DNA from: Antrihabitans stalactiti
Lineage (GTDB): Bacteria > Actinomycetota > Actinomycetes > Mycobacteriales > Mycobacteriaceae
NCBI RefSeq assembly: GCF_012932915.1
Contig: NZ_VCQU01000004.1
Coordinates: 62,001 to 126,000, forward strand
Direction of reading: 5' to 3'
DNA length: 64,000 bases
Of the stretch, positions 1 through 64,000 are shown piece by piece. Numbering within the stretch: position 1 is the first letter of the stretch; every line of letters starts with the position of its first letter. The notes below the pieces were generated by a model. The model searched no databases, was not told where the DNA came from, and worked only from the letters and a program-made list of their open reading frames with translations. The position numbers and the translations under genes were made by a program.

Positions 1-120
1 AAACCTAGGTCGCTGTATGCAGTCGGCAGCAACGCCCCACACGTCTACGTCTTCAAGCGCCTGGCACCACGATCGGTCATCGAAACAACGGTCGCCCGGC
101 GGCACGGACTGAATCCGTGA
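1..120 (+). CDS. 3' end of an unidentified gene (partial)
   Basis: Frame 1 is open from the first base to a TGA at 118-120 and would encode 39 C-terminal residues ending in HGLNP. The residues look protein-like (VYVFKRLAP) but match no family I recognise. The gene would start outside the window, and a chance open frame cannot be excluded at this length. Confidence 0.25.
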   Translation, partial: KPRSLYAVGSNAPHVYVFKRLAPRSVIETTVARRHGLNP

Positions 121-214
121 CTCACATTGACAGAGCAGGCTCGATGCCCGTCAGGCCGCGAACCACGACAGCACTCGGAACGTCCGGATTCCACTAGTCC
201 GGATAAGCCAGAAG

Positions 215-562
215 ACTCGTCTCGCGGCCTTGCGGGTTCAACACGGTGTCCTCGTCCTGCAAACGCTGCTGTGGCCCGACGAAGTCCGTCCATCGGCCAC
301 GTTCAGCGACATCGGCCAAGCAAACGCCCCAACCTCGCTGGAGATCGAAATGGCCCAGGCACTGGTCGCCAGTATGTCCGGCGAATTCAATCCGGCTGAT
401 TTCTCCGACGAATACCAGATCGAACTCAAGAAGCTGCTCGTATCAGTAGCAGAAGGTGGCAGAGCAATCGCTGCGCCGAAGTCCGCTGAGCCGGACCGCG
501 AGGTCGAAGACTTAGTGGCCGCACTGCAACGCAGCTTCGAGAAGGTAATCCAACCGGACTAA
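215..562 (+). pseudogene. ku: C-terminal remnant of a Ku DNA-end-binding protein
   Basis: The frame read from about 215 gives LAALRVQHGVLVLQTLLWPDEVR and then EIEMAQALVASMSGEFNP followed by a DEYQ...L segment. These match the end of the bacterial Ku core and the Ku C-terminal region (known family pattern: LVLLRVRDG...DEVR, then MA..LV..M...F.P..F.DEY). Bacterial Ku is about 270-300 aa and works with LigD in end joining; only about 115 residues remain. The frame is open back to 131, but residues before about 215 do not resemble Ku, so the N-terminal part was lost or replaced. TTG at 230 is the only start codon seen near the homologous part, and a working Ku is unlikely. Confidence 0.6.
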
Positions 563-648
563 GCGCTCCATCGCGACCCGCGACATCGTTCGCCGAATCT
601 GTTGCACCCCGAGTTCGTGCCGACAGCGCGAAATTGGTTGCCCAAGCC

Positions 649-1284
649 TCACTCTTGCCGCTCCGCGACGAGGCGCGCAGCTTCCAGCACGCGACCCACG
701 GTGGCGTGGTTGCTGCCAATTCGTTTGGCGATGGTGCGGTTCGACATGTCGAGTTCGAAGCTGCACCGCACGATCTCGACGACGTCGTCGAAACCGAGCC
801 GCGTGGTGAGTTCGCTATCGACGAGGGTCCGGGCGATTTCGTGCCAACTCAAGTCGACTGATTTCTCACTCGGCGTCACACCCGACGGCCCATCATCCAC
901 AGCTTGCGGCTGCCGATTGCGAAGTAGTTCCACGATGCCGTGCGTGGACGCGAGTAGCGCCACTGGTGCGACGGTTGCGATGACTGCCGCGATCGCTGGA
1001 TGGATTCGCAGACCGCCGACCTCAACAGCATGAAGCGCGTTCGCAGACACGCTGACAACTGCTGACACGAACAAGACGAACCAGAAGTAGACGCGCCCGC
1101 CACTGCGCGAGTCGGTTCGCGTCAATGCGATCACTGAAATTGTCGCTTGCAGAATGGTGCCGTCGACGACGACCGGCCACAGCCAGCTCAATTCATTGGA
1201 TATGCCAGCCATGACAGCCAGATCCCGCAATGTGGCAAACGACAAGACGAAACTCGACAATACGATTATTGCGGTTATCGACAC
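649..1284 (-). CDS. DUF2637 membrane protein with C-terminal helix-turn-helix
   Basis: 211 aa from a GTG start. The N-terminal part has about four hydrophobic helices (ITAIIVLSSFVLSF, WLWPVVVDGTILQATI, FWFVLFVSAVVSVSAN, IAAVIATVAPVALL) including the LRDLAV.AGI and WPVVVDG signatures typical of DUF2637 proteins of actinobacterial integrative elements and plasmids. The C-terminal 70 residues look like a helix-turn-helix (MSNRTIAKRIGSNHATVGRVLEAAR). In related elements this type of gene sits beside transfer genes, sometimes with names such as SpdB; the function is unproven. It lies upstream of, and divergent from, the relaxase. The GTG at 1282-1284 is the only start that keeps the first helix; a TAA lies further upstream in frame. 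Confidence 0.75.
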   Translation of the reverse strand: MSITAIIVLSSFVLSFATLRDLAVMAGISNELSWLWPVVVDGTILQATISVIALTRTDSRSGGRVYFWFVLFVSAVVSVSANALHAVEVGGLRIHPAIAAVIATVAPVALLASTHGIVELLRNRQPQAVDDGPSGVTPSEKSVDLSWHEIARTLVDSELTTRLGFDDVVEIVRCSFELDMSNRTIAKRIGSNHATVGRVLEAARLVAERQE

Positions 1285-1434
1285 GGCGCCCCGAGTGTCC
1301 AGTCTGCTCTGGTTGCGAATGCGCGATCGCCGCTGTGCTGGACCGTGATTGTTTCGCGCCGCTCGGCCTTTGTTTTAATCATTCGACCTCGCTCATTGTT
1401 TCTCAATCGAATCGAACATGGGTTGGGTCATCAG

Positions 1435-1947
1435 TCAGCAGTCGGCGATCGATCCTTCGGACGATGAACGGTCGTCGGGCGACTGCTCGTCGTCGGGCGC
1501 GAGGGACGGAAGAGACCGGGTCAAGCGGCCGATCTCGATGCCGGAGAGACCGGTCAGCGCAGCGATGTCGGCGACTCGTTCTCCCCGGTCGCGCATGTGT
1601 CGAACACACTGTGCTTGAGCAGCTTTCGCGTCGGAGATTGCCTTCTTGTGCTCGTCCGCGGCGCGGGCGACGGCATCGACGTACACCTGCTTCGCCGCAG
1701 CAATCGCCGACTCATGACGGCCATCGAAAGACTCGAGTTCGGATTGCAGCCGGAGGAACTCGGCCAAGTCCTCTTCGTTGGCCTTGTCGGCGGCACGTCG
1801 GGCGGCGACCCGTTCGGCAAGCATCGCCCGCGCTTGACCGCGCGCTTTCACCGCGGCCGATCGTTGTGTCGACAATTCGTATTCCCCCGTCCACTTTCGA
1901 TTCAGCACCGTGCGAATTTCCTGCACGAACTCCCATTTCTCGCTCAA
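1435..1947 (-). CDS. coiled-coil hypothetical protein next to relaxase
   Basis: 170 aa, rich in Ala, Arg, Glu and Lys. Residues about 30-115 form a probable long coiled coil (repeated AAxKAxxE, DLAEFLRLQSELESF), and residues 115-145 (ERVADIAALTGLSGIEIGRLTRSL) resemble a helix-turn-helix. It is read divergently from the relaxase gene that starts about 100 bases away, and lies behind the DUF2637 gene in the opposite direction to transfer. Position suggests an accessory relaxosome or regulatory role, which is inference. No named family was recognised. Confidence 0.6.
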   Translation of the reverse strand: MSEKWEFVQEIRTVLNRKWTGEYELSTQRSAAVKARGQARAMLAERVAARRAADKANEEDLAEFLRLQSELESFDGRHESAIAAAKQVYVDAVARAADEHKKAISDAKAAQAQCVRHMRDRGERVADIAALTGLSGIEIGRLTRSLPSLAPDDEQSPDDRSSSEGSIADC

Positions 1948-2049
1948 CGTAACCCGCCCCCAATCCCCCGTCCACCAACCAAACCAAATTCCTCACACCT
2001 CTTGCATTCTGGTGGACCGCGGGCAATTCGGCTGCGACCGTTGATTCCG

Positions 2050-5000
2050 ATGACAATGTCGATGCACAAACTGACCGCCGGTGACGGATATACCTACCTC
2101 ACCAAGCAGGTCGCCGCTGCCGACTCCACCGAACTCGGCACTTCGTCGTTGGCGGACTACTACTCGATCCAAGGCGAGTCACCAGGGCAGTGGATGGGCG
2201 CCGGCCTGGCCGCGTTCGAATCGATCGCCACCGGTGACCCGGTCACCGAGTCACAGATGAAAGCGCTCTTCGGCGAAGGCCGACACCCCAACGCCGAACG
2301 CCTCGAAACACAACGCATCGGCGAACTCGTCGAACGCAATATGGCGGACGGGATGACCGAACGAAGCGCGGCGAAGAAGGCAGCGAAAGAAGCACTCGCC
2401 TCGACTCGCCTCGGCACCCCGTTCCGCGTCTACACCAACGCGAACGCGTTTCGGCAGGAGGTTGCGGCCCGGTTCACCGCGCACAACTTGCGCCACGGCA
2501 ACCGGTGGGACGCCCCCGTTCCTGACGACGAACGTGCCCGGATCCGCACCGACGTCGGACTCGAACTGTTCGTGCAACACCACGGGCGGGACCCCCTCCA
2601 CGACTCCGAACTCTCCGGGTTCGTGGCCCGACACAGCCGACACTCCACGACCGCGGTCGCGGGGTACGACCTCACCTGCTCACCGGTGAAGAGCGTGTCA
2701 GCGCTGTGGGCGATCGCCCCGACACCGGTCGCCGACACCATCCGCCAAGCCCATGACGACGCCGTCGCCGACATGCTCACCTTCCTCGAAACCCACGCCG
2801 CCTACACCCGCCTCGGGCGCAACGGCATCCAACAAGTCGACGTCCAAGGATTGATCGGCACCGCCTACACCCACCGCGACTCCCGCGCCGGCGACCCCGA
2901 TCTACACACCCACCTCGTCATCTCCAACAAGGTCCGCACCCTCGACGGCAAATGGCTTGCCCTCGACGGCACCCCGATTCACAAGTGGGCCGTCGCCGCG
3001 TCCGAGGTCTACAACACCCGACTGGAAAGCCACCTCCGCACCAGGTTGGGGTTGCGTTTCACCGAACGCCCGAACACCGACCCGCGTAAACGTGCCGTGC
3101 GGGAAGTCGTCGGCGTCGACGAGAAACTGTGCAAATTCTGGTCGTCCCGCCGCGAGGCGATCGAGGTTCGCCGCGGCGAACTCGCCACCGCGTTTCAACG
3201 CGATCATGGTCGCGAACCGACCCCGGTCGAGGCGATCGCGCTCGCCCAGCAAGCCACGCTCGACACCCGAGACCGCAAACACGAACCGCGTTCGGAGGCC
3301 GAGCAACGCATCGCGTGGCGCGCGGAAGCCGTGCGTGTTCTCGGTGGCGACACCGCGTTGGCGGCCATGATCCGCACTACGCTGCACCCGCGACAGGCGG
3401 CGCGTCGCACTCACGTCGGACGGGACTGGATCGATCAGACTGCCGACCGGATCGTCGCGACCGTTGCCCGTGGGCGTGCCACGTGGCAGGAGGCCCACGT
3501 CCGTGCCGAGGCTGAACGTGTCACGCGTGCGGCCGATGTCGATCCACACACACTCGTGGCCACCGTCGAACGCCTGACCGCCGCGACACTGCACGCGACC
3601 CGGTCCGTGCCGCTAGGAACACCCGACCGGGTGAACGAGCCGGAGGTGTTGCGGCGCACCGACGGAACCAGCGTCTACACCTCCGCCCGCACCCAGCTCT
3701 ACACCTGCGAACCGATCGTCGCCGCCGAACAACGACTGGTCGCCACGGCCGGTGCGCGGGACGGTCGCCGCGTGTCGACGATGACGGTGGAACTGGAACT
3801 GCTCGCCCACGCCGCGAACAATCCAGGCCGCGCACTCAACCCCGGACAATCCGCGTTGGTGCGCGAATTCGCCACCTCCGGCGCGCGTCTGCAACTCGCA
3901 CTGGCCCCCGCCGGCACCGGCAAAACCACCGCAATGAAGGTGTTGGCCCGCTGCTGGGAAGCCGACGGCGGCACCGTGATCGGGTTGGCCCCCACCGGCA
4001 ACGCAGCCGCCGTCCTGCGCGAGGACATGGGCACCGTGTGCGACACGATCGACAAACTCGTCGACACCCTCGACCGAGTCGAGCGGGCACGAATGACCGG
4101 CCAGACAGTCCAGGTGCCCTCCTGGATCCGCGACATCGACGACCGCACACTGGTCGTCATCGACGAAGCCGCGCTCGCCGGAACCCTCACCCTCGACCGC
4201 GCCGTCGGGTTCCTCATCTCACGCGGCGCGAGTGTGCGACTGGTCGGCGACGACCGGCAACTCTCCGCGGTCGCCGCCGGCGGAGTCGTCCGCGACATCG
4301 CCGACACCCACGGCGCGGTCACCCTCAGCCACGTCCTACGGTTCACCGACACCGCCGAAGGATCCGCCTCCCTCGCCTTGCGCGACGGCGACCCCGCCGC
4401 GATCGGCTACTACCTCGACCACGGGAGAATCCACGTCGGCGACCACGCGACCGCCGAAGATCTCGCCTACACAGCATGGTCCCGTGACCGGCAAGCCGGG
4501 CTCGACGCGGTGATGATGGCACCCACCCGCGACACCGTGCACGCGCTCAACGAACGAGCCCGGGCAGATCGACTCGCAAACGTCTCCCCTGCTGATATCG
4601 GACCCGACGTTGCGCTGGCCGACGGACTGTCCGCCTCGGCGGGTGACACGATCCGCACCACCCGCAACGACCGGCGCCTACCCCTGTCGGCCACGGACTG
4701 GGTCCGAAACGGCTACCGATTCACCGTCCAGCGCGTCCTCCCGGACGGCAGTCTCGACGCCACGCACCTGCGAACCGGGCGCACGATCCACCTGCCCGCG
4801 GATTACGTCGCCAGCGACGTCGCGCTGGGCTACGCCGCCACCATCCACACCTGCCAAGGCATCACCGCCGACACCAGCCACACCGTGCTGACCGGGCACG
4901 AAACCCGCAACGACGTCTACGTTCCCGTCACCCGCGGCCGCCACAGCAATCATCTCTACTTCGCCACCGCCCTGCCCGGCGACGAACACTCGGTACTCAC

Positions 5001-7272
5001 CGACGAAGCACTGCACCCCGTGACCGCCGTCGACCTGTTCACCCGAGTTCTCAACCGTGACGGTCGGCAACGCTCCGCCACCACGACGACACGGGAACTT
5101 GCCGATCCGCGCCAGCGTCTCGCCCACGCTGTCGACACGTACTCCGACGCGCTCGGCACCGCGGCCAAAACAGTCCTCGGCGCCGACGCACTGGCCCGGA
5201 TCGACGCCGCCGCCGACACGCTGCACCCCGGGTTGACCGACCAACCGGCCTGGCCCACGCTGCGGCACCACCTCGCCACCCTCGCGATCGGAGGGCAGGA
5301 CCCGGTCGCCGCACTGACCTCCGCTGCCCGCAGCCGCGACCTCGGCAACGCCGGTGACGTTGCAGCGGTGTTGGATTGGCGGATCGACGCCACGGGTCGC
5401 CACTCCGCTGGGACCGGACCGCTCCCCTGGCTGCGCGGCATCCCCACCGCACTGTCCGAGCACCCGACGTGGGGCCGATACCTGCGCACGCGGTCCGGTC
5501 TGGTCGCCGGACTCGCCGCCGACGTCGCGGCCGACACCCGAGCCTGGGAACCTGCGACCGCGCCGCTCTGGGCGCGACCACTTGCAGGCGGTGCCGACGA
5601 CGGCTTGTTGGCCGATCTCGCGGTGTGGCGCGCCGCACTCGGTGTCGATGACAGCGACCGCCGTCCCACCGGTCCCGACCAGCGCACCGCCGCCGAACAC
5701 CGCCACCAAACCGGGCTCGCTGCCCGCGCGCACGTGGTGCTCGGCGACCCGACCCGTTCGGCTACCGTGTGGACAGCGTTGGCGAATCGGATCGATCCGC
5801 GCATCGTGGAGGATCCCTACTGGCCCGTGCTTGCCGACCGCCTCACCGCTGCGGCCCGCGCCGGCATCGACGTCGAAGCACTCGTCCTGCGGGAGGGCCA
5901 CACCAGCCCGCTACCCACCGAACTCCCGGCCGCCGCGTTGTGGTGGCGGCTGTCGCACCACCTCACCCCGGCTGTTCTCGACGCCGGCATCGCAACGTCG
6001 AGGTTGCACCCGCACTGGGAACCCGTCCTGCACGCCGTCCTCGGCGAGGAGGCCGACCGCGTCACCCGCGACGCCGCCTGGCCGGCGCTGGTCGCCGCGA
6101 TCGATTCCGCCGACCCCAACCGCTGGCTTCCCGAGCAGCTGCTCGCCGCGTCCTACGATCTGCTGCGCGGAGCACACGACGATCAGCACCCGCTGCGACC
6201 CGACGAACTCGCGACCGCCCTCACCTGGCGCATCGAAGCACTCCTGCACGCGCCCAACCCGCCCGCCGATCAGCCACTGCCCGACGAACCCGTCGACGAG
6301 CAGTCGGTTCCACCGGAATTCAGTGAGCAACGCCCTCGCAGCACAACGATGGTCGATGGCGTTTCCGACGCCGACTACCTGGCGTCCCTGCTGGACCTCG
6401 CCCCGCCCGACGATCCCGACATCGTCGAGCCCGACCCTGACCCCGACCGCGTCCTACCCGCACCCGACCCGGTCGACACCGACGACTGGATCCGCCCCGA
6501 CGATGCCTGGACAGCGTTGCCCTACGCCGACCTGCCTGTCGCCGAACAGATTTCGCGGCTTGAAGCCGAGCGCGATGCCGCGCAGCGCCATGTCGCCGAA
6601 CTGTGGTCCACCCAGATCCATCCCACCGCGGAGGGCACTCACGTCAGTGCTGCACTCCCCCTGATCCGCGACCTCCGCGAACGTGCCGACCAACAGCGTC
6701 CACACCAACTGGCTGCCAATCTCGCTCACGAACGATGGCTTGAAGCCGACCTAAAAGCGACGGCTGCCGAAAACGAGTTGGCCACGCTGCAACGCCAAAC
6801 GCGCACCGCCCGTGACAGAGACGTCGCGTTGTCGGCCGAACTCGACGCCGGACTCAAAGCCATTGAAGCCCAGCACTATCGCGCCCACGCCGACACCGCG
6901 CGCGGCGAGGCCGATAGCGCCCAACAAGAACTCGTCGACATCGCAGGGCCCGGCGGGATCGTCACCGAAGAACAGATACACGCCGTGCAGGCACTGGCGG
7001 AAAGCCTGGACACCGACGAACTCAACGCCGCCCGCCGCAACCGCGACATCCTCGACGGACACCTCCTCCGGGCGCAGAGTCGCGGCGCCCGCGACCTCGC
7101 CGACAGCCTCAACCACACCGGCACCGCGGCCCAGCATGCCGCGAAGGCCACACCACAGCCGCCAGCTGCGGTCGTGTCCGACGACAGCCTCAGCGCACCG
7201 CTGCCTACGCGACGACCGACCCGCAGGCCACGACCCGATCCCGATCACCACCGACGAGGACCGACGTTGTGA
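2050..7272 (+). CDS. MobF-family conjugative relaxase-helicase (TraA/TrwC-like)
   Basis: 1740 aa. Relaxases of this family nick one strand at oriT, remain bound to its 5' end and unwind the DNA for transfer. The N-terminus MSMHKLTAGDGYTYL is the conserved start of the TrwC-type relaxase domain, and the metal-binding His motif is LHTHLVISNK (His286 and His288). A RecD-like helicase follows, with Walker A APAGTGKTT near 620 and Walker B VVIDEAAL near 700. The C-terminal third is long, acidic and coiled-coil-like (about 1460-1720). The frame is open upstream to 1597, but family similarity begins here; ATGs at 2050, 2056 and 2062 are all possible. No DNA transport or type IV secretion genes are in the window. 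Confidence 0.92.
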   Translation: MTMSMHKLTAGDGYTYLTKQVAAADSTELGTSSLADYYSIQGESPGQWMGAGLAAFESIATGDPVTESQMKALFGEGRHPNAERLETQRIGELVERNMADGMTERSAAKKAAKEALASTRLGTPFRVYTNANAFRQEVAARFTAHNLRHGNRWDAPVPDDERARIRTDVGLELFVQHHGRDPLHDSELSGFVARHSRHSTTAVAGYDLTCSPVKSVSALWAIAPTPVADTIRQAHDDAVADMLTFLETHAAYTRLGRNGIQQVDVQGLIGTAYTHRDSRAGDPDLHTHLVISNKVRTLDGKWLALDGTPIHKWAVAASEVYNTRLESHLRTRLGLRFTERPNTDPRKRAVREVVGVDEKLCKFWSSRREAIEVRRGELATAFQRDHGREPTPVEAIALAQQATLDTRDRKHEPRSEAEQRIAWRAEAVRVLGGDTALAAMIRTTLHPRQAARRTHVGRDWIDQTADRIVATVARGRATWQEAHVRAEAERVTRAADVDPHTLVATVERLTAATLHATRSVPLGTPDRVNEPEVLRRTDGTSVYTSARTQLYTCEPIVAAEQRLVATAGARDGRRVSTMTVELELLAHAANNPGRALNPGQSALVREFATSGARLQLALAPAGTGKTTAMKVLARCWEADGGTVIGLAPTGNAAAVLREDMGTVCDTIDKLVDTLDRVERARMTGQTVQVPSWIRDIDDRTLVVIDEAALAGTLTLDRAVGFLISRGASVRLVGDDRQLSAVAAGGVVRDIADTHGAVTLSHVLRFTDTAEGSASLALRDGDPAAIGYYLDHGRIHVGDHATAEDLAYTAWSRDRQAGLDAVMMAPTRDTVHALNERARADRLANVSPADIGPDVALADGLSASAGDTIRTTRNDRRLPLSATDWVRNGYRFTVQRVLPDGSLDATHLRTGRTIHLPADYVASDVALGYAATIHTCQGITADTSHTVLTGHETRNDVYVPVTRGRHSNHLYFATALPGDEHSVLTDEALHPVTAVDLFTRVLNRDGRQRSATTTTRELADPRQRLAHAVDTYSDALGTAAKTVLGADALARIDAAADTLHPGLTDQPAWPTLRHHLATLAIGGQDPVAALTSAARSRDLGNAGDVAAVLDWRIDATGRHSAGTGPLPWLRGIPTALSEHPTWGRYLRTRSGLVAGLAADVAADTRAWEPATAPLWARPLAGGADDGLLADLAVWRAALGVDDSDRRPTGPDQRTAAEHRHQTGLAARAHVVLGDPTRSATVWTALANRIDPRIVEDPYWPVLADRLTAAARAGIDVEALVLREGHTSPLPTELPAAALWWRLSHHLTPAVLDAGIATSRLHPHWEPVLHAVLGEEADRVTRDAAWPALVAAIDSADPNRWLPEQLLAASYDLLRGAHDDQHPLRPDELATALTWRIEALLHAPNPPADQPLPDEPVDEQSVPPEFSEQRPRSTTMVDGVSDADYLASLLDLAPPDDPDIVEPDPDPDRVLPAPDPVDTDDWIRPDDAWTALPYADLPVAEQISRLEAERDAAQRHVAELWSTQIHPTAEGTHVSAALPLIRDLRERADQQRPHQLAANLAHERWLEADLKATAAENELATLQRQTRTARDRDVALSAELDAGLKAIEAQHYRAHADTARGEADSAQQELVDIAGPGGIVTEEQIHAVQALAESLDTDELNAARRNRDILDGHLLRAQSRGARDLADSLNHTGTAAQHAAKATPQPPAAVVSDDSLSAPLPTRRPTRRPRPDPDHHRRGPTL

Positions 7273-7326
7273 CAACAACACCGGCAACGGACACCGCCGA
7301 TCGCTCGCTCGACAGCGCGACCGGCG

Positions 7327-7343
7327 GCTTCACATTGTGAAGC
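7327..7343. promoter_or_regulatory. perfect 8-bp inverted repeat (possible operator)
   Basis: GCTTCACA and TGTGAAGC are separated by one base, in the 229-base gap between the relaxase and the 75-aa gene at 7502. No T-run follows, so an operator for the small downstream genes, or a nick-region structure, is more likely than a terminator. Confidence 0.35.
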
Positions 7344-7501
7344 TTCGGGTATCGATCAATAGTCGGCGTTGGAGCCCCAGAAATGTTGACGGACAACCCT
7401 TTCGGTCCGCAGGCTGGTTGCCGAATACCAATTTCCTGCAGATTCCCGTAGGTCGACCGCGTCAGCGTGTTTCTGACGGTGCCAACTGCTACGGTCGCAG
7501 T

Positions 7502-7729
7502 ATGTCGAGCCAGGACACGAATCCACTCAGGTCGATTCTGCGCGCGGCGGCTGACGGACTCGGCCATGCAGCACACGCGACCCGTGATCGGTTAGCGGCA
7601 TTGATCCCTGGTGACGACCCGGCCAAGACCCGCGGACAGGTTGCGTGGGAATCGCGTCTCGCCACTGCGCGCAGCGATCCTGATGCATTCGCTCGCGGCG
7701 ACCGAATCGCCGCGGAGCTCGCCGAGTAG
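7502..7729 (+). CDS. small protein preceding a PIN-like gene (possible antitoxin)
   Basis: 75 aa, starting MSSQDTNPLRSILRAAADGL and ending AELAE. It is charged, helical and has no domain I recognise. It lies 32 bases before the PIN-like gene. That order (small acidic or helical protein followed by a PIN-domain protein) suggests an antitoxin-toxin pair, but no DNA-binding motif is evident. An alternative is an accessory protein of the mobile element. The reading frame is open further upstream without a sensible start. Confidence 0.5.
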   Translation: MSSQDTNPLRSILRAAADGLGHAAHATRDRLAALIPGDDPAKTRGQVAWESRLATARSDPDAFARGDRIAAELAE

Positions 7730-7761
7730 TATCTAGATAAACGGTCTGACGGCACCCACCG

Positions 7762-8184
7762 TTGACCGGGTACGTCCTCGATGACACCGTTATCGAAGCT
7801 TTCGCTTTCTCCGACAGCATCGTCGTATCGGCGTTGTTCGGAATGACAGAGCGCGATATCCGGTTCAGCGTCCCCGCTGCGACGCTCGCGCGCGCCCAAG
7901 TCTCGCTCTCCGATGACATGATCAGCGACATCAACAGCATGATCCTTCACTTGCCTGCGCTGCAGCTCGAACCTCTCGCGTCCACTTCCGAGGTAACCGA
8001 GTTGGCGCGCGTCCTCGGCGCGACCAATGAACAGACGCAGTCGGAAGATTTCGCAGCCGCCCACGCTGTCGTCGTGGCCAGGAAGTTCGACTGGCCGATC
8101 GTCACAACATCGTTGACACGATGGGAACCGATCACCCGCGTTCTTGACATCGATGTTCGCGAAATGCGAGACAGTCCCGAATAG
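7762..8184 (+). CDS. PIN-domain-like protein (possible VapC-type toxin)
   Basis: 140 aa from a TTG start (TGYVLDDTVIEAFA). The early Asp in a beta-strand (YVLDDTVI), the middle helix region, and the late segment EDFAAAHAVVVARKFDWPIVTTS resemble the PIN nuclease fold, in which conserved acidic residues bind metal and cleave RNA. Not all PIN acidic residues can be placed with confidence. It directly follows a 75-aa gene, as in type II toxin-antitoxin operons, and ends the mobilisation module before the degenerate catabolic genes. Confidence 0.55.
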   Translation: MTGYVLDDTVIEAFAFSDSIVVSALFGMTERDIRFSVPAATLARAQVSLSDDMISDINSMILHLPALQLEPLASTSEVTELARVLGATNEQTQSEDFAAAHAVVVARKFDWPIVTTSLTRWEPITRVLDIDVREMRDSPE

Positions 8185-8271
8185 CGCACTCGCAGACGTG
8201 GCCACCGTGGTTCGCTAGCGCGTCGCCCGCGCTGGGTGTGACCTGTGCCGAGGGGCATCTGCGGCCCTCAA

Positions 8272-8668
8272 TCAGTGTGTTTGGACGAGTCGGCCTTTGA
8301 GGTCCTTGCGGAGGATCTTGCCCGAGACCGATTTTTGGGGATGGCGTCGATGAAGTCGACGAGACGAATGCGCTTGTGCGGTGCGATTCGGTCGGCGATC
8401 CAGGTGATGAGTTCCTCCGCGCTTGCTTCCGCTCCGTTTTGGAGTACGAGGAAGGCCCGGTGGATTTCGCCGGCCTCCTCGTCGGGGTGTGCCACCACTG
8501 CGGCGTCAGCGATGGCGGGGTGTGTGAGCAGTAGTGCCTCGAGTTCGGCTGGTGGTACCTGGTAGCCCTTGTATTTGATGAGCTAGTTGAGGCGGTCGAC
8601 GACGTAGACCTCGTGGCGAGGACCGACTTCGACTGTGTCGCCGGTGTGCAGCCATCCGTCTGGGTGAT
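8272..8668 (-). pseudogene. C-terminal remnant of a 4-coumarate-CoA-ligase-like acyl-CoA synthetase
   Basis: Reading the minus strand from about 8668 gives HPDGWLHTGDTVEV...VYVVDRLN, then a TAG stop at 8582-8584 where the family has an amino acid (DRLKELIKYKG), then LIKYKGYQVPPAELEALL through VDFIDAIPK. At about 8327 a one-base shift is needed to reach the conserved ending SVSGKILRKDL, whose TGA is at 8272-8274. Only the last quarter of an AMP-binding ligase (about 500 aa) remains, with one in-frame stop and one frameshift in an A-rich run. Its 5' side abuts the 3' end of the TetR gene. Confidence 0.85.
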
Positions 8669-8673
8669 AGCGG

Positions 8674-9354
8674 TTAGGCAGCGTCCGACTGACGGGCCTG
8701 TTGGACACTCTTACGGACGAGCTTGACTAAACGTCCCTTGGGATCAGCCAACGTCGCCAAACTCAGCCGGTCGACGAGCAGGCCACCGAGGAATATGTCG
8801 ACGAACGATGCGCCAACCTGCTCAGGTGTGTAGCGCCCGGCTGGATCGAACCAGGTCCACATCCATTGCAGTGAACCGAATATCTGCAGCGTGGTGATCG
8901 ATTCGTCGACCTTTCGAAACACTCCCCCGGCAACGCCGGCGCGGATTTCGTCGCTCATGAAGCGCTGCACGTCGCTGCGCTGGAGTCGAATCTTTGCCAT
9001 CGCGGGATCGTCGGCAAGCTGGACGATCTCGCGTTGGCTGGCGATCGTGGCGTCTCGGTCCTCGACTTGATAGAAGACCGCCGCGTAGATGAGTGCAGCG
9101 ATGCGCTCCGCCGGAGTCTCGACCTGCGCCCAGATCGCCTCGACTTCGCGCTTTCGCTGACTCATGTAATTGTCTTCGAGTTCGCGCAACATCTGCGCCT
9201 TGGTGCCGAAGTGGTGCACGATCGTTCCCTTGGACATGCCGAGCTCTTTGGCGATGTCACCGAGATTTGTTTGTTCGTAACCCCGTTGGGCGACATGGCG
9301 GATGAACGTCGCCAAAATTTCGTCCTTGCGACCCGGCCTCGCGACCATTTGCAT
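8674..9354 (-). CDS. TetR-family regulator of catabolic cluster I
   Basis: 226 aa. The N-terminal helix-turn-helix is clear (GYEQTNLGDIAKELGMSKGTIVHHFGTKAQML), followed by an all-helical ligand domain. ATG at 9354 is preceded by GAGGGTGG; a TTG at 9369 is an alternative. An operator-like sequence at 9373-9389 lies just upstream, and related copies precede three other cluster I genes, so I infer autoregulation and control of the fadD, adh and echA units by an acyl-CoA or pathway intermediate. The ligand is unknown. Confidence 0.85.
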   Translation of the reverse strand: MQMVARPGRKDEILATFIRHVAQRGYEQTNLGDIAKELGMSKGTIVHHFGTKAQMLRELEDNYMSQRKREVEAIWAQVETPAERIAALIYAAVFYQVEDRDATIASQREIVQLADDPAMAKIRLQRSDVQRFMSDEIRAGVAGGVFRKVDESITTLQIFGSLQWMWTWFDPAGRYTPEQVGASFVDIFLGGLLVDRLSLATLADPKGRLVKLVRKSVQQARQSDAA

Positions 9355-9372
9355 ACCACCCTCGGTCAAAAC

Positions 9373-9389
9373 GACTGTACGTACGGTTA
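9373..9389 (-). promoter_or_regulatory. operator-like site 1 of cluster I regulon
   Basis: On the minus strand it reads TAACCGTACGTACAGTC, closely matching the sites at 16031, 18706 and 22358. It sits 19 bases upstream of the TetR start, fitting autorepression. Confidence 0.6.
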
Positions 9390-9442
9390 TGCTAGCGCCG
9401 AAGGTCGGTCAACTCCAACCTTTCCCGGCCGGGTGTGTCCAA

Positions 9443-9686
9443 TCAGAGACGTTCGATGACTGTCGCGATCCCCATACCACCTGCGACACACCGGGTTACG
9501 AGTGCTCGCCGCTCGCCGCGACGCTCGAGCTCGTCAACGACCGTCCCGACGATCATGGCGCCGGTCGCTATCGATCAGACCGGACTCGTCCCACCGTTCG
9601 CGGTGCGGCGTGATGTCCTGCTCGATGAACTTGACCACGCTGTTACGGAATACGTCGTGGTCGGCTTCGTAAAGATTGCGCAGCAT
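9443..9686 (-). pseudogene. deletion chimera: acyl-CoA dehydrogenase N-terminus joined to thiolase C-terminus
   Basis: From ATG at 9684-9686 the minus strand encodes MLRNLYEADHDVFRNSVVKF...[10 protein letters not shown], a typical acyl-CoA dehydrogenase N-terminus of about 35 residues. At about 9575 the homology jumps, with a change of frame, to [15 protein letters not shown]...[15 protein letters not shown] and a TGA at 9443-9445, the C-terminus of an acetyl-CoA acetyltransferase. Roughly 2 kb of coding sequence (the rest of both genes) would have been lost in one deletion. The thiolase piece closely resembles the C-terminus of the intact thiolase ending at 42051. Confidence 0.8.
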
Positions 9687-9708
9687 AATGTTTCGGGCTC
9701 CGCCCTGT

Positions 9709-10857
9709 TCAGTCCAACCCGAGTGTCTTGGCGATGATTTCGTTCATGATTTCGTTCGACCCGCCGCCGATGCCCAGGATGCGGGCATCGCGATAGAGCC
9801 GTTCCACTTCGTTCTCGCGGATGTAGCCCATTCCGCCGAAGATCTGGACCGCTTCGTTCACGACGTAGTCGGACGCGTAGACGGCGGTGTTCTTGGCCAT
9901 GGCGACCTCGCGGCTGACCTTTTGGCCATCGACGTAGCGTGCGACGACATCGCGAACGAAGGTGCGTGCCGCGGTCGTCTGCCGTGCCATCTCGGCAAGC
10001 TTGTGCCTGATGACCTGGCGATGGGCCAGCGGCTCACCGAAGGTCGTCCGTTCGCGCGCCCATGGGATCGTCAGGTCGTATGCACGTTGGGCAGTCGCAT
10101 ACGCCTGGACCGCCAACTGCAGCCGCTCACCGTCGAGACGAGTCATCAACTGGCCGAACGCCGTTCCCTCGGCGCCGACGAGATTGGCGACCGGGACACG
10201 AACGTCGTCGTAAGCGAGTTCGGCTGTGTCCGAACACAGGCAGCCCATTTTGTGCAGCTTGCTCGTGACCGAAAACCCCGGGGTGTCGGTGTCGACAACC
10301 AGCAGCGACAGCCCTTTGTGTCCTGGTCCGCCCGTGCGCACGACCGTGGTGACGTAGTCCGCGCGGGTGCCCGAGGTGATGTAGGTTTTCGCACCGTTGA
10401 CCACATAGTGGTCGCCGTCGAGCACGGCCTTCGTCGTGATGTTCGCGACGTCGGAGCCGGTGCCGGGCTCGGTGATGGCGAGCGAACCGATCTTGCGGCC
10501 CGCCAGCGTGGGCCGCACGTACTTGTCGATTTGGTCGGCGTCGCCCGCGGCGGCGATGTGCGGTGTCGCGATGCTGTGCGTCAGCAACGCCCCGCAAAGT
10601 CCAGCACTGCCATCGTTGCCGATGAGTTCCTCGACGAGGATCATCATGTCGATGTAATCGCCTGCGCCACCAACGGATTCCGGAAAAGCCAGCTCGAGCA
10701 GGCCGATCTCGCCTGCCTTTTCGTGCAGCGATCGAGGTACCGCGCCGTCGAGCTCCCACTGATCCATGAACGGCGCGATCTCGCGAGTGGTGAAATCGGC
10801 GACCAGCTTTCGCAAGTCGTTGCGCTCAGGCGTCGACCATACGTCGTTGTAGGTCAT
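9709..10857 (-). CDS. acyl-CoA dehydrogenase
   Basis: 382 aa, full length for the family. It oxidises an acyl-CoA to the trans-2-enoyl-CoA with FAD. Visible motifs are the FAD/substrate segment LAITEPGTGSDVANI, the YVVNGAKTYITSGTRADY strand, and the C-terminal QIFGGMGYIRENEVERLYRDAR with IGGGSNEIMNEI. It is the last gene of cluster I, 11 bases after the P450, and probably performs the first beta-oxidation step on the acyl-CoA made by the upstream synthetase. The start MTYNDVWSTPERNDLR was chosen because homology begins there; the longer frame is antisense noise. Confidence 0.92.
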   Translation of the reverse strand: MTYNDVWSTPERNDLRKLVADFTTREIAPFMDQWELDGAVPRSLHEKAGEIGLLELAFPESVGGAGDYIDMMILVEELIGNDGSAGLCGALLTHSIATPHIAAAGDADQIDKYVRPTLAGRKIGSLAITEPGTGSDVANITTKAVLDGDHYVVNGAKTYITSGTRADYVTTVVRTGGPGHKGLSLLVVDTDTPGFSVTSKLHKMGCLCSDTAELAYDDVRVPVANLVGAEGTAFGQLMTRLDGERLQLAVQAYATAQRAYDLTIPWARERTTFGEPLAHRQVIRHKLAEMARQTTAARTFVRDVVARYVDGQKVSREVAMAKNTAVYASDYVVNEAVQIFGGMGYIRENEVERLYRDARILGIGGGSNEIMNEIIAKTLGLD

Positions 10858-10868
10858 GCTGACCTCAC

Positions 10869-12080
10869 TTAAATAGAAAGCCGGACAGGCAGTTCGGTGA
10901 TTCCGTTGACGAAGTTGGACCGCAGCCGGACCGGCTCGCCGGTGACTTCGATCTTCGAGAACCGCTCGAACAGCTTGGTCAGCAACGTCCGGCCTTCGAG
11001 TCGGGCGACGCCGCTGCCGAGGCAGAAGTGCGTGCCGAAACCGAAAGATACGTGCGGATTGTCTTTGCGGGTGATGTCGAAGGTGTCCGGGTTCTCGAAC
11101 ACGGTGTCGTCCCGGTTGGCGGCTGCGTAGGAGAGCACCACCTTGTCGCCAGCCTTGATCTGCTGACCGCTGACCTCGGTGTCCTGTACGCATGTGCGCC
11201 GGAACTGCATGATCGGCGGAAACATCCGAAGTATCTCTTCGACCGCGGACGGCATCAGGCTCGGATCGTCGCGCAGCAAGTCCCACTGATCGGGGTTCTC
11301 GGACAACAGCACGAGCGCGCCGTTGAGCATGTTGCGCGTGGTCTCGTTGCCGGCGATCACAAGGAGCTGGAAAAACCTGTCGAGCTGGTCGTCGGTCAGC
11401 TGCTCGCCGTCGACCTCGGCGTTCACGACCAGACTCCACACATCATCGGTCGGGTTCGCGCGCTTTTCGGCGGTCATCTTGCGTGCATAAGCGAACAGCT
11501 CCAGGAACGCCGACACATACGACCGTTTGTCGACGGCGTCCGGATCGTCGAAGCCGACCATGCGATTCGTCCAGTCGAACAACAGATGTCGCTCATCGGA
11601 CGGGATGCCCAAGATGTCGGCAAGCACCAATAGCGGCAGCTCCGACGACACCTTCTCTACCCAATCGATATCGCCGCCGTCACCGAGCGAGGCAACCAAC
11701 GCGTCGGCGTGCGTGTCGATGGATTCAGCCATCCCAGCCACGACGCGTGGAGTGAACGCCTTGCTGATGATCTTTCGCATCTGGGAGTGCATCGGCGGGT
11801 CGATGTTCAGCATCGCTTGGCGCTGGATCGCCAGTTCTTGCGGGGAGACGTTGCGCACCCAGGTGCCACCCTCCTCCGAGCTGAACAGGTCCGGGCGCTT
11901 ACCCGCTGCCATCACATCGGCGTGGCGAGTCAAGTACCAGAAGCCGGGACCGCCATCGAAACCTTCGGACGCCGGCTCAGGAATCCACGCCACCGGCGCT
12001 TCGCGGCGCAGCGCTGCGACCTCGTCGTACGGGAATCCCGGCACATAGGTGCTGGGGTTGCCGAGATCAGGGATGGTCAT
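10869..12080 (-). CDS. cytochrome P450 (internal start within the fused frame)
   Basis: 403 aa when started at ATG 12078-12080, which has a good ribosome site (AAGGAG, six bases before ATG) inside the preceding synthetase frame. I-helix oxygen-binding motif AGNETTRN, ExxR-type EEILRMFPP, and heme loop [10 protein letters not shown] with ligand Cys353. Length and start are normal for a bacterial class I P450 needing ferredoxin and reductase; a ferredoxin gene lies at 16715. It probably hydroxylates an unactivated methyl or ring carbon, giving the alcohol used by the dehydrogenases of the cluster. It could be made alone, as part of the fusion, or both. Confidence 0.85.
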
Positions 12081-13673
12081 TGCTGTCTCCTTGGTTGCAG
12101 TCGCAGCCTTTTTGGCCCACGCGTAGTCGGTCTTCCCGTTCGCGTGCCTGCCGACCTTCTCGACTCGGATGAATTCTTTTGGAATCTTGTAGCCTGCCAA
12201 ACTGTTTCGGCAGCCGACGACCAGTTGTTCGACCGTCACGGTGTCGTCGGCGGACTGATAGAGCGCGACGACTTCCTGGCCCCAACGCTCGCTCGCACGG
12301 CCGACGACGACAACGTCGACGACACCCGGCAGCGCACGCACCACGTCCTCCACCTCTTCGGCGAAGACCTTCTCTCCCCCGGTGTTGATCGTCGTTGCTT
12401 CGCGGCCGAGGAATTCGAAAGTGCCGTCGTCGAGCAACCGCGCACGATCGCCGGGGACGGAGTAGCGCTTGTCGCCGACGGTGACGAATGTCGCGGTGGT
12501 CTTGTCGGGATCGCCGAGATACCCCATCGGGATGTGGCCGCCCTGCGCCATCCAGCCGATCTCGCCCTGCTCCGCGAGACGGGTGCGGGATTCGTCGACG
12601 ACCGCGGTATCCCCGCGTGCGGCAAAGGCTTTCCCATTCCGCTTGGCGTGCAATCCGGTCTCCGACGATCCGAGCACGTCCGCGATTCGGACGGTCGGTA
12701 GGAGTTCGCGTAGCCGCGCCTTTGATGAGTCACGAAGGGCCGCACCGCTGTTCACGATAAGTCGCAGGTCCGGCAGATCGCGTGGGTTCGCTTCGAGTTC
12801 GGTGACGAGTGGTGTGCCGAAGGCGTCGCCGACGATCGCTATCGACGTGACATGCTCGCGCTCGCAGGTGTCGAGAAAAGCCGGTGCAGCGAACTTTTCG
12901 GGGTTCGGTTGGAAGACGATGGTCGCGCCGCTGAGCCAGCCGCCGAGTGCGATTCCGGTGCCCGCGCCGTGCATCAACGGCGGCCCCGGTAATACCCGAC
13001 CGCGAATCTTGCGAGCCCGTTCGACCACGTCCTCGACGGTTGCGGCGTTCCGCACGCCCATCGGACCGCCGACCAAATCGCCGACGCGCCAGATCACACC
13101 TTTCGGCATACCGGTGGTGCCACCGGTGTACAGCAGGTGCCGGTCGTCCGGAGTCGCGTTCGGTACGCCGTCGGCGGGGTCTGCCGCGGCAAGTGCCGGC
13201 TCGTAACCGAGTGCACCGTCTAGCAACTGAGCCCCGCTGCCGTCGTCGACCTGTAAGAGGAGCGGACGAGAATCCAGCTGTGACAACGCTTCATCCAGCA
13301 CCGCGGCGAAGTGGCCGCCGAATACGACAGCCTTGGCGTCCGCGTCGCGTAGCAGGTAGGCAAGTTCGGTCGCGGTGTAGCGGTAGTTGACGTTGAACGG
13401 GGCGACCGAAGCCTTGTGTGCGCCGAGCACAGCTTCCAGATACTCCGGTCCGTTGTACAAATAGACACCGAGGTGGTCTTGCCCTGTCTCCCAAGCATTG
13501 TCGGACTGACGACGCCCGCCGAGCCCGTGAGAACGCAGAACGGCGGCGAGCCGTCGGGTACGGTCGGTCGTTTCGCGCCAGGTGAACGTGCGGTCGGCCG
13601 TGACGACGCACGGCTCGTCCGCCAATTCTGCGGCGATCGCTTCATGCAGGGTGGCCAGATCGAACTCTGTCAT
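10869..13673 (-). CDS. acyl-CoA synthetase (FadD19-like) fused in frame to a cytochrome P450
   Basis: An uninterrupted frame of 934 codons. Residues 1 to about 530 are an AMP-forming acyl-CoA synthetase resembling FadD19: [17 protein letters not shown] (P-loop), [30 protein letters not shown] and the late [11 protein letters not shown] lysine region. Residues 532-934 are a complete P450. No stop codon separates them; the junction reads [17 protein letters not shown]. The start ATG overlaps the stop of the DUF35 gene by one base. FadD19 activates branched sterol side-chain acids; the substrate here is unknown. It is either a true fusion, a lost stop with internal restart, or a sequence error. 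Confidence 0.75.
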
Positions 13674-14065
13674 CAGACTTCCTGTCCTACGAATATCGGA
13701 TAGCTTTCGCTGCCCTGGGCGTGGATGAATTCGGCACGCAGAGCCATTCCGGCCGACGGGGCACCGACGACGCGGCCGTAAAGCCAAGGACCTTCGGTCA
13801 ATTCGACGACGCCGACGGTATACGGGACGAGGTCGGCAAAGGCGCGATTGGGCGCGCGGTGCACAACGGTCCACGTCACGAGCGTTGCGGTCCCTGCGGC
13901 CGGAGACCAAGACAGTTCCGTGCGACCGCACGTTGTGCAGACGACCGCCTCGGGTGGCAAAGCCTGCCCGCAATGCGCGCACTTCTTGATGACGAGTTCC
14001 TCGCGCGCGGCGGCGTCGAAGAACTCGGCGCTTTTCGAGTTTCGTTGCATCGGTGGCCAGTTCAT
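13673..14065 (-). CDS. DUF35 OB-fold / zinc-ribbon protein, partner of the Ltp-like thiolase
   Basis: 130 aa. The rubredoxin-like zinc ribbon is CAHCG...CTTCG (residues about 29-46), followed by an OB fold (TLVTWTVVHRAPN...GVVELTEGPWLYGRV). In steroid degradation, DUF35 proteins pair with Ltp2-type thiolases to form retro-aldolases that cut a beta-hydroxyacyl-CoA. Its start overlaps the stop of the thiolase gene (ATGA) and its stop overlaps the synthetase start, so all three are translationally coupled. That coupling supports an aldolase or thiolase complex here. Confidence 0.85.
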   Translation of the reverse strand: MNWPPMQRNSKSAEFFDAAAREELVIKKCAHCGQALPPEAVVCTTCGRTELSWSPAAGTATLVTWTVVHRAPNRAFADLVPYTVGVVELTEGPWLYGRVVGAPSAGMALRAEFIHAQGSESYPIFVGQEV

Positions 14066-15222
14066 CGCACAGCCCCGCTGAGAACCAAGGTGGCGTGATG
14101 TTCGAGAACGCCACCACTACCGCTGACCATGATCACGTCCTTCTTGTCGACCTGGCGCGCTCCGGCGTGGCCGCGGCCCTGTATCACTGCTTCGACTATC
14201 GGGGTGAATCCGGTGAGGTAGTAGCTGGAGAGCTGTCCCCCGCCGGTATTGCACGGCAGGCTGCCGCCGGGTGCGAGTTTGCCGTCGGCGACGAACTTGC
14301 CGCCCTCGCCCTTCGGGCAGAATCCGTAGTCCTCCAGCGTGATCAAGACCGTGTAGGTGTAGCTGTCGTAGAGTTCGAGCAAATCGACGTCGGAGACCGT
14401 CACCCCGGCCATGCGCAACGCCGCAGGTCCAGCATCGGCGGCGCCGGACCGAAGGCCGAACTCCGACTCGCGGTGCATCACTCGGCCCGGATGCGCTTGG
14501 CCCCAGCCGAGCACGTCCACGGGCGGCTGGGCAAGATCTCGGGCCCGCTCGGCCGAGGTGACGATCACTGCCGCAGCACCATTGGAGACCAGGCAGCAAT
14601 CGAGCAGGTGGAGCGGATCCGCGACGAGCGGTGAGGCCTGGTGCTCGTCGAGCGTGAGCGGCGTCTTGAATTGCGCGACAGGGTTGTTCGCCGCCCACGC
14701 CCGCTGACCGACCGCGATGGCGCCCAGTTGCTCGCTCGTGGTCCCGTAGGTCTCGAAGTGGCGGCGGGCAGCCATGGCGTAGAACAAGTTCGGCGTAATC
14801 GCGCCGATGCCGGCGTGATAGGACGCGAAACCACATGGTAGCGAACGCTGCTTCCCGAACGCGTCGCGCGCGGAACCCTTCGGTTTCAACGGCGTATCGG
14901 CAAAGACACAGGCAACGGCGGATGCGCCACCCAGCGCGATCGTTGCCGCGGCGTGCGAGATCATCGCGGCCGGGCTGGCCCCGAGTGCACCGATTTCGGC
15001 GAGCAAGCGCAGGTTCTGCAGCCCGAGGACCTTCTGCAACGAAAGCTTCGGCGCGCCTTGTGTGCCGGGGCTGACGAGCAGACCGTCCAAGTCAGTCACC
15101 GCGAGGCCCGCGTCTGCCGCGGCGAGCCGCACGGCTTCGGCGGCAAGGTCGGTGGCGCTGCGATCGTACACTTTGCCGACGTCGGTGAGTCCGAGCCCGG
15201 CGATCGCTGTGCTGGTCACCAT
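14062..15222 (-). CDS. Ltp2-like thiolase-fold protein (probable retro-aldolase subunit)
   Basis: 386 aa of the lipid-transfer/SCP-x thiolase group. The usual nucleophilic Cys position lies in a segment without cysteine (EIGALGASPAAMISHAAATIALGG), as in non-condensing Ltp2-type enzymes. The C-terminal NTGGGQLSSYYLTG replaces the GHPxGATG thiolase loop. With the adjacent DUF35 protein it could cleave a tertiary beta-hydroxyacyl-CoA into a ketone plus acetyl- or propionyl-CoA (known for steroid Ltp2; inference here). The start overlaps the EchA stop. Confidence 0.8.
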   Translation of the reverse strand: MVTSTAIAGLGLTDVGKVYDRSATDLAAEAVRLAAADAGLAVTDLDGLLVSPGTQGAPKLSLQKVLGLQNLRLLAEIGALGASPAAMISHAAATIALGGASAVACVFADTPLKPKGSARDAFGKQRSLPCGFASYHAGIGAITPNLFYAMAARRHFETYGTTSEQLGAIAVGQRAWAANNPVAQFKTPLTLDEHQASPLVADPLHLLDCCLVSNGAAAVIVTSAERARDLAQPPVDVLGWGQAHPGRVMHRESEFGLRSGAADAGPAALRMAGVTVSDVDLLELYDSYTYTVLITLEDYGFCPKGEGGKFVADGKLAPGGSLPCNTGGGQLSSYYLTGFTPIVEAVIQGRGHAGARQVDKKDVIMVSGSGGVLEHHATLVLSGAVR

Positions 15223-16016
15223 CAGCGGCCTTCCCAGCGGGGCTTGCGCTTCTCGGCGAACGAGCGCGGGCCTTCTTTGGCGTCGGCGGTCTTCATGATG
15301 GTCCGGACCTCCGCATTGCTGAACGCCCATGCTTCCGGTTCCCAATCGGACTGCGTCGCGCCGTGATAGACGACCCGTTTGCTTGCCTGGACCGCGAGAG
15401 GCGCGTTCCGCGCGATCTTCTCGGCCAGTTGCATTGCTGCATCGAGGACCTGGTCGTGCGGGACCACTCGATTGACCAGACCCCATTGCAATGCCGCTTC
15501 GGGCGAGATCGGCGATCCAGTGAGCGTCGCCTCGAGTGCGATGGCGAGCGGAATCCGGTGCGAAAGTCGTAGGAGCCCACCGCCCGCGGCGATGATCCCG
15601 TGCCGCACCTCCGGCAGGCCAAGGGTCGCGGTGTCACTCATCACGGCAAGGTCGCACGCGAGCACGAACTCTGTTCCGCCACCTAACGCATAGCCGTTGA
15701 TCGCAGCGATGAGGGGCTTGTCCAGCAGCTTCTGCATGATGCCGCCGAATCCGCGTTCTTTCTGGTCGGGACCGATCAACGATCGGCCTGCCGCAAGCTC
15801 TTTCAGGTCGGCTCCCGCGCAGAACGCCTTGCCAGCTCCGGTAAGGATGCCGACGCGGAGTTCGGGGTCGGCGATGAACTCGTCGACCGCGTCCTGCAGA
15901 GCGATCGACATCGCAGCGTTGACCGCATTCATCGCATGCGGACGGTTCAGCGTGATGATCGCGATGGTGCCATGCTTGCGCAGGAATGCGGGCTGCTCTT
16001 CGTTGGGCTGGGCCAT
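15222..16016 (-). CDS. enoyl-CoA hydratase
   Basis: 264 aa crotonase. Oxyanion-hole segments AFCAGADLKEL and NGYALGGGTEFVLACDLAV, and catalytic-face GLPEVRHGIIAAGGGLLRL. It hydrates the enoyl-CoA made by the acyl-CoA dehydrogenase, giving the beta-hydroxyacyl-CoA that the following thiolase/DUF35 pair may cleave. First gene of the echA-ltp-DUF35-fadD/P450-acad operon, whose promoter region holds an operator-like site at 16031. Confidence 0.92.
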   Translation of the reverse strand: MAQPNEEQPAFLRKHGTIAIITLNRPHAMNAVNAAMSIALQDAVDEFIADPELRVGILTGAGKAFCAGADLKELAAGRSLIGPDQKERGFGGIMQKLLDKPLIAAINGYALGGGTEFVLACDLAVMSDTATLGLPEVRHGIIAAGGGLLRLSHRIPLAIALEATLTGSPISPEAALQWGLVNRVVPHDQVLDAAMQLAEKIARNAPLAVQASKRVVYHGATQSDWEPEAWAFSNAEVRTIMKTADAKEGPRSFAEKRKPRWEGR

Positions 16017-16030
16017 GCGATCGAGTGTAA

Positions 16031-16048
16031 TGACCGTACGAGCGGTCA
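16031..16048. promoter_or_regulatory. operator-like site 2 of cluster I regulon
   Basis: TGACCGTACGAGCGGTCA, an imperfect palindrome (TGACCG / CGGTCA) 14 bases upstream of the enoyl-CoA hydratase start. It matches the sites near 9373, 18706 and 22358. Confidence 0.65.
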
Positions 16049-16138
16049 GTCAAGACGAAGAACCTATTCCGCGAGTCCACCAGCTCTTTGTGACGAGCCC
16101 GTTTGTCTGCCTGGTCTGAGCAGCTAACCGAGCCGGAT

Positions 16139-16155
16139 ATACCAATAATTGGTAT
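16139..16155. promoter_or_regulatory. palindromic operator of the parDE-like pair
   Basis: ATACCAATAATTGGTAT is a perfect palindrome around one central base, nine bases upstream of the antitoxin ATG. Antitoxins of this class usually bind such sites to repress their own operon. Confidence 0.65.
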
Positions 16156-16164
16156 CGTTGCTCC

Positions 16165-16410
16165 ATGGGTAAGAACACGTCTTTCAGCCTCGACGAGCAT
16201 TACAGCGCCTTCATCGAGTCCGAGGTGTCGTCGGGCCGGTACCGCTCGGCCAGTGACGTTGTGCGGACCGCCCTGCGACTGCTCGAAGACCGCGAAACCC
16301 AGATCAGCGCGTTGCGGAACGCGTTGGTCGACGGGGAACGCAGCGGGCCCTCTGTACCTTTCGATTTCGACGCCTTCGTCGCGCAGAAACGCGAGCCGCA
16401 CCGCCGGTGA
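16165..16410 (+). CDS. parD: ParD-like type II antitoxin
   Basis: 81 aa. The N-terminal ribbon-helix-helix is clear: KNTSFSLDEHYSAFIESEVSSGRYRSASDVVRTALRLLEDRE. The C-terminus (GERSGPSVPFDFDAFVAQK) is the flexible segment that wraps the toxin in this family. The start has a perfect palindrome just upstream. The stop overlaps the ParE start by four bases. The pair is the only plus-strand unit within cluster I and may stabilise the island. Confidence 0.92.
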   Translation: MGKNTSFSLDEHYSAFIESEVSSGRYRSASDVVRTALRLLEDRETQISALRNALVDGERSGPSVPFDFDAFVAQKREPHRR

Positions 16411-16700
16411 GTAAATTTGTCCTCGCACCCGCGGCGAAGGCCGATCTCGAGAACATTTGGGATTACACCGAGAAGCGCTGGAACGCAGCTCAAGCCGAGG
16501 AATACATCCGCGAACTTCAGCGCGGTATCGAACGAGCGGCTGCGAACCCGCGAATCGGGAAGGCCTGCGACGAGATTCGCAAAGGCTACTTCAAACTATC
16601 CGTCGGATCGCACGTTCTGTTCTACCGGGCGACCGTCGAGGAGACAATCGATGTCGTGCGCATCCTCCACCAAAGAATGGATGTCGACCGCCATCTCTGA
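16407..16700 (+). CDS. parE: ParE/RelE-like type II toxin
   Basis: 97 aa, GTG start overlapping the ParD stop. KFVLAPAAKADLENIWDYTEKRWNAAQAEEYIRELQ and the ending VLFYRATVEETIDVVRILHQRMDVDRHL are typical of ParE-superfamily toxins, which poison DNA gyrase. Full length for the family and apparently intact. Paired with the upstream ParD antitoxin. Confidence 0.92.
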   Translation: MSKFVLAPAAKADLENIWDYTEKRWNAAQAEEYIRELQRGIERAAANPRIGKACDEIRKGYFKLSVGSHVLFYRATVEETIDVVRILHQRMDVDRHL

Positions 16701-16714
16701 ACGGAGCGCGTTCA

Positions 16715-16903
16715 CTACGCAGTTCTCAATGCGGCCTTGGGGCACTGCGCGACCGCATCGCGTACATCGTCTTGACGATCGGGAGACACCAGACCGCCGG
16801 CGACAATGAGCTCGTCGTCGGCGTCCAGATCGAAGATGTCCGGTGCAATCCCGACGCAAATGCCGTTGCTCTCACATAGATTGCGATCCACCTCGACGTT
16901 CAT
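16715..16903 (-). CDS. 3Fe-4S ferredoxin for P450 electron transfer
   Basis: 62 aa. MNVEVDRNLCESNGICVGIAPDIFDLDADDE and the late CPKAAL give the three cluster cysteines (about 10, 16 and 54). The second position of the usual CxxCxxC is Asn, so the cluster is 3Fe-4S, as in actinobacterial P450 ferredoxins. It is separated from the cluster I P450 by about 4.6 kb and sits downstream of the FadD gene at 17014. No ferredoxin reductase is visible in the window, so one encoded elsewhere would be needed. Confidence 0.88.
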   Translation of the reverse strand: MNVEVDRNLCESNGICVGIAPDIFDLDADDELIVAGGLVSPDRQDDVRDAVAQCPKAALRTA

Positions 16904-17013
16904 CGGTCCTCTTCTTTCGGTTGGTTGGAGGTGTTCGAGCCCAGCATCGTCACAGTTCGGCCAACGTGTCCCCGGCGCCTCGCTCCGCGGTGGTGAGCCC
17001 GGGCCACTCCGGT

Positions 17014-18669
17014 CTACGCGTCTTGCCGGGCGTAGAGCTCATCGATCTCTGCCGCGTACTTGGCGTTGATCGGCTTGCGCTTGAGTTTCCCGGTCGGCGT
17101 CAGCTCGTCGCCACCGGACTCCCACAACGTCGGCAGCAGGGTGAATCGCTTGATCTGCTCGATCCGCGAAAGTTTGTCGTTACCTGCGTCGACGCCCGCT
17201 TGCACAGCTGCGATGACGCGTTCGTCTTTGACGAGTACTTCCGGGTCCGCTTCGAGGCCGAACTTTGCCGCGTACACAGGCGCTGCCTCGGGGTCGAGGG
17301 TGATCAGCGCGACGTTGTACGGTCTGCCATCACCGATCGCCATGACAGCTCCGATCAGCATCGATTCGGCGGAGATCGCATTCTCGATGTTCACCGGCGA
17401 CATGTTCTTGCCACCGGCATTGATGATCAGCTCCTTCTTGCGGTCGACGATCTTGAGGAAGCCCTCGTCGTCGACCTCGACGACATCGCCGGTATGCATC
17501 CACCCATCCGCGTCGATAGCTTCAGCGGTCTTCTCCGGATCGTTGCGGTAGCCCTTCATGATGAACGGCGCCCGAATCAGCAGCTCGCCATCCTCGAGGA
17601 CGCGAGTCTCGTAGCCGGGCAACGGGATACCGACCGTCCCTGCCTTGGCGAGTGCGGGGGTCGCCGCCGTGGCCAGACCTATCTCCGACATGCCCCAGAT
17701 ATCTGTCACCGGGATGTCGAGTTTCTGCAGAAACGCGAAGACACCCGGCGGGATCGCCGCAGCGCCGGACACCGCCCACTTCACCCGATCGAGTCCGAGC
17801 TTCGACCGAATCGCGGCAATCACCTGTGGAGCGCCCGCCTCGAAACCGGCAGCGAGCAGCTCATTGGCCTGCACCTGTAACTCGACTCCGATCTTGAGCT
17901 TCTCCCACACTCGCGGAACCGCAGCAAAGACAGTCGGATGCACATCGGCAAGTGCCGCAGGCAGCTGCTTCATGTCGGCGACGGTCGTGATCTCCGTGCC
18001 GTAGATGGTGCCGAAGTAGTAGCAAACGAACCGGTCGGCGGCGTGCGCAGAGGGCAGATACGAGATCACCTTGTCGTCCGCGTTCAGCGGCAACGCGCTG
18101 GTCAAGGCACCTGCCATCCCGAAGGCGCCACGGTGAGTGTGCTCGACACCCTTCGGCGGGCCGGTCGTTCCCGAGGTGTAGATCATGCAGAGCACGTCGT
18201 CGGGCTGCACCCCCTTCCACGCGGCTTCGAAATCGAAATCCGCCGCCGGCTCCAGCCGCGCCACATCACCGTCTTCGACGACCAGTAGGTGATCGACTGC
18301 GGCGCCGGATGCCTTGATCCGCTCGACGTACTGCTGTTCCGTTACGACGATTTTTGCGCCCGAGTGGGACAGTAAGTATTCGATCTGCTCTGCGCTGCAG
18401 GTGTTGTAGATCGAGAACGTAGTCGCGCCAAGATGATTGGCTGCCATTTCGGTAAGTTTGAACTCGGGCCGGTTCGTCAGAAGCGCCGCGAAGACGTCGC
18501 CACGCTTAAGACCCAAAGCGGCGAGCCCCCCAGCGATTCGGCGAACTTCGTCGCCGTACTGGCGCCAGGTCAAGCTGACCGCACCACCAAGAGTACGAAG
18601 CGCTACGACGTCGGGTCGTTCGGCGACGTGGCGCTGGAATGCCTGCGGCAAGGTCTGTGGTTCTGACAT
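17014..18669 (-). CDS. long-chain-type AMP-forming acyl-CoA synthetase
   Basis: 551 aa, FAA1/FadD15-like branch. P-loop MIYTSGTTGPPKGVEHTHRG, adenylate motif ITDIWGMSEIGLA, GWMHTGDVVEVDDEGFLKIVDRKKELIINAGGKNMSPVNIE and C-terminal GKLKRKPI. It activates a carboxylic acid with ATP and CoA. It lies between the ferredoxin and the hydrolase and has its own operator-like site at 18706. A second CoA ligase besides the fused one suggests two acid intermediates or substrates of different size. Confidence 0.92.
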   Translation of the reverse strand: MSEPQTLPQAFQRHVAERPDVVALRTLGGAVSLTWRQYGDEVRRIAGGLAALGLKRGDVFAALLTNRPEFKLTEMAANHLGATTFSIYNTCSAEQIEYLLSHSGAKIVVTEQQYVERIKASGAAVDHLLVVEDGDVARLEPAADFDFEAAWKGVQPDDVLCMIYTSGTTGPPKGVEHTHRGAFGMAGALTSALPLNADDKVISYLPSAHAADRFVCYYFGTIYGTEITTVADMKQLPAALADVHPTVFAAVPRVWEKLKIGVELQVQANELLAAGFEAGAPQVIAAIRSKLGLDRVKWAVSGAAAIPPGVFAFLQKLDIPVTDIWGMSEIGLATAATPALAKAGTVGIPLPGYETRVLEDGELLIRAPFIMKGYRNDPEKTAEAIDADGWMHTGDVVEVDDEGFLKIVDRKKELIINAGGKNMSPVNIENAISAESMLIGAVMAIGDGRPYNVALITLDPEAAPVYAAKFGLEADPEVLVKDERVIAAVQAGVDAGNDKLSRIEQIKRFTLLPTLWESGGDELTPTGKLKRKPINAKYAAEIDELYARQDA

Positions 18670-18705
18670 GGGCGTCTCCTAATCTCTACCTACCACTATG
18701 CTTGG

Positions 18706-18723
18706 TGACCGCACGTACAGTCA
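18706..18723. promoter_or_regulatory. operator-like site 3 of cluster I regulon
   Basis: TGACCGCACGTACAGTCA, 36 bases upstream of the acyl-CoA synthetase start. It is identical over all 18 bases to the site at 22358, a match unlikely by chance. Confidence 0.7.
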
Positions 18724-18802
18724 ATAGACATTTGCGTCGAGTTGACCTTCACGCAGGCATCGGCCGAGAGAAGCTCTGCATAAGAGCGAATTCGACAATC
18801 CG

Positions 18803-19693
18803 CTAGGCCAGCCGTGACTGCTGCCGCGAAATGCGATCCGTGAGTTCGGCGACCGCGTCGATCATCAACTCGGCGAACCACTCTGGATTCGTGATCGGCA
18901 GATCATGATTGGCTTCGACTTCCGTGATACGGGCACCGAGCACCTCGGCGAGCTCCCGCTGCAAGTGCGGGCGGCACAGCCGGTCCCCCGCCAGCAACAG
19001 GTATTCGCAGGGTCGGGGCTGTGCGTTCGGTGGTAGGACGCGCAAGTCCACGGACGGAATATGACGCCCCACGGCAAGCATGTCCGCGAGCGAGGTGCGA
19101 CCGAGTTCCACACGCGCCCAATCCCATCGCGATGCCAGCGACGTACTACGGCGTCGCAGAGCTGCCGTCGCGAATACGCCCAACCGCGGGTCGAACCCCG
19201 CGATCGCCAGCGGTTGCAGCGCCCGAAGCCCGGCGAAGATCATCCGATCTCGCGGCGTACCTACGTAACAGGCGGCGGTACCGCTGATCACTGTGCCGAC
19301 GACGCGGTCGGGATACCGGGCGACGACGTCTGCCGCTATACCGCCGCCCATGGAGTAGCCGCACAGAATCGCGTGCTCGATCCCCAACACGTCCAGTAGA
19401 GCGATCACATCGTCGCCGGCGTCGGTCAATGTGAAACCTCCGTCGCGAACCCCCCGGCCGTGCATCCGAAGATCGGGTGCAATCACGCGATGCGCACGTG
19501 AGAGCGGCACGAAAACGTCGGCGAAGTTGAGGTCGGCTGTCCAGGTCCACCCATGAAGCAGCACCACCGGAATTGAACTGGAGGGACCGGCAATATCGCG
19601 GACGAACGTCTCACCGCGCTCGCCGAGCCGGACCATGCTGCCGCTCGGAAGAGTGGGTACTACTTGGTGAATTCGCTTGCGCTGCCGAGTCAT
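18803..19693 (-). CDS. alpha/beta hydrolase
   Basis: 296 aa from ATG 19693, preceded by GAGGTG. VVLLHGWTW (oxyanion), GYSMGGGIAADV (nucleophile Ser), and ANHDLP (catalytic His) mark an esterase, lactonase or C-C hydrolase. The longer open frame upstream shows no homology. Its place behind the aldehyde dehydrogenase suggests it opens an ester or lactone intermediate or releases the alcohol from an ester substrate; the exact role is not evident. Confidence 0.85.
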   Translation of the reverse strand: MTRQRKRIHQVVPTLPSGSMVRLGERGETFVRDIAGPSSSIPVVLLHGWTWTADLNFADVFVPLSRAHRVIAPDLRMHGRGVRDGGFTLTDAGDDVIALLDVLGIEHAILCGYSMGGGIAADVVARYPDRVVGTVISGTAACYVGTPRDRMIFAGLRALQPLAIAGFDPRLGVFATAALRRRSTSLASRWDWARVELGRTSLADMLAVGRHIPSVDLRVLPPNAQPRPCEYLLLAGDRLCRPHLQRELAEVLGARITEVEANHDLPITNPEWFAELMIDAVAELTDRISRQQSRLA

Positions 19694-19778
19694 GCACACC
19701 TCATTGTGGCGATCCGGCGTTCCGACAGTCGGGCGCCGCAATCCAGTATCGCCGCTGACCGTCCGAGCAGTCAACTCA

Positions 19779-21227
19779 CTAGGTGGGTAAGTAGATCGAT
19801 TTGTATTGCTGGTAGGCGGCGAGACCTTCCGGACCGAGCTCACGTCCCATTCCGCTGTCCTTCACGCCACCGAACGGCGCGCCGTGGTCCATCGTGTAGC
19901 CGTTGATACCGATGCTGCCGCTCTGCACGCGGCGTGCAATAGCCGCACCGCGGTCAACATCGCTGGTCCACACAGTGCCACCCAGCCCGTACGCGGAGTC
20001 GTTGGCGATGTTGATCGCGTCGTCGTCGTCGGTGAACGGGATAACTGCCAACACGGGGCCGAAGATCTCTTCACGCGCAATCGTGGCGTTGTTGTCGACG
20101 TCGGCAAAGATCGTCGGCTCGACGTACCAGCCGCGATCGAAGCCTTCGGGCCGTCCCCCACCTGCGGTGATTCGACCGCCCTCGGCAATACCTTTCGCGA
20201 TGTAGCCCTCGATGATGTCGCGTTGCTTCGAGCTGGCGACCGGTCCGATGACGGTCGAGCGGTCGAGCGGATCGCCGATCTTCAGCGATCGGACGAGATC
20301 GCTCAGGCCGTCGACGACCTCCTTGTACCGATTCCGTGGCGCAAGAATTCGGGTGCAGATGTAGCAGCTCTGCCCTTGGTTCATCAGACTGGCGGCGAAG
20401 AGCCCTTTCAGCGTGGTGGCGAGGTCGGCGTCGTCGAGGATGATTCCGGCGGACTTGCCGCCCAACTCCAGCGTGACGGGCCGAAACAGTCGCCCGCAGG
20501 CTTCCGCGATGGACCGTCCGGCTTCGGTCGATCCGGTGAAGGCGATCTTGTCGACGTCGGGATGGCTGACCAGCCGGGCACCCGCCGTGCGACCGGATCC
20601 GGGCACGATGTTGAGCACACCCGGCGGCAACTCCGCGGCTGCAGCCGCCTCCGCGACGACCATGGCATCGAGCACCGTTTCCGACGACGGCTTGACCACG
20701 ACCGTGCAACCCGCCGCGAGCGCTGGCGCGAGTTTGAAGAACGTCAGGGTCTGCGGGAAGTTCCACGGCACGATGGCGCCGACGACGCCGATCGGCTCGC
20801 GACGGACCTCGGTACTGCCGTACACGAGCGACTTGCGCACCTCGGTCGTCGGCAGTTCCTGAATCAAGCCCGCGTAGTAGCGCAGGATCTTCGCGGGCAC
20901 AGCACCTTCGGTCAGCCGCCCGAATCGGACGGGCATGCCGTTCTGCCCGCTGACGTGCTGAACAATTTGTTCACTGCGCGCTTCCAACTCCTGCGCGAAT
21001 CGTTCGATAGCGGCGGCGCGGCGCGAGGGCTCCCACTGCGACCAGCCGGTTGGGTCGTCGAATGCCGTGCGGGCCGCGGCAACCGCAGTATCGATGTCGG
21101 ATTCGCTTGCGGCGGGCACACTTCCGAGCAGTTCTTCCGTGCTCGCCGAATGCACCTCGATCCGCTGCGACGACGACGGTCGCACCCAGGAGCCGTCGAT
21201 GAACAGAGAGTCGAATACGTGCGTCAT
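19779..21227 (-). CDS. aldehyde dehydrogenase
   Basis: 482 aa NAD-dependent ALDH. VGAIVPWNFPQTL, FTGSTEAGRSI, LELGGKSAGIIL (catalytic Glu) and NQGQSCYICTRI (catalytic Cys) are all present. The start overlaps the stop of the alcohol dehydrogenase (ATGA). Together they convert a primary alcohol, possibly from P450 hydroxylation, to an acid for the CoA ligases. Adh-Aldh pairs of this type occur in monoterpene alcohol (geraniol/geranial) degradation; substrate assignment is inference. Confidence 0.93.
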   Translation of the reverse strand: MTHVFDSLFIDGSWVRPSSSQRIEVHSASTEELLGSVPAASESDIDTAVAAARTAFDDPTGWSQWEPSRRAAAIERFAQELEARSEQIVQHVSGQNGMPVRFGRLTEGAVPAKILRYYAGLIQELPTTEVRKSLVYGSTEVRREPIGVVGAIVPWNFPQTLTFFKLAPALAAGCTVVVKPSSETVLDAMVVAEAAAAAELPPGVLNIVPGSGRTAGARLVSHPDVDKIAFTGSTEAGRSIAEACGRLFRPVTLELGGKSAGIILDDADLATTLKGLFAASLMNQGQSCYICTRILAPRNRYKEVVDGLSDLVRSLKIGDPLDRSTVIGPVASSKQRDIIEGYIAKGIAEGGRITAGGGRPEGFDRGWYVEPTIFADVDNNATIAREEIFGPVLAVIPFTDDDDAINIANDSAYGLGGTVWTSDVDRGAAIARRVQSGSIGINGYTMDHGAPFGGVKDSGMGRELGPEGLAAYQQYKSIYLPT

Positions 21228-22339
21228 TGCGCGTCCTTCTGGCTTGGGATGAGCACGGGTTTCACGACCGCGCCGGACTTCATTGCCTGCTCAGCGTCGT
21301 TCACCTGATCCAGCGGGAACGTCTGGATGAGTTCGTCGAACGGGAATCGGCCCTGTTGCCACAGGGCAATCAACTTGGGGATCAACAGCTTCGGTACCGA
21401 GTCGCCTTCGAGGATGCCCTTGATGGTCCGACCGAACGCCAGTTGATCGGGCCGAAGCTCGAGTGGTTTCAATTGCACGCCGACACAACCGCATACGCCC
21501 CGCAATCGCAGGATGTCGATCGCTGTCGAGATCACCGACGGCACACCGGTGGTGTCGAGTGAGTAGTCGAGCCCGCCGTGCACGAGCGCTTTCATCGCGA
21601 CCGCAAGGTTGTCGGTGGACGCCTCGAAACTGTGAGTGGCGCCGAGCTTTTCGGCGAGTTGCAGACGATCGGGATTGCGATCGACGGCAACGATGGTCGT
21701 CGCGCCGGCAACCTGCGCAGCCATGATCGCCGACAGCCCAACCGTTCCTGCCCCGAAAACCGCAATGCTCGAACCAGATTCGACACCGAGCGAATTGAAG
21801 ACGGAACCTGCACCGGTCAGTACACCGCACGACAGCGGCCCAAGAAGTTCCAGCGGCAGGGTCGGGTCGACTTTGATGGCGTTCCGCGCGGCCACGACGC
21901 TGAGATTTGCGAACGAGGATTGGCCGAACCAGTTGCCTTTGATCGGCTCCCCGGCACCGTCGCGCACGTTCGTGGGCCGACCCGGGCGGTAGCCGGACAT
22001 GTTTCGCGGCCAGAACGTCTCGCAGTACGCCGGTTGCGCATCCAGGCAGTTGCGGCACGTGCCGCAGGAATCGAAAGACAGCACGACATGGTCGCCGACT
22101 TGCAGACCCTCAGACCCGTCGCCGACGACCTCGACGACACCCGCGCCTTCGTGGCCTGTGATGATCGGCGGTTTCGCCATCGGCGTCCTGGGTAGGAAGT
22201 CGCTGTGGCACACGCCGACACCCGCGATGCGGACAACGATTTGGCCGTGGCCGGGTGCGTCCAACAGGACGTCCTCCAACTCGAACGGGCCGTCGGCAGT
22301 GCGGAGTACCGCTGCTCGCGCTTCGACTGAGTGCTCCAT
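21224..22339 (-). CDS. zinc-dependent alcohol dehydrogenase (aryl/terpene alcohol type)
   Basis: 371 aa. Catalytic zinc ligands in GVGVCHSD and GHEGAGVV, structural zinc CGTCRNCLDAQPAYC, NAD motif VFGAGTVGLSAIMAA. The sequence belongs with benzyl alcohol and geraniol dehydrogenases, which oxidise allylic or aryl primary alcohols. ATG 22339 was chosen since MEHSVEARAAVLRT starts the family homology; the operator-like site at 22358 lies just upstream. First gene of the adh-aldh unit. Confidence 0.9.
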   Translation of the reverse strand: MEHSVEARAAVLRTADGPFELEDVLLDAPGHGQIVVRIAGVGVCHSDFLPRTPMAKPPIITGHEGAGVVEVVGDGSEGLQVGDHVVLSFDSCGTCRNCLDAQPAYCETFWPRNMSGYRPGRPTNVRDGAGEPIKGNWFGQSSFANLSVVAARNAIKVDPTLPLELLGPLSCGVLTGAGSVFNSLGVESGSSIAVFGAGTVGLSAIMAAQVAGATTIVAVDRNPDRLQLAEKLGATHSFEASTDNLAVAMKALVHGGLDYSLDTTGVPSVISTAIDILRLRGVCGCVGVQLKPLELRPDQLAFGRTIKGILEGDSVPKLLIPKLIALWQQGRFPFDELIQTFPLDQVNDAEQAMKSGAVVKPVLIPSQKDAQ

Positions 22340-22357
22340 GCAGCCACTATACCGTGC

Positions 22358-22375
22358 TGACCGCACGTACAGTCA
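22358..22375. promoter_or_regulatory. operator-like site 4 of cluster I regulon
   Basis: TGACCGCACGTACAGTCA, 19 bases upstream of the alcohol dehydrogenase ATG. A second half-site (TACGTGCGGTC) follows at 22380-22390, so two regulator dimers may bind. Confidence 0.7.
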
Positions 22376-22494
22376 AGAATACGTGCGGTCCGCCACCACG
22401 AGCCGATCCACCCAGAGCGGGTTCGGCCGCGAATTCATAGGTAGCCGGTGCACAAGTGTTCGGCGATGGTGTACGAGTTGGCGACCAAAACCAA

Positions 22495-22537
22495 GCGATC
22501 GCCGCAACCTCTCTCAGGAGAGTGCTGCGGCGATCGC
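22495..22537 (-). terminator. hairpin terminator after the secreted-protein gene
   Basis: Twelve-base arms GCGATCGCCGCA and TGCGGCGATCGC enclose a second small stem (CTCTC/GAGAG). On the minus strand the stem is followed by TTGGTTTTGG. It lies 45 bases past the stop at 22582. Confidence 0.6.
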
Positions 22538-22581
22538 ATGGTTTCCGCTGGCGTGGTGCCACGGGTGCCGACGGACGAGCG

Positions 22582-23232
22582 CTACTGGCTCAAGGTTTGC
22601 GCCATTTGAACGCCGGACACGATCGCAACTGGAATACCTAGCGCCGCACCGCCGATAACGGCCCCCAAGCCACCAACGGTTGCCGCGCCGATGATGCATG
22701 CCGGAATTGCGCCCACGAGCGCTACAGCGGCTCCGGCGAGACCGGGGATAACGCATCCGAGCGCCGCGCCACCTACGCCGCCGACCATGGCGCCGACCGT
22801 CACTGCGGTGCCGACGTTCAGTGAGAATGTCGCGAGCGCGGTCTCGAACTTCGTGACCGGATCGATCGTCGGCACAGCGTCGGCGTCCACTGGGTGGACA
22901 CCAGGGACGTCTGCGGTGGCCACTACGGACTGAGCGGCGTCGAGGTTCACGCCGGCGTTACGTGGTTCACCCAGCACTGGGTTGCCCCGTTCATCCTGAA
23001 CTGAGACATGCAGGCCCGGGGACAAGCTCACGGTCCCCCACGGTGTCTGCAGCGCAGCGTCGCCGCCCTGGGCGTAATAGTTGACACCCGGTGCTACCGG
23101 AATAGCAAGCCGGACAACGGAATTCGGCGTCGGAGGTACGGGTTCGGCCGGTGCCGCATGGGCAGTTCCGCAGGCCAGAGCCGTAGCTGTCGCCGCTACG
23201 ACAACCGTGCCGGCGAGTCTCGAGCGGTTCAT
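22582..23232 (-). CDS. secreted protein of unknown function
   Basis: 216 aa. A Sec signal peptide is clear (MNRSRLAGTVVVAATATALACGTAHA-AP). The mature part has a beta-rich first half (VVRLAIPVAPGVNYYAQGG, VSLSPGLHVSVQDERGNPV) and a glycine/alanine-rich hydrophobic second half (GAMVGGVGGAALGCVIPGLAG...GGLGAVIGGAALGIPVAIV). Proteins of this shape are common in Rhodococcus and Nocardia, but I know no function. It separates clusters I and II and is followed by a hairpin terminator. The ATG at 23232 puts the signal peptide at the N-terminus. Confidence 0.75.
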   Translation of the reverse strand: MNRSRLAGTVVVAATATALACGTAHAAPAEPVPPTPNSVVRLAIPVAPGVNYYAQGGDAALQTPWGTVSLSPGLHVSVQDERGNPVLGEPRNAGVNLDAAQSVVATADVPGVHPVDADAVPTIDPVTKFETALATFSLNVGTAVTVGAMVGGVGGAALGCVIPGLAGAAVALVGAIPACIIGAATVGGLGAVIGGAALGIPVAIVSGVQMAQTLSQ

Positions 23233-23571
23233 AGTGCACTCATTTCTGTTGACGTTATCGAAAAGCGGCGATCTACCAGCAGGCCGCCGACTGGCTAACA
23301 CAGCACCGACTCCGTCGGCGCGTTCGGACATCGGTCAGGCGTCGTGCGCTGCTCCGATGGGATCAACAATTGGGCACCACAAACGCGGCCAATCGTGATC
23401 TGTAAAGCTCGTCTGCCCGTGTAGGGATGTCGAGCTATCGAGCCCGGAATTCGAGCGGGCTTCATGGGCCCGTTCTCTGACTTCACGAGTTTGGCCGGTT
23501 GGTAGACGGTTCGCCCCGGAGAACCTGGACATCCAGGGCGAACCGAGATCAGGGGTGACGCTCGCAGGCGT
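23233..23571. other. 339-base intergenic region with a stem-loop
   Basis: No convincing gene. At 23508-23544 GGTTCGCCC and GGGCGAACC form a nine-base stem enclosing an inner CTGGA/TCCAG stem. It lies 28 bases past the stop of the amine oxidase gene and may end that transcript, although no T-run follows. Confidence 0.4.
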
Positions 23572-24954
23572 TCACCTTCGACTCGACGCCGTCGGCGCCT
23601 GCCTTCTCAGGCTCGTCAGCACGGCTTTCGCTGCCCGCTCGCCCGACGCTGCGGCGTCGGCGAGCGACGGCAGATCGAGCTGGTAGTCGCCCGCGAAGTA
23701 GATGGTTCCGAGCGGATCACGCAGCGCCGGAAGCGAGTTCCTTCGCCCCGGTGCCCAGAAGGGCACGACCCGCCGGTGCTTGCGCACGATGCCGCGACCC
23801 AATTTCCCTTCCAGCTCCGGAAACACAGCGAGCAGGTCCGTCGAGAATCGCGACACGATTTCCTCGTCGGACAGGCCGAACAACGCGTCCGCGGCAGCTC
23901 CGCCGGCGAAACACGCGAGTGCTCCGCCCGGCTTGCGATCGTCGCCGGTTCGCATTGCCGCGGCGTGGTTGAACATCGCTTGGAACGACAGCTGCGGAGT
24001 GGAGACAGCGAAGTACTTGTCCCACCGTTGCGGACCGACTTCCTCGGTGAAGAATCCGACAATCACGTAACGGCCATAGGTGATGTCGCTGAACGCATTT
24101 CGATGCTGCTGAGGGAGGTCTGGGATGATCTGCTGGGCGATGTCGGCGGGTGCGGTGACGATCGCACGCTTCGCCCGCAGCCGCACCGGACGATCAGCAC
24201 CGTCGTGGTAGTCGACGACCACGCCGTCATCGTCCTGACGCACCGAGTGCACGACCGAGTTCAGCCGGACACGGTCACCGAGGTCTTCGGTCAGCACGTC
24301 GGTCAGGGTCTGGTTGCCACCCACTGGCAGCGAGAAGTTCGGGATCTTCTCCGGATCGGCGAGCGCGAGGCCCACCGACGTGACGAACTGGGTAGCGGCC
24401 GTCTCCTCCACTTCGCATCCCATCCACTGCGCCGACCATGACCGGACGACCGCATGGGCAAGTTCCGACCGGACGCCCTTCAGCAGGTAGGAGCCCAGTC
24501 TGGTGTCGAGCTTGGCGCGAACTCGTTGTGCGATCCGGCTTTCCGACTCCAAGAACGGCATAACGGCGAGGATGCGTGCACCGACGAGGGCCATGCCGAG
24601 CCGGTCGGTCGAGGTCATCCGGGTGCGAAACATGAGCTCGACGGGATTCGAGGTGTCGACCACCCCGCCGTTGAGATATAGCGCGATGCTCTTGCCTGCA
24701 AGTGAGCCCATTTCGATGCCGTGCCGATCGAGCGCGTCGATCAGCGTGCCAGTACCTTCGGTGAACTGAGTGCCGACATTGATCCAGTAGTCGCCCTGCC
24801 TGACGGTCTCGACTCGTCCGCCCGTGCGATCGGTGGACTCGAGTACAACGACGTCGGCCTCCGATGTCAGCGTTGTCGCGGCCATCAGTCCGGACATTCC
24901 GGCGCCGACGACGACTACATCCGCGCTCTCTTCATCCACTGCGCGCGTCGTCAT
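23572..24954 (-). CDS. flavin monoamine oxidase-like FAD enzyme
   Basis: 460 aa. N-terminal FAD motif VVVVGAGMSGLMAATTL and the GG motif TDRTGGRVETV; C-terminal FAD contact GTIYFAGDYQLDLPSLADAAASGERAA. This layout is that of monoamine/polyamine oxidases. It would oxidise an amine (or a C-C bond next to one) to an imine, releasing hydrogen peroxide. Last gene of the cluster II minus operon; its start overlaps the membrane protein stop (ATGA). A second, PuuB-like FAD enzyme two genes upstream suggests two amine oxidation steps. Confidence 0.85.
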   Translation of the reverse strand: MTTRAVDEESADVVVVGAGMSGLMAATTLTSEADVVVLESTDRTGGRVETVRQGDYWINVGTQFTEGTGTLIDALDRHGIEMGSLAGKSIALYLNGGVVDTSNPVELMFRTRMTSTDRLGMALVGARILAVMPFLESESRIAQRVRAKLDTRLGSYLLKGVRSELAHAVVRSWSAQWMGCEVEETAATQFVTSVGLALADPEKIPNFSLPVGGNQTLTDVLTEDLGDRVRLNSVVHSVRQDDDGVVVDYHDGADRPVRLRAKRAIVTAPADIAQQIIPDLPQQHRNAFSDITYGRYVIVGFFTEEVGPQRWDKYFAVSTPQLSFQAMFNHAAAMRTGDDRKPGGALACFAGGAAADALFGLSDEEIVSRFSTDLLAVFPELEGKLGRGIVRKHRRVVPFWAPGRRNSLPALRDPLGTIYFAGDYQLDLPSLADAAASGERAAKAVLTSLRRQAPTASSRR

Positions 24955-25661
24955 TTCGACTCCACCTGAGCGGCGACACGAGCGTCATCGTTGCTTGCCT
25001 GGGCGTCTACGCGTTTGTTGTGGGCATCGAATGCTCGGTAAGCGCGGAAGTAGGTGAACATCTGCAGGCCCCACGTCGACAGCGCGAAGATGTAGAAGAT
25101 CGTGTGCTCGGCGTCGTCGCCAGGGATGTGAACGTAGTCGTAGATCGCGGCGATGACGGATCCGCAGGCGGTGGCGACGGCGACCCACACGGCGTGTCCG
25201 TGCTCGTTAATGTCCCAGAGCCGCTTGACGAAGTAGCCGACGAAGATCGTGGTGATCACGTTGACCACTATGAAGAAGAGCTTGGCGGGGTTGCCGATCG
25301 TCTCCTGGTAGCCGAGGAGAAACAGGCCGGCGGCGGCGGCGAGGGCGAACGCGCCGACGTCCACTGCGACGGACGGCTTGTATCGGTGTGTGACCGTCAG
25401 GAGCCCGAGGACCAGGATCAGGGTGATGCCCACGGACCGGGAGAATGCGTCCAAGAAGGCGGCGGCGGTGTACATCGGACTGTCATGACCAGCCTGTAGG
25501 AGGCCATAGACCAGGAAGTTCGTTCCCGATGTTGCGACGATGATCCATTCGATGCCGAGCAGGTAATTCTTGTAGTTCCGGATGAACTTGATCCCGTAGG
25601 TGAATCCGACGGCGATCATCCAGATGTCCGCGACCGCGAAGAGCAGTTCTTTGATGGACAT
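24951..25661 (-). CDS. seven-helix membrane protein of unknown family
   Basis: 236 aa with seven probable transmembrane helices (starting ELLFAVADIWMIAVGFTYGIKF, then YLLGIEWIIVATSGTNFLVY, and five more) and a short polar C-terminus. No transporter signature was recognised. It is placed between two FAD amine oxidase genes and overlaps one, so uptake of the amine or an electron-transfer or membrane-anchor role is plausible. The start ATG 25661 follows AAGGAGAAAGCC. Confidence 0.75.
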   Translation of the reverse strand: MSIKELLFAVADIWMIAVGFTYGIKFIRNYKNYLLGIEWIIVATSGTNFLVYGLLQAGHDSPMYTAAAFLDAFSRSVGITLILVLGLLTVTHRYKPSVAVDVGAFALAAAAGLFLLGYQETIGNPAKLFFIVVNVITTIFVGYFVKRLWDINEHGHAVWVAVATACGSVIAAIYDYVHIPGDDAEHTIFYIFALSTWGLQMFTYFRAYRAFDAHNKRVDAQASNDDARVAAQVESK

Positions 25662-25679
25662 GGCTTTCTCCTTGGATGA

Positions 25680-26978
25680 TTATTTCGTGAGGGCTGAGAG
25701 GCGGTCGGCGGCTCGGTCGGCGAGCCAGGTCGCATAGAGCGCGGGTCCGCTGACGAACCCGGGCCAGAAGCGCTTGCGGCCGTGCCAAATTGCCGCCAAG
25801 TCGTTGTGTAGTGGCGCGCCGTCGATCCGGTCCGCCAATAGATGGCCCACATACTGGGCTTGGGCGAACCCGTGGCCGTTGCAGGCCAGTGAGTAGAGCA
25901 CATTGTCGGAGGCCTCACCGGCGACGGGGAGCCACGTGGAGCTCATGCCGATCCAGCCGCCCCACGCCTGCGTCAACTCGACGTCGCGCAAGCCTGGGAA
26001 GCGGTCGTGGAATCCGCGAACGAGGTCGTCGGCGACGTGCTGGTCGGGGGTACGTTCCGGCAGCGGGTTGCGACCGGTCTGGACGCGACGGGTGCCGAAA
26101 ACGATTGTGCCCCGAGGGGTCACGCGATAGCTCTCGATGATCATGTGCAGGGTGACCATCGGGGCACGGCTGGTCCAGCCGATGTCGTCGAGCCGCTCTG
26201 GTGCGACAGGCTCGGTCTCGACCAGCGACGTCCACACCGGTGTTGCGAGGCGCTTCGGCGCTATGGCCAGGCCCGAGCTGTCGGCATTAGTAGTCAGTAA
26301 TGCCTTGCGAGCCTTGACCGTTCCGTTCGGGGTCGCGACGGTGACCCGGTCTCCGGTGTCTGTGACGTCGAGGGCGGGAGTGCGCTCGTAGACGCGTACG
26401 CCGGAGGCGATCGTGGTGGCGCGCAGCCCCAGAACGAACTCCCCCGGGTTGAGGGTGCCGCCGACGCCTTCGCGCACGCCGCCGAGGAAGCCTTCCGGAA
26501 GTCCAGCTTCCGGGCCTTCGACGAATTCGGCCGACGATCCGGCCTCGGCCATGACTTTTGCGTTCCGGCGCGCGTGCCGCAGCTGCCCTTTGGAAACGGC
26601 GGCCATCACGATTCCCTCGGGTTGGTAGCCGCAATCGATCCCGTATTGCTTGATCGCGTCCTCGGTGAAGTGCACCGCGTTCTCGGCGTATCGATAGAGT
26701 TCGCGTAGCCGTTCGCGCTTGAGAAGAAATCCCAGCAGTTCCGGGTCGGCGGCGATCGAGTTCGTGATGTATCCGGCGTTTCGGGAGGTCGCGCCCCAGC
26801 CAAGGGTTTTGGCCTCGAGCAGCACGACATCGACACCTTTGTCGGCGAGGCGGAGTGCGGCCGACATGCCGCCGCCACCGCCTCCGATCACGACGACGTC
26901 ACAGTCGATGTCACCGACCAGATGCGGTTCGACTGTGGCAGGTTGTGCGGCCCAGCCGGTGTCGTGGATCAGTTTCAT
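25680..26978 (-). CDS. DAO-family FAD oxidoreductase, PuuB-like
   Basis: 432 aa from ATG 26978 (an alternative GTG at 26987 overlaps the previous stop). FAD motif VVVIGGGGGGMSAALRLADKGVDVVLLEAKTLGWGATSRNAGYI strongly recalls gamma-glutamylputrescine oxidase (PuuB), which has similar length. PuuB oxidises a gamma-glutamylated amine to an aldehyde, with ammonia and peroxide. A PuuA-like ligase, an aldehyde dehydrogenase and a PuuD-like amidase occur in the same cluster, supporting that role; glycine or other secondary amine oxidase activity remains possible. Confidence 0.8.
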   Translation of the reverse strand: MKLIHDTGWAAQPATVEPHLVGDIDCDVVVIGGGGGGMSAALRLADKGVDVVLLEAKTLGWGATSRNAGYITNSIAADPELLGFLLKRERLRELYRYAENAVHFTEDAIKQYGIDCGYQPEGIVMAAVSKGQLRHARRNAKVMAEAGSSAEFVEGPEAGLPEGFLGGVREGVGGTLNPGEFVLGLRATTIASGVRVYERTPALDVTDTGDRVTVATPNGTVKARKALLTTNADSSGLAIAPKRLATPVWTSLVETEPVAPERLDDIGWTSRAPMVTLHMIIESYRVTPRGTIVFGTRRVQTGRNPLPERTPDQHVADDLVRGFHDRFPGLRDVELTQAWGGWIGMSSTWLPVAGEASDNVLYSLACNGHGFAQAQYVGHLLADRIDGAPLHNDLAAIWHGRKRFWPGFVSGPALYATWLADRAADRLSALTK

Positions 26979-26983
26979 GACAA

Positions 26984-27358
26984 TCACTTACTTTCTGCGG
27001 GGATGACTGCAGTGCCGCGAGCGCGGACCGCGACCAACGGGGACTCCAGTACTGCGGAGCGACCGGTGTCGTCGGAGCCGCGGCAAATCACCCGTAGTTC
27101 GAAATCGACTGTGCGGCTGCGATTTCCCTTTTTCACCAGCTGCGCCTCGGCCTCGACGACATCGCCCCCGCGGATCGGGGCGAGGAACTCGACGGACGAG
27201 TAGCCGGCGAAAAGCCCTTCGTGGCCGTCCATTTCGATCGCGAGGTTGGTGCCGACGTCGCCGAACAATTTCAGGGCGTAGGCGCCGTCGACCAGGTTGC
27301 CCGCGTAGTGTGCGTCGGAAAACGCGACGTAGCGGCGGTGAATTGCTTTGGTCGTCAT
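26984..27358 (-). CDS. hotdog-fold beta-aminoacyl-CoA ammonia-lyase (3-aminobutyryl-CoA ammonia-lyase-like)
   Basis: 124 aa. SDAHYAGNLVDGAYALKLFGD, then EGLFAGYSSVEFLAPIRGGDVVEA and the ending AVRARGTAVIPAE closely follow the 3-aminobutyryl-CoA and beta-alanyl-CoA ammonia-lyases of lysine and alanine fermenters, rather than ordinary thioesterases. These remove ammonia from a beta-aminoacyl-CoA to give an enoyl-CoA. Its start overlaps the monooxygenase stop. A CoA ligase and an enoyl-CoA hydratase in the cluster would provide the steps before and after. A thioesterase or MaoC-like hydratase is the alternative. Confidence 0.75.
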   Translation of the reverse strand: MTTKAIHRRYVAFSDAHYAGNLVDGAYALKLFGDVGTNLAIEMDGHEGLFAGYSSVEFLAPIRGGDVVEAEAQLVKKGNRSRTVDFELRVICRGSDDTGRSAVLESPLVAVRARGTAVIPAESK

Positions 27359-29019
27359 GAGATCTCCTGGTGGATCGGTCCGAGATTGCGCGACAGTGCT
27401 TCGCCGTCGATCGCGACGCCGGGGTAGCCACGCTTGGCGATCTCGGTGCACATGCGTCGGTACTTGCCGACACCGCCGACGTAGCCCATGAAGGTGTTGG
27501 GCTTGCCCTCGACGTTCGAGCCGCGGTACCAGGAGTCGGTGGTGGCGTAGAGGGTTGGCGCAACGGTCTCTTCGGTGATGTCGACCCAGTCGTTCTGCCC
27601 CTCCGCGGTGGCCTCGATCAGGGTCGCTCCGGAATCCCGCGCGTGCTCGATGAGGTCGGCGATCCAGTCGACGGCCTGCTCGATCGACATGACGACATTG
27701 CTTGCGAGCGCGGGGCTCTGCGGGCCGGCGACCATGAAGAAATTGGGGAAGTCCGCCGTCATCATGCCGAGGTAGGTGCGGACACCGTCGCGCCAGGCAT
27801 CCTGCAACTTCTGACCGGATGCGCCCGTGAGACCGAGTCCGTACAGCGGGCCGGTGAAGGCGTCGAATCCGATCGCGAGTACGACGGCGTCCACCTCGTA
27901 CGTGTCGCTCGATGTGACGATCGCGTTCGCGGTCATCGTCTCGATCGGCTCGTCGCGCAGCGACACCAGCGACACGTTGGGCCGGTTGAAGGTCTCGTAG
28001 TAGTCGGTGCCGAAGCAGCTGCGCTTTGCCCCCAACGGGTGGTACTTGGGCACCAGCAACTCAGCCGTTGCCGGATCCTCGACGATTTCGCGGATCTTGT
28101 CGTGGATGAACTCCGATGCCGTGCGATTCGCGTCGATATCCGTGATCAGGTCGGCGAATTCGGCACCGACACCGTTGAAGCCGCTGAGTTCGTAGGCCGC
28201 CTCGTAGCGCCGCAGGCGCTCCTCGTCCGAGACGTCGAAGGCCTTGTCCGTTACGGGGCGCTCGGGGATGCCGCCGAGGGAATGCCGGCATTCCTCGCGG
28301 ATCGCCGGGTAGTCGACCTTGATGGACTCGACTTGTTCGGGCGACAACTCGGAATTGCGCGCCGGCATTACGTAATTCGGGGTGCGCTGGAACACTGTGA
28401 CGTGTTCGGCGACCTGCGCGATGAGTGGGATTGCCTGCACGCCTGAGGATCCGGTGCCGATCACCGCGACGCGCTTGCCCGCGAGATCGTCGAGCGAGAT
28501 GTTCCACCGACTGGTCGATACCTGGAGACCGGTGAAGTTCGCCAGGCCCGGCACGTCGAAGTCCTTGGGAGTCGACAGGCCACCAGCACCCGATATCAAG
28601 TAACGGCTGCGACGGGTCTCGCCGCTGTCCAAATGCACGTCCCACAGTCGGTCGGCCTCGTTCCATGTCGCGCCGACCACGCGGGTGTCGAACGTGAAGT
28701 GCTTGCGCAGGTCGAAGCGGTCGGCGACGTGCTCGATGTAGCGCAGGATCTCGGCCTGCGGCGCGAACCGTTGGCTCCACGTCCACTCCTGCTGCAGCGT
28801 CTCGTCGAACGAGTACGAGTAGTAGATGCTCTCGACATCGCAACGCGCGCCCGGATAGGTGTTCCAGAACCACGTGCCGCCGACGCTCGGTCCGGCTTCG
28901 AAACCTGCGAAGGTCCACCCGGCGGTGGTGAGCCGGTGTGCGAGGTAGAGGCCGGTGAAGCCGGCGCCGACGCCGATGACATCGACGACCCCGGGAGCTG
29001 AGGTGGTGGTGGAGTTCAT
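27355..29019 (-). CDS. Baeyer-Villiger-type flavin monooxygenase lacking the fingerprint histidine
   Basis: 554 aa. FAD motif GVGAGFTGLYLAHRL and the class signature GTWFWNTYPGARCDVESIYYSYSF are canonical for cyclohexanone/phenylacetone-type monooxygenases; the NADPH Rossmann site is VIGTGSSGVQAI. The fingerprint FxGxxxHxxxW appears as FTGLQVSTSRW, with Ser168 (codon at 28516-28518) in place of the His. ATG 29019 has GGAAAG seven bases upstream; ATG 29043 is the alternative. Its role in an amine cluster could be oxygen insertion next to a ketone, or N-oxidation if it behaves as another flavin monooxygenase. Confidence 0.85.
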   Translation of the reverse strand: MNSTTTSAPGVVDVIGVGAGFTGLYLAHRLTTAGWTFAGFEAGPSVGGTWFWNTYPGARCDVESIYYSYSFDETLQQEWTWSQRFAPQAEILRYIEHVADRFDLRKHFTFDTRVVGATWNEADRLWDVHLDSGETRRSRYLISGAGGLSTPKDFDVPGLANFTGLQVSTSRWNISLDDLAGKRVAVIGTGSSGVQAIPLIAQVAEHVTVFQRTPNYVMPARNSELSPEQVESIKVDYPAIREECRHSLGGIPERPVTDKAFDVSDEERLRRYEAAYELSGFNGVGAEFADLITDIDANRTASEFIHDKIREIVEDPATAELLVPKYHPLGAKRSCFGTDYYETFNRPNVSLVSLRDEPIETMTANAIVTSSDTYEVDAVVLAIGFDAFTGPLYGLGLTGASGQKLQDAWRDGVRTYLGMMTADFPNFFMVAGPQSPALASNVVMSIEQAVDWIADLIEHARDSGATLIEATAEGQNDWVDITEETVAPTLYATTDSWYRGSNVEGKPNTFMGYVGGVGKYRRMCTEIAKRGYPGVAIDGEALSRNLGPIHQEIS

Positions 29020-29050
29020 CTTTTCGCTTTCCGTGTTAGTCATACGACTG

Positions 29051-29065
29051 GATCAAATGACTCAC
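29051..29065. promoter_or_regulatory. cluster II operator-like site S1
   Basis: GATCAAATGACTCAC, beside an AT-rich stretch, upstream of the monooxygenase gene. The same core occurs upstream of the FadD gene (S2) and of the MFS and TetR genes (S3). Confidence 0.5.
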
Positions 29066-29110
29066 TTTAATTAAAACAGTGGTCCCGGTCACAGTCAAGG
29101 GGGTGGGTGG

Positions 29111-30568
29111 CTACAGAGGAAGATCGGGTGAATCGACGCCGACCACGCGGTCACCGCAGAACACTCGCACGGACTCGCCGGGGGCGTGACCGCCGATTCC
29201 CGATGTGCCCCAGAAGCTTTGCGCCGAGCCGTCGGCCAAATCTGCGACCTTGGCCCCGTTGACGCGGACTTCGCCCGAGAGCACCCGGGAGCCGACCTCG
29301 ATGGCGCGGTCGAGGTCGCCGCCGAACACGTATGCGTCCAGACCCGATGGGTTGGCATTGGCCACGCGCAGAGCGTCTTCATCGGACTCCACCGCGTGCA
29401 GACTGATCAGCGGTCCGAACAGCTCGGCGGTCGCCAGTGACGCGTCGACTCCGGTTGCGATCGTGGGAGACAGGAAGAACCCGTCGAGGTCGGGGAGTCG
29501 TGCAGGCTGATGAATGGTCGCACCGTGTGCCCGCAGGCCTTCGATGCGACTTCGCAATGTGGCGAAGTGCGGGGCGTTGGAGATCGGTCCCAATTGGGTA
29601 CTCTCCTCGAGCGAATGCCCGACCCGTATGCGGGCGATGCGATCGAGCAGCGCGTCCAGGAGGGGTTCGACAAGACTCTTGTGCGCCAACACCTTTCCAG
29701 GGCCTTCACACCACTGACCGTTGAGCTTGGTCATGCCCTCGAGGATCCCGTCGGCGGTGACGTCGATGTCGGCGTCGTCCAGTACGAGGGCTGGGTTGTT
29801 GCCGCCGAGCTCGAGCTGGAGCACCTTGAAGTCTTCCGCTGCAGCGCGAGCGATCGCCCGCCCGGCGTTCGGACCACCGGTGAACGAGACGATCTTTACG
29901 CGGGGATCGGCGGTGATGGCCGCACCCACATCGCCCGCGCCGTGGACGAGCTGCAGCGCACCGTCCGGCAGCCCGGCCTTGACGAAACACTCGACGATGA
30001 TCTGGGCGCTACTTGGCGCGTGCTCCGACGGCTTGAGGATGACGGGGCAACCCGCTGCGAGCGCGCTGACCAGCTTCGCGGCCGGAATGAAGCTCGGCCC
30101 GTTCCACGGGGTCAGGATCGCCGCGGGTCCCCACGGGACCTTGTACAGCCGCACGTCACGCCCGCCCGCTTGCAGGGCAGTGCGACGCGGGATGGACCGA
30201 AGTTCCGCCGCCGATGAGCGGATGCGGTGCGGGAGGAACTGAGCGACCATTCGTGCCTTCGCGATCGGAACGCCGCTGGTGAGCGCATCGGTCCGGGCGA
30301 TATCTTCGATCCGATCTTCGACGATCTCGGCGGCACGCTCGATGACTGCCGCGCGTTCTTCGCTTGCGGCGTCATCCCAGCGTTCGAAGCCGTACGACCG
30401 CTCGGCATGCCGCAGGGCGCGCTCCACGTCGTCTGCGCTGGTGGTGACCGCACGGTGGACCGGTTCGCCTGTGTTGGGATCGAGGTTCCACGAGCGTGGG
30501 ATCGTTGCGCAATCGGACCACTGATCGGCGATGTAGTTGATCGGCTGGGGCAGTTGCGGATTCGACAT
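29111..30568 (-). CDS. aldehyde dehydrogenase (PuuC position)
   Basis: 485 aa. WGPAAILTPWNGPSF, FTGGPNAGRAIA, LELGGNNPALVL and catalytic Cys in LNGQWCEGPGKVL. In a Puu-type pathway it would oxidise the gamma-glutamyl-aminoaldehyde from the PuuB-like enzyme to the acid. The divergence of the Cys region (GQWC rather than GQ.C.A) suggests a subgroup distinct from the cluster I enzyme. It lies 25 bases past the alcohol dehydrogenase stop and is followed by 67 bases with site S1. Confidence 0.9.
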   Translation of the reverse strand: MSNPQLPQPINYIADQWSDCATIPRSWNLDPNTGEPVHRAVTTSADDVERALRHAERSYGFERWDDAASEERAAVIERAAEIVEDRIEDIARTDALTSGVPIAKARMVAQFLPHRIRSSAAELRSIPRRTALQAGGRDVRLYKVPWGPAAILTPWNGPSFIPAAKLVSALAAGCPVILKPSEHAPSSAQIIVECFVKAGLPDGALQLVHGAGDVGAAITADPRVKIVSFTGGPNAGRAIARAAAEDFKVLQLELGGNNPALVLDDADIDVTADGILEGMTKLNGQWCEGPGKVLAHKSLVEPLLDALLDRIARIRVGHSLEESTQLGPISNAPHFATLRSRIEGLRAHGATIHQPARLPDLDGFFLSPTIATGVDASLATAELFGPLISLHAVESDEDALRVANANPSGLDAYVFGGDLDRAIEVGSRVLSGEVRVNGAKVADLADGSAQSFWGTSGIGGHAPGESVRVFCGDRVVGVDSPDLPL

Positions 30569-30593
30569 CCGAGTCTCCTTTTCGTAGGTGTGC

Positions 30594-31688
30594 TTACTCG
30601 GTGAGGTCGGCGACGATGCGAGTGACCTCGCCGGATTTCATGGCCTCGAAGCCCTTGTTGATCTCGTGAAATCCGATGACGTCGCTGACCATCTCGTCGA
30701 GCAGCAGCCGGCCCTGCAGGTACAACCGCGCGAACTGGCTGATGTCCTCGTGCGCTTGGCCGGAGCCCATGTAGGAGCCGATGAGGCGCTTCTCACCGAA
30801 GAAGAAGTCCGACGCAGGAAGCGTGAGGTTGGTGCCGTCTGGTGCGATGCCGACCAGGCACGCGGTTCCCGTCGCTCGCAGGATCGACAGGGCGGTAGCC
30901 GCGGTCCGCGCAGAACCGACGGCTTCGAATGCGTAGTCCACGCCGTCACCGAGCGCCTTCTGGATCTCGGCCTGGACGTCGGCCGCGCCGTTCACGACAT
31001 GCGTGGCACCGTAGGTGCGCGCGGCCGCGAGCCGGGCGTCGTCAAGATCCACGGCAACGATTGCCGAGGCTCCGGCAAGCCGTGCGCCCTGAATGATGGC
31101 CGATCCGACACCGCCGCAACCGATTACAGCGACCGTAGCGCCGGCACGAACCTGTGCGCCCCGGAACACTGCCCCGACGCCGGTGACGATGCAGCATGAA
31201 AGCAGGCACCCGACATGCAGCCCCACCTCGTCGGGCACCCGTACCAAGGAGTTCTCCCGCATCAGTGTGTGGCGAGAGAACGCACCGATGTCGCCGAGTC
31301 GCTCGACAGCCTGACCGCCGGGCAACTTGAAGGCCGGGCGGGGTCGCTGCCGGATCTGCGAAACACGTTGGCACTGGGTCGAATGCCCGACCTGACAGTT
31401 GCGACACAACCCGCACGAGGGCGTGAGAGCACCCACTACCCGGTCCCCCGGGCGCAGCGAGGTCACCGCGGAGCCGACCGACTCGACGACGCCCGCCACC
31501 TCGTGCCCGACCACTACGGGCAGGACGGCCCCGACTGTGCCCGTCATGTAGTGCAGGTCGCTGTGGCACAGGCCCACGTTGGAAACCGCGACACGGACCT
31601 CGTTGGGCTCCGGGTCGTCCACCAGGATCTCGGTGAATTCCAACGGTTCGTTCAGCGTTGTCAAAAGTGCTGCTTCGGTGGTGATCAT
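30594..31688 (-). CDS. zinc-dependent alcohol dehydrogenase
   Basis: 364 aa. Catalytic zinc in GLCHSDLHY and GHEVAGVV, structural zinc CGLCRNCQVGHSTQC, NAD motif VIGCGGVGSAIIQGARLAG. It belongs to the class III / NDMA-dependent-like branch. The start ATG 31688 follows GGAGACAC; the frame upstream of it is shadow. Together with the adjacent aldehyde dehydrogenase it could oxidise a hydroxyacid or amino alcohol intermediate (for example after hydration of an enoyl-CoA and hydrolysis); which one cannot be told. Confidence 0.88.
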   Translation of the reverse strand: MITTEAALLTTLNEPLEFTEILVDDPEPNEVRVAVSNVGLCHSDLHYMTGTVGAVLPVVVGHEVAGVVESVGSAVTSLRPGDRVVGALTPSCGLCRNCQVGHSTQCQRVSQIRQRPRPAFKLPGGQAVERLGDIGAFSRHTLMRENSLVRVPDEVGLHVGCLLSCCIVTGVGAVFRGAQVRAGATVAVIGCGGVGSAIIQGARLAGASAIVAVDLDDARLAAARTYGATHVVNGAADVQAEIQKALGDGVDYAFEAVGSARTAATALSILRATGTACLVGIAPDGTNLTLPASDFFFGEKRLIGSYMGSGQAHEDISQFARLYLQGRLLLDEMVSDVIGFHEINKGFEAMKSGEVTRIVADLTE

Positions 31689-31701
31689 TGTGTCTCCAGT
31701 T

Positions 31702-32472
31702 TCAATTTCTCGTCGCAGGCGCAACGTTTTTGGCTGCCCAGAATCCCTCGATACCGTCGGTGAAGGCGCCGGTCTCCCAGGACTGCCGGGCGGCATCGTC
31801 TTCGCGGACGAAAGCTGCCTCGATGTCTTCCGGACGTGGCCGCAGCAGGCTGAGGTGAAGCGCGGTGGTTCGCGGATCGGAGTTCCACTGCCTGATCACC
31901 TCGGCCGAGCGATGCAGTAGTTCCTCCGCAGGCACGACCTCGTCGAGCAACCCGATCCGCAAAGCATCATCTGCATCGATTCGGTTGGAGCCCAGAATGA
32001 TTCGCATCGCGTGGTTGCGTACCAGGCGGCGCATGAGGACGCTCGACGCGTTGGATATGACGATCCCGCGGTGGTTCTCCGGCTGGTAGTACTCGGCAGC
32101 GGGACTGCCGATACGAGAGTCGCAGCACAATGTGATTTCCGAGGCCCCGCCGACCGCGATCCCGTTCACGGCAGCGATCACCGGGACCGTCGTTTCGAGA
32201 ATCGCGCGGGTGATGTCGTGGAAGGTCGCGAATGCCGTGCGGATCTCGTCGTACGTCGTCGGCACCGCATGTAGGTCTTCACCGGCGGAGAAGGCCCGGC
32301 CCGTGCCCGTGAGCACGATCCCGCGGACGCGATCGCCCTTCCCAAATCGGCGGATGGCCTGCGCGAGCCGAATCCGGGTCGCCACGTCCAGCACGTTCAG
32401 CTTGGCCGGGCGATTCATCGTGAGCACCGCGACGTCGTCGTCGATGTGCACATTCAAGTAGGTGTCGGTCAT
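31702..32472 (-). CDS. enoyl-CoA hydratase/isomerase family protein
   Basis: 256 aa crotonase. RAFSAGEDLHAVP and NGIAVGGASEITLCCDSRIG mark the oxyanion hole; the segment after it (EYYQPENHRGIVISNASS) is less typical, and one of the usual catalytic Glu positions is not obvious. Start overlaps the stop of the CoA ligase. It could hydrate the enoyl-CoA released by the ammonia-lyase-like protein. Confidence 0.88.
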   Translation of the reverse strand: MTDTYLNVHIDDDVAVLTMNRPAKLNVLDVATRIRLAQAIRRFGKGDRVRGIVLTGTGRAFSAGEDLHAVPTTYDEIRTAFATFHDITRAILETTVPVIAAVNGIAVGGASEITLCCDSRIGSPAAEYYQPENHRGIVISNASSVLMRRLVRNHAMRIILGSNRIDADDALRIGLLDEVVPAEELLHRSAEVIRQWNSDPRTTALHLSLLRPRPEDIEAAFVREDDAARQSWETGAFTDGIEGFWAAKNVAPATRN

Positions 32473-34082
32473 GTCCGGCTCCTCGACAGGTCGTAGGTGG
32501 TGCCGGGACGTTCGGCGGCTCGGGCCTTCAATACCGGCTTCGAAATGCGCTCGGATGGCGTGCGAGGGAAATCGGCCACGAACTCCACATAACGCGGTAT
32601 TTTGAAGCGCGCCAGTTGATTTCGCGCCTCGGTGATGATCCGTTCTGCCGTCGCGCGGCTCTCGTCGACACCGGGGGCCAACTGGACGAACGCCTTGACC
32701 TCCTCGCCGAACAGCTCGTCCGCGATGCCGACCACCGCTGCGGCGACGACGGCGCCGTCGCGTTCCAGAACCCGCTCGACCTCAGCGCTGGCGATGTTCT
32801 CGCCGCCGCGCCGGACCATGTCCTTGATGCGGCCGACCAGTCGGTAGCTGCCCGTCTCGCGGACTGCGACATCGCCGGTGTGCAGCCAGCCGTCGCGCAG
32901 GACCTGCGCGGTGGCGTCGGGACGGTTCCAGTAGCCGAGCATCATGGGTTCGCCAGAAGTGATCAGCTCACCGGACTCGCCTTCTGCGACATCCCTGCCC
33001 TGCGGATCGACCACTCTGACCTGCTTGGTCGGCACCGGTCGGCCCAACCGCCCGGTGCCGACGTCGGCCGTGCTCTCGGGCAGGCTGACCAGGTCCGCAC
33101 CGCTTTCGGTCATCCCGAAGATCTCCCGCCACGGCGCGCCCCACCGCTGTTCGAGCTGCGCATGTAGTGCGACCGGGATCGCCGAACACAGCACCAGGCG
33201 CAGGTCGTTGTCCTGGTCCTGCGTGCTCGGTGCCTGCTTGAACAGCAGGGTCGGCATCGAGCCGAGCACGTAGCAGAACGTGGCCCGGTGCCTTCTGACG
33301 TCGGCCATGAATCCGGAGGCGGAGAATCGGGGTAGCACCACCAGCGGCGCGCCGATAGTGAGACACAACGACGTGTTCCACTGGGGGTCCATGTACGAGA
33401 AGGGCTGCGAGGTGAGGACGACGTCGTTGGCGTCCAGGTCCGCCGCGCCCGCGCAGATCCACCCCAGCTGGGTCCAGTAATCGTGGGTCAGCATGCAGGC
33501 TTTCGGGAATCCGGTTGTCCCCGAGGTGTACTGAAGGTTGGCTAGCGTGCCTCCGGAGATCGCGACCGCCGGACGGTTCGCGGGATACTGCGCGAGCGTG
33601 TCCCGCGAACCGGTTTTGACGATCCTGACATCAGCCAGGTCGTCGTTCGCGGTCCGCACCTCGTCGACGAGCGGGGTGCGCGCCGTGTCGGTGACCAGCA
33701 ACCGAGCGCCGGAGTCCCGGAGCACGAATTCGAGGTCCGCGCGCTGGTATGACGAGTTCACCGGTACCGCGACGCCGCCGGCTTTCAGAGTGGCGAGCCA
33801 TGCGACCGGCCACGCCACCACGTTGGGCAGCATGATCGCGACCCGGTCGCCTGCGCGGACCCCGAACTCGTCGACCAGGCGGTGGGCCAGGCGCGAGGTC
33901 CAGTCGTCGACCTCGCCGAAGGTCCACGAACCCTCGGCAAACCGAAGGAACTCGGCATTGGAGTTCCTGCGAGCTTGGTCGGTCAGCAGGCCGACGACAG
34001 TGTCGATCAGCGGGTCTTGCGCCAACCGGCCCAGAGCTGGATCACGTTGCAGGCGAACTGATTCGACACCAGTCATGGTCAT
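32469..34082 (-). CDS. AMP-forming acyl-CoA synthetase
   Basis: 537 aa. LQYTSGTTGFPKACMLTHDYW (P-loop), FGMTESGADLVSLPEST, GWLHTGDVAVRETGSYRLVGRIKDMVRRGGENIASAEVE and the C-terminal RTPSERISKPVLKA. The sequence resembles crotonobetaine/carnitine-CoA ligase (CaiC) types, which accept small polar amino-acid-like acids, consistent with activation of a beta-amino acid. First gene of a unit that continues into EchA; site S2 lies about 65 bases upstream. Confidence 0.9.
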   Translation of the reverse strand: MTMTGVESVRLQRDPALGRLAQDPLIDTVVGLLTDQARRNSNAEFLRFAEGSWTFGEVDDWTSRLAHRLVDEFGVRAGDRVAIMLPNVVAWPVAWLATLKAGGVAVPVNSSYQRADLEFVLRDSGARLLVTDTARTPLVDEVRTANDDLADVRIVKTGSRDTLAQYPANRPAVAISGGTLANLQYTSGTTGFPKACMLTHDYWTQLGWICAGAADLDANDVVLTSQPFSYMDPQWNTSLCLTIGAPLVVLPRFSASGFMADVRRHRATFCYVLGSMPTLLFKQAPSTQDQDNDLRLVLCSAIPVALHAQLEQRWGAPWREIFGMTESGADLVSLPESTADVGTGRLGRPVPTKQVRVVDPQGRDVAEGESGELITSGEPMMLGYWNRPDATAQVLRDGWLHTGDVAVRETGSYRLVGRIKDMVRRGGENIASAEVERVLERDGAVVAAAVVGIADELFGEEVKAFVQLAPGVDESRATAERIITEARNQLARFKIPRYVEFVADFPRTPSERISKPVLKARAAERPGTTYDLSRSRT

Positions 34083-34147
34083 CTTCTCCAGGGTTGTTCG
34101 GTCGCGATTCGGACCGGGACTGTGGCTCTGGTCATACTTTAACCGAA

Positions 34148-34190
34148 GTGGGTCATTTGATCAAGACATATGACACACTTGATCGAATCA
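34148..34190. promoter_or_regulatory. cluster II operator-like site S2 (two copies)
   Basis: The minus strand of 34148-34165 reads CTTGATCAAATGACCCAC, nearly the same as S1. A second, weaker copy at 34171-34190 reads TGATTCGATCAAGTGTGTCA. They lie upstream of the FadD gene and overlap the last codons of the MFS gene. Confidence 0.5.
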
Positions 34191-35657
34191 AGATGCGTGC
34201 GTGCCAACGCGCCGCCTGGATCGAGCGCGTGAGATCAGCACGGTCACCACGACGAGCATCGCGAGAACTGCCGCCAACCAGTAGCCGAAGCCGTAGAGGC
34301 CCTTCGCGGCGACGTCGAGGCCGGATTCGAGGGTCGGAACCAGAGAAGCACTGAGGTCGCCGCTGATCAGTGCGGTGCCGAAGGCGAAACCCACGGCCAT
34401 GGAGGTGCCGGCGACGCCCGCCGCCATTCCGGCTTTCTCTTCGGGAACTGCCATCTGCACGACCGTGAAACCGGCTGCGTAGCCGATTCGCGTCCCGAGG
34501 CCGATGACGGCAGCGCCGATGAGGTACTGCCACTGGCGATCATGGGCAACGGCGAGCCAGACCAAACCCGATGCACAGATGAGTGCACCGATGACGAATA
34601 CCTGCACACCACGGCCATTGGCCAAGGCGCGGTCGAGCACTGTTCCACGGATCAGGAACGCGACGGCGAAGGGCGCCATGAGCAAGCCGGTCTGCAGGGC
34701 GCTGAGCCCGAGTCCGTAGGCGTCGGATGGACGAAGATCGCTCGGAACGATCTGGGCGTAGGTGCTGAGGAGCAGCAGGAAGGCTGAATTCACCGCGGCG
34801 AACAATGCGATGCACAAGCACGACGCGGTGACCAAAGGCGCCTTCATCAGTGCGACATCGAACACGGCCGAAGTCGATCGGCGTTCGACGCGCACCCACG
34901 CAATGCCGCCGACCACGCCGATCAGCAACGGAACGAGTGCCGCAGTCCCCCACACGAGGCCTTGTGTCAGCGTCAGCAGAATCGCCGCAACCCAAGCGAT
35001 CATCCACACCGTGCCGAGCGCTCCGATGCGGCCGGCACGTTCGGCAGGTGGTGCGTGCGGGATTGTCACGTAGCACGCAATGGTCGTCGCGGCGCATACA
35101 ACGGTGAGAAGGATGAAGAAGCTTCGCAGCGACAACGTTTCGACGATGAAGCCACCACCGATCATGCCGACGACGATGCCGACGCCGGTGGCGATGACCA
35201 GCACCGCAACACCCACTGTGATGCCGTCGTCGCCGAGGTTGCGACGCAGGAAGCCGAGCGGAAGCAGCTGCGCCGCCCCGCCGAAGCCCATCAGGATGCA
35301 GCCGACCAGAAGCGTCGGATACGAGTCACCCACCGCCGGAACGAGGGCTCCGACCGTAAGGAATGCGGCTGCCGCCACGGAGGCGTTTCGGTCGCCGTGC
35401 AGATCGGCGAGCCGGGGCAGCAAGATGAAGCCTGCTCCGCCGCCGAGCGTCAGTGCCGTATAGAGCCACGTCGTCTCGGCCACAGTGGCGAGGCCGTACT
35501 GCGCCTGGATGATCGGCAGCAGCGGCGGAAGGATGAAGATGACCGCGTTGGTCAAGACGATCAGCAAAGCGCCGACGCCGACGAGCACTCCCTTGTGCGG
35601 CACAGGGTTGGCAGCCACCCCGTCGCCGTATCGGATTTGTTGGCCGATTTCTGTCAT
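34188..35657 (-). CDS. MFS transporter
   Basis: 489 aa with 12-14 hydrophobic helices, typical of the DHA2-like major facilitator group (GGGAGFILLPRLADLHGDR is the loop 2-3 motif). ATG 35657 follows GGAGAAAC. It probably imports the cluster II substrate or exports a toxic amine. It is divergent from the TetR gene at 35883, with site S3 in the 225-base gap. Confidence 0.9.
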   Translation of the reverse strand: MTEIGQQIRYGDGVAANPVPHKGVLVGVGALLIVLTNAVIFILPPLLPIIQAQYGLATVAETTWLYTALTLGGGAGFILLPRLADLHGDRNASVAAAAFLTVGALVPAVGDSYPTLLVGCILMGFGGAAQLLPLGFLRRNLGDDGITVGVAVLVIATGVGIVVGMIGGGFIVETLSLRSFFILLTVVCAATTIACYVTIPHAPPAERAGRIGALGTVWMIAWVAAILLTLTQGLVWGTAALVPLLIGVVGGIAWVRVERRSTSAVFDVALMKAPLVTASCLCIALFAAVNSAFLLLLSTYAQIVPSDLRPSDAYGLGLSALQTGLLMAPFAVAFLIRGTVLDRALANGRGVQVFVIGALICASGLVWLAVAHDRQWQYLIGAAVIGLGTRIGYAAGFTVVQMAVPEEKAGMAAGVAGTSMAVGFAFGTALISGDLSASLVPTLESGLDVAAKGLYGFGYWLAAVLAMLVVVTVLISRARSRRRVGTHAS

Positions 35658-35754
35658 GAGTTTCTCCGATTCGTGAGGTTTTGTGAATGAGGCCTTGACC
35701 GGGCAGATCGCGCCGCTGTGATGCCGGTCATACGCTAAACGCACATGTTCAAAC

Positions 35755-35773
35755 GATCAAGTCGAATGACTCA
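35755..35773. promoter_or_regulatory. cluster II operator-like site S3
   Basis: GATCAAGTCGAATGACTCA, in the gap between the divergent MFS and TetR genes, shares the GATCAA and ATGACTCA elements of S1 and S2. The position suits control of both genes. Confidence 0.5.
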
Positions 35774-35882
35774 AATCAATGTCAACGTAAAGGTCGGGTC
35801 ATCTCGCAGCTAGCCGATTCGGCTGGTAACGTTGGCATTGACTTGATCACCTGTCCATTACCAAGCTCGACAAGGAGGACGC

Positions 35883-36563
35883 ATGGCGCGCATTCCGGCC
35901 GTCGAACGTCGCGCCGACCTGGTGGCGGCGGCAGTACGCACGATCGCCGCCCATGGCGTGGACGGCGCCACCACCCGCAAGATCGCGGAGGAAGCGAACG
36001 CCCCCCTCGCCACGCTGCATTACTGCTTCGCGACGAAGGAGGTTCTGTTCGCAGCAGTCTTCGAGCACGTAGCGCAGCAATATCGAGAAGTGTTGATGCG
36101 CAATGACGTTCACGGAAACTTGGTGGCAACGGCGCGCGCCATGCTGCGCGGGCAATTGGAGTGGTACCTGACGAATCGAGACTTCACCACAGCCACCGTC
36201 GAACTGATCAGCTGGGCCCAACGCCAGGAAGGTGAACAGGCCGAGATGGTGTACAACGAGGCATTCGCAACCGTGCGGACAATCCTCGAGCGCGCAGAAA
36301 CCGCTCCCGGCCAGTCGGTCGACCCCGACACCCTCGATGCCCTGAGCTACATCATGACCACGCTGTCGGACGGATTCGCGCTCAACTGGTTGGTGTTCAC
36401 AGACCGCACAGCGGCGCAGAAACAGATCGACCTCACCATCGGCGTGCTCGACGCGTGGATGTCTGCCAACCTCGGCGGCTCCATCGCACCTGCTGTCCCC
36501 GCCCCGAAGGTCTCGCCCGAGGAAACGCTGCGCTCCCTCGTCTCCTGGGTCAGTGTCGATTGA
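35883..36563 (+). CDS. TetR-family regulator of cluster II
   Basis: 226 aa with HTH DGATTRKIAEEANAPLATLHYCFATKEVLF. Strong ribosome site AAGGAGG nine bases before the ATG. Divergent from the MFS gene and convergent with the PuuD-like gene across a bidirectional terminator. The shared S1-S3 motif makes it the likely regulator of the monooxygenase, FadD and MFS units; the inducer would be an amine or CoA intermediate (inference). Confidence 0.88.
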   Translation: MARIPAVERRADLVAAAVRTIAAHGVDGATTRKIAEEANAPLATLHYCFATKEVLFAAVFEHVAQQYREVLMRNDVHGNLVATARAMLRGQLEWYLTNRDFTTATVELISWAQRQEGEQAEMVYNEAFATVRTILERAETAPGQSVDPDTLDALSYIMTTLSDGFALNWLVFTDRTAAQKQIDLTIGVLDAWMSANLGGSIAPAVPAPKVSPEETLRSLVSWVSVD

Positions 36564-36583
36564 ACTAGCCTGACTCGAAAGAA

Positions 36584-36619
36584 ACTGTCGGCCATCATCT
36601 TTCGGTGATGGCCGACAGT
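36584..36619. terminator. bidirectional hairpin between convergent genes
   Basis: Fourteen-base perfect arms ACTGTCGGCCATCA and TGATGGCCGACAGT with an eight-base loop lie between the convergent TetR gene (stop 36563) and the PuuD-like gene (stop 36628). Confidence 0.8.
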
Positions 36620-36627
36620 CGTTCCTG

Positions 36628-37383
36628 TCAGCTCCGTGCGCTGGCCTCCGCCACGATCCAACTCAACGTCGGGTCGTCGCGCTCCATCCACTCTGGATGC
36701 CACTGGACGCCGAGCACCGGCGATCCTGGCAGCTCGATCGCTTCGACGACGCCGTCACCGGTTCGCCCAGTGACCAGCAAGCCGGTGCCACAGCGGTCGA
36801 CCGCCTGATGGTGCCACGAGTTGGTCACCGCACTTGCGCCGAAAAGCCGTTCCGCGATCGAATCGGGCTCGAATGCCACCTTGTGATCGTCGGCGCCGTC
36901 GGTGACCGGCGGTGCAGCCGACAAATGTGTGACCGCGCCCGGTGGCAGATGCGGGATCAACGTGCCGCCCAGCGCGATGTTGAGCACCTGCAGTCCGCGG
37001 CACACCCCCAGTACAGGGATGTTCCTTTGGAGCGCAGCCCGAACCAGTGCGATCTCGAACTCGTCCCGTTCGACGTCGTGAACCATCGGATTGCTCCGTG
37101 GGTCCACGTCCCGAACCACCGACACGTCGCCACCCCAATACGCAGGATGGACATCCTGGCCACCCGTGATCACCACGCCGGACAGCCAGTGGCACAGCGC
37201 TTCTGGGTCCGCGTCGTACGGCAGGTTGACCGGAACCCCGCCGGCACGGGCTATCCGCGCCGAGAAGTCGGACATGAACGTGTCGGCGTACAGGTGACCG
37301 TAGCGAGTGTCCATGCCGTCGATCAGCCCCAGCCGTACCCGTCGGCCCGTAGTGCCGATCAGCGGTGCGATTCCTGCGGTCAC
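36628..37383 (-). CDS. class I glutamine amidotransferase-like hydrolase (PuuD-like)
   Basis: 251 aa from a GTG overlapping the stop of the ligase gene. Nucleophile GVCRGLQVLNIALGG, partner motif WHPEW, and ITGGQDVHPAYW match gamma-glutamyl-gamma-aminobutyrate hydrolase (PuuD, 254 aa), which removes the gamma-glutamyl group at the end of the Puu pathway. Overlap with the PuuA-like ligase supports a shared pathway. A second role in other gamma-glutamyl compounds cannot be excluded. Confidence 0.85.
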   Translation of the reverse strand: MTAGIAPLIGTTGRRVRLGLIDGMDTRYGHLYADTFMSDFSARIARAGGVPVNLPYDADPEALCHWLSGVVITGGQDVHPAYWGGDVSVVRDVDPRSNPMVHDVERDEFEIALVRAALQRNIPVLGVCRGLQVLNIALGGTLIPHLPPGAVTHLSAAPPVTDGADDHKVAFEPDSIAERLFGASAVTNSWHHQAVDRCGTGLLVTGRTGDGVVEAIELPGSPVLGVQWHPEWMERDDPTLSWIVAEASARS

Positions 37384-38735
37384 GGGAATTCGAAGTAGCG
37401 GGCCGACTCCCATTCCGAGAGCTCGGCGAACGGATCGCCGCCGGTGGTGTGGAACGCCATCCACTCCCAGCGCCGAGTACCGACCCAGTAGTCGACGAAC
37501 TCGTCGCCGAGCTGCTCGCGCAGGATCAGGTCCGTCTCGAGCGCGGCCGCCGCCTTGGTAATGGTGTCTGGAAGGCGCTCGAGATCGGGAACACACCACG
37601 CCATGTCGGACACCGGTTCGGGCGGCTCGATTGCGCCGTCGAGGCCGGCGACCACACCGGCGAGAATGGCCGCGACCGCGAGGTACAGGTTCGCGTCGGC
37701 GCCCGGGACGCGGTACTCGAGACGGGAGTACGCCGGGTGCCCACACACCGCGCGCACCGCAGTCGTTTTGTTGCTGATCCCCCACGTGACCGTCGTGGGA
37801 GGGCCGCTCAGGTCGACCAAGCGGCGGTAGGACGTGATCTGCGGGAGCATGATCGACGTTGCGCCGGGCATCGTGGCGAGGAGTCCGCCGACCGCATGCC
37901 GCATCGTCGGCGACGGTCCGTCGGGGGCGTAGAACGCGTTGACCCCGTCGCGCTGTAGGGAGAGGTTGACATGCGAGGCCTGGCCGTACCCAGCGGTCGG
38001 CTTGGCCATGAAGGTGACCGTGTGACCGAGCTCGAATGCCACCTCGCGCATCACCTGCCGGGCACGAGCCCACGCATCGCACACCGAGATCGGGTCACCT
38101 GGAACGAGATTCAGCTCGACCTGGCCAGCCGCGTCCTCGTCGCTCCATGCCTCCCACTCGATGCCGATCTCGTCGAGTCGCCGCGCGACCGCCGACATGT
38201 AATCGATCCAGTCCTTCGACTTCGCCAGGTGGTACGCGGTGCCTGCAGAACCGCCGAGCGGGGTGAGGTCGCGATATCCCTTCGCCCGCGCTTGGTCGAT
38301 GGACTCCTGGAACAGCGTTGCTTCGATCTCGACCGCGACCGTGGCCGTGAAACCCCTGGTTGCGAGTCGGTCGACCAGCTTCCGGGCAAGGTTGCGCGGA
38401 CAAAGACCCACCGGAGTGCCGTTGGGCTGCCAGTAGTCACCGATCACAGACTGCAGTCCGGGTTCCCACTCGACCAGCGTCGACAAGTCTGGCCGGAACT
38501 GCAGGTCGGCGAGGTGGCCACGCCAATCGGGGTAGGCGAATCCGAAGGTCGGCGCGTTGCCGAGGTCCAGACCGAACAGCAGGTCGGCGAACGCGAAACC
38601 CGAGCCCGCGCTCGCAGCGAACTTCTTGGGCGCCACATTCTTTCCGAGGAAGCAACCCTCGTGGTTGGTGGCTTCCAGCCGGACCGTGTGAACAGACGGA
38701 TCGAAAGCAATTGCGGTAGAGCTGATTTCAGACAT
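37380..38735 (-). CDS. glutamine-synthetase-like gamma-glutamyl-amine ligase (PuuA-like)
   Basis: 451 aa. EIEATLF, SDEDAAGQVELNL, GYGQASHVNLSLQR and RLEYRVPGADANLYLAVAAILAG are the metal, glutamate and nucleotide elements of the GlnA fold. The sequence belongs with GlnA-like amine ligases (PuuA, IpuC) rather than true GlnA: the N-terminal domain is reduced and no adenylylation-site region is visible. It would attach glutamate to an amine using ATP. Its start overlaps the SCP2-like gene. Confidence 0.85.
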   Translation of the reverse strand: MSEISSTAIAFDPSVHTVRLEATNHEGCFLGKNVAPKKFAASAGSGFAFADLLFGLDLGNAPTFGFAYPDWRGHLADLQFRPDLSTLVEWEPGLQSVIGDYWQPNGTPVGLCPRNLARKLVDRLATRGFTATVAVEIEATLFQESIDQARAKGYRDLTPLGGSAGTAYHLAKSKDWIDYMSAVARRLDEIGIEWEAWSDEDAAGQVELNLVPGDPISVCDAWARARQVMREVAFELGHTVTFMAKPTAGYGQASHVNLSLQRDGVNAFYAPDGPSPTMRHAVGGLLATMPGATSIMLPQITSYRRLVDLSGPPTTVTWGISNKTTAVRAVCGHPAYSRLEYRVPGADANLYLAVAAILAGVVAGLDGAIEPPEPVSDMAWCVPDLERLPDTITKAAAALETDLILREQLGDEFVDYWVGTRRWEWMAFHTTGGDPFAELSEWESARYFEFP

Positions 38736-39393
38736 CGTAACGAACCTTCCAGGACGCGGCGACAAGCACCGACAACTGCGAGAGCGTGCCGCGCACGCCG
38801 ACCAGACCAGTGGAGAGGGCGGCGATCAGATCGTCGGCGCCCGAGAAGATGCCGGCCAGCAGGTCCGGCGGGCCGGCGATGACGTAGTGGGTTTCCCCTT
38901 CGCCGACCACGTGTTGATCGAGTCCGTCGGGGCCCTCGGTCACCGCGACGAGAACGTCGGGGATACCCGGCACCGATCGAGCCGCGGCCCAGAACGACTC
39001 TGCGGCGACCCGCCAATCCGGCAGCGGCGGCGACAGCAAAGCCACCGCGGTAGCGGCAAGGTCGCCTGCGCCGATCGGCTCGCCGACCAGGGCCAATCGA
39101 CCGTTCAGGTCGACGGTCAGGGTGAGGTCGGGCTCGACGAAGACGCCGCTCGATACTGCGACGGCACCGTCCGTGATGGTGATCGTCGCGGCTTGCGGGG
39201 TGTCGTGCGAGCGCACCGCCACAGTGCCTTCCACTCCAGCAGCGACGGAGTCGGCTCCGTTGCTGCGGACGGAATCGGCGATGGTCCGGCCGATCAGCCG
39301 GACGATCGGACTCGCATCGTCTTCGATCCGTAAGTCGACCTCGCCGAGCGCGTCATTCGCGCGAGTCGCGAGACCGAGTGTCGTTTCGGTCAT
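38728..39393 (-). CDS. SCP2-like / hypothetical protein
   Basis: 221 aa. The central part (VRSHDTPQAATITITDGAVAVSSGVFVEPDLTLTVDLNGRLALVGE) resembles the SCP2 sterol-carrier fold, but weakly. No membrane segment or catalytic motif. First gene of the unit that continues into the ligase and amidase. AAAGGACG lies before the ATG at 39393; longer starts near 39435 are possible. It may bind a hydrophobic intermediate; the role is unknown. Confidence 0.6.
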   Translation of the reverse strand: MTETTLGLATRANDALGEVDLRIEDDASPIVRLIGRTIADSVRSNGADSVAAGVEGTVAVRSHDTPQAATITITDGAVAVSSGVFVEPDLTLTVDLNGRLALVGEPIGAGDLAATAVALLSPPLPDWRVAAESFWAAARSVPGIPDVLVAVTEGPDGLDQHVVGEGETHYVIAGPPDLLAGIFSGADDLIAALSTGLVGVRGTLSQLSVLVAASWKVRYDV

Positions 39394-39417
39394 CGTAGCG
39401 TCCTTTCGTTCTTCATT

Positions 39418-39441
39418 GTCATTTGTCTCAGTCATCTGACT
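39418..39441. promoter_or_regulatory. cluster II candidate operator S4
   Basis: GTCATTTG (complement CAAATGAC, as in S1/S2) is followed by the palindrome AGTCATCTGACT (39430-39441), in the gap between the divergent SCP2-like and esterase genes. The match to S1-S3 is partial. Confidence 0.3.
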
Positions 39442-39492
39442 ATGATGGTGAGGCACAGATCACTTCTTGTCAACGACTGCGAAGGTTCTCAG

Positions 39493-40455
39493 ATGAACGA
39501 TGACGACATTCCGGCCTGGTGGAAGCTGCTCGACGACGACGCGAAAGCCGTGGCCCAGTCGATAACCCAGGTCCTGAGCAAACCCATCCGTGAGCTGGGA
39601 CCCGAGCAGGCCCGAGTCCTCCTGAACACGGCCCCGCTCGCCGAGCCGATCACCGTATGGGACCACGTGGAGCCGCTGACCGTGCCGACCCGCGGGGGGT
39701 CGATCCAGGCTCGTCTATACCGCGCAACGGGTGTCCATGGCAACAGCCCCGCTCTCGTCTACGCACACGGTGGCGGTTTCGTCCTGGGGACCCTGGACGG
39801 AGCCGATGAGCTATGCCGCGCGATCGCGGCCGGGTCCGGCTGGGCAGTCGTTTCGCTGGACTACCGCCTGGCCCCCGAAAACCCCTATCCGGCAGCGCTG
39901 CACGACTGTGTCGACGCTTATGCATGGCTGGTGCACTCAGCGAAGGACCTCGGCATCGATCCAGACCGGATCGCTATCGGGGGCGATTCGGCGGGCGGCA
40001 ATCTCGCCGCCGCATTGTGCTTGCACCGTCGGGACGCAGGCAGCCCCCTTCCAGTGACGCAGGTGCTCGCCTACCCCGCAGTCGACGAGACGTTCACCGC
40101 GCCCTCGTGGTCGGAGTTCGCCGACGCACCGCTGCTGAGCGCCGCTGATGCGCAATGGTTCTGGGAGCAATATGTCGGTCCGGGGCACACGAAGAACGAC
40201 TGTTTCGCGGCACCGATGCGCGCCGAATCGCTGCGCGGGCTACCACCTGCATTGATTCTCACCGCCGAGGTCGACCCGATCCGCGACGACGCCGAGGCCT
40301 ACGCAGCCCGGCTTCGGCAGGACGGTGTACCAGTCACACAGACCAGATATACGGGCGTCCTCCATGGCTTCTTCACCGAGATCGGTGTGTACGCACAGGC
40401 GAAGCAAGCGGTCGACGAAGTGTGCGTGCACCTGCGTGCACTCGCGCAGGGATGA
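39493..40455 (+). CDS. HSL-family carboxylesterase/lipase
   Basis: 320 aa alpha/beta hydrolase. YAHGGGFVLG is the oxyanion HGGG motif, GGDSAGGNLAAAL the nucleophile (GDSAG), and VLHGFFTEI the catalytic His region of the hormone-sensitive-lipase group. MNDDDIPAWW was chosen as start; longer frames add an unlikely extension. It is divergent from the SCP2-like gene and could hydrolyse an ester, for example from a Baeyer-Villiger step. Confidence 0.9.
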   Translation: MNDDDIPAWWKLLDDDAKAVAQSITQVLSKPIRELGPEQARVLLNTAPLAEPITVWDHVEPLTVPTRGGSIQARLYRATGVHGNSPALVYAHGGGFVLGTLDGADELCRAIAAGSGWAVVSLDYRLAPENPYPAALHDCVDAYAWLVHSAKDLGIDPDRIAIGGDSAGGNLAAALCLHRRDAGSPLPVTQVLAYPAVDETFTAPSWSEFADAPLLSAADAQWFWEQYVGPGHTKNDCFAAPMRAESLRGLPPALILTAEVDPIRDDAEAYAARLRQDGVPVTQTRYTGVLHGFFTEIGVYAQAKQAVDEVCVHLRALAQG

Positions 40456-40839
40456 ACTGCTATCCCGCACATCGCCGAATCCTTTGGCCCACCGCGTGTT
40501 CACCCGGATTCTTGCGGTGAGCCGCTTCCTTGCGGCTGGCGAGTAGAAGTAGCCCTGCCGATGGAGGCGATACCCGTGACTGCGACGGTCGCCTCCGATT
40601 CAGCGGGACTCGCCGCAGAGCCCTCTCGCATGAGGTTGTCGGGGCCGTTGGTTCGCGGCGGAATACGAATATGCCCCGACTACTCCGCGCTGAAAGCGTT
40701 GGCAGCCAGCGGCATTCGCCGAACTTCCCCTACGCCCAAACGCGAATTGAATGCGAATAAAACCTCGTGTTAGACCTTCTTTCATCAAATCGCGCCGACA
40801 AGCACCTGCTTTGCGGCCGCACCGAAAGAAGGCGCAAGA
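40456..40839. other. 384-base intergenic region before cluster III
   Basis: No convincing gene. GGAGGCGA (40563-40570) and TCGCCTCC (40589-40596) could form a stem. AACGCGAAT at 40739-40747 repeats part of the TetR-gene operator candidate at 54642, and the promoter of the long operon should lie here. Confidence 0.4.
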
Positions 40840-42051
40840 GTGACCGAAGCATTCGTTTACGACGCAATCCGCACGCCTCGCGGTCGAGGCAAACCGGACG
40901 GCGCGTTGCACGGCGTCAAACCGGTATCGCTGGTCGTCGGACTGCTCGATGAATTGCGTTCACGCAACCCAGGACTGGATTCGGGTCGAATCGACGATGT
41001 AGTGCTCGGCGTGGTCTCACCGGTCGGCGAGCAAGGGATGGATATCGCGAAAACTGCTGCGATTGCCGCTGGCCTTCCCGATACCGTTGCGGGTGTCCAG
41101 CTGAACCGCTTCTGCGCATCCGGGCTGGAGGCGGTCAACACCGCGGCGCAGAAGGTTCGCGCTGGCTGGGATCACCTGGTAATCGCAGGTGGCGTCGAAT
41201 CGATGTCGCGAGTGCGCATGGGTTCCGACGGCGGCGCAATGATGAACGACCCCGAAACCAACTACGACACCTACTTCGTCCCCCAAGGCATCGGCGCAGA
41301 CCTGATCGCCACGATCGAAGGTTTCAGCCGCGAGGCCGTCGACACTTACGCAATCCGGTCCCAGCAGCGCGCAGCCGCTGCATGGGCGGGCGGGCATTTC
41401 TCGAAATCCGTTGTGCCGGTGCGTGACCGAAACGGAGTCGCACTGCTCGACCGCGACGAGCACATCCGCCCCGATACGACGATCGACGGATTGGCAAGTT
41501 TGTCGCCATCGTTCGCCCAGCTCGGGGCGCTCGGCGGGTTCGATGCGGTGGCGCTGCAGAAGTACCACTCGGTCGAGCGGATCGACCACGTGCACCATGC
41601 AGGCAACTCGTCGGGAGTAGTCGACGGAGCAGCACTGGTCCTGGTCGGCAACGAACACATCGGAGCGACACTCGGGATCACACCGCGAGCACGCATCGTC
41701 GCCACCGCGGTAAGCGGTGCCGATCCGACGATCATGTTGACCGGACCGCGCCCTGCAACCGAAAAGGCACTGGCAGCAGCCGGTCTGACGGTGGACGACA
41801 TCGACTTGTTCGAGCTCAACGAGGCATTCGCATCGGTGGTGCTGAAGTTCCAGAAAGACCTGAACATCCCCGACGACAAATTGAACGTCAACGGCGGCGC
41901 GATCGCGTTGGGCCACCCACTCGGCGCGACAGGGGCGATGCTGGTCGGCACGGTGATCGACGAACTCGAGCGCAGGCAACAGCGTCGCGCATTGGTGACG
42001 CTGTGCGTCGGCGGCGGCATGGGAATCGCGACAATCATCGAAAGGGTGTAA
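40840..42051 (+). CDS. acetyl-CoA C-acyltransferase (thiolase)
   Basis: 403 aa from GTG. Nucleophilic Cys in [19 protein letters not shown], His in [15 protein letters not shown] and second Cys in CVGGGMGI, all conserved in degradative thiolases. It begins the long cluster III operon and is followed four bases later by FadB. A thiolase C-terminus very like this one survives as a fragment at 9443, so the island once carried a second copy. Confidence 0.93.
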
Positions 42052-42055
42052 CGAC

Positions 42056-44242
42056 ATGGCTGACACGACTTCTGCCATCGAATGGGACCGTGATGCCGAC
42101 GGCATCGTCACGTTGACGATGAACGATCCCACGCAGAACGCGAACACGATGAACCAGCTGTTCATCGATTCGTTCCGAACCACTGTGCAGCGGCTGGTCG
42201 ACGAACGATCGACGATCACCGGCGTCGTAGTCACATCGGCGAAGGATGTGTTCTTTGCGGGCGGCGACCTTCACGACATCGTCGAAGCTCGGCCCGAGGA
42301 CGCCGAGGCGATCACGACACGATCGAATGGTCTCAAATCCGTTCTGCGGCAACTCGAAACGCTCGGCGTGCCCGTGGTGGCAGCGATCAACGGTGCAGCT
42401 TTGGGCGGCGGCTACGAGATCGCGCTGTGCTGCCACCATCGAATCGCCCTGGACCGCAAGGGAACCGTCGTCGGCCTTCCGGAAGTAGGGCTCGGCCTGC
42501 TCCCGGGTGGCGGTGGCGTGGTGCGGACCGTGCGGATGTTCGGCGTGCAGGAAGCGCTGACGAATCTGCTCCTGAAGGGCCAGAAGTACAGGCCTGCGGA
42601 CGCGCTCGCCAAGGGCTTGGTGGACGAGGTTGTCGCAACGCCGGAGCAGTTGAACGAGCGCGCGAAAGCGTGGATCACGGCTAATCCCGGTGCTCGCCAG
42701 CGGTTCGACGCCCCTGACTACCGGATCCCCGGTGGAACGCCGAACGTGGCGGACTTCGCAGCGAAACTCCCGGCGCTGCCTGCGGTGCTCCGCAAACAAC
42801 TCAAGGGGTCACCGCTGCCGGCACCACGAAATATCCTCGCCGCAGCCGTGGAAAGCACGCAGGTCGATCTGGACACCGCATTGAAGATCGAGACACAATA
42901 CCTGGTCGATCTGATGACCGGGCAGATTTCGAAAAATATGATCAACGCGTTCTTCTTCGACCAGCAGTCGATCAAGAAGGGCGCCAGTCGTCCGGCCGGC
43001 ATTCCGGTGACCGAGTTCCACAAAGTCGCCGTCCTCGGCGCCGGAATGATGGGTGCGGGCATCGCCTATGTGCAAGCCGTCGCGGGCATGCAGGTGGTCC
43101 TCAAGGACACCACTTTCGAGGCCGCCGACAGAGGCAAGGACTATTCGCGAAAGCTGTTGGACAAGCAGGTAGCTCGAGGCAAGCTCAGCCCGGGAGCACG
43201 CGATCAGATCCTCGCGCGGATCACGCCTACCGCCGACTATGCCGATTGCGCAGGGTCGGATGCGGTCGTCGAGGCTGTCTTCGAGGACCCGGATCTGAAG
43301 CAGCGGGTATTCGGTGACATCGAACCGCTGTTGTCCCCTGATGCGTTACTCGCGTCGAACACTTCGACGCTGCCGATCACCGAACTCGCCCACGGTGTTT
43401 CACGTCCCGAGGGCTTCATCGGCACGCACTTCTTCTCACCGGTCGACAAGATGCCGATCGTCGAGATCGTGGTCGGCGAGAAGACCTCCGATGCCACACT
43501 TGCCAAGGCGATCGACTACACGCTGGCGATCGGCAAGATGCCGATCGTCGTCAACGACAGCCGGGGCTTCTTCACAAGCCGCGTCATCGGCAAGTTCGTC
43601 GACGAAGCATTGGCGATGGTCGGTGAAGGTGTGTCGCCGAGTTCGATCGAGCAGGCCGGTGTGCAGGCGGGCTACCCGTCCGCGCCCCTCCAACTCAACG
43701 ACGAAGTCACTTTGCACCTGCCGCTCGCGGTGCGTGAGTTGACTCGCGCGGCGGTCGAGGCGGACGGGCGAACGTTCGACGAGAACGGTGCGGGTCCGGT
43801 CCTGGCAAAGATGGTGCGCGAATTCGGTCGCAAGAGCCGCGCTTCGGGCGCCGGATTCTACGACTACGGCCCGGACGGTAAGCGGATCGGACTCTGGCCC
43901 GGGCTCGCGGACGCCTTCGATTCCGGATCGCTCGAACTCCCCTTTATCGACATCCAGGAACGCATGCTGTTCGCCGAAGCGATCGACACCGTTAGATGCT
44001 TCGACGAGGGCGTCCTGCGCACGGTCGCCGACGCGAACGTCGGATCGATTCTGGCGATCGGCTTTCCGGCGTGGACTGGCGGCGTCGTGCAGTACGTCAA
44101 CCAGTACGACGGCGGAGTCGCCGGGTTCGTCGCACGGGCGCGTGAACTCGCGCAGCGATATGGCGACCGGTTCACCCCACCGGAATCGTTGGTCGAGCAG
44201 GCTCGAACCGCTCAGCCCTACCAGCCGTCGGCGACGGCGTGA
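42056..44242 (+). CDS. fadB: multifunctional FadB: enoyl-CoA hydratase / 3-hydroxyacyl-CoA dehydrogenase
   Basis: 728 aa. N-terminal crotonase domain (about 1-190; NGAALGGGYEIALCCHHRI, GLPEVGLGLLPGGGG) and C-terminal hydroxyacyl-CoA dehydrogenase (NAD motif VLGAGMMGAGIAYVQA near 325; substrate motif GTHFFSPVDKMPIVEIV). It acts with the thiolase just upstream to complete beta-oxidation cycles on the degraded substrate. The stop TGA overlaps the next ATG. Confidence 0.95.
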   Translation: MADTTSAIEWDRDADGIVTLTMNDPTQNANTMNQLFIDSFRTTVQRLVDERSTITGVVVTSAKDVFFAGGDLHDIVEARPEDAEAITTRSNGLKSVLRQLETLGVPVVAAINGAALGGGYEIALCCHHRIALDRKGTVVGLPEVGLGLLPGGGGVVRTVRMFGVQEALTNLLLKGQKYRPADALAKGLVDEVVATPEQLNERAKAWITANPGARQRFDAPDYRIPGGTPNVADFAAKLPALPAVLRKQLKGSPLPAPRNILAAAVESTQVDLDTALKIETQYLVDLMTGQISKNMINAFFFDQQSIKKGASRPAGIPVTEFHKVAVLGAGMMGAGIAYVQAVAGMQVVLKDTTFEAADRGKDYSRKLLDKQVARGKLSPGARDQILARITPTADYADCAGSDAVVEAVFEDPDLKQRVFGDIEPLLSPDALLASNTSTLPITELAHGVSRPEGFIGTHFFSPVDKMPIVEIVVGEKTSDATLAKAIDYTLAIGKMPIVVNDSRGFFTSRVIGKFVDEALAMVGEGVSPSSIEQAGVQAGYPSAPLQLNDEVTLHLPLAVRELTRAAVEADGRTFDENGAGPVLAKMVREFGRKSRASGAGFYDYGPDGKRIGLWPGLADAFDSGSLELPFIDIQERMLFAEAIDTVRCFDEGVLRTVADANVGSILAIGFPAWTGGVVQYVNQYDGGVAGFVARARELAQRYGDRFTPPESLVEQARTAQPYQPSATA

Positions 44243-45102
44243 TGGAGTATCGGACCATCACGTGCGATGTCGCCGAAGGCATCGCAACGATCGCGCTGAA
44301 TCGTCCGGATCACCGCAACGGGTTCACCGTGACAATGGCCGACGAACTCGCCGCGGCGCTGACCGCGGTCGACACCGACGACGATGTCCGCGTGGTGGTG
44401 CTCACCGGCAACGGCGACCACTTCTGTGTCGGGATGGACATGACCGGCGGCAGCATCCCCGAAGACGACCCGTCGGTGCCAGGCTGGGTCGAGCCCGCGA
44501 CCCGAGTCGCCCGGCCGATGTACCAACTAACCAAGCCGGTCATTGCCGCAGTGCACGGTGCCGCAGTCGGGGTCGGGGCCACGATGCTGCTGCCCGCGGA
44601 CTTCCGCCTCGCCGCCGAGGACGCACGGTTCGGATTCGTCTTCAGCCGTCGCGGCCTGTTCCCCGAAGGCGGCTCGTTGTGGTTCCTGCCGCGCATCGTC
44701 GGCCTCGCCAAAGCCAAGGAATGGATGGTAAGCGGGCGTGTCTTCGACGCTCACGAAGCGCTCGCAGCAGGTTTGGTCAGCGCCGTCTACTCTCCCGACG
44801 ACCTGTTCGACCGCACCTACGAGCTCGCTCGCGACATCGTCCGTTCGACTGCACCGGTGTCGGTCGCGGTCATTCGACGCGCGCTCGTCGAAGTGGCAGC
44901 GGCGCCATCACCCGAGACGGCGTTCGCACTCGACGGACAGCTGGTCGCACACGCGTCCACCAGTTCGGATCTCGCAGAAGGCGTCGCGTCGTTCATCGAC
45001 AAACGACCGCCACGGTTCCCCGGCCGCGTCTCCACCGACCTGCCGGGCTTCCTCCCCTGGCTGCAGGCTTCGCCGCGAGGAGACTGCTATGGACTTTCGT
45101 GA
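44242..45102 (+). CDS. enoyl-CoA hydratase
   Basis: 286 aa crotonase. HFCVGMDMTGG and HGAAVGVGATMLLPADFRLA (oxyanion elements) and FSRRGLFPEGGSLWFLPR. Actinobacterial hydratases with this insertion and RRGLFPEGGS segment accept ring or branched enoyl-CoAs. Start ATG 44242 overlaps the FadB stop; GTG 44239 is possible. It overlaps the next gene by 14 bases. Confidence 0.9.
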   Translation: MEYRTITCDVAEGIATIALNRPDHRNGFTVTMADELAAALTAVDTDDDVRVVVLTGNGDHFCVGMDMTGGSIPEDDPSVPGWVEPATRVARPMYQLTKPVIAAVHGAAVGVGATMLLPADFRLAAEDARFGFVFSRRGLFPEGGSLWFLPRIVGLAKAKEWMVSGRVFDAHEALAAGLVSAVYSPDDLFDRTYELARDIVRSTAPVSVAVIRRALVEVAAAPSPETAFALDGQLVAHASTSSDLAEGVASFIDKRPPRFPGRVSTDLPGFLPWLQASPRGDCYGLS

Positions 45103-46225
45103 CAGTCCCGCCGAGGCCGAGTTCCGGGCGCAGCTACGAGAGTGGTTGCAGCGCAACGCGCCGGGCGCCGGTCGAGGGTGGAGCCGGGCACTCTACGATG
45201 CGGGTTACGCCGGGCTGACCTGGCCGCGTGAATACGGTGGCGGAGGCCTCACACCGAACTTCGAAGCGATCTATCACGAGGAAGCCGCCGCGGCCAACGT
45301 GCCGACACCGATCAACTTCATCGGTCTGAACATCGCCGGACCCACGATCATCGCCTGGGGCACCGACGAGCAAAAGCGACGTTTCCTGCCGCCGCTGCTG
45401 TCGGGCGAACAGGTGTGGTGCCAAGGTTTCTCCGAGCCCGAAGCCGGCTCCGACCTCGCTGGGGCCCGCACCCGGGCGGTCCGCGACGGCGATCACTGGG
45501 TGGTCAACGGACAGAAGGTCTGGTCGTCGCTCGCGCACGTCGCGGACTGGTGTGTGCTGCTCGCCCGGACCGATCCCGACGTTGCCAAACACGCCGGATT
45601 GTCGTACCTGCTCGTCGACATGCGTTCCCCCGGTGTGGAAGTGCGGCCGTTGCGCCAACTCACCGGAGAGAGCGAGTTCAACGAGATCTTCTTCACCGAC
45701 GTGCGCGTGCCCGCCGACCTGATGCTCGGGCAACCCGGTGACGGCTGGAAGGTAGCGATGACCACATTGCAGCACGAGCGCGGCACGGCAGCATTGCCGC
45801 TTGCCGCCGACCTGCAAGCGAAATTGCACCACCTTCTGGTGCTGTCGAGCCAGGCTCGCCCGGACGGATCGGTGCCGAGCGCGGATCCGCTGGTTCGGCA
45901 GGCGATCGCGCGTGAATGGGTCACCACCCAAGCCCTGCGGTTCACCAACTACCGGTCGCTGACCGCGCTGCTGCACGACGGCGCACCCGGCCCCGAGGCG
46001 ATGATCACCAGACTCGCCTGGTCGCAGGCGAATCAACGACTGACTCGGCTGGCCCTCGACGTTCAAGGCGCCTACGCCGCCATCGACGGCGACGACGCCG
46101 ACTGGCACGGCTACTGGCAGCACGAGCAACTACGCAGCCGCGGCAACACGATCGAAGGGGGCACCGCGGAAATTCAACGCAACGTCATCGCCGAACGCGT
46201 ACTCAACCTGCCTCGGGGACGTTAG
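45089..46225 (+). CDS. acyl-CoA dehydrogenase (alpha-like subunit)
   Basis: 378 aa. YGGGGLTPNFEAIYHEEAAAANV, QGFSEPEAGSDLAGARTRAV and the C-terminal GGTAEIQRNVIAERVLNLPRG are present. It is followed after eight bases by a shorter, divergent partner. This arrangement matches heterotetrameric dehydrogenases of steroid side-chain degradation (ChsE1-ChsE2 type), where one subunit carries the catalytic base. GAGG precedes the ATG. Confidence 0.9.
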   Translation: MDFRDSPAEAEFRAQLREWLQRNAPGAGRGWSRALYDAGYAGLTWPREYGGGGLTPNFEAIYHEEAAAANVPTPINFIGLNIAGPTIIAWGTDEQKRRFLPPLLSGEQVWCQGFSEPEAGSDLAGARTRAVRDGDHWVVNGQKVWSSLAHVADWCVLLARTDPDVAKHAGLSYLLVDMRSPGVEVRPLRQLTGESEFNEIFFTDVRVPADLMLGQPGDGWKVAMTTLQHERGTAALPLAADLQAKLHHLLVLSSQARPDGSVPSADPLVRQAIAREWVTTQALRFTNYRSLTALLHDGAPGPEAMITRLAWSQANQRLTRLALDVQGAYAAIDGDDADWHGYWQHEQLRSRGNTIEGGTAEIQRNVIAERVLNLPRGR

Positions 46226-46233
46226 GAGTCACC

Positions 46234-47292
46234 ATGGATTTCGCACTCACCAAGGAGCAGGATTTTCTGCGCACCTCGGCCCGCAACTACCTCGGCAAGC
46301 GACGGCCGATCGCGACAAACATCGTTGCGGCCGAACAGAATTCACCCAATTGGCTGGGCGAGCAGTGGCATGAACTTTGCGAACTCGGCTGGCTCGACCC
46401 AGACCTCGAACTGCTCGATCAGGTGATCCTCGCCGAAGAGACGGCGGCCGAACTTCTACCAGGACTTCTGTTTTCAACAGTCGCACTGTCGTGGTCCACC
46501 CTCACCGCCGCCGGCAAGCTGGCCGAGCTCACCACAGGGCTCACGCGGCCCGCGTTCGCCTGGGCCGAATCCGAGCGCGGTACAGGGCTGCGCTCCGGCA
46601 AGCCCATCGCCACTGCCCTTGCCGCGGACGGCACTGTCACCGGCCGAAAAGTGCTGGTGCCGGATGCGATGTGGGCCGATTCGTTCCTCGTGCTCGCCGA
46701 CGGACGAGGTGGGCCATCGATCGTGCGCGTTGCGGCGTCGAATGCTCTCGTCCGCGCCCTGTCGACCAGCGATCACACGCGACCACTGGGCACCGTCGAA
46801 TTCGAGCGGGCACCATCGACGCCCCTGTTGACTGGCGCCGAAGTCGGGAACGTGCTGAGCGACACCGAGCTTCGCGCATTCGTCATCGCTGCGGCGGAGT
46901 CGCTCGGCATCGCCAGCAGGGCGCTGCGCATCGGTGTCGAGCATGCCCGCGATCGCACCCAGTTCGGGCGGCCCATCGGTAGTTACCAAGGCGTCTCGCA
47001 CGCCCTCGTCGACAGCCACGCACACCTCGAACTCGCCCGTTCGCTGACCTACTGGGCGGCAACCGCTGTGCGAGTCGGCGATCCACTGGCCCGCGCAGCC
47101 TGTGCAGCAGCGAAATCCTCGGCGTCAACAGCCGCTCTCTCGGCCTGCGAAAACGCAATTCAGGTGTGCGGCGGACTAGGCATGACCTGGGAACACCCGC
47201 TGCACCGACTCTACAAACGCGCGCGCTGGCTTGGATCGTTCCTCGTCGGCGAGAGCGACCTGCTCGCCCTGATCGCTGCGGAGATCGTGTGA
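46234..47292 (+). CDS. acyl-CoA dehydrogenase (beta-like subunit)
   Basis: 352 aa, shorter and more divergent than its neighbour, ending IQVCGGLGMTWEHPLHRLYKRARWLGS...AAEIV. The middle domain lacks the usual SEPxAGSD stretch, and the loop has SERGTGLRSGKP. This is typical of the second subunit of heteromeric acyl-CoA dehydrogenases. GGAG lies ten bases before the ATG. Confidence 0.88.
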   Translation: MDFALTKEQDFLRTSARNYLGKRRPIATNIVAAEQNSPNWLGEQWHELCELGWLDPDLELLDQVILAEETAAELLPGLLFSTVALSWSTLTAAGKLAELTTGLTRPAFAWAESERGTGLRSGKPIATALAADGTVTGRKVLVPDAMWADSFLVLADGRGGPSIVRVAASNALVRALSTSDHTRPLGTVEFERAPSTPLLTGAEVGNVLSDTELRAFVIAAAESLGIASRALRIGVEHARDRTQFGRPIGSYQGVSHALVDSHAHLELARSLTYWAATAVRVGDPLARAACAAAKSSASTAALSACENAIQVCGGLGMTWEHPLHRLYKRARWLGSFLVGESDLLALIAAEIV

Positions 47293-47350
47293 CCGGCCCA
47301 AGTCGAACGCGAACCGAATCGAATCGAACAGAAAGTCGAGAAATCCACTG

Positions 47351-48532
47351 ATGACGACGAAAGAACAAGCGCTGCCATCCATTCCGTTGATGTCGACCCC
47401 CGAGATCGCGGCCATTCGCGAATCGGTCCGAGCGATTGCTGGACGCCACGGCTGGAGTTACTACCAGGAGACCGGCCGAAAATACGAAGCGCCGACCAAG
47501 GTGTTGTCTGCGCTTGCGTCGGGCGGCTTTCTCGGCGTGCACCTTCCGGCGGAGTACGGCGGGGGCGGGCTCGGCTTGTCCGAGTTGGCCGTCGTCGCCG
47601 AAGAGGCCGCCGCAGCAGGCTGCCCATTGAACACGATGATCGTGCAAGCGATTGCCGGATCAGTCCTCGCTCGGCACGGCACGGCGGAGCAGCGTGCTCA
47701 ATGGCTTCCCGGGCTGGCGAGCGGCGAGGTGACATTCGCCTTCGCGATCACCGAACCCGACGCGGGGTCGAACGCACACAACATCACTACAGTGGCACGC
47801 CGAGAAGGCGATCGCTATGTGATGCGCGGCCAAAAGACGTTCTGCTCGGGCGCCGACCGCGCCGACGCGATTCTGCTCGTCGCCCGGACCGGAACCCACG
47901 ACCGCAGCGGGAACGGCTTGCTTTCCCTGTTCATTGTGGATCCGAAGGCGCCCGGGTTGACGATGCAGCACATCCCGACCGCGCCGATGTTGAGCACCAA
48001 GTCGTTTCAGCTGTTCCTGGACGACGTCGAGGTCGCGACAGATCAACTCGTCGGCACCCGTGACGAGGGTTGGCGGCCGCTATTCGACGGCCTGAACCCA
48101 GAACGAATCATGGCGTCAGCCACCTCCAACGGAATCGCGCGCTTCGCGCTCGACGCGGCGGCGCGGTATGCGCGGGAGCGCAGTGTGTGGTCGACGCCGA
48201 TCGGTGCGCACCAGGGCATCGCTCATCCGCTCGCCGAAGCGAAGGTCGAACTGGAGCTTGCCCGGTTGATGACGGCGAAGGCAGCCGCCTGCTTCGATGC
48301 CGGCGTCGACGCGGGTGAGGCGGCGAACATGGCGAAGATGGCGAGCGCGGATGCTGCAGTCCGGTGTGTCGACCAGTCCATCCAGACCCACGGTGGCACG
48401 GGCTTCGCCCTCGCGACCGGGTTGACCGACGCGTACTGGGTCGCGCGAGTTGCCCAGACCGTTCCGGTGTCGCGGGAGATGGTGCTCAACTTCGTCGCTC
48501 AGCATTCGCTCGGCCTGCCGAGGTCGTACTGA
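47351..48532 (+). CDS. acyl-CoA dehydrogenase
   Basis: 393 aa, complete. YGGGGLGLSELAVVAEEAAAAG, AFAITEPDAGSNAHNI and YVMRGQKTFCSGADRADAIL mark the family. A third dehydrogenase in the operon implies at least two rounds of dehydrogenation on different chain parts. It precedes the Ltp-like pair by one base. Confidence 0.92.
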   Translation: MTTKEQALPSIPLMSTPEIAAIRESVRAIAGRHGWSYYQETGRKYEAPTKVLSALASGGFLGVHLPAEYGGGGLGLSELAVVAEEAAAAGCPLNTMIVQAIAGSVLARHGTAEQRAQWLPGLASGEVTFAFAITEPDAGSNAHNITTVARREGDRYVMRGQKTFCSGADRADAILLVARTGTHDRSGNGLLSLFIVDPKAPGLTMQHIPTAPMLSTKSFQLFLDDVEVATDQLVGTRDEGWRPLFDGLNPERIMASATSNGIARFALDAAARYARERSVWSTPIGAHQGIAHPLAEAKVELELARLMTAKAAACFDAGVDAGEAANMAKMASADAAVRCVDQSIQTHGGTGFALATGLTDAYWVARVAQTVPVSREMVLNFVAQHSLGLPRSY

Positions 48533-48533
48533 T

Positions 48534-49655
48534 ATGAGGGACGATGCAGTGATCATCGGCGCGTGTGAGGTCGGGCTCTCGGCCGACTACTCGGGCTCCT
48601 GCGACGAAATGGTGTTCGAGGCTGTCGCCGGGGCGCTGCGCGACGCGGGCCTGAACAAGTCCGACATCGGCTTGTCGGTGGTGGCTTCCTACGACCTTTT
48701 CGACGGATCTGCGTTCTCGAACAGTCTGACCACACCGGCTGCGGCAGGCTGGCTGACCAACGAGTACCGGCTCGAGGACGACTCCGGCGTCGCCTTGATC
48801 AGCGCGTCCGCTGCGATCCGATCAGGTGCCGTCGACGCAGCCGTCGTGGTAGGGATGCACCAGCCCCCCACACGGAGCAACGACGCGTGGAATGCGCTGC
48901 GCTTCGCAGATGCGGCGTCGGCGCTGTCGTTCGGCGCCCTGTACGAACGTCCGATCGGGTTGACGGCATCGATTGCGACAGCACAGCACGCGGCCCGCAG
49001 GGTCGCGACAAGCGCCGCTACCGTCGAACATTTCGCCGAGGTCGCCGCAGCCGAAATCTCCACGGGGGCATGCGGTCCGCGCACGGCGCGGGCGGCATCG
49101 GTGACGGCCGAGCAAGTGCTCGCCGCCCGCGTTGTCGCAACGCCGTTGACCGAGCTGATGCTGCCGGCTCCGGCAGCGGGTGCGGTCGCGATCGTGCTCA
49201 CGTCTGCGACGCGCGCCCGAATGTGCAGACACCCCCGCGCGATCCTCCGCGGTTCCGGCGTCTCCAACGGTGGTGCACCTGGGGGGCGCGAATGGCTCGT
49301 CGAGCCAGAAGCCGCAACCCGCCGTGCCGCAAAGGCTGCATACCGTCAGGCCGGCATTACCGATCCGGCGAGCGCGTTCGACGTGGCCGAGTTCACCGCG
49401 ATCTCGCCGGCAATGGTCGAACCACTCTGCGACTCGCTCGGACTTCGCACCAACGGCGTCGTAAGGAATCCATCCGGCGGCGCCAGAAGCTGTTATCCGG
49501 GCGCCGCGAATGGGGCGTTGCGGGTGGTGGAGTGCCTCGACTGGCTCGAACGTCACGGCCGGCGGGGTAGTCGCGCGTTGTCGCACAGCGTCGACAACCT
49601 GACAGGGCCGATCAGCGCCACGTCGACGGTTCACGTTTTGGAGCGGTTCTCATGA
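48534..49655 (+). CDS. Ltp-like thiolase-fold protein (non-catalytic-looking)
   Basis: 373 aa. The thiolase fold is recognisable (VIIGACEVGLSADYS... and the C-terminal NPSGGARSCYPGAANGALRVVECL). The segment holding the usual catalytic Cys has only GVALISASAAIRSGAV, and the His loop is changed. It overlaps the second Ltp-like gene by four bases. The two probably form a heteromeric thiolase or aldolase. Confidence 0.8.
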   Translation: MRDDAVIIGACEVGLSADYSGSCDEMVFEAVAGALRDAGLNKSDIGLSVVASYDLFDGSAFSNSLTTPAAAGWLTNEYRLEDDSGVALISASAAIRSGAVDAAVVVGMHQPPTRSNDAWNALRFADAASALSFGALYERPIGLTASIATAQHAARRVATSAATVEHFAEVAAAEISTGACGPRTARAASVTAEQVLAARVVATPLTELMLPAPAAGAVAIVLTSATRARMCRHPRAILRGSGVSNGGAPGGREWLVEPEAATRRAAKAAYRQAGITDPASAFDVAEFTAISPAMVEPLCDSLGLRTNGVVRNPSGGARSCYPGAANGALRVVECLDWLERHGRRGSRALSHSVDNLTGPISATSTVHVLERFS

Positions 49656-50824
49656 ACGACGTCATGATCGCAGGTGTCGGGTTCACCGAAGCAATGGCTG
49701 CCCATCGACGAGTTGAATCCAGAGCTGAATTATGCCGCGAGGCCGCCCATGCGGCACTCGACCATGCAGGCAGCAGTCGAGGTGCGGTGGATGCACTTGT
49801 GGTCGGGCAGATCGACGGTCTCGAACCCACCAACGTCGGCGGCAGGCACATTGCCGCGCAATTGGGGTTCGGTCCGCTTCCCGTCTTCTTCGTTTCGTGC
49901 GGTGGAGCAACCGGCGCAACGCTTCCACAAGTGGCGCGCGACCTGGTCGGCGCCGGTGACTACGAATCAGTCCTGTGCATCGGGCCGCCGACCTTCGACG
50001 GAGTGATCGACTTCCAGAAGACACTCAACCGAGTCTTCGCGGCGACCGACCCCCCGCTAGGGATCGGTTCGGTCCATGTCGGCGCCGCTATCGCCTCCGC
50101 GTACCAACGGCGGTACGGCGTCACGACCGAGGACATCGCGCTCGTCGCTGTCAAAGCCCACGACAATGCTGCTGCCAATCCGTATGCGCACCTGCGGAAT
50201 CGGACAACTGTTGCGGATGTGCTCACGACCCCGCTGGTTGCGTCGCCCCTTCATGTGGGAATGGTCTGCCCAGTGTCGTCGTCGAGTGCCGCGTTACTCG
50301 TCACCTCGGCCGAACGCGCGCGCAAGTTGCGAAACCCGTTGGTGCGGTTGCGCGCCATCGAGTCGAACGCCGATACCGGCAGGCTGTCGGGGCGCCCAGG
50401 ACTGGCGGACATGCAGAGTCTCGCGGTACTGGCACGCCGGGTGTTTCGTGCTGCCGGCGTCACCGATCCCCGGCACGACATCGACGTCCTGGAGCTGTTC
50501 GCTCCCTACGCCGCCTTCGAGTTGATGCAGTACGAGGCGCTCGGCCTGTGCCCGCCGGGCGCGGCGGGACAGTTGCTCCGCAGCGGCGCGACCGGCGCAG
50601 GTGGCGACATCCCAGTCAACCTGTCAGGTGGACCACTGTGCACCAACGCCGGCGTTGCCGCTGAACTCGCGCCGTTCGGCTACGTCGCCCTGCAATTGAT
50701 GGAGCAAGCGGTCGGCGAACAGGCAACAGACGCCCGGCGCGGCGCAGCGCATTCGATGGGCTCGTCCTGGTTCATGTGCAACACCCTCGGCGTGCTGGAG
50801 CGCGTCGAAGACCGAATCGCGTGA
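49652..50824 (+). CDS. Ltp-like thiolase/aldolase subunit
   Basis: 390 aa. FFVSCGGATGATLPQVARDLVGAG has a Cys near the catalytic position; C-terminal NLSGGPLCTNAGVAAE. Family members (Ltp2 group) with a DUF35 partner cleave beta-hydroxyacyl-CoA by retro-aldol chemistry. It overlaps the gene before, and the DUF35 gene follows after 11 bases, giving a three-subunit set. Confidence 0.83.
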   Translation: MNDVMIAGVGFTEAMAAHRRVESRAELCREAAHAALDHAGSSRGAVDALVVGQIDGLEPTNVGGRHIAAQLGFGPLPVFFVSCGGATGATLPQVARDLVGAGDYESVLCIGPPTFDGVIDFQKTLNRVFAATDPPLGIGSVHVGAAIASAYQRRYGVTTEDIALVAVKAHDNAAANPYAHLRNRTTVADVLTTPLVASPLHVGMVCPVSSSSAALLVTSAERARKLRNPLVRLRAIESNADTGRLSGRPGLADMQSLAVLARRVFRAAGVTDPRHDIDVLELFAPYAAFELMQYEALGLCPPGAAGQLLRSGATGAGGDIPVNLSGGPLCTNAGVAAELAPFGYVALQLMEQAVGEQATDARRGAAHSMGSSWFMCNTLGVLERVEDRIA

Positions 50825-50835
50825 AGGAGATAGCG

Positions 50836-51297
50836 ATGACGACCGAATTGCCGACGGCCATCGAGGTCCGCTGGGACATCGACTTCCGGGTAAAGATCGG
50901 CGCAACTGCCGGGAAGTTCCTTGCCGGCCTTCGTGACCGGCGGATCCGCGGCACGCGGTGCAGCCGATGCAACTGGGTGTACGTCCCGGCGCAGAGTTAC
51001 TGCGAGCGGTGTCTCGAACCCGCCGACGAGTGGGTCGACGTCGCGACCTCGGGAGTGCTCGACAGCTTCACCGTCGTCCACCTCGCGCCTGGTGGGCCGC
51101 CTCCCCCGTTCGTCCTCGGCTCGATTCACCTCGATGGTGCAGACGGACTGTTGCAGCACTACGTCGGCGGTGTGGAATTCGACGACACCGGCCGTCCGAT
51201 GCACCTTCAACCAGGTCAGCGCGTCGAGGCCGTGTGGAAACCCGAACGATCCGGCAGCATCCTCGACATCGAGCACTTTGTTGCGGTGACGCGGTGA
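50836..51297 (+). CDS. DUF35 OB-fold/zinc-ribbon protein
   Basis: 153 aa. Zinc ribbon CSRCNWVYVPAQSYCERC and an OB fold (SGVLDSFTVVHLAPGG...FVLGSIHLDGADGLL). It should act with the two Ltp-like proteins just upstream, as in ChsH2-Ltp2. GTG start of the next gene overlaps its stop. ATG 50836 follows AAGGAGATAGCG. Confidence 0.85.
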   Translation: MTTELPTAIEVRWDIDFRVKIGATAGKFLAGLRDRRIRGTRCSRCNWVYVPAQSYCERCLEPADEWVDVATSGVLDSFTVVHLAPGGPPPPFVLGSIHLDGADGLLQHYVGGVEFDDTGRPMHLQPGQRVEAVWKPERSGSILDIEHFVAVTR

Positions 51298-52076
51298 ACG
51301 ACGAAACCGGTTTGGCTCCAGTGCTCTACGAGACTCGGGGTCGGGTCGCGATCATCACGCTCAACAGGCCTGCCAAACACAACTCGCTCACGCCCGAAGT
51401 GCTCGAACTCCTTGCGCGCCATGCCGAGGCCGCGCAGCACGACCACCATGTTCGAGCCATCGTCGTGACCGGCACCGGCGACCGGGCGTTCTGCGCCGGC
51501 GGTGACCTGGCAGAGCTCATCCCGCAGGTCGCATCAGGCGCAGTCGCCGTCGTCCCCGACCCCGCCAAACGGTTCTTCAGTGACATCTTCAAACCCGTCA
51601 TCGCTGCGGTCAACGGACTGTGTATCGCCGGTGGCCTCGAGATCATGCTCGGCACCGACCTGCGGATCGCCGCTTCGCACGCCACATTTGGGCTCGGCGA
51701 GGTGCGGTGGGGCGTCATCCCTGCAGCTGGATCCCACGTTCGGCTTCCTCGGCAGATCCCCTGGGCGATCGCGATGCAGATGCTGCTCACGGCGACCCCC
51801 ATCAATGCGGCACGCGCATACGAAGTCGGCTTGGTCAACGAGATCGTCGAAGGCCCAGCAGTACTCGAACGCGCGATCCAGCTTGCGAACGAAATCGCCG
51901 ACAACGCACCCCTGGCAGTCGAGACCGCGAAGGAGATCGCCGTACGGGCACTCGCGCTCGAACCGGCATTCGCGCTGGAACACGCACTCGCTGAACGTGT
52001 TCTGCGCAGCGACGACGCGCGTGAAGGACCACGCGCGTTCACCGAGCGACGCCAACCCAACTGGTCCGGACACTAG
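51294..52076 (+). CDS. enoyl-CoA hydratase
   Basis: 260 aa from GTG. AFCAGGDLAELIPQ, NGLCIAGGLEIMLGTDLRIA and GLGEVRWGVIPAAGSHVRLPR. Most similar in layout to the cluster I hydratase at 15222, including the C-terminal DDAREGPRAFTERRQPNWSGH, so the two clusters contain related modules. Confidence 0.9.
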   Translation: MNDETGLAPVLYETRGRVAIITLNRPAKHNSLTPEVLELLARHAEAAQHDHHVRAIVVTGTGDRAFCAGGDLAELIPQVASGAVAVVPDPAKRFFSDIFKPVIAAVNGLCIAGGLEIMLGTDLRIAASHATFGLGEVRWGVIPAAGSHVRLPRQIPWAIAMQMLLTATPINAARAYEVGLVNEIVEGPAVLERAIQLANEIADNAPLAVETAKEIAVRALALEPAFALEHALAERVLRSDDAREGPRAFTERRQPNWSGH

Positions 52077-52085
52077 GAGAACACC

Positions 52086-53228
52086 ATGCACACGCCCCTC
52101 TGTGAATTGTTCGGGATCGACCACCCGATCTTCGGCTTCAGCCCATCACCCCCCGTCGTCGCCGCAATCAGCAACGCCGGCGGCATGGGCGTCCTCGGCG
52201 TCGCGGCGATGACACCGGAAGGCGTCGACGAAGCACTGAGCTGGATCGAGGATCAGGTCGGTGAGCGGCCCTACGGAGTCGACGTCATCATGCCTGCCCT
52301 CACCGCCGAAACCGCGGCCGTCGACACCGAGCAACTTGCCGCCGAACTGCGCGCGCGAATTCCCAACGAGAATCGCGAGTTCGTCGACGATCTCATGGAT
52401 CGGTTCGCACTCGAACCGATCCCAGACGACAACATGACACCTGGCGGCATGCTGACCCACCTCGCCGCGCGCAGTCAACTCGACACCGTGCTGCAGCACT
52501 CGCCGGCCTTCCTCGTGAATGCGCTCGGCACCCTCCCGGCCGACATTATCGAGACGTGCCGACAGCGTGGCATCCGGACCGGTTCGCTCGCCGGAAAGGC
52601 CAAACACGCAGTCGCACACCGGGATGCCGGTATCGACGTTGTGATCTCCACGAGTTACGAGGCGGCCGGGCATACCGGCGACATCGCCGGTATGGTCCTT
52701 CACGCCGAGATCGCGAATGCCGTCGCCCCGCTCCCTGTGCTGGCATCTGGAGCTATGGCAACCGGGCGGCAGGCCGCAGCAGCCATCGCGCTCGGCGCGC
52801 AGGGGGTCTGGGCCGGTTCCGCGTGGCTGACCTCCGACGAATGGATCGGTAGGCCACCGCCGACCGCGATGTTCCCCGGTTGGACCGACGCGAAACAGGC
52901 CTACCTCGACGCGACCTCCAGCGACACCGTCCGCACCAGGTGGGCCACCGGCAAACCGGCGCGGCTGCTGCGGACGCCGTGGTCGGACGCATGGGAAGCC
53001 TCGGACTCGCCGGGTTACCTACCCATGCCACTGCAGGGCGCCCTCGTGACCGAAGCCCAACGCAGAATGGGCCACTGGAATCGGTCCGACATCGGCTTCA
53101 TGCCCGCCGGGCAGGTCATCGGCATGTTGAACGAGATCAAGCCCGCCGGCCGGATAATCGCAGAGATGGTTCGCGAATACGACGAAGTCGTTGCGAGCCT
53201 TGCGAACACGACGACGGGACCGCGATGA
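52086..53228 (+). CDS. nitronate monooxygenase-like flavin enzyme (possible enoyl-CoA reductase)
   Basis: 380 aa TIM-barrel of the nitronate monooxygenase/FMN group (HPIFGFSPSPPVVAAISNAGGMGVLGVAAM, LPVLASGAMATGRQAAAAIALGAQGVWAGSAWL). The mycobacterial IpdC protein of cholesterol C/D-ring degradation has this fold and reduces an enoyl-CoA; the gene context here (EchA, acyl-CoA dehydrogenases, SDR) favours such a role over nitronate oxidation. Not proven. Confidence 0.8.
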   Translation: MHTPLCELFGIDHPIFGFSPSPPVVAAISNAGGMGVLGVAAMTPEGVDEALSWIEDQVGERPYGVDVIMPALTAETAAVDTEQLAAELRARIPNENREFVDDLMDRFALEPIPDDNMTPGGMLTHLAARSQLDTVLQHSPAFLVNALGTLPADIIETCRQRGIRTGSLAGKAKHAVAHRDAGIDVVISTSYEAAGHTGDIAGMVLHAEIANAVAPLPVLASGAMATGRQAAAAIALGAQGVWAGSAWLTSDEWIGRPPPTAMFPGWTDAKQAYLDATSSDTVRTRWATGKPARLLRTPWSDAWEASDSPGYLPMPLQGALVTEAQRRMGHWNRSDIGFMPAGQVIGMLNEIKPAGRIIAEMVREYDEVVASLANTTTGPR

Positions 53229-53998
53229 AACCTTGGCACGATTTGACCGGTCACGTCGCGATCGTCACCGGGGGCAATGCCGGAATCGGTCTCGGCATGG
53301 CACGTGGTCTCTGCCGATCCGGCGCCGCTATCGCGATCTGGGGCACCAACGCAGATCGCAACGCGGCCGCGGTGCGCGAACTCGCGGGCATCGGCGGCGA
53401 CGACCGTGTCACGGCTATGACGGTGGACGTTTCCGACGAGGACGCAGTCGACGACGGAGTTGCCCGCACCGCACAGCACTTCGGTGCTGTCGATTCTTGC
53501 TTCGTCAACGCTGGAGTCGGCGGGCACGTCGACGACATCGAAGCGCAGGAGACGGCGGACTGGCACCGAACGCTCGCGGTCAACCTCCACGGCGCGTTCC
53601 ACACGATGCGCGCGGCCGCCAGAGAGCTACGCACACAGCGGCGCGGTGGCTCGTTGGTCGTTACCAGCAGCCTCGGCGCACTCGACGGCATGCCACGCAA
53701 CGTCTCCTACGCCGCGAGCAAAGGAGCGGTCATCTCGATGGTTCGATCTCTCGCCGTCGAACTCGCGCGCGACGCGATCCGGGTCAATGCGCTGGTGCCT
53801 GGCTGGATCGACACAGCGATGACTCAGCCGATGCTCGCGACCAGCGCCGTCAACCAGAAGATTCTCCCTCGAATTCCATTGCGGCGCTGGGGAACACCCG
53901 ACGACTTCGAGTCGACCGCCGTGTGGCTCGCCAGTCCGGGGTCAACGTACCTCACCGGCCAGACGATCGTGCTGGATGGCGGATACTCGATCTATTGA
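53225..53998 (+). CDS. short-chain dehydrogenase/reductase
   Basis: 257 aa SDR: TGGNAGIGLGMARGL cofactor site, VNAGVGG, catalytic SSLGALDG and YAASK. The ending DFESTAVWLASPGSTYLTGQTIVLDGGYSIY is typical of classical SDRs. Start overlaps the preceding stop. It may oxidise a ring or side-chain hydroxyacyl-CoA. It overlaps the convergent TetR gene by seven bases. Confidence 0.92.
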   Translation: MKPWHDLTGHVAIVTGGNAGIGLGMARGLCRSGAAIAIWGTNADRNAAAVRELAGIGGDDRVTAMTVDVSDEDAVDDGVARTAQHFGAVDSCFVNAGVGGHVDDIEAQETADWHRTLAVNLHGAFHTMRAAARELRTQRRGGSLVVTSSLGALDGMPRNVSYAASKGAVISMVRSLAVELARDAIRVNALVPGWIDTAMTQPMLATSAVNQKILPRIPLRRWGTPDDFESTAVWLASPGSTYLTGQTIVLDGGYSIY

Positions 53999-54630
53999 CC
54001 GGTCCACGCGTCCAGGCGATGCAGATTCGGATATCCCAGCACCATCTTGCTCAGCTCGGTCACGAAGGTTTTCTGTGAGATATCCGGTTCATCGAGGACG
54101 TAACGGATCGATAGGCTCGTCGCCGTTTGCGTCAGCAGCCACGCCGCCGCCGCAGGGTCGGTGTCGCCCAGCAACTCACGCCGGTTGGTGAGATACCCCC
54201 GAGTCAGGTCCGCCACGCGGGACTCCAATCCTGCAAGTGCCTGGCCCCGGCGACCCGGCACCTGCTCGACGAGGGCGCGGACCACGTGCCGACGTTCCGC
54301 CAACGCCTCGAGGACCGCGTTGATCATCGTCGGAACGACGACCTCCGGCTGGTCCCCCATCAGAGTGCTCATTTGCTGCGCCGCTCGCGACGCGAGCCCA
54401 TCGGCGAACTCAGCGACAATGGTCGCGATAATTGCGTCCTTGTTAGGAAAGTACTGATACAGAGAGCCGGGGCTGATCCCGGCTTCCTCGGCGATCCGAG
54501 TCGTCGAGGCTCCCTCATAACCGCGGTCCGACAGCACAGTTGCCGCGGCCGCCAGTATCCGAGCGACCATACTGCGCGAACGCTCCTGAGCAGGCACTTT
54601 ACGAGGCGACGACACACGCTTGGTGGACAC
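53992..54630 (-). CDS. TetR-family regulator (cluster III)
   Basis: 212 aa from GTG 54630. HTH GYEGASTTRIAEEAGISPGSLYQYFPNKDAII. Convergent with the operon SDR and overlapping its end. An inverted repeat with arms AACGCGA/TCGCGTT lies 12 bases upstream (54642-54663), fitting self-regulation. A shared AACGCGAAT nine-mer occurs in front of the thiolase operon at 40739. Confidence 0.88.
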   Translation of the reverse strand: MSTKRVSSPRKVPAQERSRSMVARILAAAATVLSDRGYEGASTTRIAEEAGISPGSLYQYFPNKDAIIATIVAEFADGLASRAAQQMSTLMGDQPEVVVPTMINAVLEALAERRHVVRALVEQVPGRRGQALAGLESRVADLTRGYLTNRRELLGDTDPAAAAWLLTQTATSLSIRYVLDEPDISQKTFVTELSKMVLGYPNLHRLDAWTGQ

Positions 54631-54641
54631 CGAGCAAGCGT

Positions 54642-54663
54642 AACGCGAATGTTCGATCGCGTT
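54642..54663. promoter_or_regulatory. operator candidate of the TetR gene at 53992
   Basis: Seven-base arms AACGCGA (54642-54648) and TCGCGTT (54657-54663) with an eight-base spacer, directly upstream of the GTG start. Confidence 0.5.
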
Positions 54664-54735
54664 CCTAGACGGTCGACGGACATCGGTCAGCTCGGCCGGG
54701 CCCGCTTTCGGTCAGGATAGGCACCCGTCTGCAAT

Positions 54736-55365
54736 TCATTGCTGATAAGTAGCGAGCCATGTGGCGAGCATGCAAACTGCGTGGTCGACGAGTACGTCGC
54801 GCTCGATCGCGGGCGGACGTTTGAGCGCGATCTGACTGGCGAGCGACATCATCGTCGTGCTCCCCAGGAACGCGATTGCATCGGTTTGGGTGTCGGTCGG
54901 CGATAGCCCCAGCCCGTGGATGATCGCAATTCGGCCGACCTCGAACATTCGGGTTTCCATCGGCGAGAGGCGAGGCTCGGAACCGGTCGGGCGAGCCAGT
55001 CTGTCGCTGTAGGCGCGCAAGATCGGGCCATGTCGTTCGACACCCTCGACCGCTGCTACCAAGACTGTGCGAAGAGCACCTTCGAGGGTGTCGTTGAGAG
55101 AGTCGACGGTGACGCGACTCGCCTCCTTTTCTATGTCGATGACGAGCCGACGAAACACTGCCTCGACGAGTTCGTCTTTGTCCTCGAAGTACCGGTAGAG
55201 CGTCGCGATACCCACACCCGCACGTTCAGCAATGCGATTTGTCGTAGCACCCTCGTACCCGTGTTCGGCAATCACCCGAGCAGTGGCTTTAACGAGATCG
55301 TCGACAGTCTTCTTCGATCGTTGTTGTATCGGACTATTTCTGCTGCTCTTTGCTGGTTTTCTCAT
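54736..55365 (-). CDS. TetR-family regulator
   Basis: 209 aa. HTH GYEGATTNRIAERAGVGIATLYRYFEDKDELVEAVFRRL. Divergent from the P450 gene at 55601 with a 235-base gap, so it likely controls that P450 and the following fusion and SDR genes. A partial palindrome around CGAGTAAGTATTCG (about 55406-55419) is in that gap but is imperfect. Confidence 0.88.
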   Translation of the reverse strand: MRKPAKSSRNSPIQQRSKKTVDDLVKATARVIAEHGYEGATTNRIAERAGVGIATLYRYFEDKDELVEAVFRRLVIDIEKEASRVTVDSLNDTLEGALRTVLVAAVEGVERHGPILRAYSDRLARPTGSEPRLSPMETRMFEVGRIAIIHGLGLSPTDTQTDAIAFLGSTTMMSLASQIALKRPPAIERDVLVDHAVCMLATWLATYQQ

Positions 55366-55600
55366 ACGTGGTGCGACCTTCTCAACCTCGCCGAAAAGCC
55401 GAGTAGTAACCGAGTAAGTATTCGGATTAGCGTACTACAGACGCATCGCGAGTCGGTTCCTGCAACGCCGCGGGGATGTGGACTCGAACGGGAACAGGAG
55501 ACACCGTGCACAGCGGCACGACACCGAAAACCGACGCGACATCGTCGCAACCGCCAGATCGAAGCGAAACGCCCCCGGTACCCGGAGAGGTCGTCGCACG

Positions 55601-57052
55601 ATGATGAACCGAGACAGACTTGCTCTCAAAGTCCAATCCGTCGCCGCAGACCTTGCACGGTATGTCCCGTCCACCGGTGACCGCCCACTGGCCGACCCGC
55701 CGGCCGAGTCCGGACTTCTCCCAGTTCCGGGCTCACCCGGCATGCCCGTACTGGGCGAAACGCTAGCTTTGGTGGCCGACACGCTGGGTTGGGCGCAAGA
55801 CCGCCATGCGCGCTACGGAGACGTTTCGTGGTTCGACGCATTCGGAACCTCGTTGGTCCTCGTGCTCGGTCCAGACGCGATCGGCGAGGTGCTGGCCAAC
55901 CGGCAGCGGGTGTATTCGAACGCCGAGGGTTGGGGCTATTTTCTTGTGCCCTTCTTCGAACGCGGAATCATGCTCATGGACGGCGAGGAACATCTCCACC
56001 ACCGCCGAATTCTCCAACAGGCGTTCAGTCGCGAACGCTTGGTCGGCTACTTGGAGCGGATGAACCCGGTGATCGCGCAGGGCATCGCCGAATGGGAACC
56101 ACAGCACGCTTTCCAGGTGCAGCCGGCGGTCAAACAACTGGCGCTGAACGTCGCCACCGACGTCTTTCTCGGCGTGAAGCTGGGGTCGGAAGCCGAACCG
56201 GTCGATCAGGCCTTCATCGATCTCGTGCACGCCACGGGTTCGATCGTGCGGTTCGATGTTCCCGGCGGTGCGTGGCGCCGCGGATTAGTCGCCCGCCGCT
56301 ACCTCGAGGACTTCCTCTCTGCGCAGGTCACAGCCAAACGGGCTGGGGCACAAGATGACCTGTTCAGTGTGCTCACCCGCGCTCAGGACGAAGAGGGCAA
56401 CACCTTCGCCGACGTGGACGTCGTGAACCATCTGATCTTCGTGCTCATGGCGGCCCACGACACCAGCACCATCACCGCAACCATGATGTGCTACCTGCTC
56501 GGCCGCCATCCCGAATGGCAGCAGCGGTTGCGCGAGGAGTCGCGCGCCCTCGGAAAGGACTTCATCGAATACGGCGACATCGAAGCGCTCACCGGTCTCG
56601 ACCTCGTGATGAAGGAAACCCTGCGGATGTACTCACCAGTCGCCCTCTCGTGCCGTCGGGCGGTGGCGGATACCGAACTCGCAGGTCACTACATCCCAGC
56701 TGGGACGCGGTTGATGCTCGGAGTACAGGCTTCTCACCGCCTGGAGCCGTGGTGGACGAACCCCGACACATTCGATCCGGAGCGATTCGCCGAGCCACGC
56801 CGCGAGGACAAGCTACACAAGAACGCCTTCAATCCCTTCGGCGGCGGCGTCCACAAGTGCATCGGAATGTTCTTCGGCGGCATGGAAGTCAAGGCACTCA
56901 TGCACCAGTTGCTGCTCACGCACACCTGGAGCGTGGCGCCGGACTACCACCCGCCCATCCGCGTCGCCACCGGCCCGACGCCTGTCGACGGGTTACCCGT
57001 CCGACTACGACGAATTCAACCGTCCGACTTGCCGAAAAGCCGGGCGCTATAA
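55601..57052 (+). CDS. cytochrome P450 of cluster III
   Basis: 483 aa. Heme loop FNPFGGGVHKCIGMFFG with ligand Cys420, I-helix MAAHDTSTITATMM, ExxR-type KETLRMYSPVA. Longer than the cluster I P450 and of a CYP136/CYP51-like build, with an N-terminal region like mammalian-type P450s. GGAGAGG precedes the ATG (a second ATG follows at once). It would hydroxylate the substrate, giving an alcohol oxidised by the SDR and then by the ALDH-ligase fusion downstream. Confidence 0.88.
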   Translation: MMNRDRLALKVQSVAADLARYVPSTGDRPLADPPAESGLLPVPGSPGMPVLGETLALVADTLGWAQDRHARYGDVSWFDAFGTSLVLVLGPDAIGEVLANRQRVYSNAEGWGYFLVPFFERGIMLMDGEEHLHHRRILQQAFSRERLVGYLERMNPVIAQGIAEWEPQHAFQVQPAVKQLALNVATDVFLGVKLGSEAEPVDQAFIDLVHATGSIVRFDVPGGAWRRGLVARRYLEDFLSAQVTAKRAGAQDDLFSVLTRAQDEEGNTFADVDVVNHLIFVLMAAHDTSTITATMMCYLLGRHPEWQQRLREESRALGKDFIEYGDIEALTGLDLVMKETLRMYSPVALSCRRAVADTELAGHYIPAGTRLMLGVQASHRLEPWWTNPDTFDPERFAEPRREDKLHKNAFNPFGGGVHKCIGMFFGGMEVKALMHQLLLTHTWSVAPDYHPPIRVATGPTPVDGLPVRLRRIQPSDLPKSRAL

Positions 57053-57100
57053 GCACTCCAGATCAGCTCCTGTCGAATTGTCGAAGAGAAGAGTCAAAAG

Positions 57101-60100
57101 ATGACTTTCGAGGTCAGCAATCCGGCCGACGGACGAAGCGTCGGCGTCGCCGCCGAAACGTCAATCGCCGAGGTTGCCGCCGTTGTCGCAAATTCCCGTG
57201 TAGCGCAAAAGGAATGGCAGGCGATCGGCGCAAAGCGGCGAGCACGGACGTTGCGCGAGCTGCAGGGCTGGGTGTTCGACAATGCCCAACACCTTGCCGA
57301 TGTGCTGCAGGACGAGGCCGGTAAGCCCCGCGCCGACGCGCGTCTCGAGGTGGCCTATGTTGCCGATCTGCTCGGTTACTACGCCGACCAGGCACCGGCG
57401 TTTCTCGCCGACGAGCATCCGTCGGGACACGGCCTGCTGGGCATGGCCAAGCGCTTGACCACCACCTACCGGCCGTACCCGGTGGTCGGAGTGATCACGC
57501 CGTGGAACTACCCGCTGATCATGCCTTCGCTGGACGCCATCCCCGCGCTGGCTGCCGGTGCCGCCGTCGTGCTCAAGCCGTCCGAGGCCACCCCGCTGAG
57601 TGGACTCGAACTGGCGCGCGGCTGGCGTGAAATCACTGCGCCTCCGGTGTTTTCGGTGGTGACCGGCGCGGCCGAGACGGGCGAAGCAGTGGTGGATGCC
57701 GTCGACTACGTGCAGTTCACCGGGTCGACCCGAACCGGCCGGCGAATCGCTGCGGCGTGCGCCGAGCAGTTGAAACCGTGCGGCCTCGAGCTGGGCGGTA
57801 AGGACGCGGCAATTGTCCTCGCCGACGCCGACATCGACCGGGCTGTGCACGGCATCGCGTGGGGCGGGCTGGTCAACGCCGGACAGATGTGCATTTCGGT
57901 CGAGCGGGTGTACGTCGAAGCGCCGGTGTACGACGAGTTCGTCCTCAAGCTCGCCGACCACGTCTCGAACTTGCGGCTGGGTGCCGACGACCGCGGGCAC
58001 CGATTCGATGTCGGCACCCTCATCGCCGACGCGCAACGGGACGTGGTGACCGATCACGTAGCCGACGCGGTTGCCAAGGGTGCGCGAATTCTCGTCGGCG
58101 GTAACGCAACCGGTATCGGCAACTTCTTCGAACCGACGGTGCTGGTCGATGTCGATCATTCGATGGCGTGTATGACCGAGGAGACCTTCGGACCCACGTT
58201 GCCGGTGGTGAAGGTCGCGAACGAGGACGAAGCGATCCGGCTCGCCAACGATTCGGCTTACGGGTTGTCGGCGTCGGTGTGGACCCGCGACCGCGCCGCG
58301 GGCAAACGGGTCGCGAGCAGGCTGGAGGTCGGCGCGGTGAACGTGAACGACTCCGGCGCCAACATGTCCGCCTACGCACTGCCCATGGGCGGGTGGAAGC
58401 AATCCGGCATCGGTGCTCGGCTCGGTGGCGCGGCGGGTGTCCGTAAATATTGTCGGGCACAAGCGATCACCGAGCCACGGGTCCCGGTGCCGGCGCGGGA
58501 AATGTTCTGGTTTCCGTACTCCTCGCGTGGGGTGACGCAAACGGTCGGTCTGATGCGCCTGGTTGGCGCACATGGCCTGCGGCGCTTCGGCATCGTCGGA
58601 GTTGGCGCACAGGAACTCCTCGACCGGGCCGCTGACGAGTCCGTTGCCGCGGGCGTGCTCTGGCGTGCCGGGGCGATTCCGCGCGACCCGCGCGTTCTGC
58701 GTGCGACTGCGCGTGCGTCCGCGCAGTGGGGTCAGCTCGGCGGATTACCTGCTGCGAGCGCTGCCGCCTATCCCGAGCGCGTCGCGCTCGTCGACGATCG
58801 CGGTGAGCTGGCCTACGCCGAATTCGCCGAGCGAGTCTTCCGCGCGGCGAACGGGTTCCGCGCAACCCTACCGGCGAACCCGACTATCGGAATCCTGTGC
58901 CGCAACCACGCCGACGCCCTGGTCGCGTTGTTCGGCGCCATCGCCGCCGGCGCGCGAGTCGTGCTGTTGAACACCGATTTCAGTGCTCGGCAGGTGGATG
59001 CGGTGAGCGGTCGCGAGAAGCTCGATGCGCTCGTGTACGACGACGAATTCGACACAACGACAACGGGATTCGAAGGTATCCGCTGGTGTGCCTGGCAGGG
59101 CGACAAGTCGTTCGCCGCCCTCGTCGACGCGGCATCACCCGCTGAGCCGCCGCAGCCCGAGCGGCCGGGTTCGTTTGTCGCGCTGACCAGTGGCAGCACA
59201 GGCATGCCGAAGGGTGTGCCGCGCAAGACGGGTCGCAGCCTCGTCATTTCTGCGGGCTTGTTGTCGAAGATTCCGTTGCGCGGGAACGAGAGTGTGCTGG
59301 TGTCTGCACCCGTGTTCCATGGCTGGGGACTGATCGTCACCGCATTGTCGCTGACATTGGGTTCGACAGTGATCCTGCACCGGCGATTCGATGCGACCCG
59401 CGTCCTGACCGACCTGGAGCGCTACGGATGTTCGACGTTGGCGGCGGTGCCGACGATGCTGCGACGCCTGTTGGCAACAGATCGGGTGGCAAACGCGAAT
59501 CTGCATGCACTGCGTATCGTCGGAAGCGGTGGGGCGCGACTGGATTCGCTACTCGAACAGCAGATCACCGACACTTTCGGTCCGGTGCTGTACAACCTGT
59601 ACGGCTCCACCGAGGCCGCCTACATCAGCATCGCGACGCCGCAGGATCTGGCCGCGGCTCCGGGCTGTGCCGGGATCCCGCCACGCGGGGTCAAGGTCCG
59701 CATTGCCGATTCCGCGGGGCGTCCACTCCCGCCGAACACCGAGGGGCGCATCCTGATCCGCTCCGCCGGGCAGCTCGAGGCCTACACCGACGGCCGCACC
59801 GGCTCGGTGGTCGACGGCTACCTCGACACCGGCGATCGCGGCCGAATCGACGCCGACGGCAGGCTGTTCGTCGCCGGCCGATCGGACGGGATGATCGTCT
59901 CCGGCGGTGAGAACGTCTTCCCTGAAGAACTCGAGTTGGCACTGCTCACCCATCCCGCCATCGCCGACGCAGCAGTCACGGCCGTCGACGACGCCGAATT
60001 CGGGCAGCGTCTGCGTGCGTATGTCGTTGCTGCCGAAGACGTTTCAATCGATGAATCGGCAGTGCGCGGCCACGTCGCCGCTGAGCTGCCCCGCTCGCGG

Positions 60101-60199
60101 ATGCCGCGCGACGTGGTGTTCGTCGAAGCGCTGCCCCGCACGGCGTCAGGCAAGGTTGTGCGCGCCACCCTCACACAACTACAGGCGGAGCACGCATGA
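57101..60199 (+). CDS. aldehyde dehydrogenase-acyl-CoA synthetase fusion
   Basis: 1032 aa. Residues 1 to about 465 are an ALDH (VGVITPWNYPLIM, FTGSTRTGRRIA, LELGGKDAAIVL, Cys264 in NAGQMCISVE). Residues about 535-1032 are an AMP-forming CoA ligase (P-loop LTSGSTGMPKGVPRK near 695, NLYGSTEAAYISI, YLDTGDRGRIDADGRLFVAGRSDGMIVSGGENVFPEELE, and ASGKVVRATL). A roughly 70-residue linker joins them. One protein could turn an aldehyde into an acyl-CoA via the free acid. No stop or frameshift; codon use is uniform. Confidence 0.92.
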   Translation: MTFEVSNPADGRSVGVAAETSIAEVAAVVANSRVAQKEWQAIGAKRRARTLRELQGWVFDNAQHLADVLQDEAGKPRADARLEVAYVADLLGYYADQAPAFLADEHPSGHGLLGMAKRLTTTYRPYPVVGVITPWNYPLIMPSLDAIPALAAGAAVVLKPSEATPLSGLELARGWREITAPPVFSVVTGAAETGEAVVDAVDYVQFTGSTRTGRRIAAACAEQLKPCGLELGGKDAAIVLADADIDRAVHGIAWGGLVNAGQMCISVERVYVEAPVYDEFVLKLADHVSNLRLGADDRGHRFDVGTLIADAQRDVVTDHVADAVAKGARILVGGNATGIGNFFEPTVLVDVDHSMACMTEETFGPTLPVVKVANEDEAIRLANDSAYGLSASVWTRDRAAGKRVASRLEVGAVNVNDSGANMSAYALPMGGWKQSGIGARLGGAAGVRKYCRAQAITEPRVPVPAREMFWFPYSSRGVTQTVGLMRLVGAHGLRRFGIVGVGAQELLDRAADESVAAGVLWRAGAIPRDPRVLRATARASAQWGQLGGLPAASAAAYPERVALVDDRGELAYAEFAERVFRAANGFRATLPANPTIGILCRNHADALVALFGAIAAGARVVLLNTDFSARQVDAVSGREKLDALVYDDEFDTTTTGFEGIRWCAWQGDKSFAALVDAASPAEPPQPERPGSFVALTSGSTGMPKGVPRKTGRSLVISAGLLSKIPLRGNESVLVSAPVFHGWGLIVTALSLTLGSTVILHRRFDATRVLTDLERYGCSTLAAVPTMLRRLLATDRVANANLHALRIVGSGGARLDSLLEQQITDTFGPVLYNLYGSTEAAYISIATPQDLAAAPGCAGIPPRGVKVRIADSAGRPLPPNTEGRILIRSAGQLEAYTDGRTGSVVDGYLDTGDRGRIDADGRLFVAGRSDGMIVSGGENVFPEELELALLTHPAIADAAVTAVDDAEFGQRLRAYVVAAEDVSIDESAVRGHVAAELPRSRMPRDVVFVEALPRTASGKVVRATLTQLQAEHA

Positions 60200-60281
60200 G
60201 CAGCAGGTTCGAAATGGCCGGAGCCCGAAGGTCCCACTCGTATTCCAACCCGACCATATTCCAGCCCGACAGGACGACACG

Positions 60282-61106
60282 ATGAACAGTCAGCCGAAAG
60301 AACGACGAATCGCCCTGACCGGCGGGGCACGCGGCATCGGATTCGCGACCGCACGGACCCTGCTCGACGCCGGCCACCGAGTGGCGATCGGCGACATCGA
60401 CGCCGCCGCGCTCGAACGCGCCCACGCCGACCTCGACAACCCGAGGCTATCGGTCCTGCACCTGGACGTCACCGACAAACAATCGTTCACGACATTCCTC
60501 GACGCCGCCGAAGCCCAGTTCGGTCCGTTGGACGTACTTGTCAACAACGCCGGAATCATGCCAGTCGGTCCGCTGCTGGACGAATCCGACGAGATCGCGC
60601 GGCGCATGGTCGAGATCAACGTCCACGGAGTGATCACCGGAACCAAACTCGCACTCGAGCGCATGGCGCCGCGTCGGTCTGGACATGTCATCAACGTCGC
60701 ATCCGTCGCGGGCCGGGTGTCAAGCCCGGGGCAGGCGACCTATTGCGCGACCAAACACGCCGTCGTCGGGTTTACCGACGCGGTCCGGCTCGAATTCGCC
60801 GATCGCGGCATCGATGTCAGCATGGTGTTGCCGAGTTTCACCGAGACCGAGATGTTGGCCGGTACCCGCGCACCCAGGCTGACCGGCAATCTGCCCCCGG
60901 CGAAGGTGGCGAAAGTGATTGTCGACGTCATAGATCGCCCCCGAGCCGAGGCGATCGTTCCCGGCTACACCGCACCGCTCATCCACGGACACGGGCTGCT
61001 CCCCCGGCCGGTGCAGAAGGCGCTCGCGCACTTCTTCGGCAACGACACGATCTTCCTGGAGGTCGACGCTGCCGCCCGGAAGGCCTACGACAACCGGATC
61101 GGTTGA
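60282..61106 (+). CDS. short-chain dehydrogenase/reductase
   Basis: 274 aa SDR: TGGARGIGFATARTL, NNAGIMPVG, catalytic SVAGRVSSPGQATYCATK. The long C-terminal tail (PLIHGHGLLPRPVQKALAHFFGND) is like those of mycobacterial SDRs acting on lipids or long alcohols. Last complete gene of the cluster, 82 bases after the fusion, probably oxidising the P450-made alcohol to the aldehyde. Confidence 0.9.
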   Translation: MNSQPKERRIALTGGARGIGFATARTLLDAGHRVAIGDIDAAALERAHADLDNPRLSVLHLDVTDKQSFTTFLDAAEAQFGPLDVLVNNAGIMPVGPLLDESDEIARRMVEINVHGVITGTKLALERMAPRRSGHVINVASVAGRVSSPGQATYCATKHAVVGFTDAVRLEFADRGIDVSMVLPSFTETEMLAGTRAPRLTGNLPPAKVAKVIVDVIDRPRAEAIVPGYTAPLIHGHGLLPRPVQKALAHFFGNDTIFLEVDAAARKAYDNRIG

Positions 61107-61110
61107 CACG

Positions 61111-61290
61111 ATGACTGCAACCGAAATTCTTTGCGATGGAGTCGAGTATCCGGTCGCCGGTGGCAACCAGGGGTTTTCCTCATTTCAAGGTGGGGCAAGT
61201 TCTTCGACTCCACATTTCTCTACGTATTCAACGGCGAAACCGCAAACCCATGGGCCCCAACGTGTGAGCCGAAATGTAGGTCCCAGCTGA
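61111..61290 (+). pseudogene. short ORF, probable truncated gene at the island junction
   Basis: ATG 61111, five bases after the SDR stop, begins MTATEILCDGVEYPVAGG and then becomes low-complexity (SSFQGGASSSTPHFSTYSTAK) up to a TGA at 61288-61290. The first 18 residues look like a normal coding start in operon position, and the rest does not. I interpret it as a catabolic gene cut off by recombination next to the integration module. Confidence 0.4.
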
Positions 61291-61397
61291 TAACTCCCCG
61301 GCACCTGCGAGTTAACACGAGTCACCTTCCGTGCCCCGACGACAGGCGTGAGACTTAGCGGTAGCTAGGCAACTCAGCCGGACGAAGGGACTGAAAA

Positions 61398-61682
61398 ATG
61401 AACAACCGCAACGTAATCGACGATCGGGAGACGCTCCGACCAACGCGGGACGAGGGTTCCAAGGCTTCGCATGACGATGTTTTACCCGCGCTCGACAATT
61501 TGCCGCTACTTCTCGCTGTACCCCTCGCTGCGCGCATTCTCGGAATTAGCCGAGCGGCCGCGTACAGACTCGTTGCTGCCGAAGAGCTTCCAGCTAGAAG
61601 ACTCGGTGGACGCGTCTACGTCATCACGGCGGCCCTGCTGGACCTCACCGCTGCGACGGGACCCGGCACTACAAGCGCTTAG
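61398..61682 (+). CDS. excisionase-like helix-turn-helix protein
   Basis: 94 aa. LLLAVPLAARILGISRAAAYRLVAAEELPARRLGGRVYVITAALLDL is a winged HTH of the MerR/excisionase (Xis) type seen next to integrases of actinobacterial integrative elements. It lies 108 bases before the integrase start. It probably directs excision or controls the integrase. Confidence 0.8.
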   Translation: MNNRNVIDDRETLRPTRDEGSKASHDDVLPALDNLPLLLAVPLAARILGISRAAAYRLVAAEELPARRLGGRVYVITAALLDLTAATGPGTTSA

Positions 61683-61790
61683 ATCCGCTGGCCGGTTGAC
61701 CATGCACCGTACCGGGTTGTCGGTGCTCCGCAGCATGATGTGCGCGTCGGGGCCACAACCGATTTCGTCGATGCGGAACGGAGAACCGTC

Positions 61791-62963
61791 ATGACTGACC
61801 GTCTACCCAGACGCGCCGAGCCGATCGACAAAGTGACACTCAAGAGCGGTGCGGTTCGATACAGGTTCCGAATTGATCTCGGAGTGAAGGCTGACGGTTC
61901 GCGCGACCGGCGGTTCTTCACCTATCGGTCGTACAAGGAGGCTCGCGCCGAGTTTCGCCGTATCTCAACGGAAGTAGCGGCTGGGACCCACGTCAACCGC
62001 GGGCGACTGACAGTCGCAGAACACCTCGAAGACTGGCTGGCCGGAAAGCGCGACATTCGGCCCAACACTCTTCGAAACTATCGCGATGCTGCCAAGCCGA
62101 TACTTCGCGACCTCGGACAGCTGGCGTTGCAACAACTGACCAAGGCTCACATAGATCGGTTCCTGACAAGTCTCCGACGCCGTGACGGCAAACCGTATGC
62201 ACCCGAGACGATTCGGCTGACGCTCTCTGTGCTGAAACAGGTGACGAAGGACGCCAAACGGCAGGGCCTGATCGCGAGGGATCCAGCCGAGTTTGTTCAG
62301 GCCCCTATTCCCGCCCATGGACACCGAACCGCGGTCTGGACACGTCAGGAGGCGAACCAGTTTCGCAACCACGTTCGCGGTGATCGCCTGTACGCGTTAT
62401 GGCTTCTGACGCTATGCGGACTGCGGCGCTCAGAAGTGCTGGGCTTGCGATGGGTCGACGTCAACTTTCAGTCCGAAACCATCGTGGTCCGCCAAGCGAG
62501 GGTGGAGGTCACTGCAAGCTTCATCGATGTGCAGCCACCAAAGACCACCCGTGGCCTGCGCACCCTCCCAATCACAGGTGAGGTCTCAGCCGCGCTGCAG
62601 GCGTTGCACAGGATCCAGAGCTCAGAACACATCGAGTTCGGGGGCGGCAGCCTCAACGAGTCGGCACTGATTGCGACGGAGCCCGACGGCCGACCGATTC
62701 TCCCCCGGACCTACACAGACCGCTTCAGGCGCGCCGCGAAGAATGCTGGCGTACCAGTGATCACTCTGCGCAATGTTCGTCACACGTCGGTCTCGGTCAT
62801 GCTGGATGCCGGGATCCCGCCGACGACCGTCGCAGCCTGGCATGGCCACGACCCGCGAATGACCGTCAGCGTGTACGGCCGGACGTACGACGACTCGTTG
62901 AGAATCGCGGGCGCATCGATGTTCCAAAGCGTCGAGGAGCCCGACGACAGCGCGTTGGGATAA
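61791..62963 (+). CDS. tyrosine recombinase / integrase
   Basis: 390 aa from ATG 61791 (the frame runs back to 61740, but homology starts at MTDRLP). N-terminal AP2-like arm and core-binding SAM-like domain (RLTVAEHLEDWLAGK...), catalytic LTLCGLRRSEVLGLRW (first Arg), LRNVRHTSVSVML (second box), AAWHGHDP and VYGRTY (catalytic Tyr). It lies next to the tRNA-Ala gene, facing it, the usual layout for integration into the tRNA 3' end. It should join the element to attB; Xis would reverse it. Confidence 0.93.
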   Translation: MTDRLPRRAEPIDKVTLKSGAVRYRFRIDLGVKADGSRDRRFFTYRSYKEARAEFRRISTEVAAGTHVNRGRLTVAEHLEDWLAGKRDIRPNTLRNYRDAAKPILRDLGQLALQQLTKAHIDRFLTSLRRRDGKPYAPETIRLTLSVLKQVTKDAKRQGLIARDPAEFVQAPIPAHGHRTAVWTRQEANQFRNHVRGDRLYALWLLTLCGLRRSEVLGLRWVDVNFQSETIVVRQARVEVTASFIDVQPPKTTRGLRTLPITGEVSAALQALHRIQSSEHIEFGGGSLNESALIATEPDGRPILPRTYTDRFRRAAKNAGVPVITLRNVRHTSVSVMLDAGIPPTTVAAWHGHDPRMTVSVYGRTYDDSLRIAGASMFQSVEEPDDSALG

Positions 62964-62989
62964 TTTCGGGATACGCGTGCAGGACATAC

Positions 62990-63032
62990 AAGAAACCGCA
63001 GGTCAGAAACATACTCTGACCTGCGGTTTCTT
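62990..63032. terminator. perfect 18-base inverted repeat between integrase and tRNA
   Basis: 18-base arms (62990-63007 and 63015-63032) around a seven-base loop, GC-rich at the loop side, with AAGAAACC/GGTTTCTT at the ends. It can end transcription of the integrase from one side and of the tRNA from the other. It lies within about 4 bases of the tRNA 3' end, so it may also mark or overlap the attachment region. Confidence 0.7.
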
Positions 63033-63035
63033 CGG

Positions 63036-63108
63036 TGGAGCTAAGGGGACTCGAACCCCTGACCCCCACACTGCCAGTGTGGTGCGCTACCAGCTGCGCC
63101 ATAGCCCC
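63036..63108 (-). tRNA. tRNA-Ala(GGC)
   Basis: A 73-base gene on the minus strand. Acceptor GGGGCTA pairs with TAGCTCC, discriminator A; the anticodon stem CCACA/TGTGG encloses loop CTGGCAG with anticodon GGC; the T-arm GGTTCGAGTCC is normal. No encoded CCA (next bases CCG). It is intact and is the probable integration site of the element to its left, whose integrase sits beside the 3' end. Confidence 0.95.
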
Positions 63109-63180
63109 GAACTTCGCGGTCTCGTTGCCTGACCGCTCGATCGAAGTTACACCATCGCAGGGATGGCCAACAAATCCCGC

Positions 63181-63915
63181 CTACAGCTTGCCGATCCAGC
63201 CGGCGTCGGAGACGTTGACCTGCTTGCCGCCGGACTGGACGGTCGGCGTCGCGACTCCGGTCGTGCCTTGCAGATATTCAATTCCTGCCTTGGCTGCGGC
63301 TGCTGCGTCGTTGATTTTCGTTCCGCTGGCGATGCACTGGACCGCCGAGTCTGGCGCGCCGGCTTCTCTTGCGAGGTCGGCAAGCTGTTGCTCGGTGTAG
63401 TCGCTCGAACCGCCCTCGGCGGGCTGCGTTGCGGCGGAGAACAGCTCGGTGTGGAACTTGGCAAAAGCGGTCGCGTTGCCGCTTTCGGCAACACAGAGCG
63501 TCGCTGCGATGGCGCGCGTCGAATACGTCTTGCTCGACGACTTGGTGTTCAGGAAGTCGATGAGCCGGTAGTGGACCGCAACTTTGCCTTCGTCGATTGC
63601 CTGCGCGAGCTGCTGACCGTAGCGCTCCTCGAACACCCGGCAGGCGGGGCAGAGCGGGTCCTCGAACACGTCGATCTGGGACTTCGCGTCGGGCAGTCCG
63701 AGCCGGACCGTGTTGTCCGGCAACAACTGGACCTGAAGTGCGGAATTGTGCGCAGTCCCGTAGCCCTCGTTGAGCGGTTTACTCCGGTTGTTCTGCCAGA
63801 TCACCCCACCGATCACCACGATGGCAATGACGACGAGCGCTATGCCACCGAGGATGTAGGTGGTCGTGCTCGACGACTTCTGCGGAACGTACTTCGCATT
63901 GCCCTTCGGGCTCAC
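63181..63915 (-). CDS. membrane-anchored DsbA/thioredoxin-fold protein
   Basis: 244 aa. One N-terminal transmembrane helix (YILGGIALVVIAIVVIGGVIW) then a periplasm-facing thioredoxin/DsbA domain with DPLCPACRVFEERYGQQL (CPAC active site). It belongs to the DsbA-like proteins of actinobacteria that help disulfide formation or secreted protein folding. Read in the same direction as the tRNA and outside the integrase side, it represents flanking chromosome. Confidence 0.88.
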   Translation of the reverse strand: MSPKGNAKYVPQKSSSTTTYILGGIALVVIAIVVIGGVIWQNNRSKPLNEGYGTAHNSALQVQLLPDNTVRLGLPDAKSQIDVFEDPLCPACRVFEERYGQQLAQAIDEGKVAVHYRLIDFLNTKSSSKTYSTRAIAATLCVAESGNATAFAKFHTELFSAATQPAEGGSSDYTEQQLADLAREAGAPDSAVQCIASGTKINDAAAAAKAGIEYLQGTTGVATPTVQSGGKQVNVSDAGWIGKL

Positions 63916-64000
63916 TGGCTCTCCTTCACCATCGATAATTCTGCGACCACTGTGCCAGGTTCACCTGAGAAGTTCTGACGCGACCGCGGACCGAGTGCAG

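Follow-up and report, generated by a model that had tools for sequence, protein, structure and literature searches.

Gamma-glutamyl tags are known on putrescine, ethanolamine, isopropylamine, and aromatic amines. The Puu system of E. coli has a ligase, a DAO-family oxidase, an aldehyde dehydrogenase (ALDH), and a C26 amidase in common with the locus described here, at 27-33% identity; the locus adds a Baeyer-Villiger monooxygenase (BVMO), an esterase, an alcohol dehydrogenase (ADH), an SCP2-like protein, a CoA ligase (ACS), a hotdog protein of an ammonia-lyase family (KAL), and a crotonase (ECH), and has a TetR-family regulator in place of PuuR. No PuuE relative was found in the cluster by BLAST. 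AcmAB of Gordonia TY-5, an acetone monooxygenase with its esterase, is a BVMO/carboxylesterase pair like that of the cluster; we know of no amine or gamma-glutamyl tag in that system.

Cyclohexylamine degradation, which leads through an amine oxidase and a BVMO (CHMO) to adipate, is a precedent that shares the amine oxidase family and a type I BVMO with the cluster, while a gamma-glutamyl tag and amidase are seen in the cluster only, as far as the available part of that report (PMC3608611) extends, and the amine oxidase of the cluster is distant. For the later steps, beta-valine degradation in Pseudomonas SBV1 (BvaA, BvaB1, BvaB2) provides a precedent in an aerobe for a CoA ligase followed by a CoA-dependent ammonia lyase, and crotonases are likewise shared; the BvaB enzymes, however, are crotonases and not hotdog proteins, BvaA is phenylacetate-CoA-ligase-like, and the ORFs listed in the part of the paper available to us comprise neither gamma-glutamylation nor a BVMO (PMC4619459). 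The clostridial beta-alanyl-CoA:ammonia lyase and the Kal of lysine fermentation belong to the same hotdog family as KAL, which differs from them in two fixed acids and in its gene neighbourhood. A GS gene next to morpholine P450 genes could not be confirmed; in a molinate degrader the gene numbers of a GS and a P450 system are close, and its authors, in the part available, read that GS as ammonium assimilation (PMC9477822). By title or start of abstract, and with the reliability of the term sets used, the open-access literature yielded no paper joining gamma-glutamylation with a BVMO and no pathway combining the parts of the cluster, in agreement with the first-pass annotation.

Gene content of the locus

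Within the window (the whole 64,000-nucleotide stretch of Antrihabitans stalactiti DNA that was analyzed), positions 23572-40455 hold PuuA-, PuuB-, and PuuD-like enzymes together with an ALDH, a CoA ligase, a hotdog protein, a crotonase, and a BVMO-like protein. All the enzyme parts listed in the first-pass annotation were recovered by profile and BLAST matches; the esterase, SCP2-like protein, Zn-dependent ADH, TetR, and MFS transporter come in addition, and the FAD oxidase at 23572-24954 is a second, separate oxidase that had been overlooked. Start codons were set by eye via orthologs and gene overlaps and are predictions, and GC content per codon position is consistent with the called reading frames. 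The features are:

23572-24954, minus strand: FAD amine-oxidoreductase-family enzyme, AMO (PF01593, 139 bits)
24951-25661, minus strand: 7-TM membrane protein (model with 7 helices, pLDDT 83.9)
25680-26987, minus strand: DAO-family FAD oxidase, PuuB-like (PF01266, 182 bits)
26984-27358, minus strand: KAL, hotdog protein, divergent clade of the 3-aminobutyryl/beta-alanyl-CoA ammonia-lyase family (NF052388; predicted start)
27355-29019, minus strand: BVMO, phenylacetone-monooxygenase-like (530 bits to 1w4x; predicted start)
29039-29061, no strand: operator-like site upstream of BVMO (0-1 mismatches)
29111-30568, minus strand: ALDH (PF00171, 359 bits)
30594-31688, minus strand: Zn-dependent ADH (PF08240 and PF00107; predicted start)
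31702-32472, minus strand: crotonase-family enzyme, ECH (PF00378, 139 bits)
32469-34082, minus strand: AMP-forming acyl-CoA ligase, ACS (PF00501, 250 bits)
34152-34174, no strand: operator-like site upstream of ACS (0 mismatches)
34188-35657, minus strand: MFS transporter (PF07690; predicted start)
35748-35770, no strand: operator-like site between MFS and TetR (1 mismatch)
35883-36563, plus strand: TetR-family regulator (PF00440, 39 bits)
36628-37383, minus strand: PuuD-like gamma-glutamyl amidase, C26 (PF07722, 174 bits; predicted start)
37380-38735, minus strand: GS-like gamma-glutamyl-amine ligase, PuuA-like (PF00120, 261 bits)
38728-39393, minus strand: SCP2-like protein, predicted tandem arrangement (PF02036, 13.8 bits, under the cut-off; model pLDDT 82.4)
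39418-39440, no strand: operator-like site between SCP2 and LipP (1 mismatch)
39493-40455, plus strand: LipP, HSL-type esterase with HGGG and GDSAG (PF07859, 248 bits; predicted start)

The Puu-type set of ligase, oxidase, ALDH, and gamma-glutamyl amidase is thus complete in the window. By BLAST, the GS-like ligase is 29.5% identical to E. coli PuuA over 444 aa, the DAO oxidase 26.7% identical to PuuB over 435 aa, the ALDH 28.9% identical to PuuC, and the amidase, which retains the GVCRG and WHPE motifs and whose predicted GTG start overlaps the stop of the GS gene, 33% identical to PuuD. The NCBIfam gamma-glutamylputrescine synthetase model gave the ligase 161.6 bits (cut-off 650) and the gamma-glutamyl-GABA hydrolase model gave the amidase 83.8 bits (cut-off 266). 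As judged from these comparisons, the likeness to Puu is one of family, and the curated equivalog cut-offs do not assign orthology to PuuA or PuuD.

The best NCBIfam models for AMO lie far below their cut-offs. Its C-terminus is unlike that of MAO, carries a motif conserved in 33 rows, and does not contain what we take to be the aromatic cage of MAO; PDB searches with AMO and with the DAO oxidase returned matches too distant for naming a substrate. The 7-TM membrane protein matched no Pfam or NCBIfam family, and its model gave only weak structural matches, to receptors (E >= 0.0015). The SCP2-like model, on the other hand, has the SCP2 fold (Foldseek probability 1.0, best E 2.6e-4, 11 matches at E <= 0.001).

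The BVMO has overall type I homology and the GGxWxxxxxPGxxxD motif (in the rows that cover it). The canonical type I fingerprint is FxGxxxHxxxW[P/D], from which the BVMO departs: the corresponding segment reads FxGxxVSTSxWN in 51 rows, with Ser in place of His in all 51. The His is also missing from 6/16 paralogs, which weakens its absence as proof of lost BVMO function.

Conservation and a common operator-like repeat

The same gene order was found again in 24 loci, and the cluster turns up in Nocardia, Rhodococcus, Hoyosella, Gordonia, Streptomyces, and Amycolatopsis. Across the 24 loci, the 7-TM membrane protein is present in 21, AMO is absent from 3, and the DAO oxidase is present in 16 and absent in 8 (the 24 include one 4.7-kb contig, L022). 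MFS homologs were found in L014, L087, L091, L092, L094, and L096; L014/L100 is the cluster of Rhodococcus koreensis DSM 44498. An ortholog of the BVMO occurs in 14/16 genomes with a cluster-type KAL versus 0/285 of the remainder of the same 301 genomes. In L021 and L098 the BVMO and LipP are exchanged together for another BVMO-type FMO and an alpha/beta hydrolase, and in L090 (G194), of which 20 kb were examined, LipP, KAL, DAO, the membrane protein, and AMO are present and GS and BVMO absent. The nearest actinobacterial relatives of KAL are located in lysine 5,6-aminomutase gene neighbourhoods. A class-wide search of 394 genomes identified 69 with a KAL above the cut-off, and none of the above-cut-off loci examined (30 with 1.5-kb flanks, 20 with about 20 kb or the extent of the contig) is this cluster.

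A 23-bp operator-like repeat stands before every predicted transcription unit. In the whole genome (6.76 Mb), four places carry the site at <=1 mismatch, all of them in the cluster, as would be expected of one regulon. Related loci contain 88 such sites in 39 loci (about 32 independent), 83 of them upstream of cluster genes; 25 control loci contained none, the reversed pattern yielded none, and L015 and L090 (20 kb examined) have none at <=1 mismatch. The TetR-family protein encoded in the cluster is the candidate regulator of these sites. Gene order in 24 loci, the common repeat, and the co-occurrence of BVMO and KAL together rule out a chance grouping; to judge from the sequence comparisons, the roughly 14 genes look like a jointly controlled set, conserved in soil actinobacteria, with amine degradation as its apparent purpose.

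Sibling clusters (n = 12) were selected by GS homology, so that the ligase is in 12/12 by selection, and were compared with 40 sampled control regions. Their core is near-constant: PuuD, ADH, and ALDH each occur in 12/12, a BVMO/FMO in 10/12 (4/40 controls), a LipP/ABH esterase in 8/12 (0/40), and imine-reductase-like genes in 8/12 (0/40). L159 and L160 have no BVMO/FMO within 20 kb, and L159, L162, L163, and L166 have no LipP/ABH-type esterase. KAL was found in 0/12; SCP2 persists in these clusters without KAL, and L155-L158 and L165 have ACS and ECH.

Proposed pathway and alternative readings

From the enzyme families we infer each reaction, the order of the reactions, and the substrate. We propose, tentatively and at just short of an even chance, that the cluster is one TetR-type regulon for amine catabolism in which the carbon skeleton is cut by a Baeyer-Villiger reaction and the nitrogen is gamma-glutamyl-tagged. 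AMO and DAO would act on a cyclic or secondary-carbon amine, oxidizing a C-N bond to an imine or ketone and so giving an amino-ketone, the free amine of which would be gamma-glutamylated by the PuuA-like ligase; the tag would block re-cyclization and protect the nitrogen. The BVMO would form an ester, LipP would hydrolyze it to a gamma-glutamyl amino-alcohol, ADH and then ALDH would yield a gamma-glutamyl amino acid, and the PuuD-like amidase would free the amino acid. In this cluster the amino acid set free would be of the beta type and would be activated by ACS, and KAL and/or the crotonase would deaminate and hydrate the CoA ester, which would enter beta-oxidation. A 2-substituted pyrrolidine or 1-pyrroline, which when opened is a gamma-amino-ketone, would put every one of these enzymes to use; a substrate of pyrrolidine type is our candidate, though we consider it rather unlikely to be the right one.

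KAL scored 157.7 bits against NF052388 (3-aminobutyryl-CoA ammonia lyase), about 2 under the curated cut-off of 160, which one of its relatives (G264) reached (160.1) only with neighbours in frame. Its best PDB chain is beta-alanyl-CoA:ammonia lyase 2 (Acl2, 4mtu; 75 bits) and the next is thioesterase-like (26 bits). Residues E37 and D45 (window KAL numbering) are replaced by N/D/H and H in 27/27 cluster rows and retained in 35/35 non-cluster family members compared, and a lyase reaction of KAL is therefore only putative; the other residues common to the family are retained. The coupling of gamma-glutamylation to a beta-aminoacyl-CoA ammonia lyase put forward in the first-pass annotation thus holds for the tagging genes, the CoA activation, and the presence of a lyase relative, and falls short at the family cut-off and at E37/D45. 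A plain thioesterase appears disfavoured on the two PDB scores, with the altered residues cutting the other way.

It is possible, if on balance doubtful, that KAL is not an ammonia lyase and that the crotonase deaminates, as BvaB does on beta-valinyl-CoA, with the hotdog protein performing another CoA-thioester reaction (as a hydratase, as a thioesterase, or with a different leaving group); this would be compatible with the regulon proposal. Canonical crotonases have a Pro in the loop that follows the catalytic residues, and ECH retains both catalytic Glu and has Ile/Val, without Pro, in that loop (37 rows). A BvaB loop without Pro is discussed in the available part of PMC4619459. The two replaced acids and the five siblings with ACS and ECH but no KAL also point this way, against which stand the score within 2 bits of the curated lyase cut-off and the family residues that KAL keeps.

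A carbocyclic, cyclohexylamine-like substrate seems unlikely. A diamine such as an aminocycloalkylamine would be converted by an FAD oxidase to a cyclic ketone and by the BVMO to a lactone, opened by LipP, and carried by ADH and ALDH to a diacid half, the second nitrogen being handled by GS and PuuD. Imine-reductase-like enzymes prefer cyclic imines, so that their genes in the siblings, if they act on such compounds here, argue against this route, as does the distance of AMO from cyclohexylamine oxidase (34-40 bits); the window does hold an esterase, ADH, ALDH, and CoA ligase, and amine oxidase before BVMO is the order published for cyclohexylamine, in the part of PMC3608611 available.

Less probable again is the route of the first-pass annotation, in which 1,3-diaminopropane (perhaps from spermidine) would be glutamylated, oxidized by the PuuB-like enzyme and ALDH, and released by PuuD as beta-alanine, from which ACS and KAL would make acryloyl-CoA, with BVMO and LipP as a side activity. 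For each of these steps the window encodes an enzyme of a suitable family, and the best PDB match of KAL is the corresponding lyase. The route is disfavoured because the BVMO, LipP, ADH, and SCP2 that it leaves idle are conserved under or downstream of the common operator-like sites, and because an oxygenase, a hydrolase, ADH, and SCP2 persist in siblings that lack KAL altogether. The same annotation's aside that a larger or cyclic amine might be involved fits better.

Least credible, and very unlikely in our view, is an altered BVMO acting on an aldehyde, where a formate ester step would take one carbon off a chain of putrescine type and leave a beta-alanine unit, or on nitrogen, which would explain a nitronate-monooxygenase-like gene of some relatives: the invariant fingerprint change and the operator-like site just upstream of that gene in L002, L003, L008/L089, and L009 agree with it, but the gene is in only 8/24 loci and not in the window, occurs in 2/40 control regions, and the BVMO keeps the equivalents of what we take to be K336, R337, D66, and W501 of phenylacetone monooxygenase.

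Returning to the regulon proposal, the Mycobacteriales and their relatives may have a common strategy, an idea we hold with more doubt than confidence, in which a cyclic amine is opened to an amino-ketone, kept open by a gamma-glutamyl tag, cut in its chain by BVMO and esterase, and freed as a shortened amino acid, the variant in the window being finished by a clade that was re-tooled within the beta-aminoacyl-CoA ammonia-lyase family. Gamma-glutamylation is apparently coupled to BVMO-type carbon-chain cleavage in several actinobacterial genera. If true, this would give a clade of phenylacetone-monooxygenase-like enzymes a physiological role, would hint at how soil actinobacteria dismantle cyclic amines, and would make available, for tests in Rhodococcus koreensis, a regulon whose operator-like site is defined.

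Gene content and conservation

Every enzyme named in the first-pass annotation is present in the window (G000:C21:62001-126000 of the 6.76-Mb source genome, 64% GC), as judged by open reading frames, Pfam and NCBIfam. We set start codons by eye using orthologs and overlaps, and with these inferred starts, four-base overlaps join the phenylacetone-monooxygenase-like oxygenase (BVMO) to the hotdog protein (KAL), KAL to the FAD oxidase DAO, the membrane protein to a second FAD oxidase (AMO), the crotonase (ECH) to the CoA ligase (ACS), and the PuuA-like ligase (GS) to the PuuD-like amidase (PuuD). Identity to the E. coli K-12 puu products by BLAST (GS-PuuA, 29.5%; DAO-PuuB, 26.7%; ALDH-PuuC, 28.9%; PuuD, 33%) is, at the level of sequence, a family resemblance, and the comparison of cluster proteins with the K-12 puu genes turned up no relative of PuuE. 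Features of the window are as follows.

26984-27358, minus strand: KAL, of the 3-aminobutyryl/beta-alanyl-CoA ammonia-lyase family.
24951-25661: conserved, family-less 7-TM protein whose model matches are weak; those listed are all 7-TM receptors (best E 0.0015).
36587-36616: perfect hairpin with 10-bp arms separating the TetR end from the PuuD end, possibly a bidirectional terminator.
17014-22366, one strand: neighbouring gene set encoding a FadD11-like ligase, an alpha/beta hydrolase, an ALDH and a Zn-ADH.

Scanning with KAL as query recovered 24 loci. In 23 of them BVMO immediately precedes KAL (the exception is L021), and DAO, the membrane protein and AMO were detected in 16, 21 and 21, respectively (tblastn; L022 is a 4.7-kb contig). 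In L023-L025 (Streptomyces, Haloechinothrix and Amycolatopsis), the HSL-type esterase LipP, BVMO and KAL run consecutively, followed by AMO in two of the three, and the divergent arm contains the tandem SCP2-like protein (SCP2), GS, PuuD, ACS and ECH, plus ADH/ALDH within the limits of the stretch read. The divergent LipP-SCP2 pair occurs in the window and 12 other loci (11 independent); L021 and L098 keep SCP2 and carry an alpha/beta hydrolase in place of LipP. Nocardia tenerifensis NBRC 101015 contains two cluster copies on separate contigs (L013, L019). A nitronate-monooxygenase/FabK-like flavoprotein gene (PF03060 in both members scanned) joins the cluster in 8/24 loci, including L002:12280-13275, L014:13837-14817 and L021:11625-12683, and is absent from the window cluster. 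L090 (G194:C5:3954001-3974000), where LipP, KAL, DAO, the membrane protein and AMO were the only queried genes in 20 kb, appears to be a cluster remnant or variant.

Cluster-type KAL (74-100% identity, 147-160 bits) was identified in 16 of 301 genomes of the family; two more KALs of other types, in G223 and G289 (on C5), match at 50% and 58%, and the next matches drop to 33 bits. The BVMO ortholog (73-100%; next best match, 52%) occurs in 14 of the 301, all among these 16 and none among the remaining 285. The KAL genomes without it are G194 (L090), which contains elsewhere a separate GS-selected cluster without KAL (L161, with GS and an FMO), and G215 (L098). In the latter, and likewise in Mycobacterium PS03-16 (L021), a distinct FMO precedes the alpha/beta hydrolase, so the oxygenase-plus-hydrolase step seems to have been retained with its enzymes swapped. 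These two FMOs are ~87% identical to each other and ~30% to BVMO; that of L021 has the classical motif FQGDIIHPQHWP, and that of L098 is split across two frames. A class-wide draw of 394 genomes, of which 69 had KAL above the cut-off (30 loci read with short flanks, 20 with long), yielded one additional cluster, in the Streptomyces of L023 (G500). The fingerprint His is missing in 6/16 phenylacetone-monooxygenase-like paralogs read (Leu in five, Arg in one; L139, L141, L143, L144, L145 and L147), so this motif is not universal in these genomes.

Operator-like sites

A 23-bp repeat precedes each predicted transcription unit. Its pattern, GTCAWNYGAYYNRGNCNWNTGAC, was derived from inverted repeats in the window and its relatives, and because some of the same sites were used in writing it, the statistics are partly circular. 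Allowing ≤3 mismatches, 10 matches fall in the window versus 1.5 expected (both strands; several are one site counted twice), a count reached by 0/100 shuffled windows. Across the whole genome, all six matches with 0-1 mismatch, at four places, lie inside the cluster, and none is at the neighbouring set; two mismatches add five matches, two being the opposite strand of cluster sites, and the backwards pattern gives eight at ≤2 mismatches. In 39 related loci (~32 independent, since seven pairs are the same genome region twice), 88 sites were found at ≤1 mismatch, 83 of them upstream of cluster genes at distances of ≤260 bases and five directly ahead of the nitronate-monooxygenase-like gene in the gene tables (L002, L003, L008/L089 and L009). 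At this threshold there were no sites in 25 control loci with other KAL contexts, nor in L015 and L090 (20 kb read), and the reversed pattern had no match in the related-locus comparison. The case for a regulon rests chiefly on the lack of close matches outside the cluster genome-wide and on where the sites lie in related loci; the cluster is apparently one regulon, with its TetR as candidate regulator.

Sibling clusters selected by GS

Twelve further loci (siblings; GS being the selection criterion) were reached through GS homologs at 48-67% within the 301-genome set; L098 and seven further listed GS-homolog rows were left out. By tblastn at 1e-15, with families named through Pfam, KAL was found in 0/12. 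PuuD, ADH and ALDH each occur in all 12, SCP2 in 10 (12 at a looser 1e-8), BVMO/FMO in 10, LipP/ABH hydrolase, AMP-forming ligase, imine-reductase-like genes and APC permease in eight each, PhyH-like genes in seven, ECH and DAO in five each and DAP-dehydrogenase-like genes in four, where counts for imine reductase, DAP dehydrogenase, PhyH, APC and one BVMO start at one because the queries came from siblings. Among 40 sampled 20-kb control regions from eight of these genomes, BVMO/FMO and ligase were each found in four, ALDH in three and ADH in one, and PuuD, SCP2, hydrolase, imine reductase, PhyH, APC, ECH, DAO and DAP dehydrogenase in none. The imine-reductase query matched 0/12 loci of the KAL-bearing kind, which confines this clue to siblings.

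Five siblings (L155-L158, L165) are close to the window cluster, but with FMO and hydrolase. The other seven (L159-L164, L166) are simpler, comprising SCP2, GS, ADH (between GS and PuuD in most), PuuD and ALDH with imine-reductase-, DAP-dehydrogenase- or PhyH-like genes and APC permeases, and may encode distinct amine or amino-acid pathways.

Hotdog protein, crotonase and the proposed route

KAL has relatives at 50-65% identity in other actinobacteria. A lysine 5,6-aminomutase-like gene family lies near KAL in 18 of 20 long actinobacterial loci (L106-L125); its only member scanned with Pfam is lysine 5,6-aminomutase alpha (PF09043), and the beta-like gene has PF16554, which suggests that these lineages carry genes of the B12-dependent lysine-fermentation type. 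Other KAL neighbours are a beta-keto acid cleavage enzyme (L101), an ADP-forming-type CoA ligase (L099) and AMP-forming ligases (L103, L104). All 27 cluster KAL rows depart from 35 other sequences (the Acl2 segment among them) at two fixed positions, E37 (N in 20, H in four, D in three) and D45 (H in all 27); D33, which aligns with an Asp of a thioesterase-like chain, is retained. The crotonase retains both catalytic Glu in 37/37 rows, with Ile or Val occupying the loop position where the canonical motif has Pro. On sequence grounds, either KAL or the crotonase may be the ammonia-removing protein of this cluster. Crotonase-type ammonia lyases have been reported, and a missing Pro discussed, in PMC4619459.

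In a near-constant core, GS would tag the substrate, an enzyme of the BVMO kind would oxygenate it, one of the esterase kind would hydrolyse the product, ADH and ALDH would oxidise it and PuuD would untag it. Counting against this tag-oxygenate-hydrolyse reading, no BVMO/FMO was found in siblings L159 and L160, and no LipP/ABH-type esterase in L159, L162, L163 and L166. Entry varies in its predicted C-N enzyme (AMO, DAO, a second amine oxidase, or an imine-reductase- or DAP-dehydrogenase-like protein), as does the exit, with ACS, ECH and KAL present or absent. In the simplest chemistry, the entry enzyme would convert an amine to an amino-ketone. Cyclic imines are substrates of imine reductases, and BVMOs convert N-protected amino-ketones to amino-acid or amino-alcohol esters. 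A 2-substituted 1-pyrroline is the closed form of a gamma-amino-ketone, which after BVMO and esterase would give a 3-aminopropanol unit and, via ADH, ALDH and PuuD, a beta-amino acid. Because a route ending in this acid type would suit ACS, KAL and ECH, our inference favours a pyrrolidine-type compound as substrate of the window variant. The parts list of the first-pass annotation stands, and its headline substrate, 1,3-diaminopropane, is probably incorrect. The core was not found described in the literature searched. The cluster is a real, conserved catabolic unit, apparently co-regulated, and represents known chemistry in a new variant.
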